Below are positions 1 through 64,000 of a stretch of DNA of 64,000 bases, piece after piece. Source of the stretch: Terebella lapidaria (taxonomy: Eukaryota > Annelida > Polychaeta > Terebellida > Terebellidae); the NCBI GenBank assembly GCA_949152475.1, contig OX424567.1, forward strand, positions 18,067,402 through 18,131,401, read 5' to 3'. The notes beneath the pieces are model-generated. The model was not told the origin of the DNA. It saw nothing but the letters and a program-made list of their open reading frames with translations, and made no database searches. The translations under genes and the position numbers were made by a program. Every line of letters starts with the position of its first letter. Positions within the stretch are counted from its first letter, which is position 1.

Positions 1-1500
1 CTCTCATTATTGGCGAATTTTAAAAAATTCGCACAGCAGTCAAATTTGAACCGATTGTTCTGAAATTTGGTACACTGATATATGTTCATATCCTCCATCG
101 AAAAACAAACTTGTACGTTGATCGGTTGAACGTCAATGACGTCATGACGTAAAATGTCAATTTTTGAAATGGGGCCATATATCAGAAAGTATTTGTCGTA
201 GAGAGAAGCAGATTGCACCATTGAAAAGCTTGTTGAATTCTGGTTCAAGAGGGTACTGTCCGATACTTTTCCGCCCTGATAGATTTTCCGCTATGATGTC
301 ATAAACGTAAGGCCTGTCATGCCAGTATTTCGATTTTTCAGCAAAATTTCAAACATCCACAGTGCACTCAAATTTGAAGGTACTGGACTGTAATTATGAC
401 ACCGTATGTGGAACTTTATTACCCAGCCACATACCGAGTTTCAACACGCTACGTGCAACGTCAATGACGTCATGACGTAAAACGTCAATTTTAAAAATGG
501 AGCTATATATCAAGAGGTATTTGTCGTACAGAAAAGCGGATTGCACCGTTGGAAAGCTCGTTGAATTCTGGTTTAGGAGGGTACTGTCCGACACTTTTCC
601 GCCATGATAGATTTTCCGCTATGACGTCATAAACGTAAGGCCTGTCATACACGTTTTTCGGCTTTTCAGCAAACTTTCAAACACCGACAGTGCACTCAGT
701 TTTGAAGGAATTTGTCTGCAATTATGAGACCGTATGTGTAATGTTAATACCCAGCAAAACGCCGATTATCAACACGCTACGTGCAACGCCAATGACGTCA
801 TGACGTAAAACTTCAATTTTAAAAATGGACCTATATATCGAGAGGTATTTGTCGTACAGAAAAGCGGATTGCACCACTGGAAAGCTCGTTACATTCTGGT
901 TCAAGAGGGCTCTGTCCGATACTTTTCTGCCATGATAGATTTTCCGCTATGACGTCATAAACGTAAGGCCTGTCATACCAGTTTTTCGACTTTTCACCAA
1001 ACATTCAAACATCCACAGTGCACTCAAATTTGAAGGAATTGGATTGCAATTATGACATCATATGTGTAATATTAATACCCAGCAATACAGCGATTTTCAA
1101 CACTCTACGGGCAGTGTCAAATACGTCATGACGTCAAACGTCAGTTTTCGAAATATGGTTGTATCTCCTTTGGTGTTTCTCCTAGAACGGAACGAATTAC
1201 AGCATCGGAAACTTCGTTCAATTCTGCTTAAAACAAGTCATGTAGGTTTTTTCCGTCATGATATTGTTTTTTGGTATGACGTCATAAACGTAAGGTCCAT
1301 CATACTTTTCAGCAAACTTTCAAACATCCATATTGCACTAAAATTTGAAGAAATACGACTACAGTTTGAGATCATATGTGAAATATTAGTACCCATGCCA
1401 TTTACGAGTTTCAACATGGTAAGTACAGTGTAGAACGTCAATGACGCCATAACGTCAAACGTCAATATACGACTCTAAGTAAGTTTTTATCCTACAGTGA
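1..1500. repeat. About 328-bp tandem repeat array, copy A
   Basis: Roughly five monomers. The landmark AATGACGTCATGACG recurs near 135, 463, 791, 1119 (altered) and 1441, giving a period of about 328 bases. Each monomer also holds GGATTGCACCATTGGAAAGC, GTACTGTCCGATACTTTTC, a second TGACGTCATAAACGTAAGG block and TTTCAGCAAA. Divergence rises towards the right. The same monomer occurs in copy B (23449-24500) and, more decayed, near the right end of both giants. No convincing coding potential. Confidence 0.85.
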
Positions 1501-3040
1501 AATGGTATCCACCATTGGAAAACTCTTTTGTTTGTATGTTTGTTACCTGTCTAACGACCACAGTTTTCGCGCTAGCCCTAGGACGGGATAGCACGTTTTT
1601 GAAAAAAATCTTACCATTGATGACGTCATTAAAAATTCTTGAAAACTCGAAAAGTCCCTATCTTTAACATGGGGCGATGTATATTTCACATTGATATTTC
1701 GCTAAAAGTGGCGGATTATTATTGGGCATAATATTTCAAAATTTGATCCTGATGCGATCCGGATTACGGATTTGACAGCCATTTAATTTTAACATTGAAA
1801 ACTCCTTTCCACACATACAGTTTTCGTGCAAGCACCTCAAAAATTTGTTATTGGATAGGTATGTCCCCTCAGACTGCACCGCCTATTTTTGAGAGAAAGT
1901 TTCTTATCGATGACGTCACCAAAAATTCTTTAAAACTAAAAAAATCCCTATATCTAACATGGAGATATTTTTTTAAAAAATCATAACTCGTTAATTTTTT
2001 GATAAATTGTTCTGAAATGTGAGACAGACGTGTACAGTGACAACTCCTTCTTACCACAAAAGTTTGATCTCGATCTGATCCGGATTACGGATTTGACAAC
2101 CGTTTGAGCATTTACATTGAAAACTACGTTCACCAGCTACTTTTGATGTGTTTTGCATAGTTCACGTTGATTTTATTTTGCACAAATTGGCGAAAAGTTA
2201 CTGTGCACAAACTTACATCAAGTTGTCTGGATCTGATCCAGATTACGGATTGTGAATTGACCAGTTGTGAATATATCGAGTAGTAGCTCGTTTGAAAGGT
2301 CTGCGCGAGTGCTTGCCAAATCTGTCCTTATTTCCGAAATCTGAACTTAGGTAATGGCATTATGATGTCAAACCTTAATTCTATCATAGAATTTCACTTT
2401 TTACATGATGTGTATCAATCGGTCATGATCATTTTTGATCTGATGCTTTAGTATGTATATATGATGTAAAATGAAAAACATAAATAATGATTATGGCGTT
2501 AATAATTCTCCTAGAAACTTGAATCCAATTGCATAGTATAGATAAACTCTCTCTCTAAGCTTTATTATGCATTACCTTGGTCGTGAGCATTGACATCAAC
2601 CTTGACATAACCGCTGAGAGTCAAACTTGCATGAAAAAGGTATTTTTCTATTCGTTGCATGAATACAATGTGTCAATCTTGACCCATGCCCCATCTCAAT
2701 TTCTAGGGTGATCTGATCTCTCATTATGACCTAATTACCGTTTCGATGATGGAAAGAATCGCTTTTATCATGAGCGAAATTGAAGGTGTTTGAGTGTTTT
2801 TCGAATCTGTCATTATTTTCGAAATCCGACGTATCATTCATTATTATACATATGACAGGTCATACGACGTCATTATGATGTCAAACTTGATTGATATCAG
2901 CATTCCCAAACAAGGTCTGAACGTGATCTTAACTAGTACATCTCAGATCACACGTAACATAAGTTTCCTAGTCCAGAAAGGGTACACTGTCGCTAATTAC
3001 TACTACTACTCCAAGATAGATAGATGTGGGAGAGATAAGT
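1501..3040. other. Non-coding debris related to Helentron left ends
   Basis: No gene seen. Bases 1535-1680 resemble the start of copy B (about 23275-23450: TTTG-rich tract, CCACAGTTTTCNCGCTA, then ATTGATGACGTCA). Bases 1795-1960 are a second, more decayed version. Three GGATTACGGATT motifs occur near 1761, 2082 and 2231. Bases 2270-2390 and again about 2790-2895 resemble the ATCGAGTAGTAGCTCG...GACGTCA block of the HINE units at 57350-57450. It looks like layered remnants of related elements and has no clear counterpart at the same place in copy B. Confidence 0.55.
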
Positions 3041-3251
3041 GAGAGATAAATGGGAGATAGATAATTTATTTTGTACACACATGATATAAGTACATCTTAG
3101 ATCAAAATGATAAAATAATACATGGTAGTTTTTGTACAGGAGACCAAAGGAGACGACGCTAATCGAGCTGGCGACCTTACAGTTGCAGTTGATACATGTG
3201 TATCACACAGAAACCATTTGCCAAACCAATACGGCCTATGTATCGCAGGTT

Positions 3252-3333
3252 ACTCTTTGTTCTAAATTAAATGAAGATCAAAAATGTGCCAGACGGATTA
3301 AATATAGTATCCATCCAATTTAGAACAAAGAGT
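3252..3333. repeat. Foldback with 17-bp perfect arms
   Basis: ACTCTTTGTTCTAAATT at 3252-3268 is the exact reverse complement of 3317-3333. The copy B equivalent (25934-26034) keeps a longer but imperfect stem that begins ATCGCAGG and ends CCTGCGAT. It may be a small MITE or a structured element. Confidence 0.6.
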
Positions 3334-4295
3334 TATGTATTACATATATATTTCCGTGTAAAGTTCATGATGCAATCTTGGATGTAAATAATGAATGAAG
3401 CGTGACATTTAATCCCAATAACAACTTTATGTTATTGAATACAGAAGAACGACCAGTATAACATAAATGGATCAATTATATTTCTATATACATTGTATAC
3501 CACACCTGTATTTGTTGTATTTGCATATTCATCCATTGGAAAGAAATGAACGATTCACATGCTGCCATTTATTTCAACAGGCATTTGGCATTTCATTTTC
3601 TTAAAGAATGCTAAATTTAATACATGATGAATTCAACACACCATTAATACCCAAAACATGATATTATATTTGCCGTCAGCCATGAGTTTATGTGATAATG
3701 AGTTCAGATGAATACAGTAAACCCAGAAACATTCACCTACATAAAACCTTCGCGATTTTCACAATTGAATCTTATGGCCACGAATGTTGTAATTCACAAT
3801 CTTGAAACAGGTATTTTCATTGGTATTATATTGGTGTTATTGGTTTGCGTATCTGTTGCGGTGCCGATATAACAGGTACACGCCAAGGGTCTGCATAGCA
3901 GGCTCTGGTGATCGCCCACATCGGCTCTGAAGCGAAACATAAGGGGACAAAATTATATGGACATACATTGTTTCAAGAAACTTCATAATATTCATACCAA
4001 TATACAATTCCAGGATGATCCAAGATTTCATGTCTGTGATAACTTACAACTAGTGTCTTGGTGTACCAATAACTCTTGATGAACAATAAAAATTCAGGAC
4101 AAATTTGATTGCATGGCTCATATTTTAGACGTGGCTGACTCAGACCCACCTTGAATATCAAGTTAGCCAATTTTTCGTTGTCTACTGGAGGCAGCTGTAG
4201 ATCTGTTGAGAGGTGATGTGGAGTGTAATTCACCATTGTGATCACCACGAGTTTCGCTGCCTATTTTTCTGAAATTATATAGTAAAAAGTATTGT

Positions 4296-4373
4296 ATATT
4301 AAAATAAGTCCAAACATTTTTATTTACCACCAATATGGGTGGTAAATAAAAATGTTTGGACTTATTTTAATAT
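4296..4373. repeat. Perfect palindrome, 36-bp arms, 6-base loop (A only)
   Basis: Bases 4296-4331 and 4338-4373 are exact reverse complements, with loop AATATG. The arms contain AAGTCCAAACATTTTT. The corresponding place in copy B (about 27280-27360) has no palindrome, only a short TA tract. The perfect match implies a recent origin, for instance by replication template switching. Confidence 0.9.
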
Positions 4374-4727
4374 GCGAGTTGTGAGCATTAACTGTGACCC
4401 AGCAATTACAAACTGTGTTTGGACATAAAAGACATTAAAATTGACAAAAATGTAAGCTTCATTATTTTTTACAACGATTGGTGAACACGTATGAGCTTAT
4501 ATAAACATCTTTTGTTGGCACAGATCTTGGCGTACGGGTGGTTATTAATATCAGAGGAAATCAGTGAGCTGGTGAGAATCCATCAGCCTGATTTGGGAAC
4601 CACGTACCACGTAGAGGACACTCCATATACGTACTGAGCTAACCGGGCATCAGAGACATTGAAAAATTCACACCATGGATGATGTGCAATTTGTCATCAT
4701 CATCTGCCCTGTCAGATAATATTATAT

Positions 4728-4779
4728 CCGGGGGAGGGGGGAGTTGGGGTGGGGGAGTTGGGGGGGGGGGGGTGAGTAG
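4728..4779 (+). repeat. G-rich run, potential G-quadruplex (A)
   Basis: Several runs of four or more G separated by AGTT or T, ending in a run of about fourteen G. A similar G-run cluster is at the equivalent position in copy B (27761-27807), on the non-template side 3' of the gene. Confidence 0.7.
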
Positions 4780-4889
4780 GTTATGAAAAATGTCCCATTT
4801 CTCCTTACAACAGCTATAAAATGTGTTCTTCTCGATGATACAGTTTGGTTCAATTACCAGTCACACTACAAACACATGAATGAAAGCGT

Positions 4890-6020
4890 ACTCAAAACTA
4901 TCTAGCTCCCTACATATTAGACAGATAGGGAGATAGACGGGGAGATAGATAAATAGATAGATAGGGAGATGCAGTTTATTTCAAATGTGCAATGCAACAA
5001 ATAGTTGTATTATAATACGATTCATAATACATGTGTGCTGCACATTGATGGAAGCTGTCTGTAACACGCGAGTGCCCTGACTTCCACAGATACATATATA
5101 GCACATAATATATAGTATACAAGCTACAGGCAGTTGGAATTGAAAGCGTAAGAATGTCATTTTTTTGCCGAAACATTTTGAATATGCTGTTGAACTGATT
5201 GCTATGATATGGTTTGTATTACAGTATTTGTAATTATATGTAGGGCCTATTGATTCAGAAGACTGTTTCGCAGAAATAAGTTGGATACCACATATGTCAT
5301 GTGCACATGCGATTCCGTTGTAACGAATGAAATACCGACAACGCATCAATCCAAACCGCACCTTTGAGGTGATTCCTTGTCCATCGATACCCAAATTGTC
5401 TGCACAGATTTTTTTTTCGGCCGTTTATTCCCAGACCAGATATTTCGTGGATGTTTATGTTAGCCTTAGGCCTAATAGATTCTAGCTGTTACATCAGCCC
5501 GTGCAAATATTCACTGGCCTGGGCAGATCGACGGACCGACCACATTGCGACCCCCGCTGTATGACACAGACGTGTGACGCGTATGACGTGTGACACGAGA
5601 CAATTGTAAACTACAATTCACAGAATACTAGTAACTAGGCGAAGCCCGCACCATGCGCGCAACATTTGTCCATCGTGGAATCGCTCGAAGCCCGTCAATG
5701 CGGAGACCTGCCAAGCGGACAACTTACCACGATCATAGTAGTACCGGGCGCGAGCCCGGAGATCAAACAGGACCAATGAACTAAATGACGTATAACTTAT
5801 ACTAAGTCCCTTAACTGTACTAACATGCAGTGGACATGGCAAATACGGGATGATGTAGAACCAAGCTTTTGTGAGAATACTAATTGTAAAGTGATATTTG
5901 GATATTTCGTTGCAACTAGGTATTACGTGTATTGTGCTCCAGGATTGATACAATGTCAAGAGGTAGTTAAATAGCCTCCCACACAAAAGACCCTCTTTGT
6001 CCCACACTTCAAAGTAACAA
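4890..6020. other. About 1.1-kb segment present only in copy A
   Basis: The flanks (CACTACNAANNNATGAATGAAAGC on the left, TTTGAATGCGACCTAAATTATC on the right) are nearly adjacent in copy B at 27895-27980. The segment begins with a GATA-like microsatellite (4917-4970) and is locally GC-richer (5500-5780). On the minus strand a consensus splice donor GTAAGT follows an open stretch near 5730. No terminal inverted repeats or target duplication were found, so insertion in A and deletion in B cannot be told apart. Confidence 0.5.
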
Positions 6021-6381
6021 GGTTTGAATGCGACCTAAAATTATCTTGTAGTCAAATGAAATGTCACAGATGTGACACCGATACTGCAATAAGTGTACGC
6101 CATGCCCAAGCAAATACATATATCAGGTACCTAAAATATTACAAGTGTAAAGCTTTCCAATTCATCAAAACAAATACATAGATCGCACAGGAATATATAT
6201 ATCAAAAGGCTACAGAAATATATGGGCAAATTACCTGAGGCATCACAGATTATGATATGCCTTGGTGACGAATATGATACGAATATGATCATAATTTACT
6301 ATTATGCATATCAAAGCAAGAAAAATGATTACATGGTGTTAAGCAATATTTTTTTCCTCGAACCATTACTATTGATATCAT

Positions 6382-9300
6382 TCATTTCGCACACTTGATG
6401 GTGGACAATACTAAATCATGATCAGAATAATACACATCATGAATGTCAATTACTACTTTTGCACTGCCATCTTTTTCCAGGCCGTTGAAATACACGTGAT
6501 CTATAAGAGTTCCACTATCAGTTGTTGCATTCGAAACAAACTGGTAAAATCCAAAGTTTTCCATTAATCGTGTCAACTTTGTTTGTTTGCCTTCCACAAT
6601 ATTATCATTGAAATCACCGATCACCACTGTTGGTACACCGGGAGCGAGCAAACTCAACAGGGTTTCTAACTTCCTCAGGAATGTCACTATTGGCAAAGAG
6701 GGTGGTCTGTAAATGAGTACTATACAAAATGGAGATGGCACATTAAGAACAACTACCTTCGATTCCAAACCAAGAACAGACAACATGTCAAGCTCTTTGG
6801 GTTTGCGATCTGCAGAGGCGCATATCATGAGTCCATGATTCTGTCCATCATTTCTGCAGTCGTCACGAAATGCGACAAAATTATGCAATTCTAGAAAGTT
6901 GCTGATGTCTTGATTTTCATTCAAGTACGTTTCAGTGAAACACAACACTCCAGTACGGTGAATTATTTCTCTTTCGTATTGACTATTGAGGTCTTCAATT
7001 TTGTCCAGAAAGTAATGAACATTTAAGTGACCAACAGTGATATAATCTAGATTTTCTAGTTCCATCAAGTTCGGAAAAGCTGGCGGGCATAACATGTTTT
7101 CCCTCATGCTGTCCATTTCATGTTTGATTACTTTGTCTGCTTTAATTCCACGCCGATCAAAATCAAGAATATGTAGTCCCTTGAGTGATTTAACGCGACT
7201 AAATGCTACGTAAGCCTGACCTTTCCCAAATCTGGTTGCCCCCTTCATGCTAACTACAATCTCATTCATTGTTAAACCTTGACATTTGTGAATTGTAACT
7301 GCCCATGCCAAAGTTAGAGGAAATTGTCTTCGTGATACTTGTGAACCTTTCCTGCCAGCTTTCTCGAACTTCCCTTCTTGTCGTAATATCGGAATAGCAT
7401 CTGGATATTCTAGTTTCCATTGACTGTTACGATATGCTTTTTTACCCACACTTTCCTCGTCAAATTGTACTAGCACGACGGATACACGGTTGTTGGAGTT
7501 CTTTATTATACCTTTAACTGTTCCTAGAACGCCGTTCACTAAGCCATCTGATGTGTCTACGTTGTATGTCAGCATGACGCGCGCACCAACAGCCAGTACA
7601 AGAACAGTGTGCAGTCCAGCAGTTTCGGATCGTTTTTGTGTAGTCCCACTATTTCCAAGATCCAGTTGACCTGTTTTGTCTGTTTTGTCATCTGCTGCGA
7701 TAATTTTTACATGCGAAGATTCATCAGGAGCTAAGCACCTCAACATTTCTTCATTTCTCGTGTCAACGTCCTTGTTATAAGCATATACGTGAAGAACGTT
7801 TTGAGGATACTCTGGATCTTCCCTGCTGATTTCTCTTGATTTCAGAACTTCAACATCGTGGTCAGTACATTCACCAGTTCGAACACGTGACAACAGTTGT
7901 GCAAATTCCTCATCGCCTTTCTGACGCATTATTTCATCTAACTCGTGCAGCATAAAATTGTCTCTCCATAGTGATCCATTGAGGTTTGCTAATGGATCCC
8001 GAACATTGTCAAATATCCGTGACTGCAAAACGGGCGGAAGCTGATATAAATCTCCTACTGCCAGGATACAAACATTTCCAAACAGAACATCATCTGGTAC
8101 TCCCTTGATCTCATTCAGTCGTTTGTGTATAGTCAGAAGCATGTCTGAACCTACCATCGATATTTCATCAATTACCACTACACACAGATTCTCCATGTTT
8201 GATCGTAGGGTGTTCAGTTTTTCGAACGTGAGAGTATCACTGGCTTTGTCATACTTTGTAACCCTTATCAGTAATGCCGAATGAATTGTCATTCCCCTTA
8301 TACTAAAACTAGCAACACCAGTGGGGCCTAGGAGCAATACTGTGAGGTCTGTCGGTTTGATTGTATTTGACAATGCTAACAGTCGTCTGGTCTCAAAGTG
8401 TATCAGTTTTATCACGTGTGATTTTCCCACGCCACCTGGACCACTTAGAAACAGTCTATAAGGAACCACGGGCTGACCCTTTTTCATTGCAATAACTGTT
8501 TCTTTGCACCACTTGCGGTGATACCTTACAATCTGGCGCTGTTTCGTATTCAAGGCACGCATCATTTTCCTATACTCAGTCAATGACATAACACCTTTGT
8601 CAATTTCTGCTTGATAACGTAACCCTAAATCAGTAACAGGATTGCTATTCTGATTCTCAATCAGTGCTGCATTGGCATCCACATCTTCTTGTTCGATATC
8701 TCGTTCTGTTTCAGGTCCTTCAGCTTCTGCCTGTTCATTGTTATGCTCTGTTTCGGGTGCAACACTCGCCCACACGTGTTCTGGTGGTCCACACAAAGAA
8801 TTCAGACGTATCGCTTCATCAATCAACTCTGTGTTTTCAGTAAATCGCTGTTCGTTTTCACGTAGTTCATCAGCAATTGCCATGTAGTGATCTTGAAAAC
8901 TTGCATAACCACCAATCAAATCTGTGTTTTCGTGTCTCCAGTGTTTGTAGAGCATCAATTTGGCTCTGTAAAAATTCCCTGTGTCCAGTTCAATGTCAAA
9001 CTTTCGAAAACGAATAACAGCTTCGGTTTTGCGTTTATGCATTCTCCCCAGTCCATTCTTCAGAACAATATGTTTTGGAAGATCATCTCTCTGTGGCGAA
9101 GGGTCACCTTTATTTTCATCCATGTCCAACACCACTGGTACACTATCATCGACAGCTTCTTTGTCATTGTAACTAACTGTGTAGTTGGCAGCAAAGGCAG
9201 CAAGGCACATGTGTTCCAGTGAATTGGGTCGAGATGCATACCGGGTAATAACGTTTTTCTGAAATATGTCCTCATCGGTTTCATCTTTGTGTTGCAGTTC

Positions 9301-12300
9301 TTTCATTGGTTTCAGGACACCAATACGTTCTGACGGCGGATCAGTGTTAACAAACAAAACTTGTCTGCTCAGTTTTCGCATTGGAATAGACAATATTCTG
9401 TAGGCTGCTTCTTGAACGCTGACCTCACGGTGATTCAGAAACACAGATCCAACTCTTTTTAGCATGCTCTTTATGTCACCATCTTTGTACTCGCGACATG
9501 TCTGTCTCAATAGTTCTCCCATTCCACTCTCGTTTTTTGTCATATACGCTGCTACGTACATGATCACTGCGTAAGGGTCCAACAAATATTGAATGTCCAT
9601 GTTCGCCTGCCACGCTCTCAATATCGTGGGGTTGTAGGGATTTGTATTACATTCACAGGGATCTCTCTTCAGAACAACATTATTCCCTCGCTGGGAAACT
9701 TTAAGTGCTTTTTCGTAATCTTCTCCTTCGACATTCATATTGTCCAGCAAATCTCCAAGCTTCTGCGCAGAATTCTCGTGTATATCAAGTTCATTGCGAA
9801 CCAAATTTAGCACCTGTTGAGCTTGACTTTTGGTTTCTTTTGGGTCTTCGCCTGCCAGAGGTTCACTAGCTATTAGTGTGTCTTCACTTGGTGGCCGCGG
9901 GTAACCAAACCTACATGAACCTCTTTTGCGGCAGTACGAGGAATGGCTGTGTGTCTGTAGTTTTCGCACGAGTGATTCTAGCTCAGGATCTTCCTCTGGC
10001 AATTCACAAGTAACATGTTTATCAATGAATTCACACACCTCTTTCTCAGATTGTTCGCCCAGCTTTGGTGCATCCTTTACCCATAATATTGTGTGAGCAT
10101 GTGGAGACCCTCGAGCTTGAAACTCTATACGAATGACGTAGTCTACGACTTCTCCCAGTGGTTTAGCATTGGACATCAACACAGTTTTTAACAGAAGCTC
10201 AAGTCTGTAATGAAAATGACGCGCTGCAGTAACTGGATTATTCCGAAGCCATCCAACTCTTTCTTGAAAACTTAGGTTTTTTACATCTTCGTCGGTCAAA
10301 GTTGTACCATACTGTCTCGCAATTGTCTGTATCAGATCAGGCCACTGCATATCAGCTGCAGACACTGTGAAAAACCACGTTGGTATACCTAATTGTCTCA
10401 CCATTGCTAGAACATCATAATACAATGTCTGGAAATATGCTGGCGAACCTCTTATATTTGTTAAGATTTTATATGCATGGTCAGATTGTATGAGGGCAGT
10501 TAGTTTGTGTGCATTGTTTACCATTCCAGCATTTATGCACTTTCCTTGAAAATGTTTACCAGACACCCTTCTAAATACGAAATGATTTATGTCACTCTGC
10601 AACTGTTTACTTTCAACTGCATACTGTGCACTTAGCAGGTACTCAGGAGACTTAGCGAATCTACCCTCACAATCGAGCAGACGTTGGTTAAAATATCGTC
10701 GTGGGGTAATTTCAACCTCGCGTTCACTTGTTAAGGCAAATTTGCCATTCGGGTATTTGTCAGGAAAAGCAAGTTCTTCAAAATTAGGATCAGATAGGAG
10801 TGGTTGTGGTTTCTCTGTTTGTCCTGGGGCGACATTAACTACCAGATTCGACATATCTTGACTCTCTCTCATCAAACATGTTTCAAATGGGAGACCTCGA
10901 ATTTTGCTTGCTTCTTCTAAAGCGGTTTCATCCTCTTCAATTTCGTCATCAGAACATTCGTTTTTTGTTCTCTTATCACTGGAGTGTCCTTCTGCAATTA
11001 CATCAACTTGATCGGAAACATCAGGAGGTGCGTTTGGGGAAACCAGTGCCTCATCAGTATGGTCTTTGTTTGATTTTTCAACACTGCATGGTTCCAATAC
11101 AACGTAATGATTTTGATCTAGTAAACCGAGGTCAAACTCATATCGCGACTCTGATCTGGAGACTACAGTGAGACAAGTTCTGTTTGTGGTTTTGTGCACC
11201 TTCACAGTAAGCGCGAACATGTCAACGAGTGCTTGTAAAGCTATGTGCTCTCCCCACTGCTTACTATACTGGAGGCCATCGAGATATTCTATCCACTGAA
11301 TCTCCTGCCGGCTGTGGTCATCGGTTATTTCTGCAATTGCCCTATCTGTGTTCGTGGGTGGTTCCGTGTCTCCATTACCAACATGTGCACACACAAAATC
11401 TCGATATTGGTCGGGATTCTTGGACATGTACTTCGCTAACAACGCACGCAATTTAGTTGGGGATATTTTTGAAATACCCAGCCTCTCAAGTTGATAGCAT
11501 ACTGCATAAAACAGACAATCGCCATCGCCGGGGGTGTCTATGATGTTCATGTCCATGTTTCTAGCCAGTTCACTAAGTTGCCGCATGTCCGAATTGTCAG
11601 CAGAGGCGAAGACGCAATATGTCATGGCACTTTCCTTGGCGACTTCGACAGCAGTTTGGATATTTTTATCAGTCTTTGCACCACTACCATCAAACGCTGT
11701 AAGGCATGAAATATTCTGCTCAACGCCTTCAACAGATCGCTTTTGACTTATGCGTGTGCTTATACACCTTGAACTCTTGGATGTTTCTTCTTGTCCAATG
11801 ATTCGAGTTCGCTCCAAACCAAATGATTTCTTACATTTTTCATCAACTACATTATCAAAGTTGTTGCACCTTTTACTAATTTTGTCAACTGCAGTGACTG
11901 ACTTTTCTATTTCAAACGATTTCACAGTCTCTGTACTTATTTCCACTTGCATTTCGTTTTCAGCTTTCTCGGTTTCACAGGATGTCATTGCCGTCCACAT
12001 GTCATGATCATCTTCCGCTGAATCTTTCACCCAATCCTCATTGATCTCGATATCAGCATACAATGGATTGTTTGCTTTTAGGTATCTAAGTGCTGACAGT
12101 ACTTTATCAGGTCTAACGTAATCAAAAATATAGAAACTTTTATATCGAAGATTGCGTTTGAATTTCAGTGGTAACAGTTGTGTCTGTGAAGGCAATCGTG
12201 GCAACTGTTCACACACGAAATCGAGTTTTGCAGGAACGTTAACAGCCGGACCATGTATTCCAAGTTGCCTTCCACGTGGCAATGCCACCATTTTCAGAAA

Positions 12301-13287
12301 TGGTATCCGTTGTGAAATTAAACGTAACTCCAATCCATTCAATCCTTTCAGCTCTTCAGGTATTTCAACTAAATCTAAGTTGTTTGCCTTGGCTTGAGCT
12401 GGTAACTTGCCTTTTCTAAGTGATGCTCTGCATGTTAAACATATCCATTCTTTGCCGCCGGGCGAGGTACGTCTGAATGGTAGGATTAAATCTAGTGTCC
12501 GCTTCGATATCTTACAATAATTGTCTGCCTTGAATTCCACAACAGTAGACCGATACATCAACCTGTTACAACAACAGCAAACAAAGTCTGCAGAGCATTG
12601 GACACTCTTGAGAAATTTGTTCACCAATGCCTGATTGCTTAATATCTGCGTCCTTGTCCTGTTTCTTTTCTCCTTGATATATTGTTTGTGTTTCTCAAGC
12701 CTTTGACGCTTCTTGCCTGGTGCTTCCATTTCTCTGTTAGCAGACATTGAACGTTTCACTTTGTCAAGTCTGTCACTTTTTTTCTCTGATACCTCCAACA
12801 TTCTCTTAGCTGACTTCGAGCATTTATCTTTATCTAGTCTTTGTTGTTTCTCGTATGGCGCTTCCTTCTCTCGCTTAGCTGACTTCGAGCATTTATCTTT
12901 ATCTAGTCTTTGCCGTTTCTCCTCTGGTTCTTCCTTCTCTCGTTTAGCAGACACAGAGCGTTTCACCTTTGCAAGCCTTTGCTTTTTCTCCTCTGCTACT
13001 TCCTTCTCTCGTTTAGCAGACACAGAGCGTTTCACCTTTGCAAGCCTTTGCTTTTTCTCCTCTGGTACTTCCTTCTCTCGTTTAGCAGACACAGAGCGTT
13101 TCACCTTTGCAAGCCTTTGCTTTTTCTCCTCTGGTACTTCCTTCTCTCGTTTAGCAGACACAGAGCGTTTCATCTTTGCAAGCCTTTGTTCCCTTTCTTC
13201 TGCACTCTCCAGTTCGCGAAGTTTTCGCATGTATAATTTGCACTCTTTTCGTTTTTGGTCTGCACTTTTCTTCCGCCCCATTGTCAA
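6382..13287 (-). CDS. Helentron Rep-helicase-endonuclease polyprotein, copy A (2301 aa)
   Basis: Replication protein expected to nick, unwind and integrate the element by rolling-circle copying. Seen in order: basic tract of about eight 23-residue repeats (residues 26-210); Cys-rich segment CCCCNRL...CLTC (about 235-300) leading into a DUF6570-like region with IPEELKGLNGLELRLI; OTU-type cysteine protease (about 575-735; DGDC near 590, NHYVV near 725); Helitron-like Rep with FFTVSAADMQWPDL (about 972), the HUH motif SPHAHTILW (about 1062) and the paired-tyrosine motif YVAAYMTK (about 1242); PIF1-like helicase with Walker A GPGGVGKS (about 1616), DEISMVG (about 1704), GDLYQLPP and AYVAFSRV; APE-type endonuclease with FTETYL, GDFNDN, DHVYFN and SDHDLV. 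Every catalytic motif is present and the frame is open from MTMGRKK to the TGA stop. The start at 13287 is the first Met and is shared with copy B. A single-exon gene. The Rep-helicase plus APE fusion identifies a Helentron. Confidence 0.95.
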   Translation of the reverse strand: MTMGRKKSADQKRKECKLYMRKLRELESAEEREQRLAKMKRSVSAKREKEVPEEKKQRLAKVKRSVSAKREKEVPEEKKQRLAKVKRSVSAKREKEVAEEKKQRLAKVKRSVSAKREKEEPEEKRQRLDKDKCSKSAKREKEAPYEKQQRLDKDKCSKSAKRMLEVSEKKSDRLDKVKRSMSANREMEAPGKKRQRLEKHKQYIKEKRNRTRTQILSNQALVNKFLKSVQCSADFVCCCCNRLMYRSTVVEFKADNYCKISKRTLDLILPFRRTSPGGKEWICLTCRASLRKGKLPAQAKANNLDLVEIPEELKGLNGLELRLISQRIPFLKMVALPRGRQLGIHGPAVNVPAKLDFVCEQLPRLPSQTQLLPLKFKRNLRYKSFYIFDYVRPDKVLSALRYLKANNPLYADIEINEDWVKDSAEDDHDMWTAMTSCETEKAENEMQVEISTETVKSFEIEKSVTAVDKISKRCNNFDNVVDEKCKKSFGLERTRIIGQEETSKSSRCISTRISQKRSVEGVEQNISCLTAFDGSGAKTDKNIQTAVEVAKESAMTYCVFASADNSDMRQLSELARNMDMNIIDTPGDGDCLFYAVCYQLERLGISKISPTKLRALLAKYMSKNPDQYRDFVCAHVGNGDTEPPTNTDRAIAEITDDHSRQEIQWIEYLDGLQYSKQWGEHIALQALVDMFALTVKVHKTTNRTCLTVVSRSESRYEFDLGLLDQNHYVVLEPCSVEKSNKDHTDEALVSPNAPPDVSDQVDVIAEGHSSDKRTKNECSDDEIEEDETALEEASKIRGLPFETCLMRESQDMSNLVVNVAPGQTEKPQPLLSDPNFEELAFPDKYPNGKFALTSEREVEITPRRYFNQRLLDCEGRFAKSPEYLLSAQYAVESKQLQSDINHFVFRRVSGKHFQGKCINAGMVNNAHKLTALIQSDHAYKILTNIRGSPAYFQTLYYDVLAMVRQLGIPTWFFTVSAADMQWPDLIQTIARQYGTTLTDEDVKNLSFQERVGWLRNNPVTAARHFHYRLELLLKTVLMSNAKPLGEVVDYVIRIEFQARGSPHAHTILWVKDAPKLGEQSEKEVCEFIDKHVTCELPEEDPELESLVRKLQTHSHSSYCRKRGSCRFGYPRPPSEDTLIASEPLAGEDPKETKSQAQQVLNLVRNELDIHENSAQKLGDLLDNMNVEGEDYEKALKVSQRGNNVVLKRDPCECNTNPYNPTILRAWQANMDIQYLLDPYAVIMYVAAYMTKNESGMGELLRQTCREYKDGDIKSMLKRVGSVFLNHREVSVQEAAYRILSIPMRKLSRQVLFVNTDPPSERIGVLKPMKELQHKDETDEDIFQKNVITRYASRPNSLEHMCLAAFAANYTVSYNDKEAVDDSVPVVLDMDENKGDPSPQRDDLPKHIVLKNGLGRMHKRKTEAVIRFRKFDIELDTGNFYRAKLMLYKHWRHENTDLIGGYASFQDHYMAIADELRENEQRFTENTELIDEAIRLNSLCGPPEHVWASVAPETEHNNEQAEAEGPETERDIEQEDVDANAALIENQNSNPVTDLGLRYQAEIDKGVMSLTEYRKMMRALNTKQRQIVRYHRKWCKETVIAMKKGQPVVPYRLFLSGPGGVGKSHVIKLIHFETRRLLALSNTIKPTDLTVLLLGPTGVASFSIRGMTIHSALLIRVTKYDKASDTLTFEKLNTLRSNMENLCVVVIDEISMVGSDMLLTIHKRLNEIKGVPDDVLFGNVCILAVGDLYQLPPVLQSRIFDNVRDPLANLNGSLWRDNFMLHELDEIMRQKGDEEFAQLLSRVRTGECTDHDVEVLKSREISREDPEYPQNVLHVYAYNKDVDTRNEEMLRCLAPDESSHVKIIAADDKTDKTGQLDLGNSGTTQKRSETAGLHTVLVLAVGARVMLTYNVDTSDGLVNGVLGTVKGIIKNSNNRVSVVLVQFDEESVGKKAYRNSQWKLEYPDAIPILRQEGKFEKAGRKGSQVSRRQFPLTLAWAVTIHKCQGLTMNEIVVSMKGATRFGKGQAYVAFSRVKSLKGLHILDFDRRGIKADKVIKHEMDSMRENMLCPPAFPNLMELENLDYITVGHLNVHYFLDKIEDLNSQYEREIIHRTGVLCFTETYLNENQDISNFLELHNFVAFRDDCRNDGQNHGLMICASADRKPKELDMLSVLGLESKVVVLNVPSPFCIVLIYRPPSLPIVTFLRKLETLLSLLAPGVPTVVIGDFNDNIVEGKQTKLTRLMENFGFYQFVSNATTDSGTLIDHVYFNGLEKDGSAKVVIDIHDVYYSDHDLVLSTIKCAK
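12660..13212 (-). repeat. In-frame 69-bp repeats coding the basic N-terminal tract (A)
   Basis: About eight tandem 69-bp units encode 23-residue repeats of the type KREKEVPEEK...RSVSA. Three neighbouring units are almost identical at the DNA level, which indicates recent unit shuffling. Charged, helix-favouring residues suggest a coiled-coil or nucleic-acid-binding and nuclear-localising tail (inference). Copy B has the same number of units but a different mix of variants. Confidence 0.9.
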
Positions 13288-13407
13288 ATTCTACAAATGT
13301 CAAAACTGATATGATAGCGAAATACACTTATGGTTTTGTGAAATCAAAAGATTAGTCTATAATTATTATCGATAATTCAATGCAGACTAAGTAGATTTTA
13401 AACATAT

Positions 13408-13527
13408 GGAGCTGCGCTGCTTTAATAAAAATGCCCAGTCCCAGTTATCAGGTTATGTACGCGTATCGGAGCTGTGCTGCTTTAATAAAAATGCCCAGTC
13501 CCAGTTATCAGGTTATGTACGCGTATC
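13408..13527. repeat. 60-bp tandem duplication (A only)
   Basis: 13408-13467 and 13468-13527 are two copies that differ by a single base (GCTGCGCTGC versus GCTGTGCTGC). Copy B has one copy near 35092-35145. It lies about 120 bases upstream of the gene start. Confidence 0.9.
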
Positions 13528-14667
13528 TGTTTTCTGACAAATTCTTTGTGCAAAAATCTGCTTGCAAGTCAATATTATCAAATCAAGCTGTTGTATAAAC
13601 TCCCAATAACAAACTTAACGAATATGTTTCTTGTAGTGTGTGAATATTCTTCACAAATTCCACTCTTATCAATCAACAAATAATAAAAGTACCAAAGTTT
13701 ATTTTCAGCAATACAGCACAAGGTATATCGAACAGCAATGAACAGTACTTATATGTTAATGTACTTTTCCCTTCACACCTGTAAACCAGTGAATCTTGTA
13801 AGTAATTCAATAATTTCAAAACTTGTGTGTTAACAACATTGGATTCAAAGTACTAAATACAGCTGTACTATGTGACTCAGTCTTTTCCAGATTTTATTTT
13901 CCAACAGTTATCACTCGGCAGATTTATGGCAGAGAACCACAATTGATAGGAAAATAGCACAAGGAACAATTCCTTCGTGCATGCAAATCTGTTTTCCGAC
14001 AGCTATTGTGCAGCAATTGGTTAATGCAGAGCAATGTGATATAGATATATATACCAGACAAGTTTAAATTCAGAATCAAGGTGCTAAGGATCAGAATCAA
14101 GCTTTCAATGACAAAATCAACGACTTTGTTTATTCTGTGATGGATATTGTTCAGATTTTACTCTTGTCAACAAACAAATATCCCAACAGAAAGTTATGTT
14201 CTGCAATACAACAGAATATTACAGAATACAATGTGCAGTGCTTGCTCAAATCTACTTTTGTTTTCACAGCTAGTATATACTTTGTCTACCTTCAAATTTC
14301 CTAACACAACTCAGCCACGTGCAACAAGCTTATTCCAAGTGCAACAAGCTTATCACAAAAACACGTTCAATTCAATCTTGATGTTAAGATGGAAGTGAAC
14401 TCAAGACACCAATCGACTTCACTTGAAAGATTTTGAAAACTATTTTGACACGAAAATAAGTGAAGTCACAATTTCACAGCCAGATATTCACGTATTTTCC
14501 AAACTTTTAAGCAATCGAAAGCACACAACGTAGTGCACACGAATTCAATCTCAAGCAATATCAGGTCAATGCAGTTCAATCTCAGTTCAATAGCAATACA
14601 GCCGCAGTACTGGACAGAACAAGCTGTCACACCCCAGCGATCTACGTCGAGATCGTCTGAGTTAGTG

Positions 14668-14784
14668 CTAGCCCTCCAAGCTAGACTCCCTGTCAAGCAC
14701 GCTGTGTTCGACAGGTCGCAGAGTGAAGTGTACGTTGACACGACCCCCTGGCACCCGTAACGTCTGAGACGTCACTGTGGCAAC
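14668..14784 (-). other. Candidate exon with splice acceptor, upstream of gene A
   Basis: On the minus strand a T-rich tract ending in CAG (14785-14787) precedes an open stretch reading VATVTSQTLRVPGGRV... to a stop. Copy B has the same stretch (ending near 36304) with two amino-acid changes in a short segment, so protein-level conservation is not shown. It could be a leader exon of the transposase transcript, a captured host exon or chance. Confidence 0.25.
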
Positions 14785-17462
14785 CTGAAAAAATAAAAAT
14801 ATACATGTATTCACCATACTGCAGCTTGTTGAAATTATATCATATTTAGCTACGGCCTGATCACATACGACCATGTGGGCAGATCCCCCAATATAGATCA
14901 TCCCTGCCATCCGAAACATTCTTGAATTGATATACCACATAGTTACAGATAGTGGTATGTTTACATTTAAGTTTGAAATCAATACCAGTAAGAAATGCTT
15001 TGAACTGGAAAGCAGTGAAGTTCTAAATCAATACTAGTAGTATTAGTTTCGAGACAGATGGTACCTCACCAGCAACATACTTGCTATTATGCTGCATTTC
15101 ATAATGTCTCGCCATAGAAAATTCATGCAATGAAATACAACACACAATTGGATCATTATATTCCACATTTGTAAAATCTCCAGGGCCAAATTATTATCAG
15201 GCACATGTATTTGTTAGGTTTTCTACACCTCTACTACATATAGTGATATCAGACCTGTTCAAATTACTCTTATCGACTATTAATTAAACGAAACATACTT
15301 CAGGTCAGATCCTTTCTGAACATGTATGTGGAAATTGCCACATGTAGAGAACGCACAGTGCATCTGTCTAACAGTGTTAATTTCGAAAACAAAATTGTGT
15401 TGCCAAGTAAGCCATCTGGTTGCTATGTCAACCAAAATAGATAAGGTGTTCTAAAAAAAATATATGATCTATCTGATCCGAGTTCGGATGAAATATGCAA
15501 TATGTAGCCTTCACAAAGAATTTCGAAAGACGCAATGGATGATCACATAACCATAGTATTAGTATGTTCTGCTATGACAGAGAAAAATAGATGTAGTTTA
15601 CCGAGAGTAGAGATTAATAATGTCACAGTTACCACAACATGATCCGAGGTTAAGTTGCTTCCCAGTTATTGAGTATTCATGTCAATTCTCAGTTTGTCAG
15701 TTTCTACAGAACATTGACCCACTAGGCCAAATAGGTACAAGTCTGTCTCAATGGTTCGTTAAATTACCAGTATATGGCAAATATTTGTGACATCACATAC
15801 ATTGTAGCTTCGAAGCTTAGTTCCCAAATTAATCATATCAGTTCAAATTTACTACAGTTGATTTGACGAATATAGCATGAACATAAACACTGTCAAGCCT
15901 CTGAACGCGCCTCTTTACCTCGCCAGATCAACATTTCCCGGGATATTTATCATGAGCACTGAAATATTTTTCTACACGTGTGAACTTCATAGACAATTTT
16001 CTTCCTTCCATAAAAACATAGTATAGTATACATATAGTCAACAAAAAATAGTGCAAATTAGAAATGATTCTTAATTTGTGTACATCATGACTATACTATA
16101 TTTCACTGATGTTTTAAAAGTGTAGTTTACCACATGACATATGAATGTATAAATGCACATTGACAAACGGATATGTATTTGTTTTGTAATCTTGCTATCT
16201 AGTGGATTTTGTGGATTCTAACACAATCTTCGTTCAACAGTTTGTTCATCGAAACAATTTTGGTGTATTGAGTGCACTTAATTCGAGATACAACTAGTTG
16301 ATCATAGTTCTAACACTATGAGGTCTACAATGTTCACCAAATGATGAGCAAAGCATTATCATGTAAAATGATGTCTGATTGGACTATCTTACATTTCATA
16401 GTAACAAATATTGTCCTCGAATAATTGGATGTGAATGTTCTCACGAAACATTCTGCTAGCAGCAATTCATTATAATTGACAACAGAAAGAACTATAATGC
16501 TGGAATATTAAAGCACAAGCTGACATTATCGAGGTATTTGGTACATACAAAATAAGAACAATTCCGGAATACAATACATGTACATTGGGGGCTAGTACTT
16601 ACAAGCACATATTTTTCTACTTATTCAGCACAACTAACAAAGGAGTCAAGTTTTTATACCAACACAAATGTTCATTCATATGAAAATCAATGAACCACAG
16701 TGAATGTTCTATAGCTGGAAACATTCTGATCTCATACAATGATCTCTTGTGCATTATAAACAAATACAACTGGACATTCTAGTCACTAATGACCGCATGG
16801 GTGTATCACTGAAGCCCCCTTTCAACCCTATTGCCCAAAACATAAATGCAGACTCTGAACTATTTTTTACTGTCAGGCCCTGGCAATATTAATGTCAATT
16901 TTTTTGGTGACATCAACATTCCTACAGCCACCAACAATACAGCCAAAGAGTCTCAAAAAGAACATCAGCTCTGTACTCTAATCTACATCCACTGCAATTC
17001 GTTAGGTAAATGTTCGCAGATACCAAAGTATATTTCTCATTTTTGTACTAAATAAACTGGTTAACCTACTGACATTCATTCTATCATCATCCTGGAAAAC
17101 AAATTGTTTCTGCAGATGACCTTTGCCAAACAGGCCTGTGCAATATCGTTGTTTTTCATTGAAAACACCCACCAGAGCGTTCACATGAAAGTATCCTAAA
17201 CAGGCTAATATTAGTGTGACATGTGTCGGCAGTCAGCCATTTTGGTTGCTATGCCAACCAAAGTTAATGATCTTAATCAAGCGACCTGTAGAGCATTCAC
17301 ACGAAGTGTCTATGGCGGATATCGCGGATATAATGGCATGAAAGCTGACAAGCGTAAATCCAATGATAATTGTACAGATAGACAGCAACAATAAACTGGG
17401 AATGCAAACTTAACAACAGATCACTATCTATGTGCAAAACACTTGTGCACAGATAGCGTACC

Positions 17463-17585
17463 ACAAGTAACACTGGTAGTGGCCTCTCCCTGGTGCAGCG
17501 ACTGGTCAAGCTTTGCTTGACTGGGCCTTGCTCGGGTGAGTCTGCCTCGTCCTGCACCGAGGCCCCTTTAGCGTAACTGGGGAAT
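17463..17585 (-). other. Candidate leader exon with strong splice acceptor
   Basis: On the minus strand a run of T, then CTGTTCACAG (17586-17595), forms a good 3' splice site. A possible donor GTACGC follows near 17463. Copy B repeats the acceptor (exon start about 39186). An A-specific insertion of 19 bases within the segment changes the frame relative to B, which argues against a conserved protein but not against a non-coding leader exon. Confidence 0.25.
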
Positions 17586-18239
17586 CTGTGAACAGAAAAA
17601 AAACAAATCAGAATTAAAATGGTATTCTGGTGAAGCAAGCTTTAATCCCAAAAATCTATATTTTAAATTGGCACTTTCAGGTCAAATGATACATGAAACT
17701 TATACATGATGTGAGCTGTTTGTTTACCTTTTGAGAAACAAAATAACAATGTATTCAACTCTTTCATATCGTCAACAGTATTGTAATCGTCATATTTGTA
17801 AGGTATCATATATTGCACACTATTGCTCATTCCATGCTCATATAGATTCCATTAAACAAACTGCTTATCAACTGTGATTAACAACTTATCAACGAAATGT
17901 TTAAATACCAAGGTGGTTCTGCCACAGGATGCTGACTTCAAGGAACAGCCCTCAAGTAGCCGGGTGCAGCAAACTGTGAACAAATAAGAAGTCTCAGATG
18001 CCCTAATACATGTAAATCAACTGAAAACATAGAAATTGATGTAGTGTGCAGAATTCAAATATATATAATATAATAATAGGCAATACAATGTGTAAATATG
18101 ATAAAATTATATCCTAATTTCCCAAGACTTTTACTAGTATATGTAGCAAATACATATGCAGAGTCACAGTATACATTGTACAGTATTTTAATGTTAGCCC
18201 ATTGGAGCTTTATATTGTATGTGATGAAGGAACATACCA

Positions 18240-18570
18240 CCGAAGCGAAACAAACTGGATGGCACTGGGTAGTCCTCCTAGTAGCACGAGGACAAAACAG
18301 GAACTGTACAGTCACCAGCAGCCTTCTTGGTCACAAGAGGACTGCACACAAAGCTGGACACCACAGGGTCACTGGTAGCAGTTCTCCCAGTCACAAAAAG
18401 TTACACAAACAGGTGAACACCACCGGCAGAAGTCACTAGGGACAGTCGCCGATAGTCCTCCCAGTCGCACAAGGGCCAGGCACAACCCAAACACAGGCTG
18501 GAACTGTTAACTGGTCCGCCCAGTCACCGAAACACACGAAAGCACAGGAAGTACGGTAGTACAAAGTCTG
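18240..18570. repeat. Degenerate short repeats with CCCAGTCAC motif
   Basis: CCCAGTCAC or CCCAGTCGC plus CACAAG recurs at about 40-60-base spacing (for example near 18390, 18450 and 18520). The copy B equivalent is at about 40780-41110. It is the GC-richest part of the arm and could be promoter-like, but no core promoter motif was identified. Confidence 0.45.
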
Positions 18571-18759
18571 ATTGTCAGCAATCTGAAAGATAACTCTTGA
18601 GGTAAGTATATTCACAACAAGTTATTACTAATATCATTGCAAAAGTTCGCCCAAGTACTAAGATAGGTTACCAGACAATTTTGGTTCAAGCACCACAGGC
18701 GAGATACGACATTGAGATTTACCAATCAAGTTCATCTTTGTGAACTTCAGTGTCACCAT

Positions 18760-19860
18760 TAGGTGTGCTGCATATAATTTTGTGGCCTTTCCAGCCCATA
18801 TATTCGGCTTTTTCGGAGACTCAAGGCACTTCATCTTTATAAATAATGTCAACGACCCCAGTTAACATGTATGGAAACAAAAATCTTAAAATTAATCTGA
18901 TAGTTTCCGAGAAAACAGCAAAAAATTGAATTTTGGGCTCTTTGGGCCGGCTTTTCAGGCCTATCGATCGACTCAAGGCACTCCATCTTTATAAACAATG
19001 ACAAGGACCCCAATTAGCATGTTTTGCAATGAAAATATCAAAACTGATCAGATAGTTTTTGAGAAAACGGATGAAAACTTAAATTTAGGCCTTTTTGGGC
19101 CTTTTGAGCCTAGATTTTTCGCCTTTCATCGATTCAAGGCACTCATCTTTATACACAATGACAAGGACCCAATAAGCATATAGAGAAACAAAAATCTCAA
19201 AACTGATCAGGTAGTTCTCAAGAGATCAGCCAATAACTGAATTTTGGGACTTTTTGGGCCATTTGAGCCTGAATTTTTGGGCCTATCGATGAACTCAAGG
19301 CACTTCATCATAATACACAATGTCGAGGACGCCAATTAGCATGCTTTGAAATGAAATTCTCAAAACTGATCATATAGTTCTTGAGACAATAGCCAAAAAC
19401 TGAAATTTACAGGTGCGGAACCAAATGTTGAACAGTACCAAATGTCAAACACAGTTGTTCACTTTATCAGTGTTCAAAGAGCATGTAATTAAATCAAACT
19501 TTCATGAGTAAGAGTTGCTTACATTTAACATTGGTACGCTCATGTGCAGTGAATTATAATTTTGTTCATGCGTTTTTGAGGATTGATAAATTTAAAAACT
19601 GTGTTCGACATTTGGTACTGTTCAATATTTGGTCCCCCACCTGTAGGCCTTTTAAGCCTAGATTTTGGGCCTTTCGAGCAATTCAACGCAGTCCTTCTTT
19701 ATACACAATGTCAAGGACCCCAATTAGCATGTTTTGAAACAAAAATCTCAAAACTGATCAGACAGTTTTTGAGAAAATGGCCGTCAAATTTTAGAATTGA
19801 GCATTTTTCGACAAAAAAAAAAGTGAAAATCAAAATTAAACCAAGGGCTTAGAAAGGTTA
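18760..19860. repeat. About 155-bp tandem repeat array, copy A
   Basis: The block CAAGGCACTNCATCTTTATA...CAATGNCAAGGACCCCAATTAGCATG, followed by TCAAAACTGATCAGATAGTT and TTTTTGGGCC, recurs near 18823, 18973, 19135, 19298 and 19680, a period of about 150-163 bases. The last interval is stretched by a MITE insertion (19410-19643). The copy B counterpart is 41290-42360. Confidence 0.8.
19410..19643. mobile_element. MITE family alpha (234 bp) with TA duplication
   Basis: The ends CAGGTGCGGAACCAAATG and its reverse-complement partner form imperfect inverted repeats of about 45 bases containing GTACCAAATGTC. TA flanks both sides (19408-19409 and 19644-19645), suggesting a Tc1/mariner-type origin. 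A syntenic copy lies in B (41927-42157), and a third, inverted copy lies at 49588-49823 only in B. No coding capacity. Confidence 0.8.
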
Positions 19861-20692
19861 CCAGACATCATATATTCAGGTATTAGCCTTTTGGTATAAA
19901 TTTTGGTATAAATCCTGACCCACTGTGACACGGTGTCAGGTGAAAGCCGTTGTCATTTCAGAAAGGGACTAACACTTAACTCTGTTATTGGGCTGAACTA
20001 AAACTCGTATAGGCCTATGTATGGTATATTATAGTGATGTAACCCCAAATATTTAGTTTGATTCTTTTGTGTTGCAAACAACGACTACATGGGGAAGTTC
20101 ATGTCTTTGTTCATGTTAGCGCAGATGTAAACAATTCGTTCACATTGTGCGTTTTTTCGGTATGTTCAAAATCCACTGCCGGATCATGCGGACGTATTTT
20201 GGGGGTTGTAACGGTGCTATATCATCTAATAATTGCTAGCCAATTGATTGATAACGAATTTCAGAAACCGATTATTCCACTTTAAGTGAGATATTTAGAA
20301 AAACATTCCCCATTATAAAGCATAAGAGAATTTAGCTTGGGAAAGTCCCATTTGGCCCGAATTCGGACCCAAAATACCTAGCCCACTTTGAGTGATTCAA
20401 GGGCAAAGAAACTCATACACCTCACAGGGGTACATATGAGGACTGTTATGCATCAATAAGAGAAAAAGGTACAGAACAGATATTGACAAAACAACCGTCG
20501 AAGTCCAAAATTCGATGTTTTTTAATTTGTCAAAAATGGCAGCCATAAGATTAAACCGTACAGTTTGAAGATGTTAACGCCGGATGGACGAATACACGGC
20601 CAAACGGATGCAACGCCATGCCAATAGGTTACTGTATCGGACCAAAGGTAGAAAGTAGGGGTAAAGCTAACACTGTTCCAGGGCTACGTTTC
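19861..20692. other. Non-coding stretch, copy A
   Basis: No gene recognised. Bases 19890-20307 are specific to A; at the equivalent point copy B instead has satellite DNA and the 5.6-kb transposon. Alignment with B resumes at ACATTCCCCATTATAAAGC (20307 in A, 49284 in B). A plus-strand open frame at 20058-20285 has no recognised domain. Confidence 0.5.
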
Positions 20693-20827
20693 CAGCCTTG
20701 CGTTCAGTGAACAAAACGTTCTGTGGCGCTACGGGACGGAAGTAGCATTTTCTATTGTTCTTGGATAGCAACTAGGGGGCAACGGCGAACGTTCGCAGAG
20801 CGCTCGCTGTCACTGAACGCAAGGCTG
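20693..20827. mobile_element. Short MITE family beta (135 bp, A only)
   Basis: Begins CAGCCTTGCGTTCAGTGA and ends with its exact reverse complement. Copy B carries an uninterrupted site (TTTCCAGAGTTAGG near 49930), so this is an insertion in A after the copies separated. The target duplication is unclear. Confidence 0.8.
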
Positions 20828-20952
20828 AGTTAGGGTAAGGATGGGGCGAGTGAGGGCTGAACAACGCGAGCTGCTGCCATGGCTGCTGCCGCCGTGCCGG
20901 TGAGCCGCTAGCCTGTTGGCCGCTATCCCGGTCACATGAAAATCACCGATGT

Positions 20953-21345
20953 TCATCTGAATACACTCGCGAACCACAGTTTCGATACAGAAACATGATC
21001 TAGAACATATAATCTATTCGCGCACATCAATTTTATCCGTTTTGTCGAGCTAACACCGACATAATCCAAGGTTTTCGTACATGAAGAACTTGAGCAAAAC
21101 AAAAACACCTCACCGGAAATCAGTCCGTCCAACACTATGACCACACGTGATTCAGCAACTGCAGTTACGGAAATAGGGAATATGGTCAATAGGCCTATCA
21201 AAATGGCATGGCACGCAATCAAAACAATGAATTTGAACTGTTGAAACATCACGGCATCTTGCGTTTGCCTCATCATTTTGGTTCTATCTAGGCTTATAAA
21301 CATGTAGATATAAATTTCCGCTGAATATTCGTTCAAATATTCCAT
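20953..21345 (-). other. Open frame with signal-peptide-like segment (130 aa)
   Basis: Encodes a hydrophobic stretch KFIVLIACHAILIGLLTIF followed by small polar residues and a Cys-containing tail, like a secretory signal or single-pass anchor. No family recognised. The counterpart in copy B (50292-50498) diverges after the hydrophobic stretch because of small length changes, so it is not conserved as a protein. It may be a captured first exon or chance. Confidence 0.25.
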
Positions 21346-22309
21346 CTGATTTAGGGCGTTCCAAACCAGGAATTTTGTTCACTTAACACACTGTTAACAC
21401 ATTGTCCCGGATTACACAAAGTACAAATTTTGCTTGAAATATTTTAAAGAATAAGACCTCGATACCTGTGCACATATTAAAACTTTTGATGAGCAAGAAA
21501 TAGCCATGAAACATTTAGGCCAATAGGCTCAATTGTGAATGATAAACTAGGCTACATTTCTGATAGGACTTTGTGAAGGAGTGTTTTTAGCTTGAAAAAG
21601 TACGGAAACATTTATATCGGGTAAAACCAGAGTAACTTTATTACATTACAGAATGAGTTGTAAATATACGTGTGGACTATTAAAATATAGCTACATTGTA
21701 TAATTGTTGTAAGATATGCCTAATTGCGAAATCAGCAAAATAGTCACGTGGCACTGTTTGCCCTGGAAATACAAGATTGCATCGAAAGACGTTATTTCAT
21801 GTAGGCTACATAGTGTCCATCATTCTGCAGACTTCCATGCTCTGCTCAAAAGTATCTAGATTCACTCACAGGATGAATCCATCTAATGTGTTACTTCCCG
21901 GTTCAGTGTCGAGCCAGTGATAACCTATCGTTGTCCCTGGTAACGTGCCTACAACAGTCATTGTCTACTGAAATGAAAGTACGGGTGTAATAGAACTGCG
22001 ACCTTATTTTTTTCGCACTTTACAAGCCACAATTCCAATTGGTTCATTCGTGAAATAGTAGGCCTAACACAAGTGTTCCCATTCCAAGAATAAATACCAA
22101 ATAATTTAGCCAAATGGAGAACAGAAATTCCTTAGAAAAAAAAAACAACAGAACATCCCTATATCTCAGTATTTTTGACGAAAACTCTAACATCGGGTAA
22201 TTTCTATGTGGGTGTTTCTGAAGCTCAGCACCCGAGTTGACACATGTCTCAATATAAGACATCATCGCGCTGAGCTACACACAGATCAGTCAAACGGCAA
22301 TAGCGCCGA
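21346..22309. other. Non-coding right arm of copy A
   Basis: AT-rich and closely matching 50500-51470 of copy B. No gene, satellite or terminal repeat recognised. It holds conserved TTTATATCGGGTAAAACCAG and CCCGGTTCAGTGTCGAGCCA blocks of unknown role. Confidence 0.4.
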
Positions 22310-23110
22310 GACGCAAAACGTCATTTTTAAAAATAAAGGTGTATAGTAAGTAACTCGGGAATAGTTGCTCCAGAGAGAATTGGATTTCACTATTGGAAAA
22401 CTTGTTGAATTCTTTTTTGGGAGAGTACTGTTCAATATTTTTCCATGATAGATTTTTTTAATACGACATACCCGTCATGGCGATCTTCGTGAAATATCAG
22501 TGATATATTCAAGCATTTATATAGTATATAGATCTACTGCACTCGAAATTGGGCTTTCGGGAATTTGTCGTACAGAGATATGTTTTTTTTTTCTTTAAAT
22601 ATTTTTGTTGGGCGAACCCATTTCGTGTATATGCTGTGCGACTTAATTATGGAGTGTGATATATATACAACTGTGGAGTTCCATTCCGGTTTGGGACTGC
22701 ATGACAGGGCTATGACACACACTTCCTATCATACCGTTCATGGACCTGGCATGGGGGTGTCCCTACCAGACCATGAAGCTATCCTGGTGTTAACCAGGCC
22801 TGGTGAACATAGCACCTGCGGACCCTATGGTGTAATCATCCCCATTCCTGAGTCATACCACCAGGAAGTCCCCCAATATCGTACTCGTATGTGAGTAACT
22901 CACGGCTGAGTGGTCAGCCTTCCCATTGAGCCCACAGCACACCCATCCTGGGTGGGGATCGGCCATGACAAATCCCTCGGTCACCGATAGGATTCGAACC
23001 CACAACCTCCCGGCTTTCAATCCTACAGCTTAACCACTGCGCTACAGGGGCCGTACAGAGAAATGTGTTTACAACCACCTGCTTTAATTTTGCATAAAAA
23101 CCGAGTTGCA
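22310..23110. repeat. Diverged 328-bp monomer at right end, split by a SINE (A)
   Basis: Bases 22310-22480 (ACGCAAAACGTCATTTTTAA, GATTTCACTATTGGAAAAC, GAGTACTGTTCAATATTTTT) and the flanks TTTGTCGTACAGAGA read as a decayed version of the monomer found near the left end, in the same orientation. The SINE at 22579-23052 interrupts it. The copy B equivalent is 51470-52290. Confidence 0.65.
22579..23052 (-). mobile_element. tRNA-derived SINE (474 bp)
   Basis: The minus strand starts GGCCCCTGTAGCGCAGTGG (A-box TAGCGCAGTGG) and has a B-box GGTTCGAATCC, the RNA polymerase III promoter pair. A body of about 400 bases follows and then a T-run on the plus strand, that is, an A-rich tail. Exact 9-bp target duplication GTACAGAGA at 22570-22578 and 23053-23061. 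The same insertion with the same duplication is in copy B, so it predates the split of A and B. The plus-strand open frame across it is not a gene. Confidence 0.9.
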
Positions 23111-23175
23111 TGGGGGTGTCCACTCTTTCCGTCATGGCAGATTACTCACACACAGATGACACACATGCGTTAAAA

Positions 23176-23217
23176 AGATTTCGACAAGTTTGGCCTTCAG
23201 GCCAATGGTATCTCGTT
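23176..23217. other. Right terminus of giant Helentron A
   Basis: Subterminal repeat ATTTCGACAAGT (one mismatch to the inverse of the left-end ACTTGGCGAAAT), then the short palindrome TTGGCC-TTCA-GGCCAA, then TCTCGTT at the boundary. The next base starts copy B. The same string ends copy B at 52404, where the following sequence is different, which fixes the boundary. Confidence 0.85.
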
Positions 23218-23247
23218 ACTTGGCGAAATCTTCGATTTTCGCCAAGT
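23218..23247. other. Terminal hairpin of giant Helentron B
   Basis: ACTTGGCGAAAT and ATTTTCGCCAAGT pair around a TTCG-type loop, then TATGTTGGTCACT. Near-identical hairpins start H7 (61875-61902) and H8 (63380), and a GCCGG version starts H3 and H6. Terminal hairpins are recognition or termination signals in rolling-circle transposons; that role here is by analogy. Confidence 0.85.
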
Positions 23248-23448
23248 ATGTTGGTCACTCACGGATGTTTGTTTGTATGTATGTTTGTTTGTTTGTTACC
23301 TCTCTAGCGGCCACAGTTTTCACGCTAACATCCCGAAACTTTTTTGTTGGATAGGTATTCGGCCAAGGAGGAGACCCAACTTTTTTGAAAAAAATCGATC
23401 CATTGATGACGTCACCAAAAATTCTTAAAAACTCGAAAAATCCCTATC

Positions 23449-24500
23449 TCTCATCATTGGCGAATTTTAAAAAATTCGCACAGCAGTCAAATTTGAACCG
23501 ATTGTTCTGAAATTTGATACACTGATATATGTTCATATTATCCATCGAACAACAAAGTTATACGTTGATCGGTTGAACGTCAATGACGTCATGACGTAAA
23601 ATGTCAATTTTTAAAATGGGGCCATATATCGGAAAGTGTTTGTCGTAGAGAGAAGCGAATTGCACCATTGAAAAGCTCGTTGAATTCTGGTTCAGGAGGG
23701 TACTGTCCGATACTTTCCCGCCATGATAAATTTTCCGCTATGACGTCATAAACGTAAGGCCTGTCATACCAGTTTTTCGATTTTTCAGCAAAATTTCAAA
23801 CATCCACAGTGCACCTAAATTTGAAGGTACTGGACTGTAATAATGAGAACGTATGTGGAACTTTATTGCACAGCCACACACCGAGTTTCAACACGCTACG
23901 TGCAACGTCAATGACGTCATGACGTAAAACGTCAATTTTAAAAATGGAGCTATATATCGAGAGCTATTTGTCGTACAGAAAAGCGGATTGCACCATTGGA
24001 AAGCTCGTTGAATTCTGGTTCAGGAGGGTACTGTCCGATACCTTTCCGCCATGATAGATTTTCCGCTATGACGTCATAAACGTAAGGCCTGTCATACAAG
24101 TTTTTCGCCTTTTCAGCAAACTTTCAAACAACCACAGTGCATTCAATTTTGAAGGTAATAGACTGTAATTATAAGAACTTATGTGGAACGTGATTGCACA
24201 GCCACATACCGAGTTTCAACACGCTACGTGCAACGTCAATGACGTCATGACGTAAAACGTCAATTTTCAAAATGGAGCTATATATCGAGAGGTATTTGTC
24301 GTACAGAAAAGCGGATTGCACCATTGGAAAGCTCGTTGAATTCCGGTTCAGGAGGGTACTGTCGATACTTTTCTGCTATGATAGATTTTCCACTATGACG
24401 TCATGAACGAAAGGCCTGTCATACACGTTTTTCGGCTTTTCAGCAAACTTTCAGACATCCACATTGCACGCAAATTTGAAGAACTATGACTACAGTTTTG
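23449..24500. repeat. About 328-bp tandem repeat array, copy B
   Basis: Three monomers, with the landmark AATGACGTCATGACG near 23581, 23909 and 24238. Same monomer as bases 1-1500 of copy A but with fewer units. Preceded (23270-23448) by a TTTG-rich tract and a unique leader with GATGACGTCACC. Confidence 0.85.
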
Positions 24501-25740
24501 AAATCATATGTAGGCCTAATTGACATTTTTATGAATTATTTGTTGCAAACTTTTGAAAGGAACGGATTATCCGAAGAATTTGTTATGTTTTCCAGCCAGA
24601 ATATAACATCTATAAACACAATATCAACAGGCATCTTGAGGAACACCAGTGTATCAAATTTGAAGTAGTTGTAGCATGAAATTGTCATTTTGTGAAGTCA
24701 CAATGACGTAAGAATTCTGGTAAGGGTGTAGTTCATGGCATCTGACCTCTGCTTTTTTGTGTTATATCTCTACCGTCCATATTCCTGGCTTGAATTCTTC
24801 CAAACTTGGAGTATACTGCAGAATAAGCACTCGAGAAAGTGCGGTTTTATTTTTGCGGATAATAGGAAAAAGTCATATATTTTTTCGACAAAAACAATAC
24901 TGGGTTTTCTTCATGTGCTGTAGAACTGAATTATACAAATATGAAAAAAATCAAATCATTGACACTTATACCCTGGGAGATATTGAAGAAAATGTGTCAA
25001 TTGGAGTTGCAACGGCTGCAATTTTGAACAGAAATGCGTGAAATTTGTGTATGTTTTGCATTATGTAACTAACATGCAGCAATAAAAATTTGGTGAAAAT
25101 ATTTGAAAATTTCCAGGAATTATCTGATATATACGTATTAAAATGTGACAAAAAGACATAAAAATTTGACAGAAGGACACGTATTTCTAAAGATTTGAAA
25201 AAAAATATTATATGTCATATTTGGCTACAAAAAAACTTGAAACTCTCAGATATGCTAAACTATGCTAGTTTCTATCATATTCAAGTGTTGTTTCGAAATT
25301 TTGAACATTTTTGGACTTGCAAAGTCAACTTGAAAATTTCGAGACCTCAATTTCAGCAACCTTGTCTCCAGTGTATAACATTGCCTGCATTTTCTGTCAA
25401 GACCCAAATATCTCGAAATTTCAAACTAATTTTTTTAGCTGTTTGTTGTACTATTTTTTGATAGATTCTTTAGAGGGTCATTCACACAAAATTTGGTCCT
25501 GTAATGTGTAAAATTAAAGAACTTATATTTTGCAACATTAGGACATGTAGATAGTTTCAACACCCATGCAGGACCCCACTAATGGAACTTAATAGCTAAT
25601 TTTTGTTATGTGAAATGAATGACACTTAGGCTATAAGCTATTGAAAAGTTGCTTTGATTATACTTTAATTTTAGAACTTATAGTACTATCTATCATCATG
25701 TGACATTATGCCAAAAAAACGATAGATCCATATCGCCTTA
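24501..25740. other. Unassigned AT-rich stretch specific to copy B
   Basis: No gene, tandem repeat or terminal repeat recognised, and no matching block in copy A. Open frames are short and low-complexity. Ends at a GATA microsatellite (25741-25765). Confidence 0.4.
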
Positions 25741-25933
25741 TCGATAGATAGATAGATAGATGGGAGATAAATGGATAGATAATTTATTTTGTACACACAT
25801 GATATAAGTACATCTTAGATCAAAATGATAAAATACATAGTAGTTTGTGTACAGGACACTATAAAAGGATAGTTTGTAGTTTATACAATGCGTATCACAC
25901 AGAAACCATTTGCCAAAACAATACGCCCTATAT

Positions 25934-26034
25934 ATCGCAGGTTACTCTTTGTTCTGAATTCAATGAAGATCACAAATGTGCCAGACGGATTAAATATAGT
26001 ATTTATCCAATTAACAATAAGAGTATCCTGCGAT
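25934..26034. repeat. Imperfect foldback (B counterpart of 3252-3333)
   Basis: ATCGCAGG...ACTCTTTGTT on the left pairs imperfectly with AACAATAAGAGT...CCTGCGAT on the right, with a central loop shared with copy A. Confidence 0.5.
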
Positions 26035-27760
26035 GAACGTGCCGGTATCGGGCTGATTGTGTTTATGTATTATACCATATTTCCATGTAAAGTTCATGAT
26101 ACAATCATGGGTCTTAATAATGAATGAAACGTGCCATTCAAAACCAATAGCATCTTTATATTATTGAATACAGAAGAACGACCAGTATTACATAACTTGA
26201 CCAATTATCTCTCTATATATACCACATCTGTATTCGCATAACCATCTTTTGAACTAAGATGAACTGTTCACATGCTGACTGACATTTATTTCACCGGGCT
26301 TCAATATGGCACCAACCAGAACAGAAAGTACAAAAAAGCAAAACAAGATAGTATATCAAACACCTATTCCAGACACCTAACGTACATGTTTTACAACCTC
26401 CACTGATATATGGCACCAGTATATCCGTTTTTTAACGAATCCATATTCAAATTAATTTTATTACAGAACGTTAAATTCAATACATGAAACCAACACACCA
26501 CCAATACATAAAGAATGATATTAGTATATTTTCTCCCGGAAATGATTTTTTTGATAATGCGCTCAGATGACTACAGTAAAACATTTCCCCACATAAAACC
26601 TTCGCTATTTTCACAAGTGAACCTTTATGGCCACGAATGTTGAAGGTGTCAGGAGGATGTGTGGAGCCGATCAGCTCTACTCATTTTTATTGAGAATATT
26701 CTAGGCCGTGATTATTTTAGGGTTCTGGTTAGACTCGTCGCATCTGGCCTGTTACACAGCTGATGGTCTGTACATGACAATCCTGAAGGCGGAACAGTGT
26801 TAGATGTTGTCATCATTTGAGAGTTTTTTCATTAGTGTTATATATTGGTGTGGTTGGTTTGCGTATATGCTACGGTGCCGATATGTCAGGTAGACGTCAT
26901 CGTTCTGTATAGCAAGGTCTGGAGATCGCCCACTCTGAAGCGAAACATAAGGAGCCAAAATTATATGGACACACATTGTTTCAAGAAATAATATTCATAA
27001 TAATATACATTTCCAGGATGATTCAAGATTTCATGTGTGTGACAACTTACAAATACAGTACTGGTGTACTAATAACTTGAGGAACAATAATAATTCAGGA
27101 CAAATTTTATTGTCTGGCTTAAATTTCTGGCGGGATCTACTCACACCCACCTTGAAATTCAAGTCAGCCAATTTCTCGTGTGTCTACTGGAGACAGCTGT
27201 AGATCTGTTGAGAGGTGATGTGGAGTGTAATTCACCATTGTGATCACCACGAGTTTCGCTGCCCATTGTTCTGAAATTATATAATAAGAAGTGTTGTCTA
27301 TTGTAATCAGTCCAATCTTTTATTTCCCCCATTCACTTATATATATATATATACGATTTGTGAGCACTAGCTGTAAATCACCGATTACAAACAGTGTTTG
27401 GGCATCAGAGACATTAGAACTTAAAAATTGTAAACTTTATTCATTTTACATCGATTGGTGATCAAGCGTGAGATTATATTAACATTATTTGTTGGCTCGG
27501 ATCTTGGCGTACGGGTGGTCATTATTGTGGAAGAAATCAGGGGACCTAGTGAAAGTCCACTTGCCTGGTTTGGCAACCACGTACGACCTCACATACTGTA
27601 GAGGCCGGATATTGACGCCAAACCTCAACTGGCTGCATTGGTGAGAGGTCAGTCCACATACAAACTGAGCTAACCGGGCATCAGAGACATTATGAAACAC
27701 ACACCATGGATGATGTGCAACTTGTCATCATCATCTGCCCTGTCAGATGTTTCTGTAACA

Positions 27761-27807
27761 GGAAGGGGGGGGGGGTATGGGTTTTGGGGGGGGGGGGGTG
27801 GATGGGA
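27761..27807 (+). repeat. G-rich run, potential G-quadruplex (B)
   Basis: Two runs of about eleven and thirteen G separated by TATGGGTTTT. Positionally equivalent to 4728-4779 in copy A, although the exact sequence differs. Confidence 0.7.
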
Positions 27808-28055
27808 GAGGTATACAAAAATGTCCCATTTTTCCTTACAACAGCTATAAAATGTATGTTCCTCAATGATATAGTATTGCGCCGATTACTGGTCACACTA
27901 CCAAAAAATGAATGAAAGCATACTTCTTGGATACCAAGTTCCTTACAACCAGTGTTTTTGAATGCGACCTAAATTATCTGGTGGTCAGATGAAATGCCAC
28001 AAATGTCGTGAGAAAAATGTTGCGGATAATAAACAATAAATAACATTGACTCCAT

Positions 28056-31000
28056 TCATTTTACACACTTAATGGTGGACAGCACTAAATCATGATCAGA
28101 ATAATACACATCATGGACGTCAATTACTATTTCTGCACTGTCGTCTTTCTCCAAGCCATTGAAATACACATGATCTATAAGGGTACCACTATCGGTTGTT
28201 GCATTTGAAACAAATTGGTGAAATCCAAAGTTTTCCATTAATTCTGTCAACTTTGTTTGTTTGCCTTCCATGATATTATCATTGAAATCACCGATCACTA
28301 CTGTAGGTACACCAAGAGCGAGCAAACTCAACAGGCTTTCTAACTTCCTCAGGAATGTCAGTATTGGTAAAGAGGGTGGTCTATAAATAAGCACTATGCA
28401 CAATGGAAATGGCACACTAAGTACAACTACCTTTGATTCCAAACCAAGAACAGACAACATGTCAAGCTCTTTCGGTTTGCGATCTGCAGAGGCGCATATC
28501 ATAAGTCCGTGATTCTTTCCATCATTTCTCAAATCGTCACGAAATGCAACAAAATTATGCAATTCTAGAAAGTTGCTAATGTCATGATTTTCATTCAAGT
28601 ACGTTTCAGTGAAACACATCACTCCAGTTTGGTGAATTATTTCTCTTTCATATTGACTATTAAGGTCCTCAATTTTGTCCAGAAAGTAGTGAACATTTAA
28701 GTGGCCAACGGTGATATAATCTAGATTCCCTTGTCCTATGAAGTTCGGAGAAGCTGGTGGGCATAACATGTTTTCTCTCATGCTGTCCATTTCGTGTTTA
28801 ATTACTTTGTCTGCTTTAATTCCACGCCGATCAAAATCAAGAATATGTAGTCCCTCAAGTGATTTAACACGACTAAATGCTACGTATGCCTGACCTTTCC
28901 CGAATCTGGTTGCCCCCTTCATGCTCACTACAATCTCATTCATTGTCAAGCCTTGACATTTGTGAATTGTAACAGCCCATGCCAAAGTTAGAGGAAATTG
29001 TCTTCGTGATACTTGTGAGCCTTTCCTGCCAGCTTTCTCGAACTTTCCTTCCTGTCGTGATATCGGAATAGCCTCGGGATATTCTACTTTCCATTGACTG
29101 TTACGATATGCTTTTCGACCCACAATTTCCTCGTCAAATTGTACTAGCACGATGGATACACGATCATTGGAATTCTTTATTATACCTTTGACTGTTCCGA
29201 GAACGCCGTTGACTAGGCCATCTGATGTGTCTACGTTGTATGTCAGCATGACGCGCGCACCAACAGCCAATACAAGAACAGTGTGCAGTCCAGCAGTTTC
29301 CGATCTTTTCTGTTCCATCCCACTATTCCCAAGATCCAGTTGACCTGTCTTGTCTGTTTTGTCATCTGCTGCGATAATTTTTACATGCAAAGATTCATCA
29401 GGAGCTAAGCACCTCAACATTTCCTCATTTCTCGTGTCAACGTCCTTGTTATAGGCATATACATGAAGAACGTTTTGAGGATACTCTGGATCATCCTTGC
29501 TGATTTCTCTTGACTTCAGCACTTCAATATCGTGGTCAGTACATTCACCAGTTCGAACACGTGACAACAGCTGTGCAAACTCTTCATCGCCTTTCTGACG
29601 CATTATTTCATCTAACTCGTGCAGCATAAAATTGTCTCTCCATAGTGATCCATTGAGGTTTGCTAATGGGTCCCGAACATTGTCAAATATCCGTGACTGC
29701 AAAACAGGTGGAAGCTGATATAAATCTCCTACGGCCAATATACAGACATTTCCAAACAGAACACCATCTGCTGCTCCCTTGATCTCATTCAGTCGTTTGT
29801 GTATATTCAGGAGCATGTCTGATCCTACCATTGATATTTCGTCAATCACCAACACGACCAAATTCTCCATGTTCGATCGAAGAGTGTTAAGTTTTTCGAA
29901 CGTGAGAGTATCACTGGCTTTGTCATATTTAGTAACTCTTAGGAGTAATGCCGAATGGATGGTCATTCCCCTTATACTGAAGCTAGCAACACCAGTTGGA
30001 CCAGTGAGCAATATTGTGAGGTCTGTCGGTTTGATTGTATTTGACAATGCCAACAGTCGTCTGGTCTCAAAATGTATTAGTTTTATCACATGTGATTTCC
30101 CCGTGCCACCTGGACCACTTAGGAACAGTCTGTAGGGAACCACGGGCTTGCCTAGTTTCATTGCCATAACTGCCTTCTTGCACCACTTACGGTGATACCT
30201 CACAATTTGGCGCTGCTTCGTATTCAAGGCACGCATCATTTTCCTATAATCCCCCAATGACATAACGCCTTTGTCAACTTCTGCCTGATAACGTAGCCCT
30301 AAGTCCGTCAGAGGATTACCAGCTTGGTTCTCAATCAGTGCTGCATTGTCATCCAAATCTTCTTGTTCAATATCTCGCTCAGTTTCGGGTCCTTCAGCTT
30401 CTGCCTGTTCATTGTTATGTTCAGTCTCGGGTGCGACACTCGCCCACACGTGTTCTGGTGGTCCACACAAAGAATTAAGACGTATCGCTTCATCAATCAA
30501 CTCTGTGTTTTCAGTAAATCGCTGTTCGTTTTCACGTAGCTCATCTGATATTGCCATGTAGTGATCTTGAAAACTTGCATAACCACCAATCAAATCTGTA
30601 TTTTCGTGTCTCCAGTGTTTGTACAGCATCAATTTGGCTCTGTAAAAATTTCCTGTATCCAGTTCAATGTCAAACTTTCGAAAGCGAATGACAGCTTCAG
30701 TTTTGCGTTTATGCATTCTCCCCAGTCCATTCTTCAGAACAATATGTTTTGGAAGATCATCTCTCTGTGGCGAAGGGTCACCTTTGTTTTCATCCATGTC
30801 CAATACCACTGGTACACTATCATCCATAGCTTCTTTGTCATTGTAACTAACTGTGTAGTTGGCAGCAAAGGCAGCAAGACACATGTGCTCCAGTGAATTG
30901 GGTCGAGATGCATACCTGGTGACCACGTTTTTCTGAAATATATCCTCATCAGTTTCATTTTTGTCTTGCAGTTCTTTCATTGGTTTCAGGACACCAATAC

Positions 31001-34000
31001 GTTCTGATGGTGGATCAGTGTTAACAAACAAAACTTGCCTGCTCAGTTTTCGCATTGGAATAGACAGTATTCTGTAGGCTGCTTCCTGAGCACTGACCTC
31101 ACGGTGATTCAGAAACACAGATCCAACTCTTTTCAGCATACTCTTCATGTCACCATCTTTGTACTCGCGACATGTCTGTTTCAATAGTTCTCCCATTCCA
31201 CTTTCATTCTTTGTCATATACGCTGCTACATACATGATCACTGCGTAAGGGTCTAACAAATATTGTATGTCCATGTTCGCCTGCCACGCTCTCAATATCG
31301 TGGGGTTGTAGGGATTAGTATTGCACTCACAAGGGTCTCTCTTCAGAACAACATTATTCCCTCGCTGTGACACTTTGAGTGCTTTTTCGTAATCTTCTCC
31401 ATCGACATTCACACTGCCCAGCAAATCTTCAAGCTTCTGTGCAGAGTCTTCCTGTACATTAAGTTCATTGCGAACCAAATTTAGTACCTGTTGAGCTTGA
31501 CTTTTGGTTTCTTTCGGATCTTCGCTTGTCAGAGGTTCACTAGCTATTATTGTGTTTTCACTTGGTGGCCGTGGGTAACCAAACCTACATGAACCTCTTT
31601 TGCGACAGTACGAGGAATGGCTGTGTGTCTGTAGTTTTTGCACGAGTGATTCTAGCTCAGGATCTTCCACTGGTAGTTCACAAGTAACATGTTTATCAAT
31701 GAATTCACACACCTCTCTCTCTGACTGTTCGCCCAGCTTTGGCGCATCCTTTACCCATAATATTGTGTGAGCATGTGGTGACCCTCGAGCTTGAAACTCT
31801 ATACGAATGACATAGTCCACGACTTCTCCCAGAGGTTTAGCATTAGACATCAATACATTTTTGAACAGAAGCTCAAGTCTGTAGTGAAAATGGCGAGCTG
31901 CAGTAACTGGATTATTCCGAAGCCATCCAACTCTTTCTTGAAAACTCAAGTTATTCACATCGTCGTCAGTCAAAGTTGTACCATATTGTCTCGCAATTGT
32001 CTGTATTAGATCCGGCCACTGCATATCAGCTGCTGATACTGTGAAGAACCATGTTGGTATACCTAGTTGTCTCACCATTGCCAAAACATCGTAATACAGT
32101 GTCTGAAAATATGCTGGCGAACCTCTTATGTTTGTTAAGATTTTATATGCATGGTCAGACTGTATGAGGGCAGTTAGTTTGTGTGCATTGTTTACCATTC
32201 CAGCATTTATGCGCTTCCCTTGGAAATGTTTACCGGACACCCTTCTAAATACAAAATGATTTATGTCACTCTGCAACTGTTTACTTTCAACTGCATACTG
32301 TGCACTCAGCAAGTACTCAGGAGACTTAGCGAATCTACCCTCACAATCGAGCAGACGTTGGTTAAAATATCGTCGTGGAGTAATTTCAACCTCGCGTTCA
32401 CTTGTTAATGCAAATTTGCCATTCGGGTATTTGTCAGGGAAGGCAAGTTCTTCAAAGTTAGGATCAGAGAGGAGTGGCTGTGGTTTCTCTGTTTGTCCCG
32501 GGGCTACATTAACTACCAGATTTGACATATCTTGACTCTCTCTCATCAAACATGTTTCGAATGGAAGACCTCGAATTTTGCTTGCTTTTTCAAAAGCGGT
32601 TTCATCCTCCTCAATTTGGTCATCAGAATATTCGATTTTTGTTCCTTTGCCATTGGAAGGTCCTTCTGGAACTTCATCAACATGATCCGAAACATCAGGA
32701 TGTGCGTTTGGGGAAACCAGTGCCTCATCAGTGTGGTCTTTGTTTGAACCTGGAATACTGCATGGCTCCAATACAACGTAATGATTTTCATCTAGTAGAC
32801 CGAGGTCAAACTCATATCGGCGCTCTGATCTGGAGACTACTGTGAGACAAGTTCTGCTTGTGGTTTTGTGTACCTTCACAGTAAGCGCGAACATGTCGAC
32901 GAGTGCTTGTAAAGCTATGTGCTCTCCCCACTGCTTAGTATACTGGAGGCCATCGAGATATTTTATCCACTGAATCTCCTGCCGGCTGTAGTCATCAGTT
33001 ATCTTTGCAATTGCCCGATCTGTGTTCGTGGGTGGTTCCGTGTCTCCATTACCAATATGTGCACACACAAAATCTCGATATTGGTCGGGATTCTCGGACA
33101 TGTACTTCGCTAGCAACGCACGCAATTTAGTTGGGGATATTTGTGAAATACCAAGCCTCTCAAGTTGATAGCATACTGCATAGAACAGACAATCACCATC
33201 GCCAGGGGTGTCTATGATGTTCATGTCCATGTTTCTAGCCAGTTCACTAAGTTGACGCATGTCCGAATTGTCAGCAGAGGCGAGGACGCAATATGTCATG
33301 GCACATTCCTTGGGGACTTCACCAGCAGGTTGGGTATTTTTACCAGTCTTTGTACCACTGCCGATCGACGCTGTGAGGTTTGAGCTGTTCGAAATCTGCT
33401 CAATGCTTTCAACAGATCGTTTTCCAATTTTGTCGTTCCTTTCCCTTTTCTTAGATCGTATACGCCTTGAACTCTTAGATGTTTCTCCTTGGCCAAGAAT
33501 TCGAGTTTGCTCCAAACTAATTGATTTCTTACATTTTTCATCAACTATATTATCAAAGCTGTTGCTCCTTTTACTTATTTTGTCTACTGCAGTAACTGAC
33601 TTTTCTATATCAAACGATTTCACGGACTCTGTACTCATTTCCACCTGCATTTCGCTTTCACCTTTCTCGGTTTCACAGGATGTCATTGCCGTCCACATGT
33701 CAGGATTATCTACTGCTGAATCTTGTACCCAATCCTCATTGATCTCGATATCATAATACAATGGATTGTTTGCTTTTAGGTATCTAAGTGCTGAAAGTAC
33801 TTTATCAGGTCTAACGTAATCAAAAATATAGAAACTTTTATATCGAAGATTGCGTTTGAATTTCAGTGGCAACAGTTGCGTCTGTGAAGGTAACCGTGGC
33901 AACTGTTCACACACGAAATCGAGTTTTGCAGGAACGTTAACAGCTGGACCATGTATTCCAAGTTGTCTTCCACGTGGCAAGGCCACCATTTTCAGAAATG

Positions 34001-34985
34001 GGATTCGTTGTGAAATTAAACGTAACTCCAGTCCATTCAATCCTTTCAACTCTTCAGGTATTTTAACTAAATCTAAGTTGTTTGCCTTGGCTTGAGCTGG
34101 TAACTTGCCTTTTCTGAGTGATGATCTGCATGTTAAACATATCCATTCTTTGCCACCGGGCGAGGTACGTCTAAATGGTAGAATCAAATTTAGTGTCCGC
34201 TTCGATATCTTACAATAATTGTCTGCCTTGAATTCCACAACAGTAGATCGATACATCAATCTGTTACAACAACAACAAACATAGTCTGCAGAGCATTGGA
34301 CACTCTTAAGAAATTTGTCCACCAATGCTTGATTGCTTAAAATCAGTGTCCTTGTCCTGTTTCTTTTCTCCTTGATATATTGTTTATGTTTCTCAAGTCT
34401 CTGATGCTTCTTGTCTGGTACTTCCCTCTCTCGCTTAGCAGACACAGAGCGTTTCACCTTTGCAAGCCTTTGCTGTTTCTCCTCTGGTAATTCCTTCTCT
34501 CGCTTAGCAGACACAGAGCGTTTCACATGTTCAAGTCTTTGCCGTTTTTTGTCTGGTTCTTCCTTCTCTCGTTTAGCAGACACACAGCGTTTCATCTTTT
34601 CAAGCCTTTGCTGTTTCTCCTCTGGTACTTCCTTCTCTCGTTTAGCAGACACAGAGCGTTTCATCTTTTCAAGCCTTTGCTGTTTCTCCTCTGGTACTTC
34701 CTTCTCTCGTTTAGCAGACACAGAGCGTTTCACCTTTGCAAGCCTTTGCTGTTTCTCCTCTGGTGCTTCTTTCTCTCGTTCAGCAGACACATAGCGTTTC
34801 ACCTTTGCAAGCCTTTGCTCTTTCTCCTCTGGTGCTTCCTTCTCTCGTTTAGCAGACACAGAGCATTTCACCTTTGCAAGTCTTTGTTCCCTTTCTCCTG
34901 CACTCTCCAGTTCGCGAAGTTTTCGCATGTATAATTTGCACTCTTTTCGTTTTTGGTCTGCACTTTTCTTCCGCCCCATTGTCAA
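28056..34985 (-). CDS. Helentron Rep-helicase-endonuclease polyprotein, copy B (2309 aa)
   Basis: Same architecture and start (MTMGRKK) as copy A, with the frame fully open. Seen: about eight 23-residue basic repeats; Cys-rich CCCCNRL and DUF6570-like region; OTU domain with GDGDC and a later NHYVV; Rep with FFTVSAADMQWPDL, HUH motif SPHAHTILW and YVAAYMTK; PIF1-like helicase with Walker A GPGGTGKS (Val to Thr relative to A), DEISMVG, GDLYQLPP and AYVAFSRV; APE-type endonuclease with FTETYL, GDFNDN, DHVYFN and SDHDLV. The extra residues relative to A lie in the variable linker before the OTU domain (around residues 500-560), the least conserved part. In the helicase part about one base in eight differs from A, many of them synonymous, as expected if both lineages were under protein-level constraint. 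Confidence 0.95.
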   Translation of the reverse strand: MTMGRKKSADQKRKECKLYMRKLRELESAGEREQRLAKVKCSVSAKREKEAPEEKEQRLAKVKRYVSAEREKEAPEEKQQRLAKVKRSVSAKREKEVPEEKQQRLEKMKRSVSAKREKEVPEEKQQRLEKMKRCVSAKREKEEPDKKRQRLEHVKRSVSAKREKELPEEKQQRLAKVKRSVSAKREREVPDKKHQRLEKHKQYIKEKRNRTRTLILSNQALVDKFLKSVQCSADYVCCCCNRLMYRSTVVEFKADNYCKISKRTLNLILPFRRTSPGGKEWICLTCRSSLRKGKLPAQAKANNLDLVKIPEELKGLNGLELRLISQRIPFLKMVALPRGRQLGIHGPAVNVPAKLDFVCEQLPRLPSQTQLLPLKFKRNLRYKSFYIFDYVRPDKVLSALRYLKANNPLYYDIEINEDWVQDSAVDNPDMWTAMTSCETEKGESEMQVEMSTESVKSFDIEKSVTAVDKISKRSNSFDNIVDEKCKKSISLEQTRILGQGETSKSSRRIRSKKRERNDKIGKRSVESIEQISNSSNLTASIGSGTKTGKNTQPAGEVPKECAMTYCVLASADNSDMRQLSELARNMDMNIIDTPGDGDCLFYAVCYQLERLGISQISPTKLRALLAKYMSENPDQYRDFVCAHIGNGDTEPPTNTDRAIAKITDDYSRQEIQWIKYLDGLQYTKQWGEHIALQALVDMFALTVKVHKTTSRTCLTVVSRSERRYEFDLGLLDENHYVVLEPCSIPGSNKDHTDEALVSPNAHPDVSDHVDEVPEGPSNGKGTKIEYSDDQIEEDETAFEKASKIRGLPFETCLMRESQDMSNLVVNVAPGQTEKPQPLLSDPNFEELAFPDKYPNGKFALTSEREVEITPRRYFNQRLLDCEGRFAKSPEYLLSAQYAVESKQLQSDINHFVFRRVSGKHFQGKRINAGMVNNAHKLTALIQSDHAYKILTNIRGSPAYFQTLYYDVLAMVRQLGIPTWFFTVSAADMQWPDLIQTIARQYGTTLTDDDVNNLSFQERVGWLRNNPVTAARHFHYRLELLFKNVLMSNAKPLGEVVDYVIRIEFQARGSPHAHTILWVKDAPKLGEQSEREVCEFIDKHVTCELPVEDPELESLVQKLQTHSHSSYCRKRGSCRFGYPRPPSENTIIASEPLTSEDPKETKSQAQQVLNLVRNELNVQEDSAQKLEDLLGSVNVDGEDYEKALKVSQRGNNVVLKRDPCECNTNPYNPTILRAWQANMDIQYLLDPYAVIMYVAAYMTKNESGMGELLKQTCREYKDGDMKSMLKRVGSVFLNHREVSAQEAAYRILSIPMRKLSRQVLFVNTDPPSERIGVLKPMKELQDKNETDEDIFQKNVVTRYASRPNSLEHMCLAAFAANYTVSYNDKEAMDDSVPVVLDMDENKGDPSPQRDDLPKHIVLKNGLGRMHKRKTEAVIRFRKFDIELDTGNFYRAKLMLYKHWRHENTDLIGGYASFQDHYMAISDELRENEQRFTENTELIDEAIRLNSLCGPPEHVWASVAPETEHNNEQAEAEGPETERDIEQEDLDDNAALIENQAGNPLTDLGLRYQAEVDKGVMSLGDYRKMMRALNTKQRQIVRYHRKWCKKAVMAMKLGKPVVPYRLFLSGPGGTGKSHVIKLIHFETRRLLALSNTIKPTDLTILLTGPTGVASFSIRGMTIHSALLLRVTKYDKASDTLTFEKLNTLRSNMENLVVLVIDEISMVGSDMLLNIHKRLNEIKGAADGVLFGNVCILAVGDLYQLPPVLQSRIFDNVRDPLANLNGSLWRDNFMLHELDEIMRQKGDEEFAQLLSRVRTGECTDHDIEVLKSREISKDDPEYPQNVLHVYAYNKDVDTRNEEMLRCLAPDESLHVKIIAADDKTDKTGQLDLGNSGMEQKRSETAGLHTVLVLAVGARVMLTYNVDTSDGLVNGVLGTVKGIIKNSNDRVSIVLVQFDEEIVGRKAYRNSQWKVEYPEAIPISRQEGKFEKAGRKGSQVSRRQFPLTLAWAVTIHKCQGLTMNEIVVSMKGATRFGKGQAYVAFSRVKSLEGLHILDFDRRGIKADKVIKHEMDSMRENMLCPPASPNFIGQGNLDYITVGHLNVHYFLDKIEDLNSQYEREIIHQTGVMCFTETYLNENHDISNFLELHNFVAFRDDLRNDGKNHGLMICASADRKPKELDMLSVLGLESKVVVLSVPFPLCIVLIYRPPSLPILTFLRKLESLLSLLALGVPTVVIGDFNDNIMEGKQTKLTELMENFGFHQFVSNATTDSGTLIDHVYFNGLEKDDSAEIVIDVHDVYYSDHDLVLSTIKCVK
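34358..34910 (-). repeat. In-frame 69-bp repeats coding the basic N-terminal tract (B)
   Basis: About eight tandem 69-bp units; variants such as RLEKMKRSVSA and RLEHVKRSVSA differ from those in copy A. Same unit number as A, different order and sequence. Confidence 0.9.
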
Positions 34986-37900
34986 ATTCTACAAATGTCA
35001 AAACAACTGATATGATAGCGAAATACACTTATGGTTTTGTGAAATCAAGTTCGATAATTCAATGCAGACTAAGTAGATTTTAAGCACATAGAGCTGCGCT
35101 GCTTTAATAAAAATGTCCCAGTTATCAGGTTATGTACACGTATCTGTTTTCAGACAAATTCTTTGTGCAAAAATCTGCTTGCAAGTCAATATTATCAAAT
35201 CAAGCTGTTCTATAAACTAACTCCCAATAACAAACTTAACGAATATGTTTCTTGTAGTGTGTGAATATTCTTCACAAAGTCCACTCTTATCAATCAACAA
35301 ACAATAAAAGTACCAAACGAAGTTTATTTTCAGCAATACAGCACAATGTATATCGAACAGCAATGAACAGTACTTATATGTTAATGTACTTTTCCCTTCA
35401 CAGCTGTAAACCAGTGAATCTTGTAATTCAATAATTTCAAAACTTGTGTGTTAACAACATTGGATTCAAAGTACTAAATACAGCTGTACTATGTGACTCA
35501 GTCTTTTCCAGATTTTTTTTCTAACAGTTATCACTGGGCAGATTTATGGCAGAGAACCACAATTGATAGGAAAATAGCACAAGGAACAATTCCTTCGTGC
35601 ATGCAAATCTGTTTTCCGACAGCTATTGTGCAGCAATTGGTTAATGCAGAGCAATGTGATATAGATCTACTAGTATATACCAGACAAGTTTAAATTCAGA
35701 ATCAAGGTGCTAAGGATCAGAATCAAGCTTTCAATGACAAAATTAACGAGTTTGTTTATTCTGCGATGGATATTGTTCAGGTTTTACTCTTGTCAACAAA
35801 CAAATATCCCAACAGAAAGTTATGTTCTGCAATACAACAGAATATTACAGAATACAATGTGCAGTGCTTGCTCAAATATACTTTTGTCTTCACAGCTAGT
35901 ATATACTTTGTCTACCTTCAAATTTCCTAACACAATTCAGCCACGTGCAACAAGCTTATTCTAAGTGCAACAAGCTGATCACATAAACACGTTCAATTCA
36001 ATCTTGATGTTAAGATGGAAGTGAACTCAAGACACCAATCGACTTCACTTGAAAGATTTTGGAAACTATTTTGACACGAAAATCAGTGAAGTCACAATTT
36101 CACAGCCAGATATTCACGTATTTTCCAAATTTTTAAGCAATTGAAAGCACACAACGTAGTGCACACGAATTCAATCTCAAGCAATATCAGGTCAGTGCAG
36201 TTCAATCTCAGTATATCTCAGTTCAATAACAATACAGCCGCAGTACTGGACAGAACAAGCTGTCACACCCCAGCGATCTACGTCGAGATCGTCTGAGTTA
36301 GTGCTAGCCCTCCAAGCTAGACTCCCTGTCAAGCACGCTGTGTTTGACAGGTCGCAGAGTGAAGTGTACGTCGACACGACCCCCTGGCACCCGTAACGTC
36401 TGAGACGTCACTGTGGCAACCTGAAAAAATAAAAATATACATATATTCACCATACTGCAGCTTGTTGAAATTATATCATATTTAGCTACGGCCTGATCAC
36501 ATACGACCATGTCGGCAGATCCCCCAATATAGATCACCCCTGCCATCCGAAACATTCTTGAATTGATTTACCACATAGTTACAGATAGTGGTATCTTTGC
36601 ACTTAAGTTTGAAACCAATACCAGTAAGAAATGCTTTGAACTGGAAAGCAGTGAAGTTCTAAATCAATACTAGTAGTATTAGTTTCCAGACAGATGGTAC
36701 CTCACCAGCAACATACTTGCTATTATGCTGCATATCATAATGTCTCGCCATAGAAAATTCATGCAATGAAATACAACACACAATTGGTTCATTATATTCC
36801 ACATTTGTAAAATCTCCAAGGCCAAATTATTATCAGACACATGTATTTGTTTACTTTTTCTACTCCTCTACTACATAGTGATATCAGACCTGTTCAAATT
36901 ACTCTTATCGACTATTAATTAAACGAAACATACTTCAGGTCAGATCCTTTCTGAACATGTATGTGGAAATTGCCACATGTAGAGAACGCATCTGTCGTAA
37001 CAGTGTTGATTTCGAAAACAAAATTATGTTGCCAACTAAGCCATCTGGTTGCTATATCAACCAAAATAGATAAGGTGGTTAAAAAAAATATAATATCTGT
37101 CTGATCCGAGTTCGGATGAAATATGCAATATGTAGCCTTCACAAAGAATTTCGAAAGACGCAATGGATGATCACATAACCATAGTATTAGTATGTTCTGC
37201 TATGACAGAGAAAAATAGATGTAGTTTACCGAGTGTAGAGATTAATAATGTCACAGTTACCATAACATGATCTGAGGTTAAGTTGCTTCCCAGTTATTGA
37301 GTATACATGTCCATTCTCAGTTTGTCAGTTTCTACAGAACATTGACCCACTAGGCCAAATAGGTACAAGTCTGTCTCAATGGTTCGTTAAATTACCAGTA
37401 TATGGCAAATATTTGTGACATCACATACATTGTAGCTCCGAAGCTTAGTTCCCAAATTAATCATATCAGTTCAAATTTACTACAGTTGATTTGACGAATA
37501 TAGCATGAACATAAACACTGTCAAGCCTCTGAACGTGCCTCTTTACCTCGCCAGATCAACATTTCCCGGGATATTTATCATGAGCATTGAAATATTTTTC
37601 TACACGTGTGAACTTCATAGACATTTTTCTTCCTTCCATAAAAACATAGTATAGTATACATATAGTCAACAAAAAATAGTGCAAATTAGAAATAATTCTT
37701 AATTTGTGTACATCATGACTATACTATGTTTTACTGATGTTTTAAAAGTGTAGTTTACCACATTACATATGAATGTATAAATGTACATTGACAAACGGAT
37801 ATGTATTTGTTTTGTAATCTTGCTATCTAGTGGATTTTGTGGATTCTAACACAATCATCGTTCAACGGTTTGTTCAACGAAACAATGTTGGTGTATTGAG

Positions 37901-39634
37901 TGCACTTAATTCGAGATACAACTAGTTGATCATAGTTCTAAAACTGTGAGGTCTACAATGTTCACCAAATGATGAGCAAAACATTATCATGTGAAATGAT
38001 GTCTGATTGGACTATCTTACATTTCATAGTAACAAATATTGTCCTCGAATAATCGGATGTGAATGTTCTCACGAAACATTCTGCTAGCAGCAATTCATTA
38101 TAATTGACAACAGAAAGAACTATAATGCTGGAATATTAAAGCACAAGCTGACATTATCGAGGTATATGGTACATACAAAATAAGAACAATTCCGGAATAC
38201 AATACATGTACATTGGGGGCTAGTACTTACAAGCACATATTTTTCTACTTATTCAGCACAATTAACCAAGGAGTCAAGTTTTTATACCAACACAAATGTT
38301 CATTCATATGAAAATTAATGACTCACAGTGAATGTTCTATAGCTGGAAACATTCTGATCTCATACAATGATCTCTTGTGCATTATAAACAAATACAACTG
38401 GACATTCTAGTCACTAATGACCGCATGGGTGTATCAGTGAAGCCTCCTTTCAACCCTATTGCCCAAAACATGAATGCAGACTCTGAACTATTTTTTACTG
38501 CCAAGCCTTGGCAATATTAATGTCAATTTTTTTGGTGACATCAACATTCCTACAGCCACCAACAATACAACCAAAAAGTCTCAAAAAGAACATCAACTCT
38601 GTACTCTATTCTACATCCACTGCAATTCGTTAGGTAAATGTTCGAAGATACCAAAGTATATTTCTCATTTTTGTACTAAATAAACTAGTTAACCTACTGA
38701 CATTCATTCTATCATCATTCTGGAAAACAAATTGTCTCTGCAGATGACCTTTGCCAAACAGGCCTGTGCAATATTGTTGTTTTTCATTGAAAACACCCAC
38801 CAGAGCGTTCACATGAAAGTATCCTAAACAGGCTAATATTAGTGCGACATGTGTCGGCAGTCGGCCATTTTGGTTGCTATGCCAACCAAAGTTAATGATC
38901 CTAATCAAGCGACCTGTAGAGCATTCACACGAAGTGTCTATGGCGGATATAATGGCACGACAGCTCGACAAGCGTAAATCCAATGATAATTGTACAGATA
39001 GACAGCAACATCAAACTGGGAATGCAAACTTAACAACAGATCACTATCTATGTGCAAAACACTTGTGCACAGATAGCGTACCACAAGTAACACTGGTAGT
39101 GGGCTCTCCCTGGTGCAGCGACTGGGCCTTGCTCGGGTGAGTCTGCCTCGTCCTGCACCGAGGCCCCTTCAGCGTAACCGGGGAATCTGTGAACAGAAAA
39201 AAAAACCAAATCAGAATTAAAATGGTATTCTGGTGAAGCAAGCTTTAATCACAAAAATCTATATTTTAAATTGATGCACTTTCAGGTCAAATGATACATG
39301 TAACTTATACATGATGTGAGCTGTTTGTTTACCTTTTGAGAAACAAAATAACAATGTATTCAACTCTTTCATATCTTCAACAGTATTGTAATCGTCGTAT
39401 TTGTAAGGTATCATATATTGCACACTATTGCTCATTCCATGCTCATATAGATTCCACTAAACAAACTGCTTATCAACTGTGCTTAACACTTATCAATGAA
39501 ATGTTTAATACCAAGGTGGTTCTGCCACAGGATGCTGACTTCAAGGAAGAGCCCTCAAGTAGCCAGGTGCAGCAAACTGCAAACAAATAAGAAGTCTCAG
39601 ATGCCCTAATAAATCAACTGAAAACATACAAATT
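34986..39634. other. Upstream non-coding arm of gene B
   Basis: Matches 13288-18000 of copy A very closely, including the two minus-strand splice-acceptor-like sites (near 36425 and 39187). It has one copy of the 60-bp unit that is doubled in A. No protein-coding gene recognised. Confidence 0.6.
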
Positions 39635-39787
39635 GATGTAGTGTGCAGAATTCAAATACATCTAATATAATAATTACAGGCAATACAATGTGTAAATATG
39701 ATTAAATTATATCCTAATTAGAAATGGATGTAGTGTGCAGAATTCAAATATATCTAATATAATAATAGGCAATACAATGTGTAAATA
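39635..39787. repeat. 92-bp tandem duplication (B only), second copy split by a MITE
   Basis: GATGTAGTGTGCAGAATTCA starts at 39635 and again at 39727. The second copy is interrupted at 39787 by MITE gamma and resumes at 40428. Copy A has a single copy near 18038. Confidence 0.85.
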
Positions 39788-40425
39788 CCGTATTTATTCA
39801 ATTAGTTCGAACAGCTAAAAATAATTAAATTTTGAAATGTTCGAATTATTAGATTCACGATAAAATCGTCCGTCAAAACGAAAAAAAATCCCAAACCCAG
39901 ATTGATCATGCCATGGCAGATAGGCCTACGCAGGTTGACAGATGCCGCTCGTGCTGGTTGGTTAGGGCCTGTACGATTGATAGGTTAACTGCAGACAACT
40001 AGCATTTTAAAAAAAAACTTGAATAACTAGCTGCTAATTCGCCGGGTAACTGTAATTTATAATCTCGCATTGATGCTAGATTCTAGTCATATTGCAAGTG
40101 AATTCGAGTCACTCGACTCGGAAAATCTTCAATGGCCCGCAAACCGCCTGGCACTATGAGGTCCGCGCTTTTTGTCATATACCCTAGCCTAATCGCGATC
40201 ACTGCCACCTGGCGAATATATCGCTGATTACTCATTTCGTAGTGCTGCCACCTGGCGAGTTGTATGTTTGGGCAGCTGAGAAGTTGATTTCGTTCGTTGT
40301 TTCAATCGAAATTTCGATCGTAAATTTGACTGTTCGAACTAAACGAGTCAATTTGAAAATTATTTTCTTGAATAATTTTTGGTGTTCGAATTATTAGAGT
40401 GTTCGAACTAATTGAATAAATACGG
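39788..40425. mobile_element. MITE family gamma (638 bp) with TA duplication
   Basis: Ends CCGTATTTATTCAATTAG and CTAATTGAATAAATACGG, an inverted repeat continuing through TTCGAAC; flanking TA at 39786-39787 and 40426-40427. Copy A has the empty site GTAAATATGATAAAATTAT (about 18091), which confirms the insertion and the TA duplication. Consistent with a non-autonomous Tc1/mariner or pogo-type element. No coding. Confidence 0.9.
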
Positions 40426-40463
40426 TATGATAAAATTATATCCTAATTTCCCAAGAATTTTAC

Positions 40464-40675
40464 TGTAAAGCCCCTAATTATTCGCGGACATTTAAGTTCG
40501 CTTATTTCGCGGTTTGGCAAAAAAAGCGAAAATAAATGTCCGTGAACAAATTAATACACTGTAATACACTATTACAATCTACTAGCATCCCAAAAGCGCG
40601 AACTTAAATGTCCACGAAAATGTCCAACTTGCAAAAACGCGAACATTAATGTTCACAAAATTAAAGGGCTTTACA
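40464..40675. mobile_element. MITE family delta (212 bp)
   Basis: Inverted ends TGTAAAGCCC and GGGCTTTACA; the interior carries GCGAACTTAAATGTCC-type repeats in both orientations. Absent at the equivalent point in copy A (TTTTACTAGTATATG near 18129). The target duplication is not resolved because the flank has changed. Confidence 0.85.
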
Positions 40676-41289
40676 ATATATGCAGCAAATACATATGCAG
40701 AGTCACAGTATACATTGTACAGTATTTTAATGTTCAGCCCATTTGAGCTTTATATGTATGTGATAAAGGAACATACCACCGAAGCAAAACAAACTGGATG
40801 GCACTGGGTAGTCCTCCTAGTAGCACGAGGACAAAACAGGAACTGTACAGTCACCAGCAGCCTTCTTGGTCACAAGAGGACTGCACACAAAGCTGGGCAC
40901 CACAGGCTCACTGGTAGCAGTTCTCCCAGTCACAAAAAGTTACACAAACAGGTGAACACCACCGGCAGAAGTCACTAGGGACAGTCGCCGATGGTCCTCC
41001 CAGTCGCACAAGGGCCAGGCACAACCCAAACACAGGCTGGAACTGGTAACTGGTCCGCCCAGTCACCCAAACACACGAAAGCACAGGAAGTACGGTAGAA
41101 CAAAGTCTGATGGTCAGCAATCTGAAAGATAACTCTTGAGGTAAGTATATTCACAACAAGTTATTAGCTAATATCATTGCAAAAGTTCGCCCAAGTATTA
41201 AGATAGGTTACCAGACAATTTTGGTTCAAGCACCACAGGCAAGATATAACATTGAGATTTACCAATCAAGGTCATCTTTGTGAACTTCA
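40676..41289. other. Non-coding arm with CCCAGTCAC repeats (B)
   Basis: Counterpart of 18135-18760. The CCCAGTCAC/CACAAG degenerate repeats run from about 40780 to 41110. No gene. Confidence 0.5.
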
Positions 41290-42360
41290 ATGTCACCATT
41301 AGGTGTGCTGCATATAATTTTGTGACTTTCCAGCCCATATATTCGGCTTTTTCGGAGACTCAAGGCACTTCATCTTTATAAATAATGTCAACGACCCCAA
41401 TTAACATGTATTGAAACAAAAATCTTAAAATTAATCTTAAAATTTGAATTTTGGGCCTCTTTGGGCCGGCTTTTCAGGCCTATCGATTGACTCAAGGCAC
41501 TCCATCTTTATAAGCAATGACAAGGACCCCAATTAGCATGTTTTGCAATGAACATCTCAAAACTGATCAGATAGTTTTTGAGAAAACAGATGAAAACTTA
41601 AATTTAGGCCTTTTTGGGCCTTTTGAGCCTAGATTTTTCGCCTTTCATCGATTCAAGGCACTCATCTTCATACACAATGTCAAGGACCCAATAAGCATAT
41701 AGAGAAACAAAAATTTCAAAACTGATCAGGTATTCTCAAGAGATCAGACAATAACTTAATTTTGGGCCTTTTTGGGCCATTTGAGCCTGAATTTTGGGCC
41801 TATCGATGAACTCAAGGCACTCCATCATAATACACAATGTCAAGGACGCCAATTAGCATGCTTTGAAATGAAATTCTCAAAACTGATCATATAGTTTTTG
41901 AGACAATAGCCAAAAACTGAAATTTACAGGTGCGGAACCAAATGTTGAACAGTACCAAATGTCGAACACAGTTGTTCACTTTATCAGTGTTCAAAGAGCA
42001 TGTAATTAAATCAAACTTTCATGAGTAAGAGTTGCTTACATTTAACATTGGTACGCTCATGTGCAGTGAATTATAATTTTGTTCATGCGTTTTTGAGCAT
42101 TGATAAATTTAAAAATGTTCGACATTTGGTACTGTTCGATATTTGGTCCCCCAACTATAGGCCTTTTAAGCCTAGATTTTGGGCCTTTCGAGCAATTCAA
42201 CGCAGTCCTTCTTTATACACAATGTCAAGGACCCCCCTTAGCATGTTTTGAAACAAAAATCTCAAAACTGATCAGACATTTTTTGAGAAAATGGCCGTCA
42301 AAGTCCAGAATTGAGCATTTTTGGACAAAAAAAAAATGTGAAAATCAAAATTAAACCAAG
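41290..42360. repeat. About 155-bp tandem repeat array, copy B
   Basis: Counterpart of 18760-19860, with the same CAAGGCACT...CAAGGACCCC landmarks. It contains the syntenic MITE alpha copy (41927-42157). Confidence 0.8.
41927..42157. mobile_element. MITE family alpha, syntenic copy in B
   Basis: Starts CAGGTGCGGAACCAAATG after TA and ends near ATTTGGTCCCCCAACTA. The right terminus is more decayed than in copy A. Same position as 19410-19643, so inserted before A and B diverged. Confidence 0.75.
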
Positions 42361-42399
42361 GGCTTAGAAAGGTTACCAGACATTATATATTCACGTATT

Positions 42400-42807
42400 A
42401 GCCTTTTGTCCCATGACCTCAAAAATAAGATAATTTGTCAGCATATACATATATCATTCATGGTATGTTCCCACAAAACTGCAATATATGTATATCTTCT
42501 GTGTTGTTTGTAGTAAGTGTGAATATTTCAGTTTTGAAATAAAATTACATTACAAATTACAACTGATTCCTAAGCTGTAAAGTCAATAATAAGCCAGATT
42601 TCAGTCATTTTGTGATCTCACCTGGAAAATAGGTTCAAATGTCAAATTCAAGATCATCAGAATATTCAGCATATATCATTCCCTATAGGTTCACTATGGA
42701 TTACTAAGCTGTAAATTGATAATAAGCCAAATATCAGGTATTTTGTTCTCTGACCTTGAAAATGAGGTCAAAGGTCAAATTCAAGGTCACCAGAATATTC
42801 AGCATAT
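42400..42807. repeat. About 130-bp satellite array, left part (B only)
   Basis: Monomers with GATTCCTAAGCTGTAAAGTC, CATTTTGTTCTCTGACCTTG, GAGGTCAAAGGTCAAATTCA and AGAATATTCAGCATATATCA. The array is split by the 5.6-kb transposon and continues at 48457. Confidence 0.8.
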
Positions 42808-43460
42808 CGACGGGTGAAAGGCAGAACGTCGTAAGTGACATTTCAGTAATTTTACAGGAGGACATGTTTTTCATCCCACACGTACCTGCATTTATCCAGC
42901 GATTGGAGTTTTTGATATATCATGTAAACTATCTTCCTTGTTCTTTCCGAATACAAATATATTGCAAATGTGTTTCTTTAAAGTTTTTATGGAACAAAAT
43001 GTTACTTACGACATTCTGCCTGCAACTTCTGAAGGCGACGGAAAATATTTTCAGCCTGGCAGAAGGTCGTAAGTACATATTTAAAACCCATTTTTATTCA
43101 TATTTATTGTTTGTATGCTCGCGGTAAACTAATACGACCTTCCTTGCATCACAGAGCAACACAATCTTCACCTTTAACTACGATTCAACAAGTTTGTTTG
43201 TTACGACGTTCTGTCGGACGCAAAATATCTGACAAGGGTGCCGATCGAACAGGCAGAATGTCGTATAAGTTTTTCAGGCAGTAGTTATTCGACTGCTATG
43301 GCAACTATAGGTGTATTTCTTAGCCTGTGTCTCTCTGGCTGGATGAACAATATTTGGATCGAGAAGTGTTCGTTTCAGACACACTCCCAGGATTTGGCAG
43401 CGATATATCGTATCTGACATATCATCTGAACACTGGCCCGCCAGAATGTCGTATCTGCCT
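42808..43460. promoter_or_regulatory. Left subterminal cluster of GGCAGAANGTCGTA motifs
   Basis: Copies of the terminal motif near 42819, 43007 (inverted), 43060, 43128 (inverted, degenerate), 43200 (inverted), 43252 and 43442. Such iterated subterminal motifs are usually transposase binding sites (inference). Confidence 0.6.
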
Positions 43461-46075
43461 ACATGTAGGTTAGCATGCTCCCGATAATTATCAATGAAAT
43501 TCGTTCGTACTATGTTCATTCCCACGGTCTCATTGCCCGGCTCTCACTGTCATACATGTTGGTACTGGGAATATAATAGTGATAGGAGTTGGCGGCCAAC
43601 TACAAGAAAGAAATATTATTTGTTAATAACCCTTGAGTTCAACCTTATTCCACACAAATATCGCTTCCTGGGCATTTCAGGCTCAGTACTGTGAAATTAT
43701 GGAACAACGTCATCAATGTTGGGCGAAATGTCCTGATTATACCCCTGTCACACTGGAATGGCGGTGCCACTGCAGTACCACAACCGTTTTCTGCTAAAAC
43801 CGTCATCACCGTTGTGATATATCCAGTAGTGTTTTCGTATTTTGCCCTACCCATCAAACATGTATTTTTTTTCGAGATGGTACTGAGGAACCAGAAAGGT
43901 GTCATTGAGGCCATACCCTTACGGCTTTGTTGGCGGTTTCACGGCAGTAGTACTACGGTGCTGGACTCAGCATTGAACATGTTGAAGGGCCACTGGCATG
44001 CTACTGCGAGGATGGCAGTGCTACTGAAGAGACACAGGGCCAGCAAATGTAAAAGTGATGTGGTTTTCGGTCAAATTCATTACCATTTTTTTGCCAAAGA
44101 CGTTGCGTCACCCAAAAATTATGTCGAAACATGCTACAAAGGGGAAACCAGCAATCAGCGCCCTCCTATACGCCCCTTCACCAACGGAAGAGGATTCTTC
44201 ACATGATAATGATGCTGTTGCTTGTTCATATTCTGCCTGCTGTTGCTGCAAATTTGCATGCGATCAAATTTCTGTAATTATCTGCCATTCTCAATATTAG
44301 TACTCGATTTGAATTGCTTGAAAACTTTTGAAACAATGAAATCGACCGAACTTTCATACTACAAAATATCGCAGTAACATGGTGCAAGCACCTATTTAAT
44401 TGAACCTCTGTGCAACCAAATGTGTTTTTATATCCGGTGACATGTGATATTTGAAACAATGTTCAAAATATTAACTGCACAACAACATCTGCACAAGCGA
44501 GTCCAGGTTTTTGTAGAGAAGAGGGCTGGGGGCAAACACCAAAGAGAGTACTAGTATATATGGGCTCAGAATAGGACGGTGATTAGGTGCCCCAGAGTGG
44601 GTCCTGTGCATGGTTGATTCATTCAATTCAGATAATTGTATTTACAATATGAATATACAGATAATTCTCCTATTTTACCATGGTGAAACCCTGTTTTTGC
44701 TTGAGGCTCTCTTTCCCTCACACCACCTCGCTATATCCCTATTTGACAACCTGATATTACAATCCTATTCCCGCTAGAAGGGTTATTTACGAAAAGGTTA
44801 TCCGTTCCCATCGACCGTCCTAAACCCTTTAATGACAATGATTGGAACGCTGTACCCGCCTGAGATTTGAAGGACTCCACCATCATCGCCCTCCTGAACC
44901 ACTGTATAGACAAGCCTATCCAAGCCTGATATATTATTCGGGAACAAACTCTTCCCACCCCTCCTAAACTCTTATTTTAGAACGATTAGAAGCATATCCC
45001 CCTAGAAGAGATTTTATTCATCAAAGGTCTTTTCTGCTCACGCTGCCCCTCCTAAACCCCTATTTCACAACAATTAGAACGATGGGAACGCCTAAGGTTT
45101 TCATTGACAATTGAAATCCTTTCTCCACTTAAGAGTTTATTGACAAGGGACTGTCCCTGCAATCGCCCATCTTGAACCCATATTCGAAAACGATTAGAAC
45201 CACCTCATAGTTTACTGATGGAAGGACTCTTCCTTTCCCATCCTCCCTCCTAATCCCCTATTTTACAATGATTGTAACCTTGTCCCCGACTGAGACTTTA
45301 CCTAAAAGGTGTCTTCCTTTTCCGCTTCCCCTCTTATCCCTTATACGGCAACGATTGGCTTTCATCTACCCCTACTTGGCAATAGAAAGAACCATATCTT
45401 GTCAGAGTAACTATTTACGAAAGGATACTTCCCATACCACCGCCCCTCTTGATTCCTTTATTTTTGGCAACGATATAATAACCGTTATAATGCCGTTTCC
45501 TTACCACACCACCCTACCCATATCTGATATAGTGTTGAGTATCGGATCCCGTCTGCAATTCCATCTGCAATCAAATTATTATTATAATAATTATAATAAT
45601 AATTAATGTCTATTATTATTATAATCTTCTAAAAAACATCCTAATTGATTATAATGCAATATGCACCCAACAATTCGGAGACGCCGTTACTCACCTGTAC
45701 AAGGACGATGAGTGCAGAGCTGACCTGCGTAGAGCGGAAATGTTTCAGAACAAGAAAGTTTATGTGAACTGGCCCTGCATATAACGAGCCAAGATGTTAT
45801 TCGGAGATACTGATTCAAGATATGGCAATAGATGAATGCGGTCTCCCTTGTCATGATAAATAAGTTAATTGTGTCATAATAGCTAGATCAATATATTCCC
45901 GGGGAAAATTGTCTATACCAGCACACAACCGGTTGCTTGCCCCCAATGAATGCTTACTATGCTTTCAGAATACCTATCACAACGCAATTTCTCACATAAA
46001 TCATTGTCAAACAGATTATCGAAGATTTTAATTGAACTATTATTATTATGTATCCTTTTTTCTATTAAACTTGTT
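43461..46075. other. Interior of the 5.6-kb transposon, no gene recognised
   Basis: The longest open frame (43691-44206, 171 codons) has no recognisable domain and biased composition. Bases 44690-45560 are degenerate repeats of about 100-120 bases with CCTCCTAAACCCCTATTT and AACGATTAGAA landmarks. Bases 45576-45627 are an ATT/AAT microsatellite. Confidence 0.5.
44690..45560. repeat. Degenerate tandem repeats of about 100-120 bp
   Basis: The landmark (CC)TNCTAAACCCCTATTT...CAATTAGAAC recurs near 44815, 44960, 45050, 45175 and 45250, each followed by a pyrimidine-rich block and TTTACNNAA. Poorly conserved. Confidence 0.5.
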
Positions 46076-47807
46076 CACAGGGGACTATCCGTTCTGTACA
46101 AAATGGCTTACGGCGATTTGGTTCCGACCTACGTGTATCTGCCTACAGTCAAAACAAAAGCGACCTATGCGATGTTGCTTCGATTACTACCTCAATAATT
46201 AGCCATTTATCACCAAACATTAACATATTATGTCTCTCAGGCTTGTTTTTGATATATTCAACTACTTTCATCGCAACACGCACAATTTTGCTAGAAAACT
46301 ACAAGTCTTTATGCCGCATCACAAGTTCCGTTTTACCGTCATAGTAATTCCAATTTACATTAGTTTACATGTTTTGATGTTCAGATTTACCGACACTTAT
46401 ATGTCTAGATATAAAGTAAGAATATCATTTGTTGAAAACAAATGCGAACGCTTACGTGGCAACTTTCTTACCTTCATACTTTATGTCCGCATATGAAATG
46501 TGTATGCAAATTAAGTCAATTTCAACACACAACCTCGTATGATTTTTGCCCGTAATTTTGTTTTGGACCGTCGGATCAATTTGAATCTGCTTGAATAAAA
46601 ATTTTTCATCAAATTTCAGATCTTCAAAACTGAAAAAGTTGACAATCTACCTCAGTGGTAAATTTCAGCCCCAAATAGGATCACGTGAATTCAAGCACAT
46701 TGAGGATTCTTCTAATAGTTGTGACCATGAACAATATACCAATTGTGATGTTTGTTTTAGTTTGAAGACATACAAGTGTATTTTGATCAAATAATCTCTT
46801 TCCAGAGCAATGTGTGATTCAAACATCGAATAACTTGCCAAGTTGTGATCAAACTCGCAAATATATTGTTTGAGGTGAAATTTAAGAAGTAGGTTGCTGA
46901 CCTTACCAGTTTTTAAGATATAATTTTATGCCAAATGGAAAGATAAAAAATTCAAACGGATCCGACGAACCAAAATAAATTTATGGTAAAAAATTATTCC
47001 AGGTTTTGTGTTGAACTCGACTTTACATGTTTTATGTCATCACATGATGTGAAAACGTGGAATCTTATCAAAAGTGGAATGGTTGCGAGGTCACATCGGA
47101 CTACTGGGGCGTGTCACCTGCATTCAACCCACATTCAGCCCAAAACACACACTTCTAGCTGTATGTGGCAGCAATGTAAGCAGTGGGTGAGTGATCAAGA
47201 AAACAAAAAATCAAACGAAAGAGCGTAAACGAAAAAAAAAGAAATGAATTCAATGTATATGATTAAATTATTTGGGAAATTCGCGAGTCCACTATTACCC
47301 GGTTCGACAGAAGGATGGGGTTAATGAACCATGGCAGAAAATAAATGAATAAAATTTATAAAATATATCAGAATAGAGCAGAACCGGTCATATTCCCTTC
47401 TATCTAAAGCTCCTTCAGTCATGAAACGTCGTTAGATCAGATGGTAATTCAATATTTCCAACTTTAATATGCCAAAGTGAATTTAAAACATTTCATAATG
47501 TTGTCTATTCTAATGTTTTTATACGTCTTGTAAATCGGAACATGAAACCACAGAAATCGGAACTGTGCTCGTTTCGGTGAATCGGAACATATCCAATATA
47601 CCCCATACTACACCGAAACTATCATTTTGCCCACGCAAATAACACTTTATATACTCCTAGGCATTACAATAATAGGCATACGGGTCTCACATACAATCTG
47701 TTAAACTTTTGCCCACAATTTCTCTCACATGGCGAAACAAACAAGCACACGTGAAACGGAACCAAACCGCCGTAAACCAATTTATAGGGAACGGATAGTC
47801 CCCCGTG
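46076..47807. mobile_element. Nested 1.7-kb inverted-repeat element
   Basis: The ends CACAGGGGACTATCCGTTC (46076) and GAACGGATAGTCCCCCGTG (to 47807) are inverted. Similarity continues inwards for about 65 bases through TTACGGCG and TTTGGTTCCG. Flanks TTGTT and CTGTT could be a 5-bp duplication with one mismatch. It sits inside the 5.6-kb transposon. No transposase recognised; small open frames at 46230-46496 and 46983-47228 have no recognisable domain. Confidence 0.7.
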
Positions 47808-48124
47808 CTGTTGCTAACAGTTGAGCGTGAAGAGGTTGACTTCAGTTAGCTATGCAAGTAACCAACTCCAATCTACCATTTTCAAGCCCACCCCCTACCC
47901 CCCCCCCCCCGCACCCGCTAGGTCATGCTAAAGGGACCTGTCATATCCCAACACAATTTGAGGGAGGGACGTGGCGGTTTTGAGGATTACACGAGTTTTG
48001 GGATTAAATCAACAGGAATGTTATGTGCCTGCGTGTATCCAAAGAGAAAAAAAACGCACCCACACCTTTATGTGTACAGAGACATATCTGTTCTTTTGTC
48101 AAAATCCCAGCGCGATGAGAAACA

Positions 48125-48452
48125 TTTCAGTTACGATGTTCTGCCGGTATGGGATGTGCAGATACGATGTTCTACCGGTCTGGGATGTGCAGATACGATG
48201 TTCTGCTGGCATACACTGTTCACTTACGACATTCTGCCGGGAATCTGTGTTATATACGACATTCTGCCTGGTTGCATATACAGGAGTTGTCACTTACGGT
48301 GTATTTTAACATTTGCATATTTCGTTGTTCATAAGCTGACCTGAAGCACAAAGCGAAGCGTACATATCCGCGTGGTTACACAGAATGAAATGAAGCCCTA
48401 AAACCATTTTGTCCAAAAGTGTCACTTACGACGTTCTGCCTTTCACCCGTCG
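48125..48452. promoter_or_regulatory. Right subterminal cluster of the transposon motif
   Basis: Inverted copies of the terminal motif (TACGANNTTCTGCCGG type) near 48130, 48165, 48192, 48227, 48257 and 48424; the three around 48130-48200 form a tandem of about 30-bp units with GGGATGTGCAGATACGATG. Confidence 0.6.
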
Positions 48453-48456
48453 ATAT

Positions 48457-49282
48457 ATCGTTTCCGATACGTTCAATATTGATTCCTAAGCTGTACAGTC
48501 GAGCGAGATATTAACTATTTTGTTCTCTGAGCTTGAAAATGAGGTCTAAGGTCAAATTCAAGGTCACCAGAATATTCAGCATATATTATTTCCTATATGG
48601 TCACTATGGATTCCTAGGCCAAAAAGTCGCTAATAAACGAGATATAAACCATTTTGTTCTCTGACCTTGAAAATGAGGTCTAAGGTCAAATTCAAGGACA
48701 CCAGAATATTCAGCATATATCATTTCCCATATGTTCACTATTGATTCCTAAGCTGTACAGTCGATAATAAGCGAGATATTAACTATTTTGTTCTCCGAGC
48801 TTGAAAATGAGGTCTAAGGTCCAATTCAAGGTCACCAGAATATTCAGCATATATCATTTCCTATATGTTCACTATGGATTCCTGGGCCGAAAAGTGCCTA
48901 ATAAGCGAGATATTAACCATTTTGTTCTCTGATCTTGAAAATGAAGTCCAAGGTCAATTTCAAGGACACCAGAATATTCAGCATATATCATGTCCTATAT
49001 GTTCACTATGGATTCCTAGGCCAAAAAAACGATAATAAGCGAGGTATTAGTCATTTTGTCCTGTCACCTTGAAAATTAGGTCAAAGGTCAAATTCAAGGT
49101 CTCGACAATATTCAGAATACATCATTTCCTATATGTTCACAATTGATTCCTAAGCTGTAAAGTCGATATTAAGCGATGTATTAGCCATTTTGTCCTGTGA
49201 CCTTGAAAATTAGGTCAAAGGTTAAATTTAAGGTCGTGAGAATATTCGGCATATATCATTTCCTATATGTCCACAATTATTG
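48457..49282. repeat. About 130-bp satellite array, right part (B only)
   Basis: Six or more monomers, with GATTCCTA landmarks near 48481, 48609, 48744, 48877, 49007 and 49145. Each contains AGGTCAAAGGTCAAATTCAA or a close variant. Absent from copy A. Confidence 0.85.
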
Positions 49283-49587
49283 ATTCCTAACATTCCCCAT
49301 TATAAAGCATAGGAGAATTTAGCTTGTGAAAGTCCTAATTGGCCTGAATTCGGACCCAAAATACCTAGCCCACTTTGAGTGATTCAATGGCAAAGAAACT
49401 CATACACGTCACAGGGGTACATATGAGGACTGTTATGCATCAATAAGAAAAAAAGGTACAGAACAGATATTGAGAAAACAACCGTCGAAGTCCCAAATTC
49501 GATGTTTTTTGTCAAAAATGGCAGCCATACGATTAAACCGTACAGTTTGAAGATGTACGGATACAGACGGATGGACGGATACAGGAC

Positions 49588-49823
49588 TGAGGTATGGGAA
49601 CAAATGTCGAACAGTACCGAATGTCGAATACAGTTTTTAAATTTAACAATGCTCAAAAAAGCATGAACATAAATTATATCTCACTGCACACAAGCGTTCA
49701 AATGTTAGATGTAAGCAACTCTTACTCATGAAACTTTAATTAAATTTAATGCTCTTTGAGCACTGATGAGATGAAGATCTGTGTTCGACATTTGGTACTG
49801 TTCGACATTTGTTCCCATACCTG
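49588..49823. mobile_element. MITE family alpha, third copy (inverted, B only)
   Basis: Reads in the opposite orientation to 19410-19643: ends GGTATGGGAACAAATGTCG and CGACATTTGTTCCCATACC. Absent at the corresponding site in A (TACACGGCCAAACGG near 20603), so a younger insertion. It matches the family consensus better at its ends than the two older copies. Confidence 0.8.
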
Positions 49824-50001
49824 TAGGCCCCCTACACGGCCAAACGGACGCAACGCCATGCCAATAGGTTATCGGACCAAAGGTAGAAAGTACGGGTAGT
49901 AAGGCTAACACTGTTCCAGGGCTACGTTTCCAGAGTTAGGGTGAGGCTGGGGCGAGTGAGGGCTGCACAACGCGAGCTGCTGCCGCCGTGCCGGTGAGCC
50001 G

Positions 50002-50038
50002 CCAGCCCAAGCGACGGGCTCCGCGTCGCTTGGGCTGG
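50002..50038. repeat. 15-bp-arm palindrome (B only)
   Basis: CCAGCCCAAGCGACG (50002-50016) and its exact reverse complement (50024-50038) surround a 7-base loop. Copy A lacks it: the flanks GGTGAGCCGC and CTAGCCTG join directly near 20905. Confidence 0.9.
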
Positions 50039-51745
50039 TGAGCTGCTAGCCTGTTGGCAGCTATCCCGGTCACGTGAAAATCACCGATGTTCATCTGAAT
50101 ACACTCGCGAACCACAGTTTCGATACAGAAACATGATCTAGAACATATAATTCATTCGCGCACATCAATTTTATCCGTTTTGTCGAGCTAACACCGACAT
50201 AATCCAAGGTTTTCGTGCATGAAGAACTTCAGCAAAACAAAAACACCTCACCGGAAATCAGTCCGTCCAACACACTATGACCACACGTTATTCAGCAACT
50301 GCAGTTACGGAAATAGGGAATATGCCCCACATGCCTGCAGTATAGGCCTACCAAAATGGCATGGCACGCAATCAAAACAATGAATTTGAACTGTTGAAAC
50401 ATCACGGTATCTTGCGTTTGCCTCACCATTTTCGTTCTATCTAGGCTTATAAACATGTAGATATGGATTTCCGCTGAATATTCGTTCAAATTTTCCATCT
50501 GATTTAGGGCATTCCAAACCAGAAATTTTGTTCACTTAACACACTGTTAACACATTGTCCCGGATTACACAGAGTACAATTTTTGCTTGAAATATTTTAA
50601 AGAATAAGACTAGCTCGATGCCTGTGCACATATTAAAACTTTTGATGAGCAAGAAATAGCCATGAAAACATTTAGGCCAATAGGCACAATTGTGAATGAT
50701 AAACTAGGCTACATTTCTGATTGGACTTTGTGAAGGAGTGTTTTTAGCTTGAAAAAATACGGAAACATTTATATCGGGTAAAACCAGAGTAAATTTATTA
50801 CATTACAGAATGAGTTGTAAATATACGTGTGGACTATTAAAATATAGCTACATTGTATAATTGTTGTAAGATATGCCTAATTGCGAAATCAGCAAAATAG
50901 TCACGTGGCACTGTTTGCCCTGGAAATACAAGATTGGAACGAAAGACGTTATTTCATGTAGGCTACATAGTGTCCATCATTCTGCAGACTTCCATGCTCT
51001 GCTCAAAAGTATCTAGATTCACTCACAGGATGAATCCATCTAATGCGTTACTTCCCGGTTCAGTGTCGAGCCAGTGATAACCTATCATTGTCCCTGGTAA
51101 CGTGCCTACAACAGTCATTGTCTACTGATATGAAAGTACGGGTGAAATAGAACTGCGACCTTATTTTGTTCGCACTCTACAAGCCACAATTCCAATCGGT
51201 TCATTCGTGAAATAGTAGGCCCAACACAAGTGTTCTCATTCCAAGAATAAATACCAAGTAATTTAGCCAAATGGAGAACACAGAAATTCCTTAGAAAAAA
51301 AACCAGAACATCCCTATATATCTCAGTATTTTTGACGAATTTTCGAAAACTAACATCGGGTAATTTCTATGTGGGTGTTTCTGAAGCTCGGCACCCGAGT
51401 TGGCACATGTCTCAATAGAAGACATCATCGCGCTGAGCTAAACACAGATCAGTTAAAAGGCAATAGCGCCGAGACGCAAAACGTCATTTTTAAAAATAAG
51501 GGTGTATAGTAAGTAACTCGGGAATAGTTGCTCTAGAGAGAATTGGATTTCACTATTGGAAAACTTGTTGAATTCTTGTTTGAGAGAGTACTGTTCAATA
51601 TTTTTCCATGATAGATTTTTTTTCACGACATACGTAACCCGTCATGGCAATCTTCGTGAAATATCAGTGATATATTCAAGCATTTATATAGTATATGGAT
51701 CTACTGCACTCGAAATTGGGCTTTCGGGAATTTGTCGTACAGAGA

Positions 51746-52232
51746 ATTTTTTTTTTTTTTTTTTTTTTTAAATATTTTTGTTGGGCGAACCCATTTTTGT
51801 GTATATGCTGTGCGACTTAATTATGGAGTGCGATATATATATACAACTGTTGAGTTCCATTCCGGTTTGGGACTGCATGACAGGGCTATGACACACACTT
51901 CCTATCACACCGTTCATGGACCTGGCATGGGGGTGTCCCTACCAGACCATGAAGCTATCCTGGTGTTAATCAGGCCTGGTGAACATAGCACCTGCGGACC
52001 CTATGGTGTAATCATCCCCATTCCTGAGTCATACCACCAGGAAGTCCCCCAGTATCGTACTCGTATGTGAGTAACTCACGGCTGAGTGGTCAGCCTTAAT
52101 TCCCATTGAGCCCACAGCACACCCATCCTGGGTGGGGATCGGCCATGATAAATCCCTCGGTCACCGATGGGGTTCGAACCCACGACCTCCCGGCTTTGAA
52201 TCCTGCAGCTTAACCACTGCGCTACAGGGGCC
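51746..52232 (-). mobile_element. tRNA-derived SINE, syntenic copy in B (487 bp)
   Basis: Same insertion as 22579-23052, with the 9-bp duplication GTACAGAGA at 51737-51745 and 52233-52241. B-box GGTTCGAACCC on the minus strand; a longer plus-strand T-run (poly-A tail) at 51748-51769. Lies within the diverged 328-bp monomer 51470-52290. Confidence 0.9.
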
Positions 52233-52362
52233 GTACAGAGAATTGTGTTTACAACTACCTGCTCTAATTTTGCATAAAAACCGAGTTGCATGGGGGTGTC
52301 TTCCCGTCACTCTTCCCGTCATGGTAGATTACTCACACACAGATGACGCACATGCGTTAAAA

Positions 52363-52404
52363 AGATTTCGACAAGTTTGGCCTTCAGGCCAATGGTATCT
52401 CGTT
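52363..52404. other. Right terminus of giant Helentron B
   Basis: ATTTCGACAAGT, TTGGCC-TTCA-GGCCAA, TCTCGTT, matching 23176-23217; followed directly by the TGTTTGTTTG microsatellite of H1. Confidence 0.85.
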
Positions 52405-53973
52405 TGTTTGTTTGTTTGTACGCACTCTAGCACCCACAATTATGGCTCGATTCTGCCCAAACTTGGTGTGCATATTCTCTAGGGTGATGGCTCGAGACTG
52501 CACGATTTTGGTGATTCTAGGTCAAAGGTCAAGGTCAAGGTCACGCAAAACGTTAAAAACACATAAGTGGCCATAACTCCGGTTCTATTCGTGCTAGAGA
52601 CTTCAAACCAAGTTCATATTGTAGATAAACTCGAGTTCCATCTTCTATGACCTTGACCTTGACATTTGACCTTGACCTTGAGAAGTTCGCCATGAGGTGA
52701 ATGTCAAGGTCAAGTACGAAGGTCAGCGCACCATATCGAGTAGTATATCGTTGGAAAGGTCTTGAGCCCCTGATTGTAGTGATACCTTATTTTCGGCGCT
52801 GCGACGTAAACTGACGTCACAATGACGTCATAAACGTCAAGTTTCCGGAATTTCAAAAGGCCATAACATCGTGAATACTGTATGGAATTTCTTGAAACTT
52901 GATATGCATATTGACAGCAATGACCTTTACGAACTTAAGTACAAAGGTCAAAGGTCAAGGTCAAGGTCATCGAAATCCCAGAAAAACACGTTTTCGGTAA
53001 TAACATCCATTTGAATTGTCGTAGGTTCATGAAATTTGAACCATATCATTCAGAAGAGGTATAGCAATCGAACGTATATGTCAATTTCATGATTGACCTT
53101 GAACTTGGTCAGGAAAATAAGGTCGTATGAGGAAAACTTCAAGGTCAAATTTCAAAACTAACTGAAACCTATCAAGTAGTATATCAAATGAAAGGTCTTG
53201 ACTCCCTGGTACATACTTTCTCATCAGTTTTGAGATGTGACGTTTTTTGACGTCACAGTGACGTCATAAACGTTATTTTTTCGGAATTTCAAACGGTCAT
53301 AGTGTCCACAAATCTTGTTCGATTCTGATGATATTATACAGGTATAATATATGTCTTCATGCACAGGCAATGCACAATTTTCGTGACTCAAGGTCAAAGG
53401 TCAAGGTCAAGATCGAGGAAAAGGTCAAAATCACATAAATGATCATAATTTTGGAACTAATCGCCATAAAGAGTTCAAACTAGGACCATGTTGTAGCATA
53501 TCGAAAGGTCTTTTACTTATGTTTCTTTGAATGTGACCTTTGACCTTGACCTTAAGAAGTTCGCCATAGGTCAATGCCATGTACGAAGGTCAGTGCACCA
53601 TATCAAGTAGCATACTATTAGGAGGGTCTTGGTCTCCTGATTCCAGTGATATCTTATTTTAGGCGCTATGACATTCAGTAACATCACAAAGACGTCACAA
53701 ACGTCAGATTTTCAAAATTTCAAAATGGCAAATCCCAGAAAAAAAACATTCTTGGTAATAACTTCTGCTTGAATCTTTGTATGCTCATGAAATTTGAATC
53801 AGATCGTTCAGAACAGGCATGACAATCAGATTTATATGTTATATGCATGATATACCTTGAACTTGGTCAGAAAAATGAAGTCACATGAGCAAACTTCCAA
53901 GGTCAAGTATTGAAAATCAGTGAAATCTATCAAGTATTCATTCCGGCAAGTGTGTGGCCTATGGCCTCTCGTT
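52405..53973 (-). mobile_element. HINE-like non-autonomous element H1 (left hairpin missing)
   Basis: Begins in (TTTG)n then TACGCACTCTAG, contains one interior unit of about 870 bp and a terminal segment of about 510 bp, and ends ATTCCGGCAAGT...GGCC-TAT-GGCC...TCTCGTT. Dense AAGGTCAAGGTCA and TGACGTCA motifs. Orientation given as for the giants. No coding. Confidence 0.8.
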
Positions 53974-56431
53974 TGTGTGTTTGTTTGTTTGTTTGTTTGT
54001 ACGCACTCTAGCGCCCACAATTATGGCTCGATTCTGCCCAAACTTGGTGTGCATATTCTCTAGGATGATGGCTCGAGACTGCACGATTTTGGTGATTCTA
54101 GGACAAAGGTCAAGGTCAAGGTCACGCAAAACGTTAAAAACACATAAGTGGCCATAACTCTGGTTCTTTTTGTGCTAGAGACTTCAAACCAAGTTCATAT
54201 TGTAGATAAACTCGAGTTCTATCTTCGTTGACCTTGACCTTGACATTTGACCTTGACCTTGAGAAGTTCGCCATGAGGTAAATGTCAAGGTCAAGTACGA
54301 AGGTCAGCGAATCATATCGAGTAGTATATCGTTGGAAAGGTCTTGAGCCCCTGATTGCAGTGATACCTTATTTTTGGCGCTGCGACGTACACTGACGTCA
54401 CAATGACGTCATAAACGTCAAATTTCCGAAAGTTCAAAAGGCCATAACACCGTCAATACTGTATGGAATCTCTTGAAACTTGATATGCATATTGACAGCA
54501 ATGACCTCTACGAATTTAAGTACAAAGGTCAAAGGTCAAGGTCAAGGTCATCGAAATCCCAGAAAAACACGTTTCCGGTAGTAACATCCGTTTAAATTGT
54601 CGTAAGTTCATGAAATTTGAACCATATCATTCAGAAGAGGTATAACAATCGGACGTATATGTCAATTTCACGATTGACCTTGAAATTGGTCAGGAAAATA
54701 AGGTCATATGAGGAGAACTTCAAGGTCAAATTTTCAAACTGACTAAAACCTATCAAGTAGTATATCAAATGAAAGGTCTTGATTCCCTGGTACATACTTT
54801 CTCATCAGTTTTGAGGTGTGACGTTTATTGACGTCACAGTGACGTCATAAACGTTAATTTTTCAAAATTTCAAACAGTCATAGTGTCCACAAATCTTGTT
54901 CGATTCTGATGAAATTATACAGGTATAATATATGTCTTCATGCACAGGCAATGCACAATTTTCGTGACTCAAGGTCGAAGGTCAAGGTCAAGGTCACGGA
55001 AATTTTAAAAACACATAAGTGGCCATAACTTCTGGTCTAATTGTCCTAGAGACTTCAAATCAAGTGCATATCGTAGATAAACTCGAGTTCTATCTTTTGT
55101 GACCTTGACCTCGACTTTTGACCTTGACCTTGAGAAGTTTGAATGAGGTCGAAGTCAAGGTCAAATACGAAGTTCAGTGCACCATATCGAGTAGTATATC
55201 ATTTGAAAGGTCTTGAGCCCATGATTCCAATGGTACCTTATTTTCGGCGCTGCGACGTAAACTGACGTTACAATGACGTCATAAACGTCAAATTTCCGAA
55301 ATTTCAAAAGGCCATAACATCGTCAATACTGTATAGAATCTCCTGAAACTTGATATACATATTCACAGCAATGACCTCTACGAAATTGAGTACAAAGGTC
55401 AAAGGTCAAGGTCAAGGTCATCAAAATCTCAGAAAAACACGTTTCCGGTGATAACATCCGTTTGAATTGCCGTAGGTTCATGAAATTCGAATCATATCAT
55501 TCAGAAGAGGTGTAGCAATCGGGCATATATGTCAAAATCATGATTGACCTTGAACTTGGTCAGGAAAATAAGGTCATATGAGGTAAACTTCAAGGTCAAA
55601 TTTTAAAACTAACTGAAACCTATCAAGTAGTATATCAAATGAAAGGTCTTTATTCCCTGGTACATACTTTCTCATCAGTTTTGAGATGTGACGTTTATTG
55701 ACGTCACAGTGACGTCATAAACGTTAACTTTTCGAAATTTCAAACGGTCATAGTGTCCACAAATCTTGTTCGATTCTGATGAAATTATACAGGTATAATA
55801 TATGACTTCATGCACAGACAATGCACAATTTTCGTGACTCTAGGCCAAAGGTCAAGGTCAAGATCAAGGAAAAATCACATCAAGTCAAAATCACATAAAA
55901 GGCCATAATTCTGGAACTAATCGCCATAAAGAGTTCAAACTAGGACCATGTTGTAGCATATGAAGAGGTCTTTTTTATGTATCTATGAATGTGACCTTTG
56001 ACACTGACCTTGAGAAGTTCGCCATAGGTCAATGCCATGTACGAAGGTCAGTGCACCCTATCAAGTAGCATACTATTAGAAAGGTCTTGGTCTCCTGATT
56101 CCAGTGATATCTTATTTTAGGCGCTATGACATTCAGTGACGTCACAAAGACGTCATAAACGTCAGATTTTCAAAATTTCAATAAACCAAATCCCAGAAAA
56201 AACACATTCTTGGTAATGACTTCTGCTTGAATCTTTGTATGCTCATGAAATTTGGATTATATCATTCAGAATAGGCATGACACTCAGACTTATATGTTAA
56301 ATGCATGATATAGCTTGAACTTGGTCAGAAAAATGAAGTCACATGAGCAAACTTTCAAGGTCAAATTTTGAAATTCATTGAAACCTGTCAAATATCCATT
56401 CCGGCAAGTGTGTGGCCTATGGCCTCTCGTT
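53974..56431 (-). mobile_element. HINE-like element H2 (two interior units)
   Basis: Same layout as H1 but the interior unit of about 870 bp is present twice (about 54150-55020 and 55021-55855), followed by the terminal segment of about 510 bp and the same right end (56398-56431). Starts in TTTG repeats directly after the right end of H1, without a hairpin. Confidence 0.8.
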
Positions 56432-56435
56432 TATT

Positions 56436-56537
56436 ACTTGCCGGAATCTAAAGATTTCGGCAAGTATATTGGTCTGTTCGTTTATTACTTGCCGGAATCT
56501 AAAGATTTCGGCAAGTATATTGGTCTGTTCGTTTATT
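56436..56537. repeat. Duplicated 51-bp terminal hairpin unit of H3
   Basis: Two identical units beginning ACTTGCCGGAATC and ATTTCGGCAAGT; the first 30 bases of each fold into a hairpin. It suggests that left ends can be reiterated, by one end inserting next to another or by slippage. Confidence 0.9.
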
Positions 56538-57825
56538 TGTGTGTTTGTTTGTTTGTTTGTTTGTACGCACTCTAGCGCCCACAATTATGGCTCGATTCTG
56601 CCCAAACTTAGTGTGCCTATTCTCTAGTATGATGGCTCGAGACTGCACGATTTTGGTGATTCTAGGTCAAAGGTCAAGGTCAAGGTCAAGCAAAACGTCG
56701 AAAACACATAAGTGGCCATAACTTCGGTTATAATGGTCGTAGAGACTTCAAACCAAGTTCATATTGTAGATAAACTCGAGTTCTATCTTTCGTGACCTTG
56801 ACCTTGACATTTGACCTTGACCTTGAGAAGTTCGCCCGAGGTCGAACATTTCACCTTGGAGGTCACCTCCTCCGATTTTCGATCTGATGCTTGGAAACGA
56901 TGTGGGACCGGTCCCTCATGCTCAATGTCAATTTTTAGCCCGATCGGCCAATTCGTTATGACGTAATTGACGTTTCTATGGCAACGAAATCGGCCCCATT
57001 ATGAGCAAAATTGCATGTTTCAAGCTGTCGATGCTGATAAAAGCGTCAATAATGTGCGTAAAAATCTGATAATACACCATTTTATAGTCAAGGATAAGTG
57101 TTTTTGTGCCAGAAAATTTCAAGGTCAAAGGTCGAAAGTCAAGGTCAATATTGACCTGCAAATAAAAACCATGTGGGTCACTATATCTCAGGAAGTATGC
57201 AAGATAGAGACACGAAAGTAAATCCATAGCATTGCACTCACTTAGCCTAACAACTTTTGCATTTACACCTAAGGCGTATGACCGATAGCCTGTGCAAGCG
57301 CCTGAGGTCGAAGTTGACCTCAAAAATGACCTTGACCTTGACCTTTTGCAAAAATATCGAGTAGTAGCTCGTTTGAAAGGTCTTGGAGAGTACTTTCCAA
57401 ATATGTTATCATTTTCGGAATCGGACGTCAATTGACGTCATAATGACGTCAAACGTGATTTCAGACTTACATTTTGGCCTTTTGAGTGTCAGATGTGCAA
57501 AGTTATAACATTTACTGCATATTTAGCCCATGCAAACGATATGGAGTCGTCCTGTGATGGTCTCTGTCAATTTTTAGCACAATTGATATATCCGTTTTGA
57601 CGTAATTGACGTTTTTGTGGCAACAAATCGGTAATATTTCAAAGGAAACTCATCATTTGAAGATATTATGATCTTGTCTGGTTATAATATAACATGTATA
57701 AACACGATTATATCATGCATATTTAAAAACTCCATTCACAGTAAGTTAGCAGTATAGAATTGACGACAAATGACGTCATAATTGCGTACTTAGTCCGGCA
57801 AGTGTGTGGCCTATGGCCTCTCGTT
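56436..57825 (-). mobile_element. HINE-like element H3 with doubled left hairpin
   Basis: Starts with a 51-bp hairpin unit present twice (56436-56486, 56487-56537), then (TTTG)n, TACGCACTCTAG, AGGTCA arrays and an interior distinct from H1/H2 (CCGAGGTCGAACATT, ATCGAGTAGTAGCTCG). Ends TCCGGCAAGT, GGCC palindrome, TCTCGTT. No coding; the open frames are chance and repeat from unit to unit. Confidence 0.85.
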
Positions 57826-59100
57826 TGTTTGTTTGTTTGTACGCACTCTAGCGCCCACAATTATGGCTCGATTCTGCCCAAACTTAGTGTGCCTATTCTC
57901 TAGTATGATGGCTCGAGACTGCACGATTTTGGTGATTCTAGGTCAAAGGTCAAGGTCAAGGTCAAGCAAAACGTCGAAAACACATAAGTGGCCATAACTT
58001 CGGTTATAATGGTCGTAGAGACTTCAAACCAAGTTCATATTGTAGATAAACTCGAGTTCTATCTTTCGTGACCTTGACCTTGACATTTGACCTTGACCTT
58101 GAGAAGTTCGCCCGAGGTCGAACATTTCACCTTGGAGGTCACCTCCTCCGATTTTCGATCTGATGCTTGGAAACGATGTGGGACCGGTCCCTCATGCTCA
58201 ATGTCAATTTTTAGCCCGATCGGCCAATTCGTTATGACGTAATTGACGTTTCTATGGCAACGAAATCGGCCCCATTATGAGCAAAATTGCATGTTTCAAG
58301 CTGTCGATGCTGATAAAAGCGTCAATAATGTGCGTAAAAATCTGATAATACACCATTTTATAGTCAAGGATAAGTTTTTTTGTGCCAGAAAATTTCAAGG
58401 TCAAAGGTCGAAAGTCAAGGTCAATATTGACCTGCAAATAAAAACCATGTGGGTCACTATATCTCAGGAAGTATGCAAGATAGAGACACGAAAGTAAATC
58501 CATAGCATTGCACTCACTTAGCCTAACAACTTTTGCATTACACCTAAGGCGTATGACCGATAGCCTGTGCAAGCGCCTGAGGTCGAAGTTGACCTCAAAA
58601 ATGACCTTGACCTTGACCTTTTGCAAAAATATCGAGTAGTAGCTCGTTTGAAAGGTCTTGGAGAGTACTTTCCAAATATGTTATCATTTTCGGAATCGGA
58701 CGTCAATTGACGTCATAATGACGTCAAACGTGATTTCAGACTTACATTTTGGCCTTTTGAGTGTCAGATGTGCAAAGTTATAACATTTACTGCATATTTA
58801 GCCCATGCAAACGATATGGAGTCGTCCTGTGATGGTCTCTGTCAATTTTTAGCACAATTGATATATCCGTTTTGACGTAATTGACGTTTTTGTGGCAACA
58901 AATCGGTAATATTTCAAAGGAAACTCATCATTTGAAGATATTATGATCTTGTCTGGTTATAATATAACATGTATAAACACGATTATATCATGCATATTTA
59001 AAAACTCCATTCACAGTAAGTTAGCAGTATAGAATTGACGACAAATGACGTCATAATTGCGTACTTAGTCCGGCAAGTGTGTGGCCTATGGCCTCTCGTT
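57826..59100 (-). mobile_element. HINE-like element H4, near-identical to H3
   Basis: Interior and right end match H3 with only a couple of differences seen (one substitution near 58373, one missing base near 58539) over about 1275 bases. Starts directly in (TTTG)n without a hairpin. A very recent tandem copy. Confidence 0.85.
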
Positions 59101-60387
59101 TGTGTGTTTGTTTGTTTGTTTGTTTGTACGCACTCTAGCGCCCACAATTATGGCTCGATTCTGCCCAAACTTAGTGTGCCTATTCTCTAGTATGATGGCT
59201 CGAGACTGCACGATTTTGGTGATTCTAGGTCAAAGGTCAAGGTCAAGGTCAAGCAAAACGTCGAAAACACATAAGTGGCCATAACTTCGGTTATAATGGT
59301 CGTAGAGACTTCAAACCAAGTTCATATTGTAGATAAACTCGAGTTCTATCTTTCGTGACCTTGACCTTGACATTTGACTTTGACCTTGAGAAGTTCGCCC
59401 GAGGTCGAATATTTGACCTTGGAGGTCACCTCCTCCGATTTTCGATCTGATGCTTGGCAACGATGTGGGACCGTTCCCTCATGGTCAATATCAATTTTCA
59501 GCGCGATCGGTCAATTCGTTGTGACGTAATTGACGTTTCTATGGCAACGAAATCGGTCCCATTATAAGCGAAATTGCATGTTTCAAGCTGTCCATGCTGA
59601 TAAAAGCGTCAATAATGTGCGTAAAAATCTAATGATACACCTGTTTATAGCCGAGGGTAAGTTCTTTTGTTCCAGAAAATTTCAAGGTCAAAGGTCGAAA
59701 GTCAAGGTCAATATTGACCTGCAAGTGAAAACCATGTAGGTTACAATATCTCAGGAAGTAAGCAAGATAGAGACACAAAAGTAAATCCAAAGTATTGCAC
59801 TCACTTAGCCTAACAACTTTTGCATTTACACCTAAGGCGTATGACCGATAGTCTTTGCAAGCGCCTGAGGTCGAATTTGACCTCAAATATGACCTTGACC
59901 TTGACCTTTTGCAAAAATATCGAGTAGTAGCTCGTTTGAAAGGTCTTCGAGAGTACTTTCCAGATATGTTGTCATTTTTGGAATTGGACGTCAATTGACG
60001 TCATAATGACGTCAAATGTGATTTCAGACTGACATTTAGGCCTTTCGAGTGTCAGATGTGCAAAGTTATAACATTTACTGCAGATCTAGCACATGCAAAC
60101 GATGAGGAGTCGTCCTGTGATGGCTTCTATCAATTTTTAGCTCAATCGGTATATCCGTTTTGACGTAATTGACGTTTTTGTGGCAACAAATTGGTAAAGT
60201 TTCAAAGGAAACTCATCATTTGAAGATATTATGATCTTGTCCGGTTATAATATAACATATATAAAAACGATTTTATCATGCATATTCAAAAACTCCATTC
60301 ACATCAAGTTTGCAGTATAGAACTGACGACAAATGACGTCATCATTAAGTACTTATTCCGGCAAGTGTGTGGCCTATGGCCTCTCGT
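59101..60387 (-). mobile_element. HINE-like element H5
   Basis: Same subfamily as H3 and H4 but diverged by a few per cent. No hairpin; starts in TGTGTTTG(TTTG)n and ends ATTCCGGCAAGT, GGCC palindrome, CTCTCGT. Confidence 0.8.
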
Positions 60388-61858
60388 GTGTTTGTTACTT
60401 GCCGGAATCTTCGATTTCGGCAAGTATGTTGGTCGGTTGGTTTGTTACTTGCCGGAATTTAAATTCCGGCAAGTATGTTGGTCGGTTGGTTTGTCGGTTT
60501 GTGTGTTTGTTTGTTTGTTTGTTTGTTTGTTTGTTTGTGCCCCCTCTAGCGTCCACAATTTTCTCTTGATTCTCCCCAAACTTGGTGTGCATATTCTCTA
60601 GGATGATGGTTCGCGACTGCACGTTCTTGGTGATTCTAGGTCAAAGGTCAAGGTCAAGGTCATGCAAAATGTTAAAAACAGATAAGTGGCCATAACTCCG
60701 GTTCTATTCGTTATAGAGACTTCAAACCAAGTTCATATTGTAGATAAACTCGAGTTCTATCTTTTGTGACCTTGACCTTGACATTTGACCTTGACCTTGA
60801 GAAGTTCGCCATGAGGTGAATGTCAAGGTCAAGTACGAAGGTCAGCGAATCATATCGAGTAATATATCGTTGGAAAGGTCTTGGCCCCCTGATTGCAGTG
60901 ATACCTTATTTTCGGCGCTGCGACGTACACTGACGTCACAATGACGTCATAAACGTCAAATTTCCGAAATTTCAAAAGGCCATAACATCGTCAATACTGT
61001 ATGGAATCTCTTAAAACTTGATGTGCATATTGACAGTAATGACCTCTAGTAACTAAAGTACAAAGGTCAAAGGTCAAGGTCAAGGTCATCGAAATCCCAG
61101 AAAAACACGTTTCCGGTAATAACATCCATTTGAATTGTTGTAGGTTCATGAAATTCGAACCATATCATTCAGAAGAGACATAGCAATCGAGCGTATATGT
61201 CAATTTCATGATTGACCTTGAACTTGGTCAGGAAAATAAGGTCATATGAGGAAAACTTCAAGGTCAAATTTCAAAACTAACTGAAACCTATCAAGTAGTA
61301 TATCAAATGAAAGGTCTTGACTCCCTGGTACATACTTTCTCATCAGTTTTGAGATGTGACGTTTATTGACGTCACAGTGACGTCATAAACGTAATTTTTT
61401 CGAACTTTCAAATGGTCATAGTGTCCACAAACCTTGTTCGAATCTGATTGAATTATACAGGTAAACTATGTGTCTTCATACACAGACAATGCACAATTTT
61501 CGTGACTCAAGGTCAAAGGTCGAGGTCAAGGTCAAGAGAAAGGTCAAAATCACATAAATGGCCATAACTTCGGAACTAATCGTCGCAGAGAGTTCAAACT
61601 AAGACCATATTGTGGCATATTAAAAGGCCTTTCATGAGTGACCTTGAATGTGACCTTTGACCTTGACCTTGAGAGGTTCGCCACAAGTCAATATCAAGGT
61701 CGAGTACAAAGTTCAGTGCACCATATTGAATAGGATACAGTTGGAAACATCAGTGCACCATATTGAATAGGATACAGTTGGAAATTTCAAATTCATTGAA
61801 GCCTGTCAAATATTATGAGTATGCGTTCCGGCAAGTGGGTGCCCTAGGGGCTCTCGTT
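60388..61858 (-). mobile_element. HINE-like element H6 with two left hairpins
   Basis: Left hairpins at 60397-60425 and 60447-60474 (the second a perfect 14+14 palindrome), then TTTG repeats, one interior unit of about 870 bp of the H1/H2 type, a shortened terminal segment with a 37-bp tandem duplication (from 61714), and an altered right end (GTTCCGGCAAGT, GCCC-TA-GGGGC, CTCTCGTT). Confidence 0.8.
60397..60474. repeat. Paired terminal hairpins of H6
   Basis: Two hairpins that differ in loop sequence, each followed by TATGTTGGTCGGTTGGTTTG. The second, ACTTGCCGGAATTT plus its exact complement, has no loop. Confidence 0.9.
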
Positions 61859-61874
61859 TATGTGTTTGTTTGTT

Positions 61875-63379
61875 TGTTACTTGGCGAAATAGAAATTTCG
61901 CCAAGTATGTTGGTCACTAGAGTTTGTCCGTCCGTCCGTCCGTCTGTTTGTTTGTTTGTTCGCATCGTACAGGCCACAGTTCTCGTGTGATCTAAACCAA
62001 ACTTGCCACACATAACAGCCATATGCTAACTTAGATCAGCCCAACTTTTCAAGGTCGAAGGTCAAAGGTCAAGGTCACAGGAATAGTTAGAAACTCGTCT
62101 GCCATTTAAGCCAATGTTAAATTCAAAACTGTATATCTCAGTAAATATTGATCGTAGAGCAAAAAGGACGTTATTTTCGGACCCAAAGGGCTATATACCA
62201 GTATACTAGGGATGGTTTGGTATCAGATTACACCTGTGGTGTCAAATTACACAAAACCGGAAGTAGAATTATTTTTGAAGCAAATGAGTTCAGAATGCCC
62301 ACATGTCAGTTATAATGCCATTCTGGTGTGTAATAAGGCCAAAAAGTGACATTTTCCCCTATTATCGCCCATTTCCCCCTATTATCGCCCATTTTACATT
62401 GAAATCAGTATATCTCAGTAAATATTGATCGTAGAGCAAAAAGGACGTTATTTTCGGACCCAGAGGGCTATAATCCAGTATACTTAGAATGGTTTGGTGT
62501 CAGATTACACCTGTGGTGTCAAATTACACAAAACCGGAAGTAGAATTATTTTTGATGCAAATGAGTTCAGAATGCCCACAGCTCAGTTATCGTGCCATTC
62601 TGATGTGTTTTAAGGCAAAAAAGTGACATTTTCCCCTATTATCGCCCATTTAACATTGAAATCAGTATATCTCAGTAAATATTGATCGTAGAGCAAAAAG
62701 GACGTTATTTTCAGACCCAGTGGGCTATATTCCAGTATACTAAGGATGGTTTAGTATCAGATTACACCTGTGGTGTCAAATTACACAAAACCGGAAGTAG
62801 AATTATTTTTGATGCAAATGAGCTCAGAATGCCCACAGTTCAGTTATCGTGCCATTCTGGTGTGTTTTAAGGCCAAAAAGGGACAATTTCCCCTATTGTC
62901 GCCCATTTAACATTGAAATCAGTATATCTCAGTAAATATTGATCGTAGAGCAAAAAGGACGTTATTTTCGAACCCAAAGGGCTATAATCCAGTATACTAG
63001 GAATGGTTTGGTATCAGATTACACCTGTGGTTTCAAATTACACAAAACCGGAAGTAGAATTATTTTTGATGCAAATGAGTTCAGAATGCCCACATTTCCG
63101 TTATCGTGCCATTCTGGTGTGTTTTAAGGCAAAAAAATGACATTTTTCTCTATTATCGCCCATTTAACATTGAAATCAGTATATCTAAGTAAATATTGAA
63201 TGAAGAGCAAAAAGGACTACATATCAGTAAATATTGCTCGTAGAGAAAAATAGATATCATTTTTTGACCGGGATCGCAACTTACCGATATAATAGTACAT
63301 ATGTGTTAGCATAGATATGGTATGGATATTATACATGTATTTCGCCAAGTTTTGGCCTACTGGCCAATGTTTTCTCGTT
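61875..63379 (-). mobile_element. HINE-like element H7 with giant-Helentron ends
   Basis: Left hairpin 61875-61902 (ACTTGGCGAAAT...ATTTCGCCAAGT) then TATGTTGGTCACT, as in giant copy B; right end ATTTCGCCAAGT, TTGGCC-TACT-GGCCAA, TCTCGTT. The interior starts with (CCGT)n and (TTTG)n, an AGGTCAAAGGTCA array, and about four tandem monomers of about 257 bp. No coding. The best candidate for a cargo-less element mobilised by the giant Helentron proteins. Confidence 0.85.
62100..63240. repeat. About 257-bp tandem monomers inside H7
   Basis: The landmark AATATTGATCGTAGAGCAAA recurs near 62142, 62419, 62676, 62933 and, altered, 63190. Each monomer holds GTATCAGATTACACCTGTGG, AAAACCGGAAGTAGAATTA and CCCCTATTATCGCCCATTT. 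The same monomer continues in H8. Confidence 0.9.
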
Positions 63380-64000
63380 ACTTGGCGAAATCTTCGATTT
63401 TGCCAAGTATGTTGGTCACTAGAGTTTGTCTGTCCGTCTGTCTGTCTGTTTGTTTGTTTGTTCGCATCGTACAGGCCACAGTTCTCGTGTGATCTAAACC
63501 AAACTTGCCACACATAACAGCCATAGGCTAACTTAGATCAGCCCAACTTTTCAAGGTCAAAGGTCAAAGGTCAAGGTCACAGGAATAGTTAGAATCTTTT
63601 CTGCCATTTAAGCCAATGTTAAATTCAAAACTGTATATCTCAGTAAATATTGATCGTAGAGCAAAAAGGACGTTATTTTCGGACCCAAAGGGCTTTATAC
63701 CAGTATACTAGGGATGGTTTGGTATCAGATTACACCTGTGGTGTCAAATTACACAAAACCGGAAGTAGAATTATTTTAGAAGCAAATGAGTTCAGAATGT
63801 CCACATTTCAGTTATAATGCCATTCTGGTGTGTTATAAGGCCAAAAATTGACATTTTCCCCTATTATCGCCCATTTCCCCCTATTATCGCCCATTTTACA
63901 TTGAAATCAGTATAGCTCAGTAAATATTGATCGTAGAGCGAAAAGGACGTTATTTTCGGGCCCAAAGGGCTATAAACCAGTATACTAGGAATGGTTTGGT
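63380..64000 (-). mobile_element. HINE-like element H8 (runs off the window)
   Basis: Starts at the base after H7's TCTCGTT with hairpin ACTTGGCGAAATC...TTGCCAAGT (one arm base lost), then TATGTTGGTCACT, GTCTGTCTG and TTTG repeats, the AGGTCA array and the 257-bp monomers. The right end is outside the window. Confidence 0.8.

Follow-up and report, generated by a model that had tools for sequence, protein, structure and literature searches.

Helentrons and their non-autonomous relatives (HINEs) are the closest described counterparts of the two elements, here termed A and B, that lie head to tail in the window, a 64,000-nt stretch of the genome of the annelid Terebella lapidaria (contig OX424567.1, positions 18,067,402 to 18,131,401). 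Helentrons and HINEs (Thomas et al. 2014, PMC4067079) have in common with A and B a Rep-PIF1 helicase-endonuclease in a single protein, an OTU domain and the motif RGSPHxH, which that paper gives as a rule for the Helentron Rep; subterminal inverted repeats, a 3' palindrome and a TT target without target duplication; as well as a microsatellite, tandem repeats, non-autonomous partners and neighbours that are sometimes adjacent. Unlike the Helentrons described there, A and B are 23 kb long with extended non-coding DNA, and most inspected copies reside within the leader of another Helentron. Their gene lies on the minus strand, for which the same source names one family, Helentron-Da-40; an opposite gene orientation is also reported for a few Helitron2 families (Bao and Jurka 2013, PMC3627910). 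Helitron2 further resembles A and B in having a hairpin at each end and inverted repeats that are placed asymmetrically, terminal on the left and subterminal on the right; it is described, however, without an endonuclease domain (as stated in PMC4067079), while A and B both possess one.

Nested and tandem arrangements of such elements are on record. In Fusarium, a FoHeli element is likewise inserted 2 bp from the 5' end of a relative, and repeated 5' termini are ascribed to self-insertion (PMC5148889); unlike here, the cases are few and the elements ~6-11 kb in size, and the portion of that report drawn on contains neither a 4-nt spacer series nor a claim of leaders as the main target. Head-to-tail or adjacent Helitrons are also known from bat, silkworm, maize and plant centromeres, and maize Helitrons prefer the vicinity of other Helitrons (cited across PMC4067079, PMC5876387, PMC12477314 and PMC7492417); those tandem arrays are explained by termination having been missed, and their inner copies frequently lack the 3' part, whereas the elements that meet within a leader here are complete and belong to different subfamilies. 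The oyster Cg_HINE (PMC7492417) resembles the present elements in its left module with a hairpin and a mostly 4-nt microsatellite and in satellite-like central repeats, but it is non-autonomous, and its authors could not link it to the 10 autonomous elements found there. Tandem and nested Helitrons are already known; new here is the near-exclusive self-targeting.

Element A covers positions 1 to 23217 of the window (plus strand), its ends being set by recurrence in the genome and by identity to two other copies. Because its left end is located at C14:18067172, 230 bp before the window, it has a full length of 23,447 bp. Its RepHel gene (6382-13290, minus strand) is uninterrupted and encodes 2302 aa from stop to stop, with the first Met at residue 4, comprising OTU, Helitron_like_N, PIF1 helicase and endonuclease domains; that of B (28056-34988, minus strand) is likewise uninterrupted, with 2310 aa from stop to stop and a RepHel-OTU-endonuclease composition. 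This agrees with an earlier note on this DNA, made from the letters alone, which had described two large Helentrons joined head to tail, each with one intact gene of about 2300 codons. Rep (HUH) is fused to a PIF1 helicase (PF14214, 4.4e-33 in A and 1.3e-33 in B; PF05970, 8.2e-20 and 6e-20), the helicase part of B matches Helraiser (7lcc) at 4.5e-21, and a C-terminal endonuclease follows (PF03372, 3.3e-9 in A and 2.7e-7 in B). In both proteins, Rep motif 2 is IEFQARGSPHAH, its G and P being separated by an S. As for captured host genes in the non-coding parts, 10 ORFs of 114-188 aa (out of 56 ORFs of at least 90 aa) yielded no Pfam match above the cut-off (best 0.013); the window yielded neither an Rfam match at gathering score nor a tRNA, and no relative was confirmed in a search of viral contigs.

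At its right side, A carries the subterminal inverted repeat AAGATTTCGACAAGT (23175-23189, plus strand), which by eye is complementary at 14/15 positions to the left-end sequence ACTTGGCGAAATCTT, followed by the hairpin TTGGCC-TTCA-GGCCAA (23190-23205, plus strand). The right end of A, ...TTTGGCCTTCAGGCCAATGGTATCTCGTT with its last base at 23217, abuts ACTTGGCGAAATCTTCGATTTTCGCCAAGT, which starts at 23218; in the junction (23211-23218, plus strand) TCTCGTT of A is directly succeeded by the first base of B, the TT leaving the exact boundary base ambiguous by 1-2 positions. A genome search with the element ends, as had been suggested, found them to recur: the 29-base right-end string is present 30 times in the host genome versus 0 for the reversed pattern, and matches to the left end alone begin elsewhere at the identical base. 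The junction and the end of B at 52404, which shares the right-end string of A, thus stand as first described.

Element B (23218-52404, plus strand) starts with a left terminal hairpin (23218-23247, plus strand), continues with a TGTT leader tract (23266-23297, plus strand)—the type of site that houses most inspected copies of these elements—and closes with a right subterminal repeat, hairpin and TCTCGTT end (52362-52404, plus strand). Its 29,187 bp are inflated by two later inserts, a MITE-like one of 638 bp (39788-40425) that has terminal inverted repeats together with a duplicated TA, and one of 5,645 bp (42808-48452) whose terminal inverted repeats span ~33 bp and which has a duplication of 2 bp. 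Because neither occurs in the B-type copy at C14:32.6 Mb or in the one on C130, the core of B amounts to ~22.9 kb, and a 29-kb Helentron by descent, as the size first given (about 29.2 kb) would imply, is rejected.

A and B are mostly 90-95% identical, with a drop to 73-77% within 3015-4892 and some stretches that do not align, and on sequence grounds they are classed as different subfamilies. Each has much closer copies elsewhere. A matches copies at C14:31.80-31.82 Mb and C6:36.41-36.43 Mb with 99.74% and 99.67% identity from end to end, both with other flanks and without B attached; for B, the copy at C14:32.61-32.64 Mb shows 99.66, 98.4 and 99.7% identity over three blocks and that on C130 shows 98.8-99.7% by block, and neither has A attached. 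These values bear on the proposal that copying ran past the right end of A, or that a dimeric circle integrated, for which the exact end-to-end junction, the termination-signal bypass invoked for tandem Helitrons of bat and silkworm (PMC4067079) and the exact head-to-tail joints in Helitron circles (PMC5876387) can be adduced. Adjacent units of a concatemer would be copies of one template, yet A and B are far less alike (mostly 90-95%) than each is to its relatives elsewhere (98.4-99.7%). The genome does contain homogeneous arrays, but they look different: the part of C130 examined holds 9.0 copies (TRF) of a 1,445-bp unit, the first eight 99.9-100% and the ninth 92% identical, and beside the A-type copy at C14:31.8 Mb there are 1,271-bp units, of which the three compared are 99.8-100% identical; a CTCGT[T/G] end, sought in the first unit of each array, was absent from both.

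The spacing between neighbouring elements likewise speaks against such a failure to stop. Among end-to-start junctions, defined as a right end and a left hairpin with 0-30 nt between them, 47 are listed for this right end alone, so that the head-to-tail arrangement, ranked in the earlier note as the most unusual large-scale structure here, is not unique. The spacers measure 0 nt (14 junctions), 4 nt (20), 8 nt (5), 12 nt (6), 16 nt (1) and 17 nt (1); a spacer is, thus, present in 33/47 junctions, and every length but the 17-nt one is divisible by 4, which is the period in nt of the leader TGTT repeat (46/47; P ~3e-26, assuming equal likelihood of lengths 0-30 and independent places, which not all of them are). 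Some places are duplicated or share identical flanks (L038/L039, L044/L045, L071/L072), so the counts are not fully independent. Because A and B differ in subfamily, and because two inspected copies of each, far closer to it than its neighbour is, stand without that neighbour, read-through fails as an account of the pair, and we regard it as very unlikely. Of the two origins first proposed, tandem insertion is the one borne out, by the separate closer copies and by spacers that fit insertion into a TGTT tract.

The flanks identify the target. When the left flank of A is joined to the right flank of B, the sequence matches 56480-56609 (plus strand), an uninterrupted leader of a small non-autonomous Helentron labelled HINE-X here, over 130 gapless positions at 99.2% identity, which places A and B within a HINE-X leader and provides a gapless empty site. 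The earlier note had recognised neither this third element as the host of the pair nor that most copies inspected in the genome are similarly placed. The remainder of the host, i.e., the rest of the leader and the body up to its right end, follows B at 52405-53973 (plus strand), resulting in the layout hairpin(s)-A-B-remainder of HINE-X. The remainder of a second HINE-X, up to its right end, occupies 53974-56431 (plus strand) and is apparently the outer host of the first, an order that is inferred; when the hairpins and right ends that follow B are paired like brackets, the pairing does not close fully. Very probably, A and B arrived by separate insertions into the TGTT leader of HINE-X, facing the same way and using the same TT step or neighbouring ones. 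A 9-versus-15 split of private substitutions (P = 0.04) weakly suggests that A arrived after B.

A single uninterrupted target for the pair would also result if A and B had been neighbours elsewhere and had moved jointly from the left end of A to the right end of B, as proposed for neighbouring Helitrons (PMC4067079); on C17, moreover, 8 nt separate an A-type copy from a following left end that is 88% identical to that of B over 100 bases. However, no second zero-spacer joint of an A-type right end with a B-type left end was recognised among 49 matches (40 of 1282 candidates scored), and we consider joint movement improbable. A candidate second dimer at C130:5618-5868 proved to join a B-type right end to a shorter element. 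Recombination in the TGTT tracts of two Helentron leaders, one holding A and the other B, would equally yield 4n-nt spacers and a kept orientation, and the hairpin spacings that recur on C1 suggest, by eye, that this genome has segmental duplications; but the crossover would have to fall precisely at the final TT next to B, between partners whose HINE-X flanks are nearly identical, and recombination leaves the other A- and B-type copies within leaders unexplained, making it highly unlikely. Least credible of all is an assembly artefact that wrongly joined A and B from alternative alleles of a single leader, given that the right end of A and the left end of B have no shared sequence to join on and that the same type of joint is listed 47 times.

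Independent insertion into leaders is also what the wider genome points to, in regions sampled via A/B-type ends. The right flank was seen for 27 of the 30 exact right ends; 12 lie beside a hairpin and 13 within a leader (25/27 abutting another Helentron-like leader or hairpin), while two (L068, L074) are in other sequence, so targeting is not absolute. In six regions examined, 25/26 right ends from several families are likewise beside a hairpin or in a leader (23 by script and 2 by eye, after 3/29 rows were dropped as internal non-ends), and all 56/56 left hairpins are preceded by TT and share a common strand. Among the first 100 of 4,019 hairpin tails (all on C1), the strand is the same in 75/75 pairs up to 50 kb apart versus 13/24 farther pairs. 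An exact 20-base TGTT pattern gave 4,171 matches, overlaps counted, the reversed-pattern control being uninformative for such a repeat; among 100 matches listed, many are, by eye, in hairpin clusters and some are without an exact hairpin tail nearby.

The most likely basis of this pattern is serial insertion into Helentron leaders, at their TT steps and with a shared orientation. The RepHel-endonuclease protein presumably catalyses the joining, which would put a rolling-circle copy between one T and the next of a TT. The TGTT tract that lies immediately inward of left hairpins would offer a run of TT steps on one strand, and newcomers landing in it in the same orientation would leave 4n-nt spacers, with two elements touching where n = 0; fixed orientation and spacer lengths would both follow because the tract supplies a one-strand series of such steps. 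The target may be the leader rather than just any TGTT tract. More tentatively, and at somewhat less than even likelihood, the transposase may home, recognising any Helentron-like left hairpin and integrating into the adjacent TGTT tract, which would build one-way nested stacks of many families and largely spare the rest of the genome. Under homing, the stacked families would range from HINEs of one or two kilobases up to 23-kb autonomous elements.

Insertion into leaders explains head-to-tail Helentrons without a failure of rolling-circle copying and yields a testable integration rule—TT steps of a relative's leader, a 4-nt ruler and a fixed strand. If targeting is active rather than passive, this would be a rolling-circle element of eukaryotes that makes its own safe harbour, and it would help account for clusters in which Helentron-derived repeats all point one way. 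Given their open frames and near-identical copies, A and B may have been active recently, and young, uninterrupted 23-kb copies are good material for studies of Helentron transposition.

Two large Helentrons, A and B, are joined head to tail: window positions 23211-23218 read TCTCGTT/A, the right end of A being followed by the left hairpin of B without a gap, as the earlier note had described. B (23218-52404) terminates in a right end identical to that of A, and comparison with the host genome (761.6 Mb in 438 contigs) places the window at C14:18067402-18131401 and the left end of A at C14:18067172, 230 bp upstream of the window, so that A is 23,447 bp long. Relative to its copy at 32.6 Mb on C14, B contains two extra inserts of 638 bp and 5,645 bp, both ending in terminal inverted repeats and accompanied by a 2-bp duplication; without them, its core comes to about 22.9 kb. 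Among Helentrons, the label "giant" is fair for A and B alike, whereas the 29.2 kb previously given for B does not stand, since it includes the two inserts. The longer insert (42808-48452) has terminal inverted repeats of about 33 bp, and Pfam yielded no match for the ORFs of 132, 139 and 188 aa in or overlapping it. Published cases include a proto-Helentron of about 14 kb (PMC4067079) and elements with termini 9-11 kb apart (PMC5148889); maize Helitrons reach 39 kb, captured genes included (PMC6431247). Wording such as "giant Helentron" was absent among the literature matches listed, many journals lying outside the search; given this limited coverage, no size record is claimed for A or B.

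The 70 bases left of A, joined to the 60 bases right of B, match window 56480-56609 over all 130 positions, without gaps and at 99.2% identity. This stretch is an uninterrupted leader, made up of hairpin and TGTT tract, that belongs to HINE-X, a small non-autonomous Helentron; therefore, A and B jointly interrupt one HINE-X leader, without target duplication. Of the two origins proposed earlier, tandem insertion is the one supported. The rest of this HINE-X extends from the right end of B to its own right end at 53973, and that of an apparent second, outer HINE-X to 56431. These remainders are read as nesting, though the order of leader remainders farther downstream closes imperfectly. The bodies at 56560-57832 and 57833-59099 are duplicates (99.8% identical), and more left hairpins of the same kind are found upstream of A (positions 6992-7171 of region L009).

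The other proposed origin, a failure to stop at an element end during rolling-circle copying, is rejected. Identity between A and B is 91% across the gene, 95% in the part downstream, 93% close to the right end and 73-77% at 3015-4892, and elsewhere in the genome there are closer relatives of A without B and of B without A; because of this divergence and these partner-free relatives, the pair cannot be a single-template concatemer. Rolling-circle or unequal-exchange amplification could here take the form of homogeneous tandem arrays, unlike the A/B pair. Such arrays of near-identical, Helentron-derived units comprise 1,445-bp units at C130:36931-50000 (L053, L054; 9.0 TRF copies within 50 kb) and 1,271-bp units at C14:31824551-31830300 (L057; at least 4.5 TRF copies within the stretch compared); in neither array does the first unit contain a right end. 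The 1,271-bp array adjoins the A-type copy at 31.8 Mb on C14, and one of the array's units has this copy inserted in its leader.

Genome-wide, 168 exact GGCCAATGGTATCTCGTT right ends are present, 47 of them with ACTTG, the usual hairpin start, at most 30 nt away. The spacer at these junctions measures 0, 4, 8, 12 or 16 nt in 46/47 cases and 17 nt in one, and its sequence is TGTT-like in nearly all. The exact 29-base right end of the A/B type occurs 30 times; among the 27 copies with a known right flank, 12 adjoin a hairpin, 13 lie in a Helentron-like leader remainder (by eye) and two adjoin other sequence. The resulting 25/27 in or by leaders is far above chance, because hairpin tails (4,019 exact occurrences versus 5 for the reversed pattern), assuming a length of 70 bp, cover about 0.04% of the genome, a share that variants would raise. 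Similarly, in six regions (~270 kb; a sample overlapping the former), the right ends, which come from several families, adjoin a hairpin or leader in 25 of 26 cases (29 rows minus three internal non-ends; 23 by script, two by eye), and all 56 left hairpins are preceded by TT, on one strand. Of the 4,019 tails, the first 100 all lie on C1; among these, neighbours share the strand in 75/75 cases within 50 kb and in 13/24 farther apart; as several places duplicate one another, 8/8 multi-member clusters is the safer strand count.

It is proposed that the RepHel-endonuclease would join an arriving copy at a TT step, between its two Ts. Because the TGTT leader has many such steps on one strand, the orientation of the insert would be fixed, and successive arrivals would leave remainders of 4n nt between elements, direct contact of A and B representing n = 0. 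The protein might home actively on its own hairpin or be attracted passively by the tract alone; both fit the data, since many long TGTT tracts sit in Helentron clusters.

Helitrons lying side by side or in tandem, self-insertion and multiple 5' termini have precedents in PMC4067079, PMC5148889, PMC12477314 (on maize) and PMC5876387. That Helentrons insert almost only into Helentron leaders was not reported in the titles and abstract beginnings among the matches listed for microsatellite or nested Helentrons, Helitron insertion preference, tandem arrays or termination signal, and self-insertion.

As members of the Helentron group, A and B are ordinary; what is new is a variation in where they land. 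As noted earlier, each carries one intact gene, here 2302 (A) and 2310 (B) uninterrupted minus-strand codons. Both proteins contain OTU, Helitron_like_N, PIF1 helicase and C-terminal endonuclease domains and the Rep motif IEFQARGSPHAH; the S in this motif is given as a Helentron diagnostic in PMC4067079. The left end is self-folding, and its first 15 bases are complementary (14/15) to a repeat on the inner side of the right hairpin, in keeping with the asymmetric inverted-repeat plan described by Bao and Jurka (PMC3627910); the gene is reversed relative to the ends, a minority arrangement according to PMC4067079 and PMC3627910. The protein N-terminus consists of 23-aa repeats encoded by 69-bp units (12839-13188 in A, 5.1 TRF copies; 34414-34886 in B, 6.9 copies). 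They resemble the STPR DNA-binding repeats of silkworm FMBP-1, though charged repeats can match by composition; those of B match Pfam PF21107 (8.9e-7) and PDB 5d23 (1.8e-4), whereas the A protein gave no PF21107 match even at E 1. Among the papers listed by a literature search for STPR together with Helitron, none had both.

Two copies, at C14:31.80-31.82 Mb and C6:36.41-36.43 Mb, match A over its full length at 99.74% and 99.67% identity; A has nine private substitutions in 23,425 aligned sites (substitutions only). Three blocks of the B core match C14:32.61-32.64 Mb at 99.66, 98.4 and 99.7% identity, and a copy on C130 matches it, block by block, at 98.8-99.7%. Judged from sequence, A and B appear to be young mobile units. 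There is a weak indication that B may be the older: its private substitutions number 15 in 17,417 sites (P = 0.04 against A), and it alone has later inserts. The protein search gave at least 25 matches; at least nine, A and B included, cover residues 1-2302 with no stop, both lower bounds from scoring 20 of 2342 candidates. Long relatives at 57-58% protein identity, two of three without a stop, lie at C7:2305824-2312627, C7:2390159-2396950 and C1:73761248-73768135; by these, the host carries at least one additional Helentron family.

Two pairs of A-type left ends have identical 70-base left flanks. For L044/L045 (C1:33.52 and 33.45 Mb), around which the hairpin-tail spacing repeats too (by eye), this points to segmental duplication; for L038/L039 (C14:31.94 and 31.80 Mb), insertion into like array units is an equally probable explanation. 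Just inside the right ends, 22900-23060 and 52080-52245 have, by eye, a reversed tRNA-derived (SINE-like) look, tRNA and Rfam searches giving no match for either. Satellite-like tandem repeats inside the elements comprise 328-bp units near the left ends (129-1148, 23576-24481), 158/159-bp units (18958-19409, 41478-41926) and 134-bp units (48502-49274).
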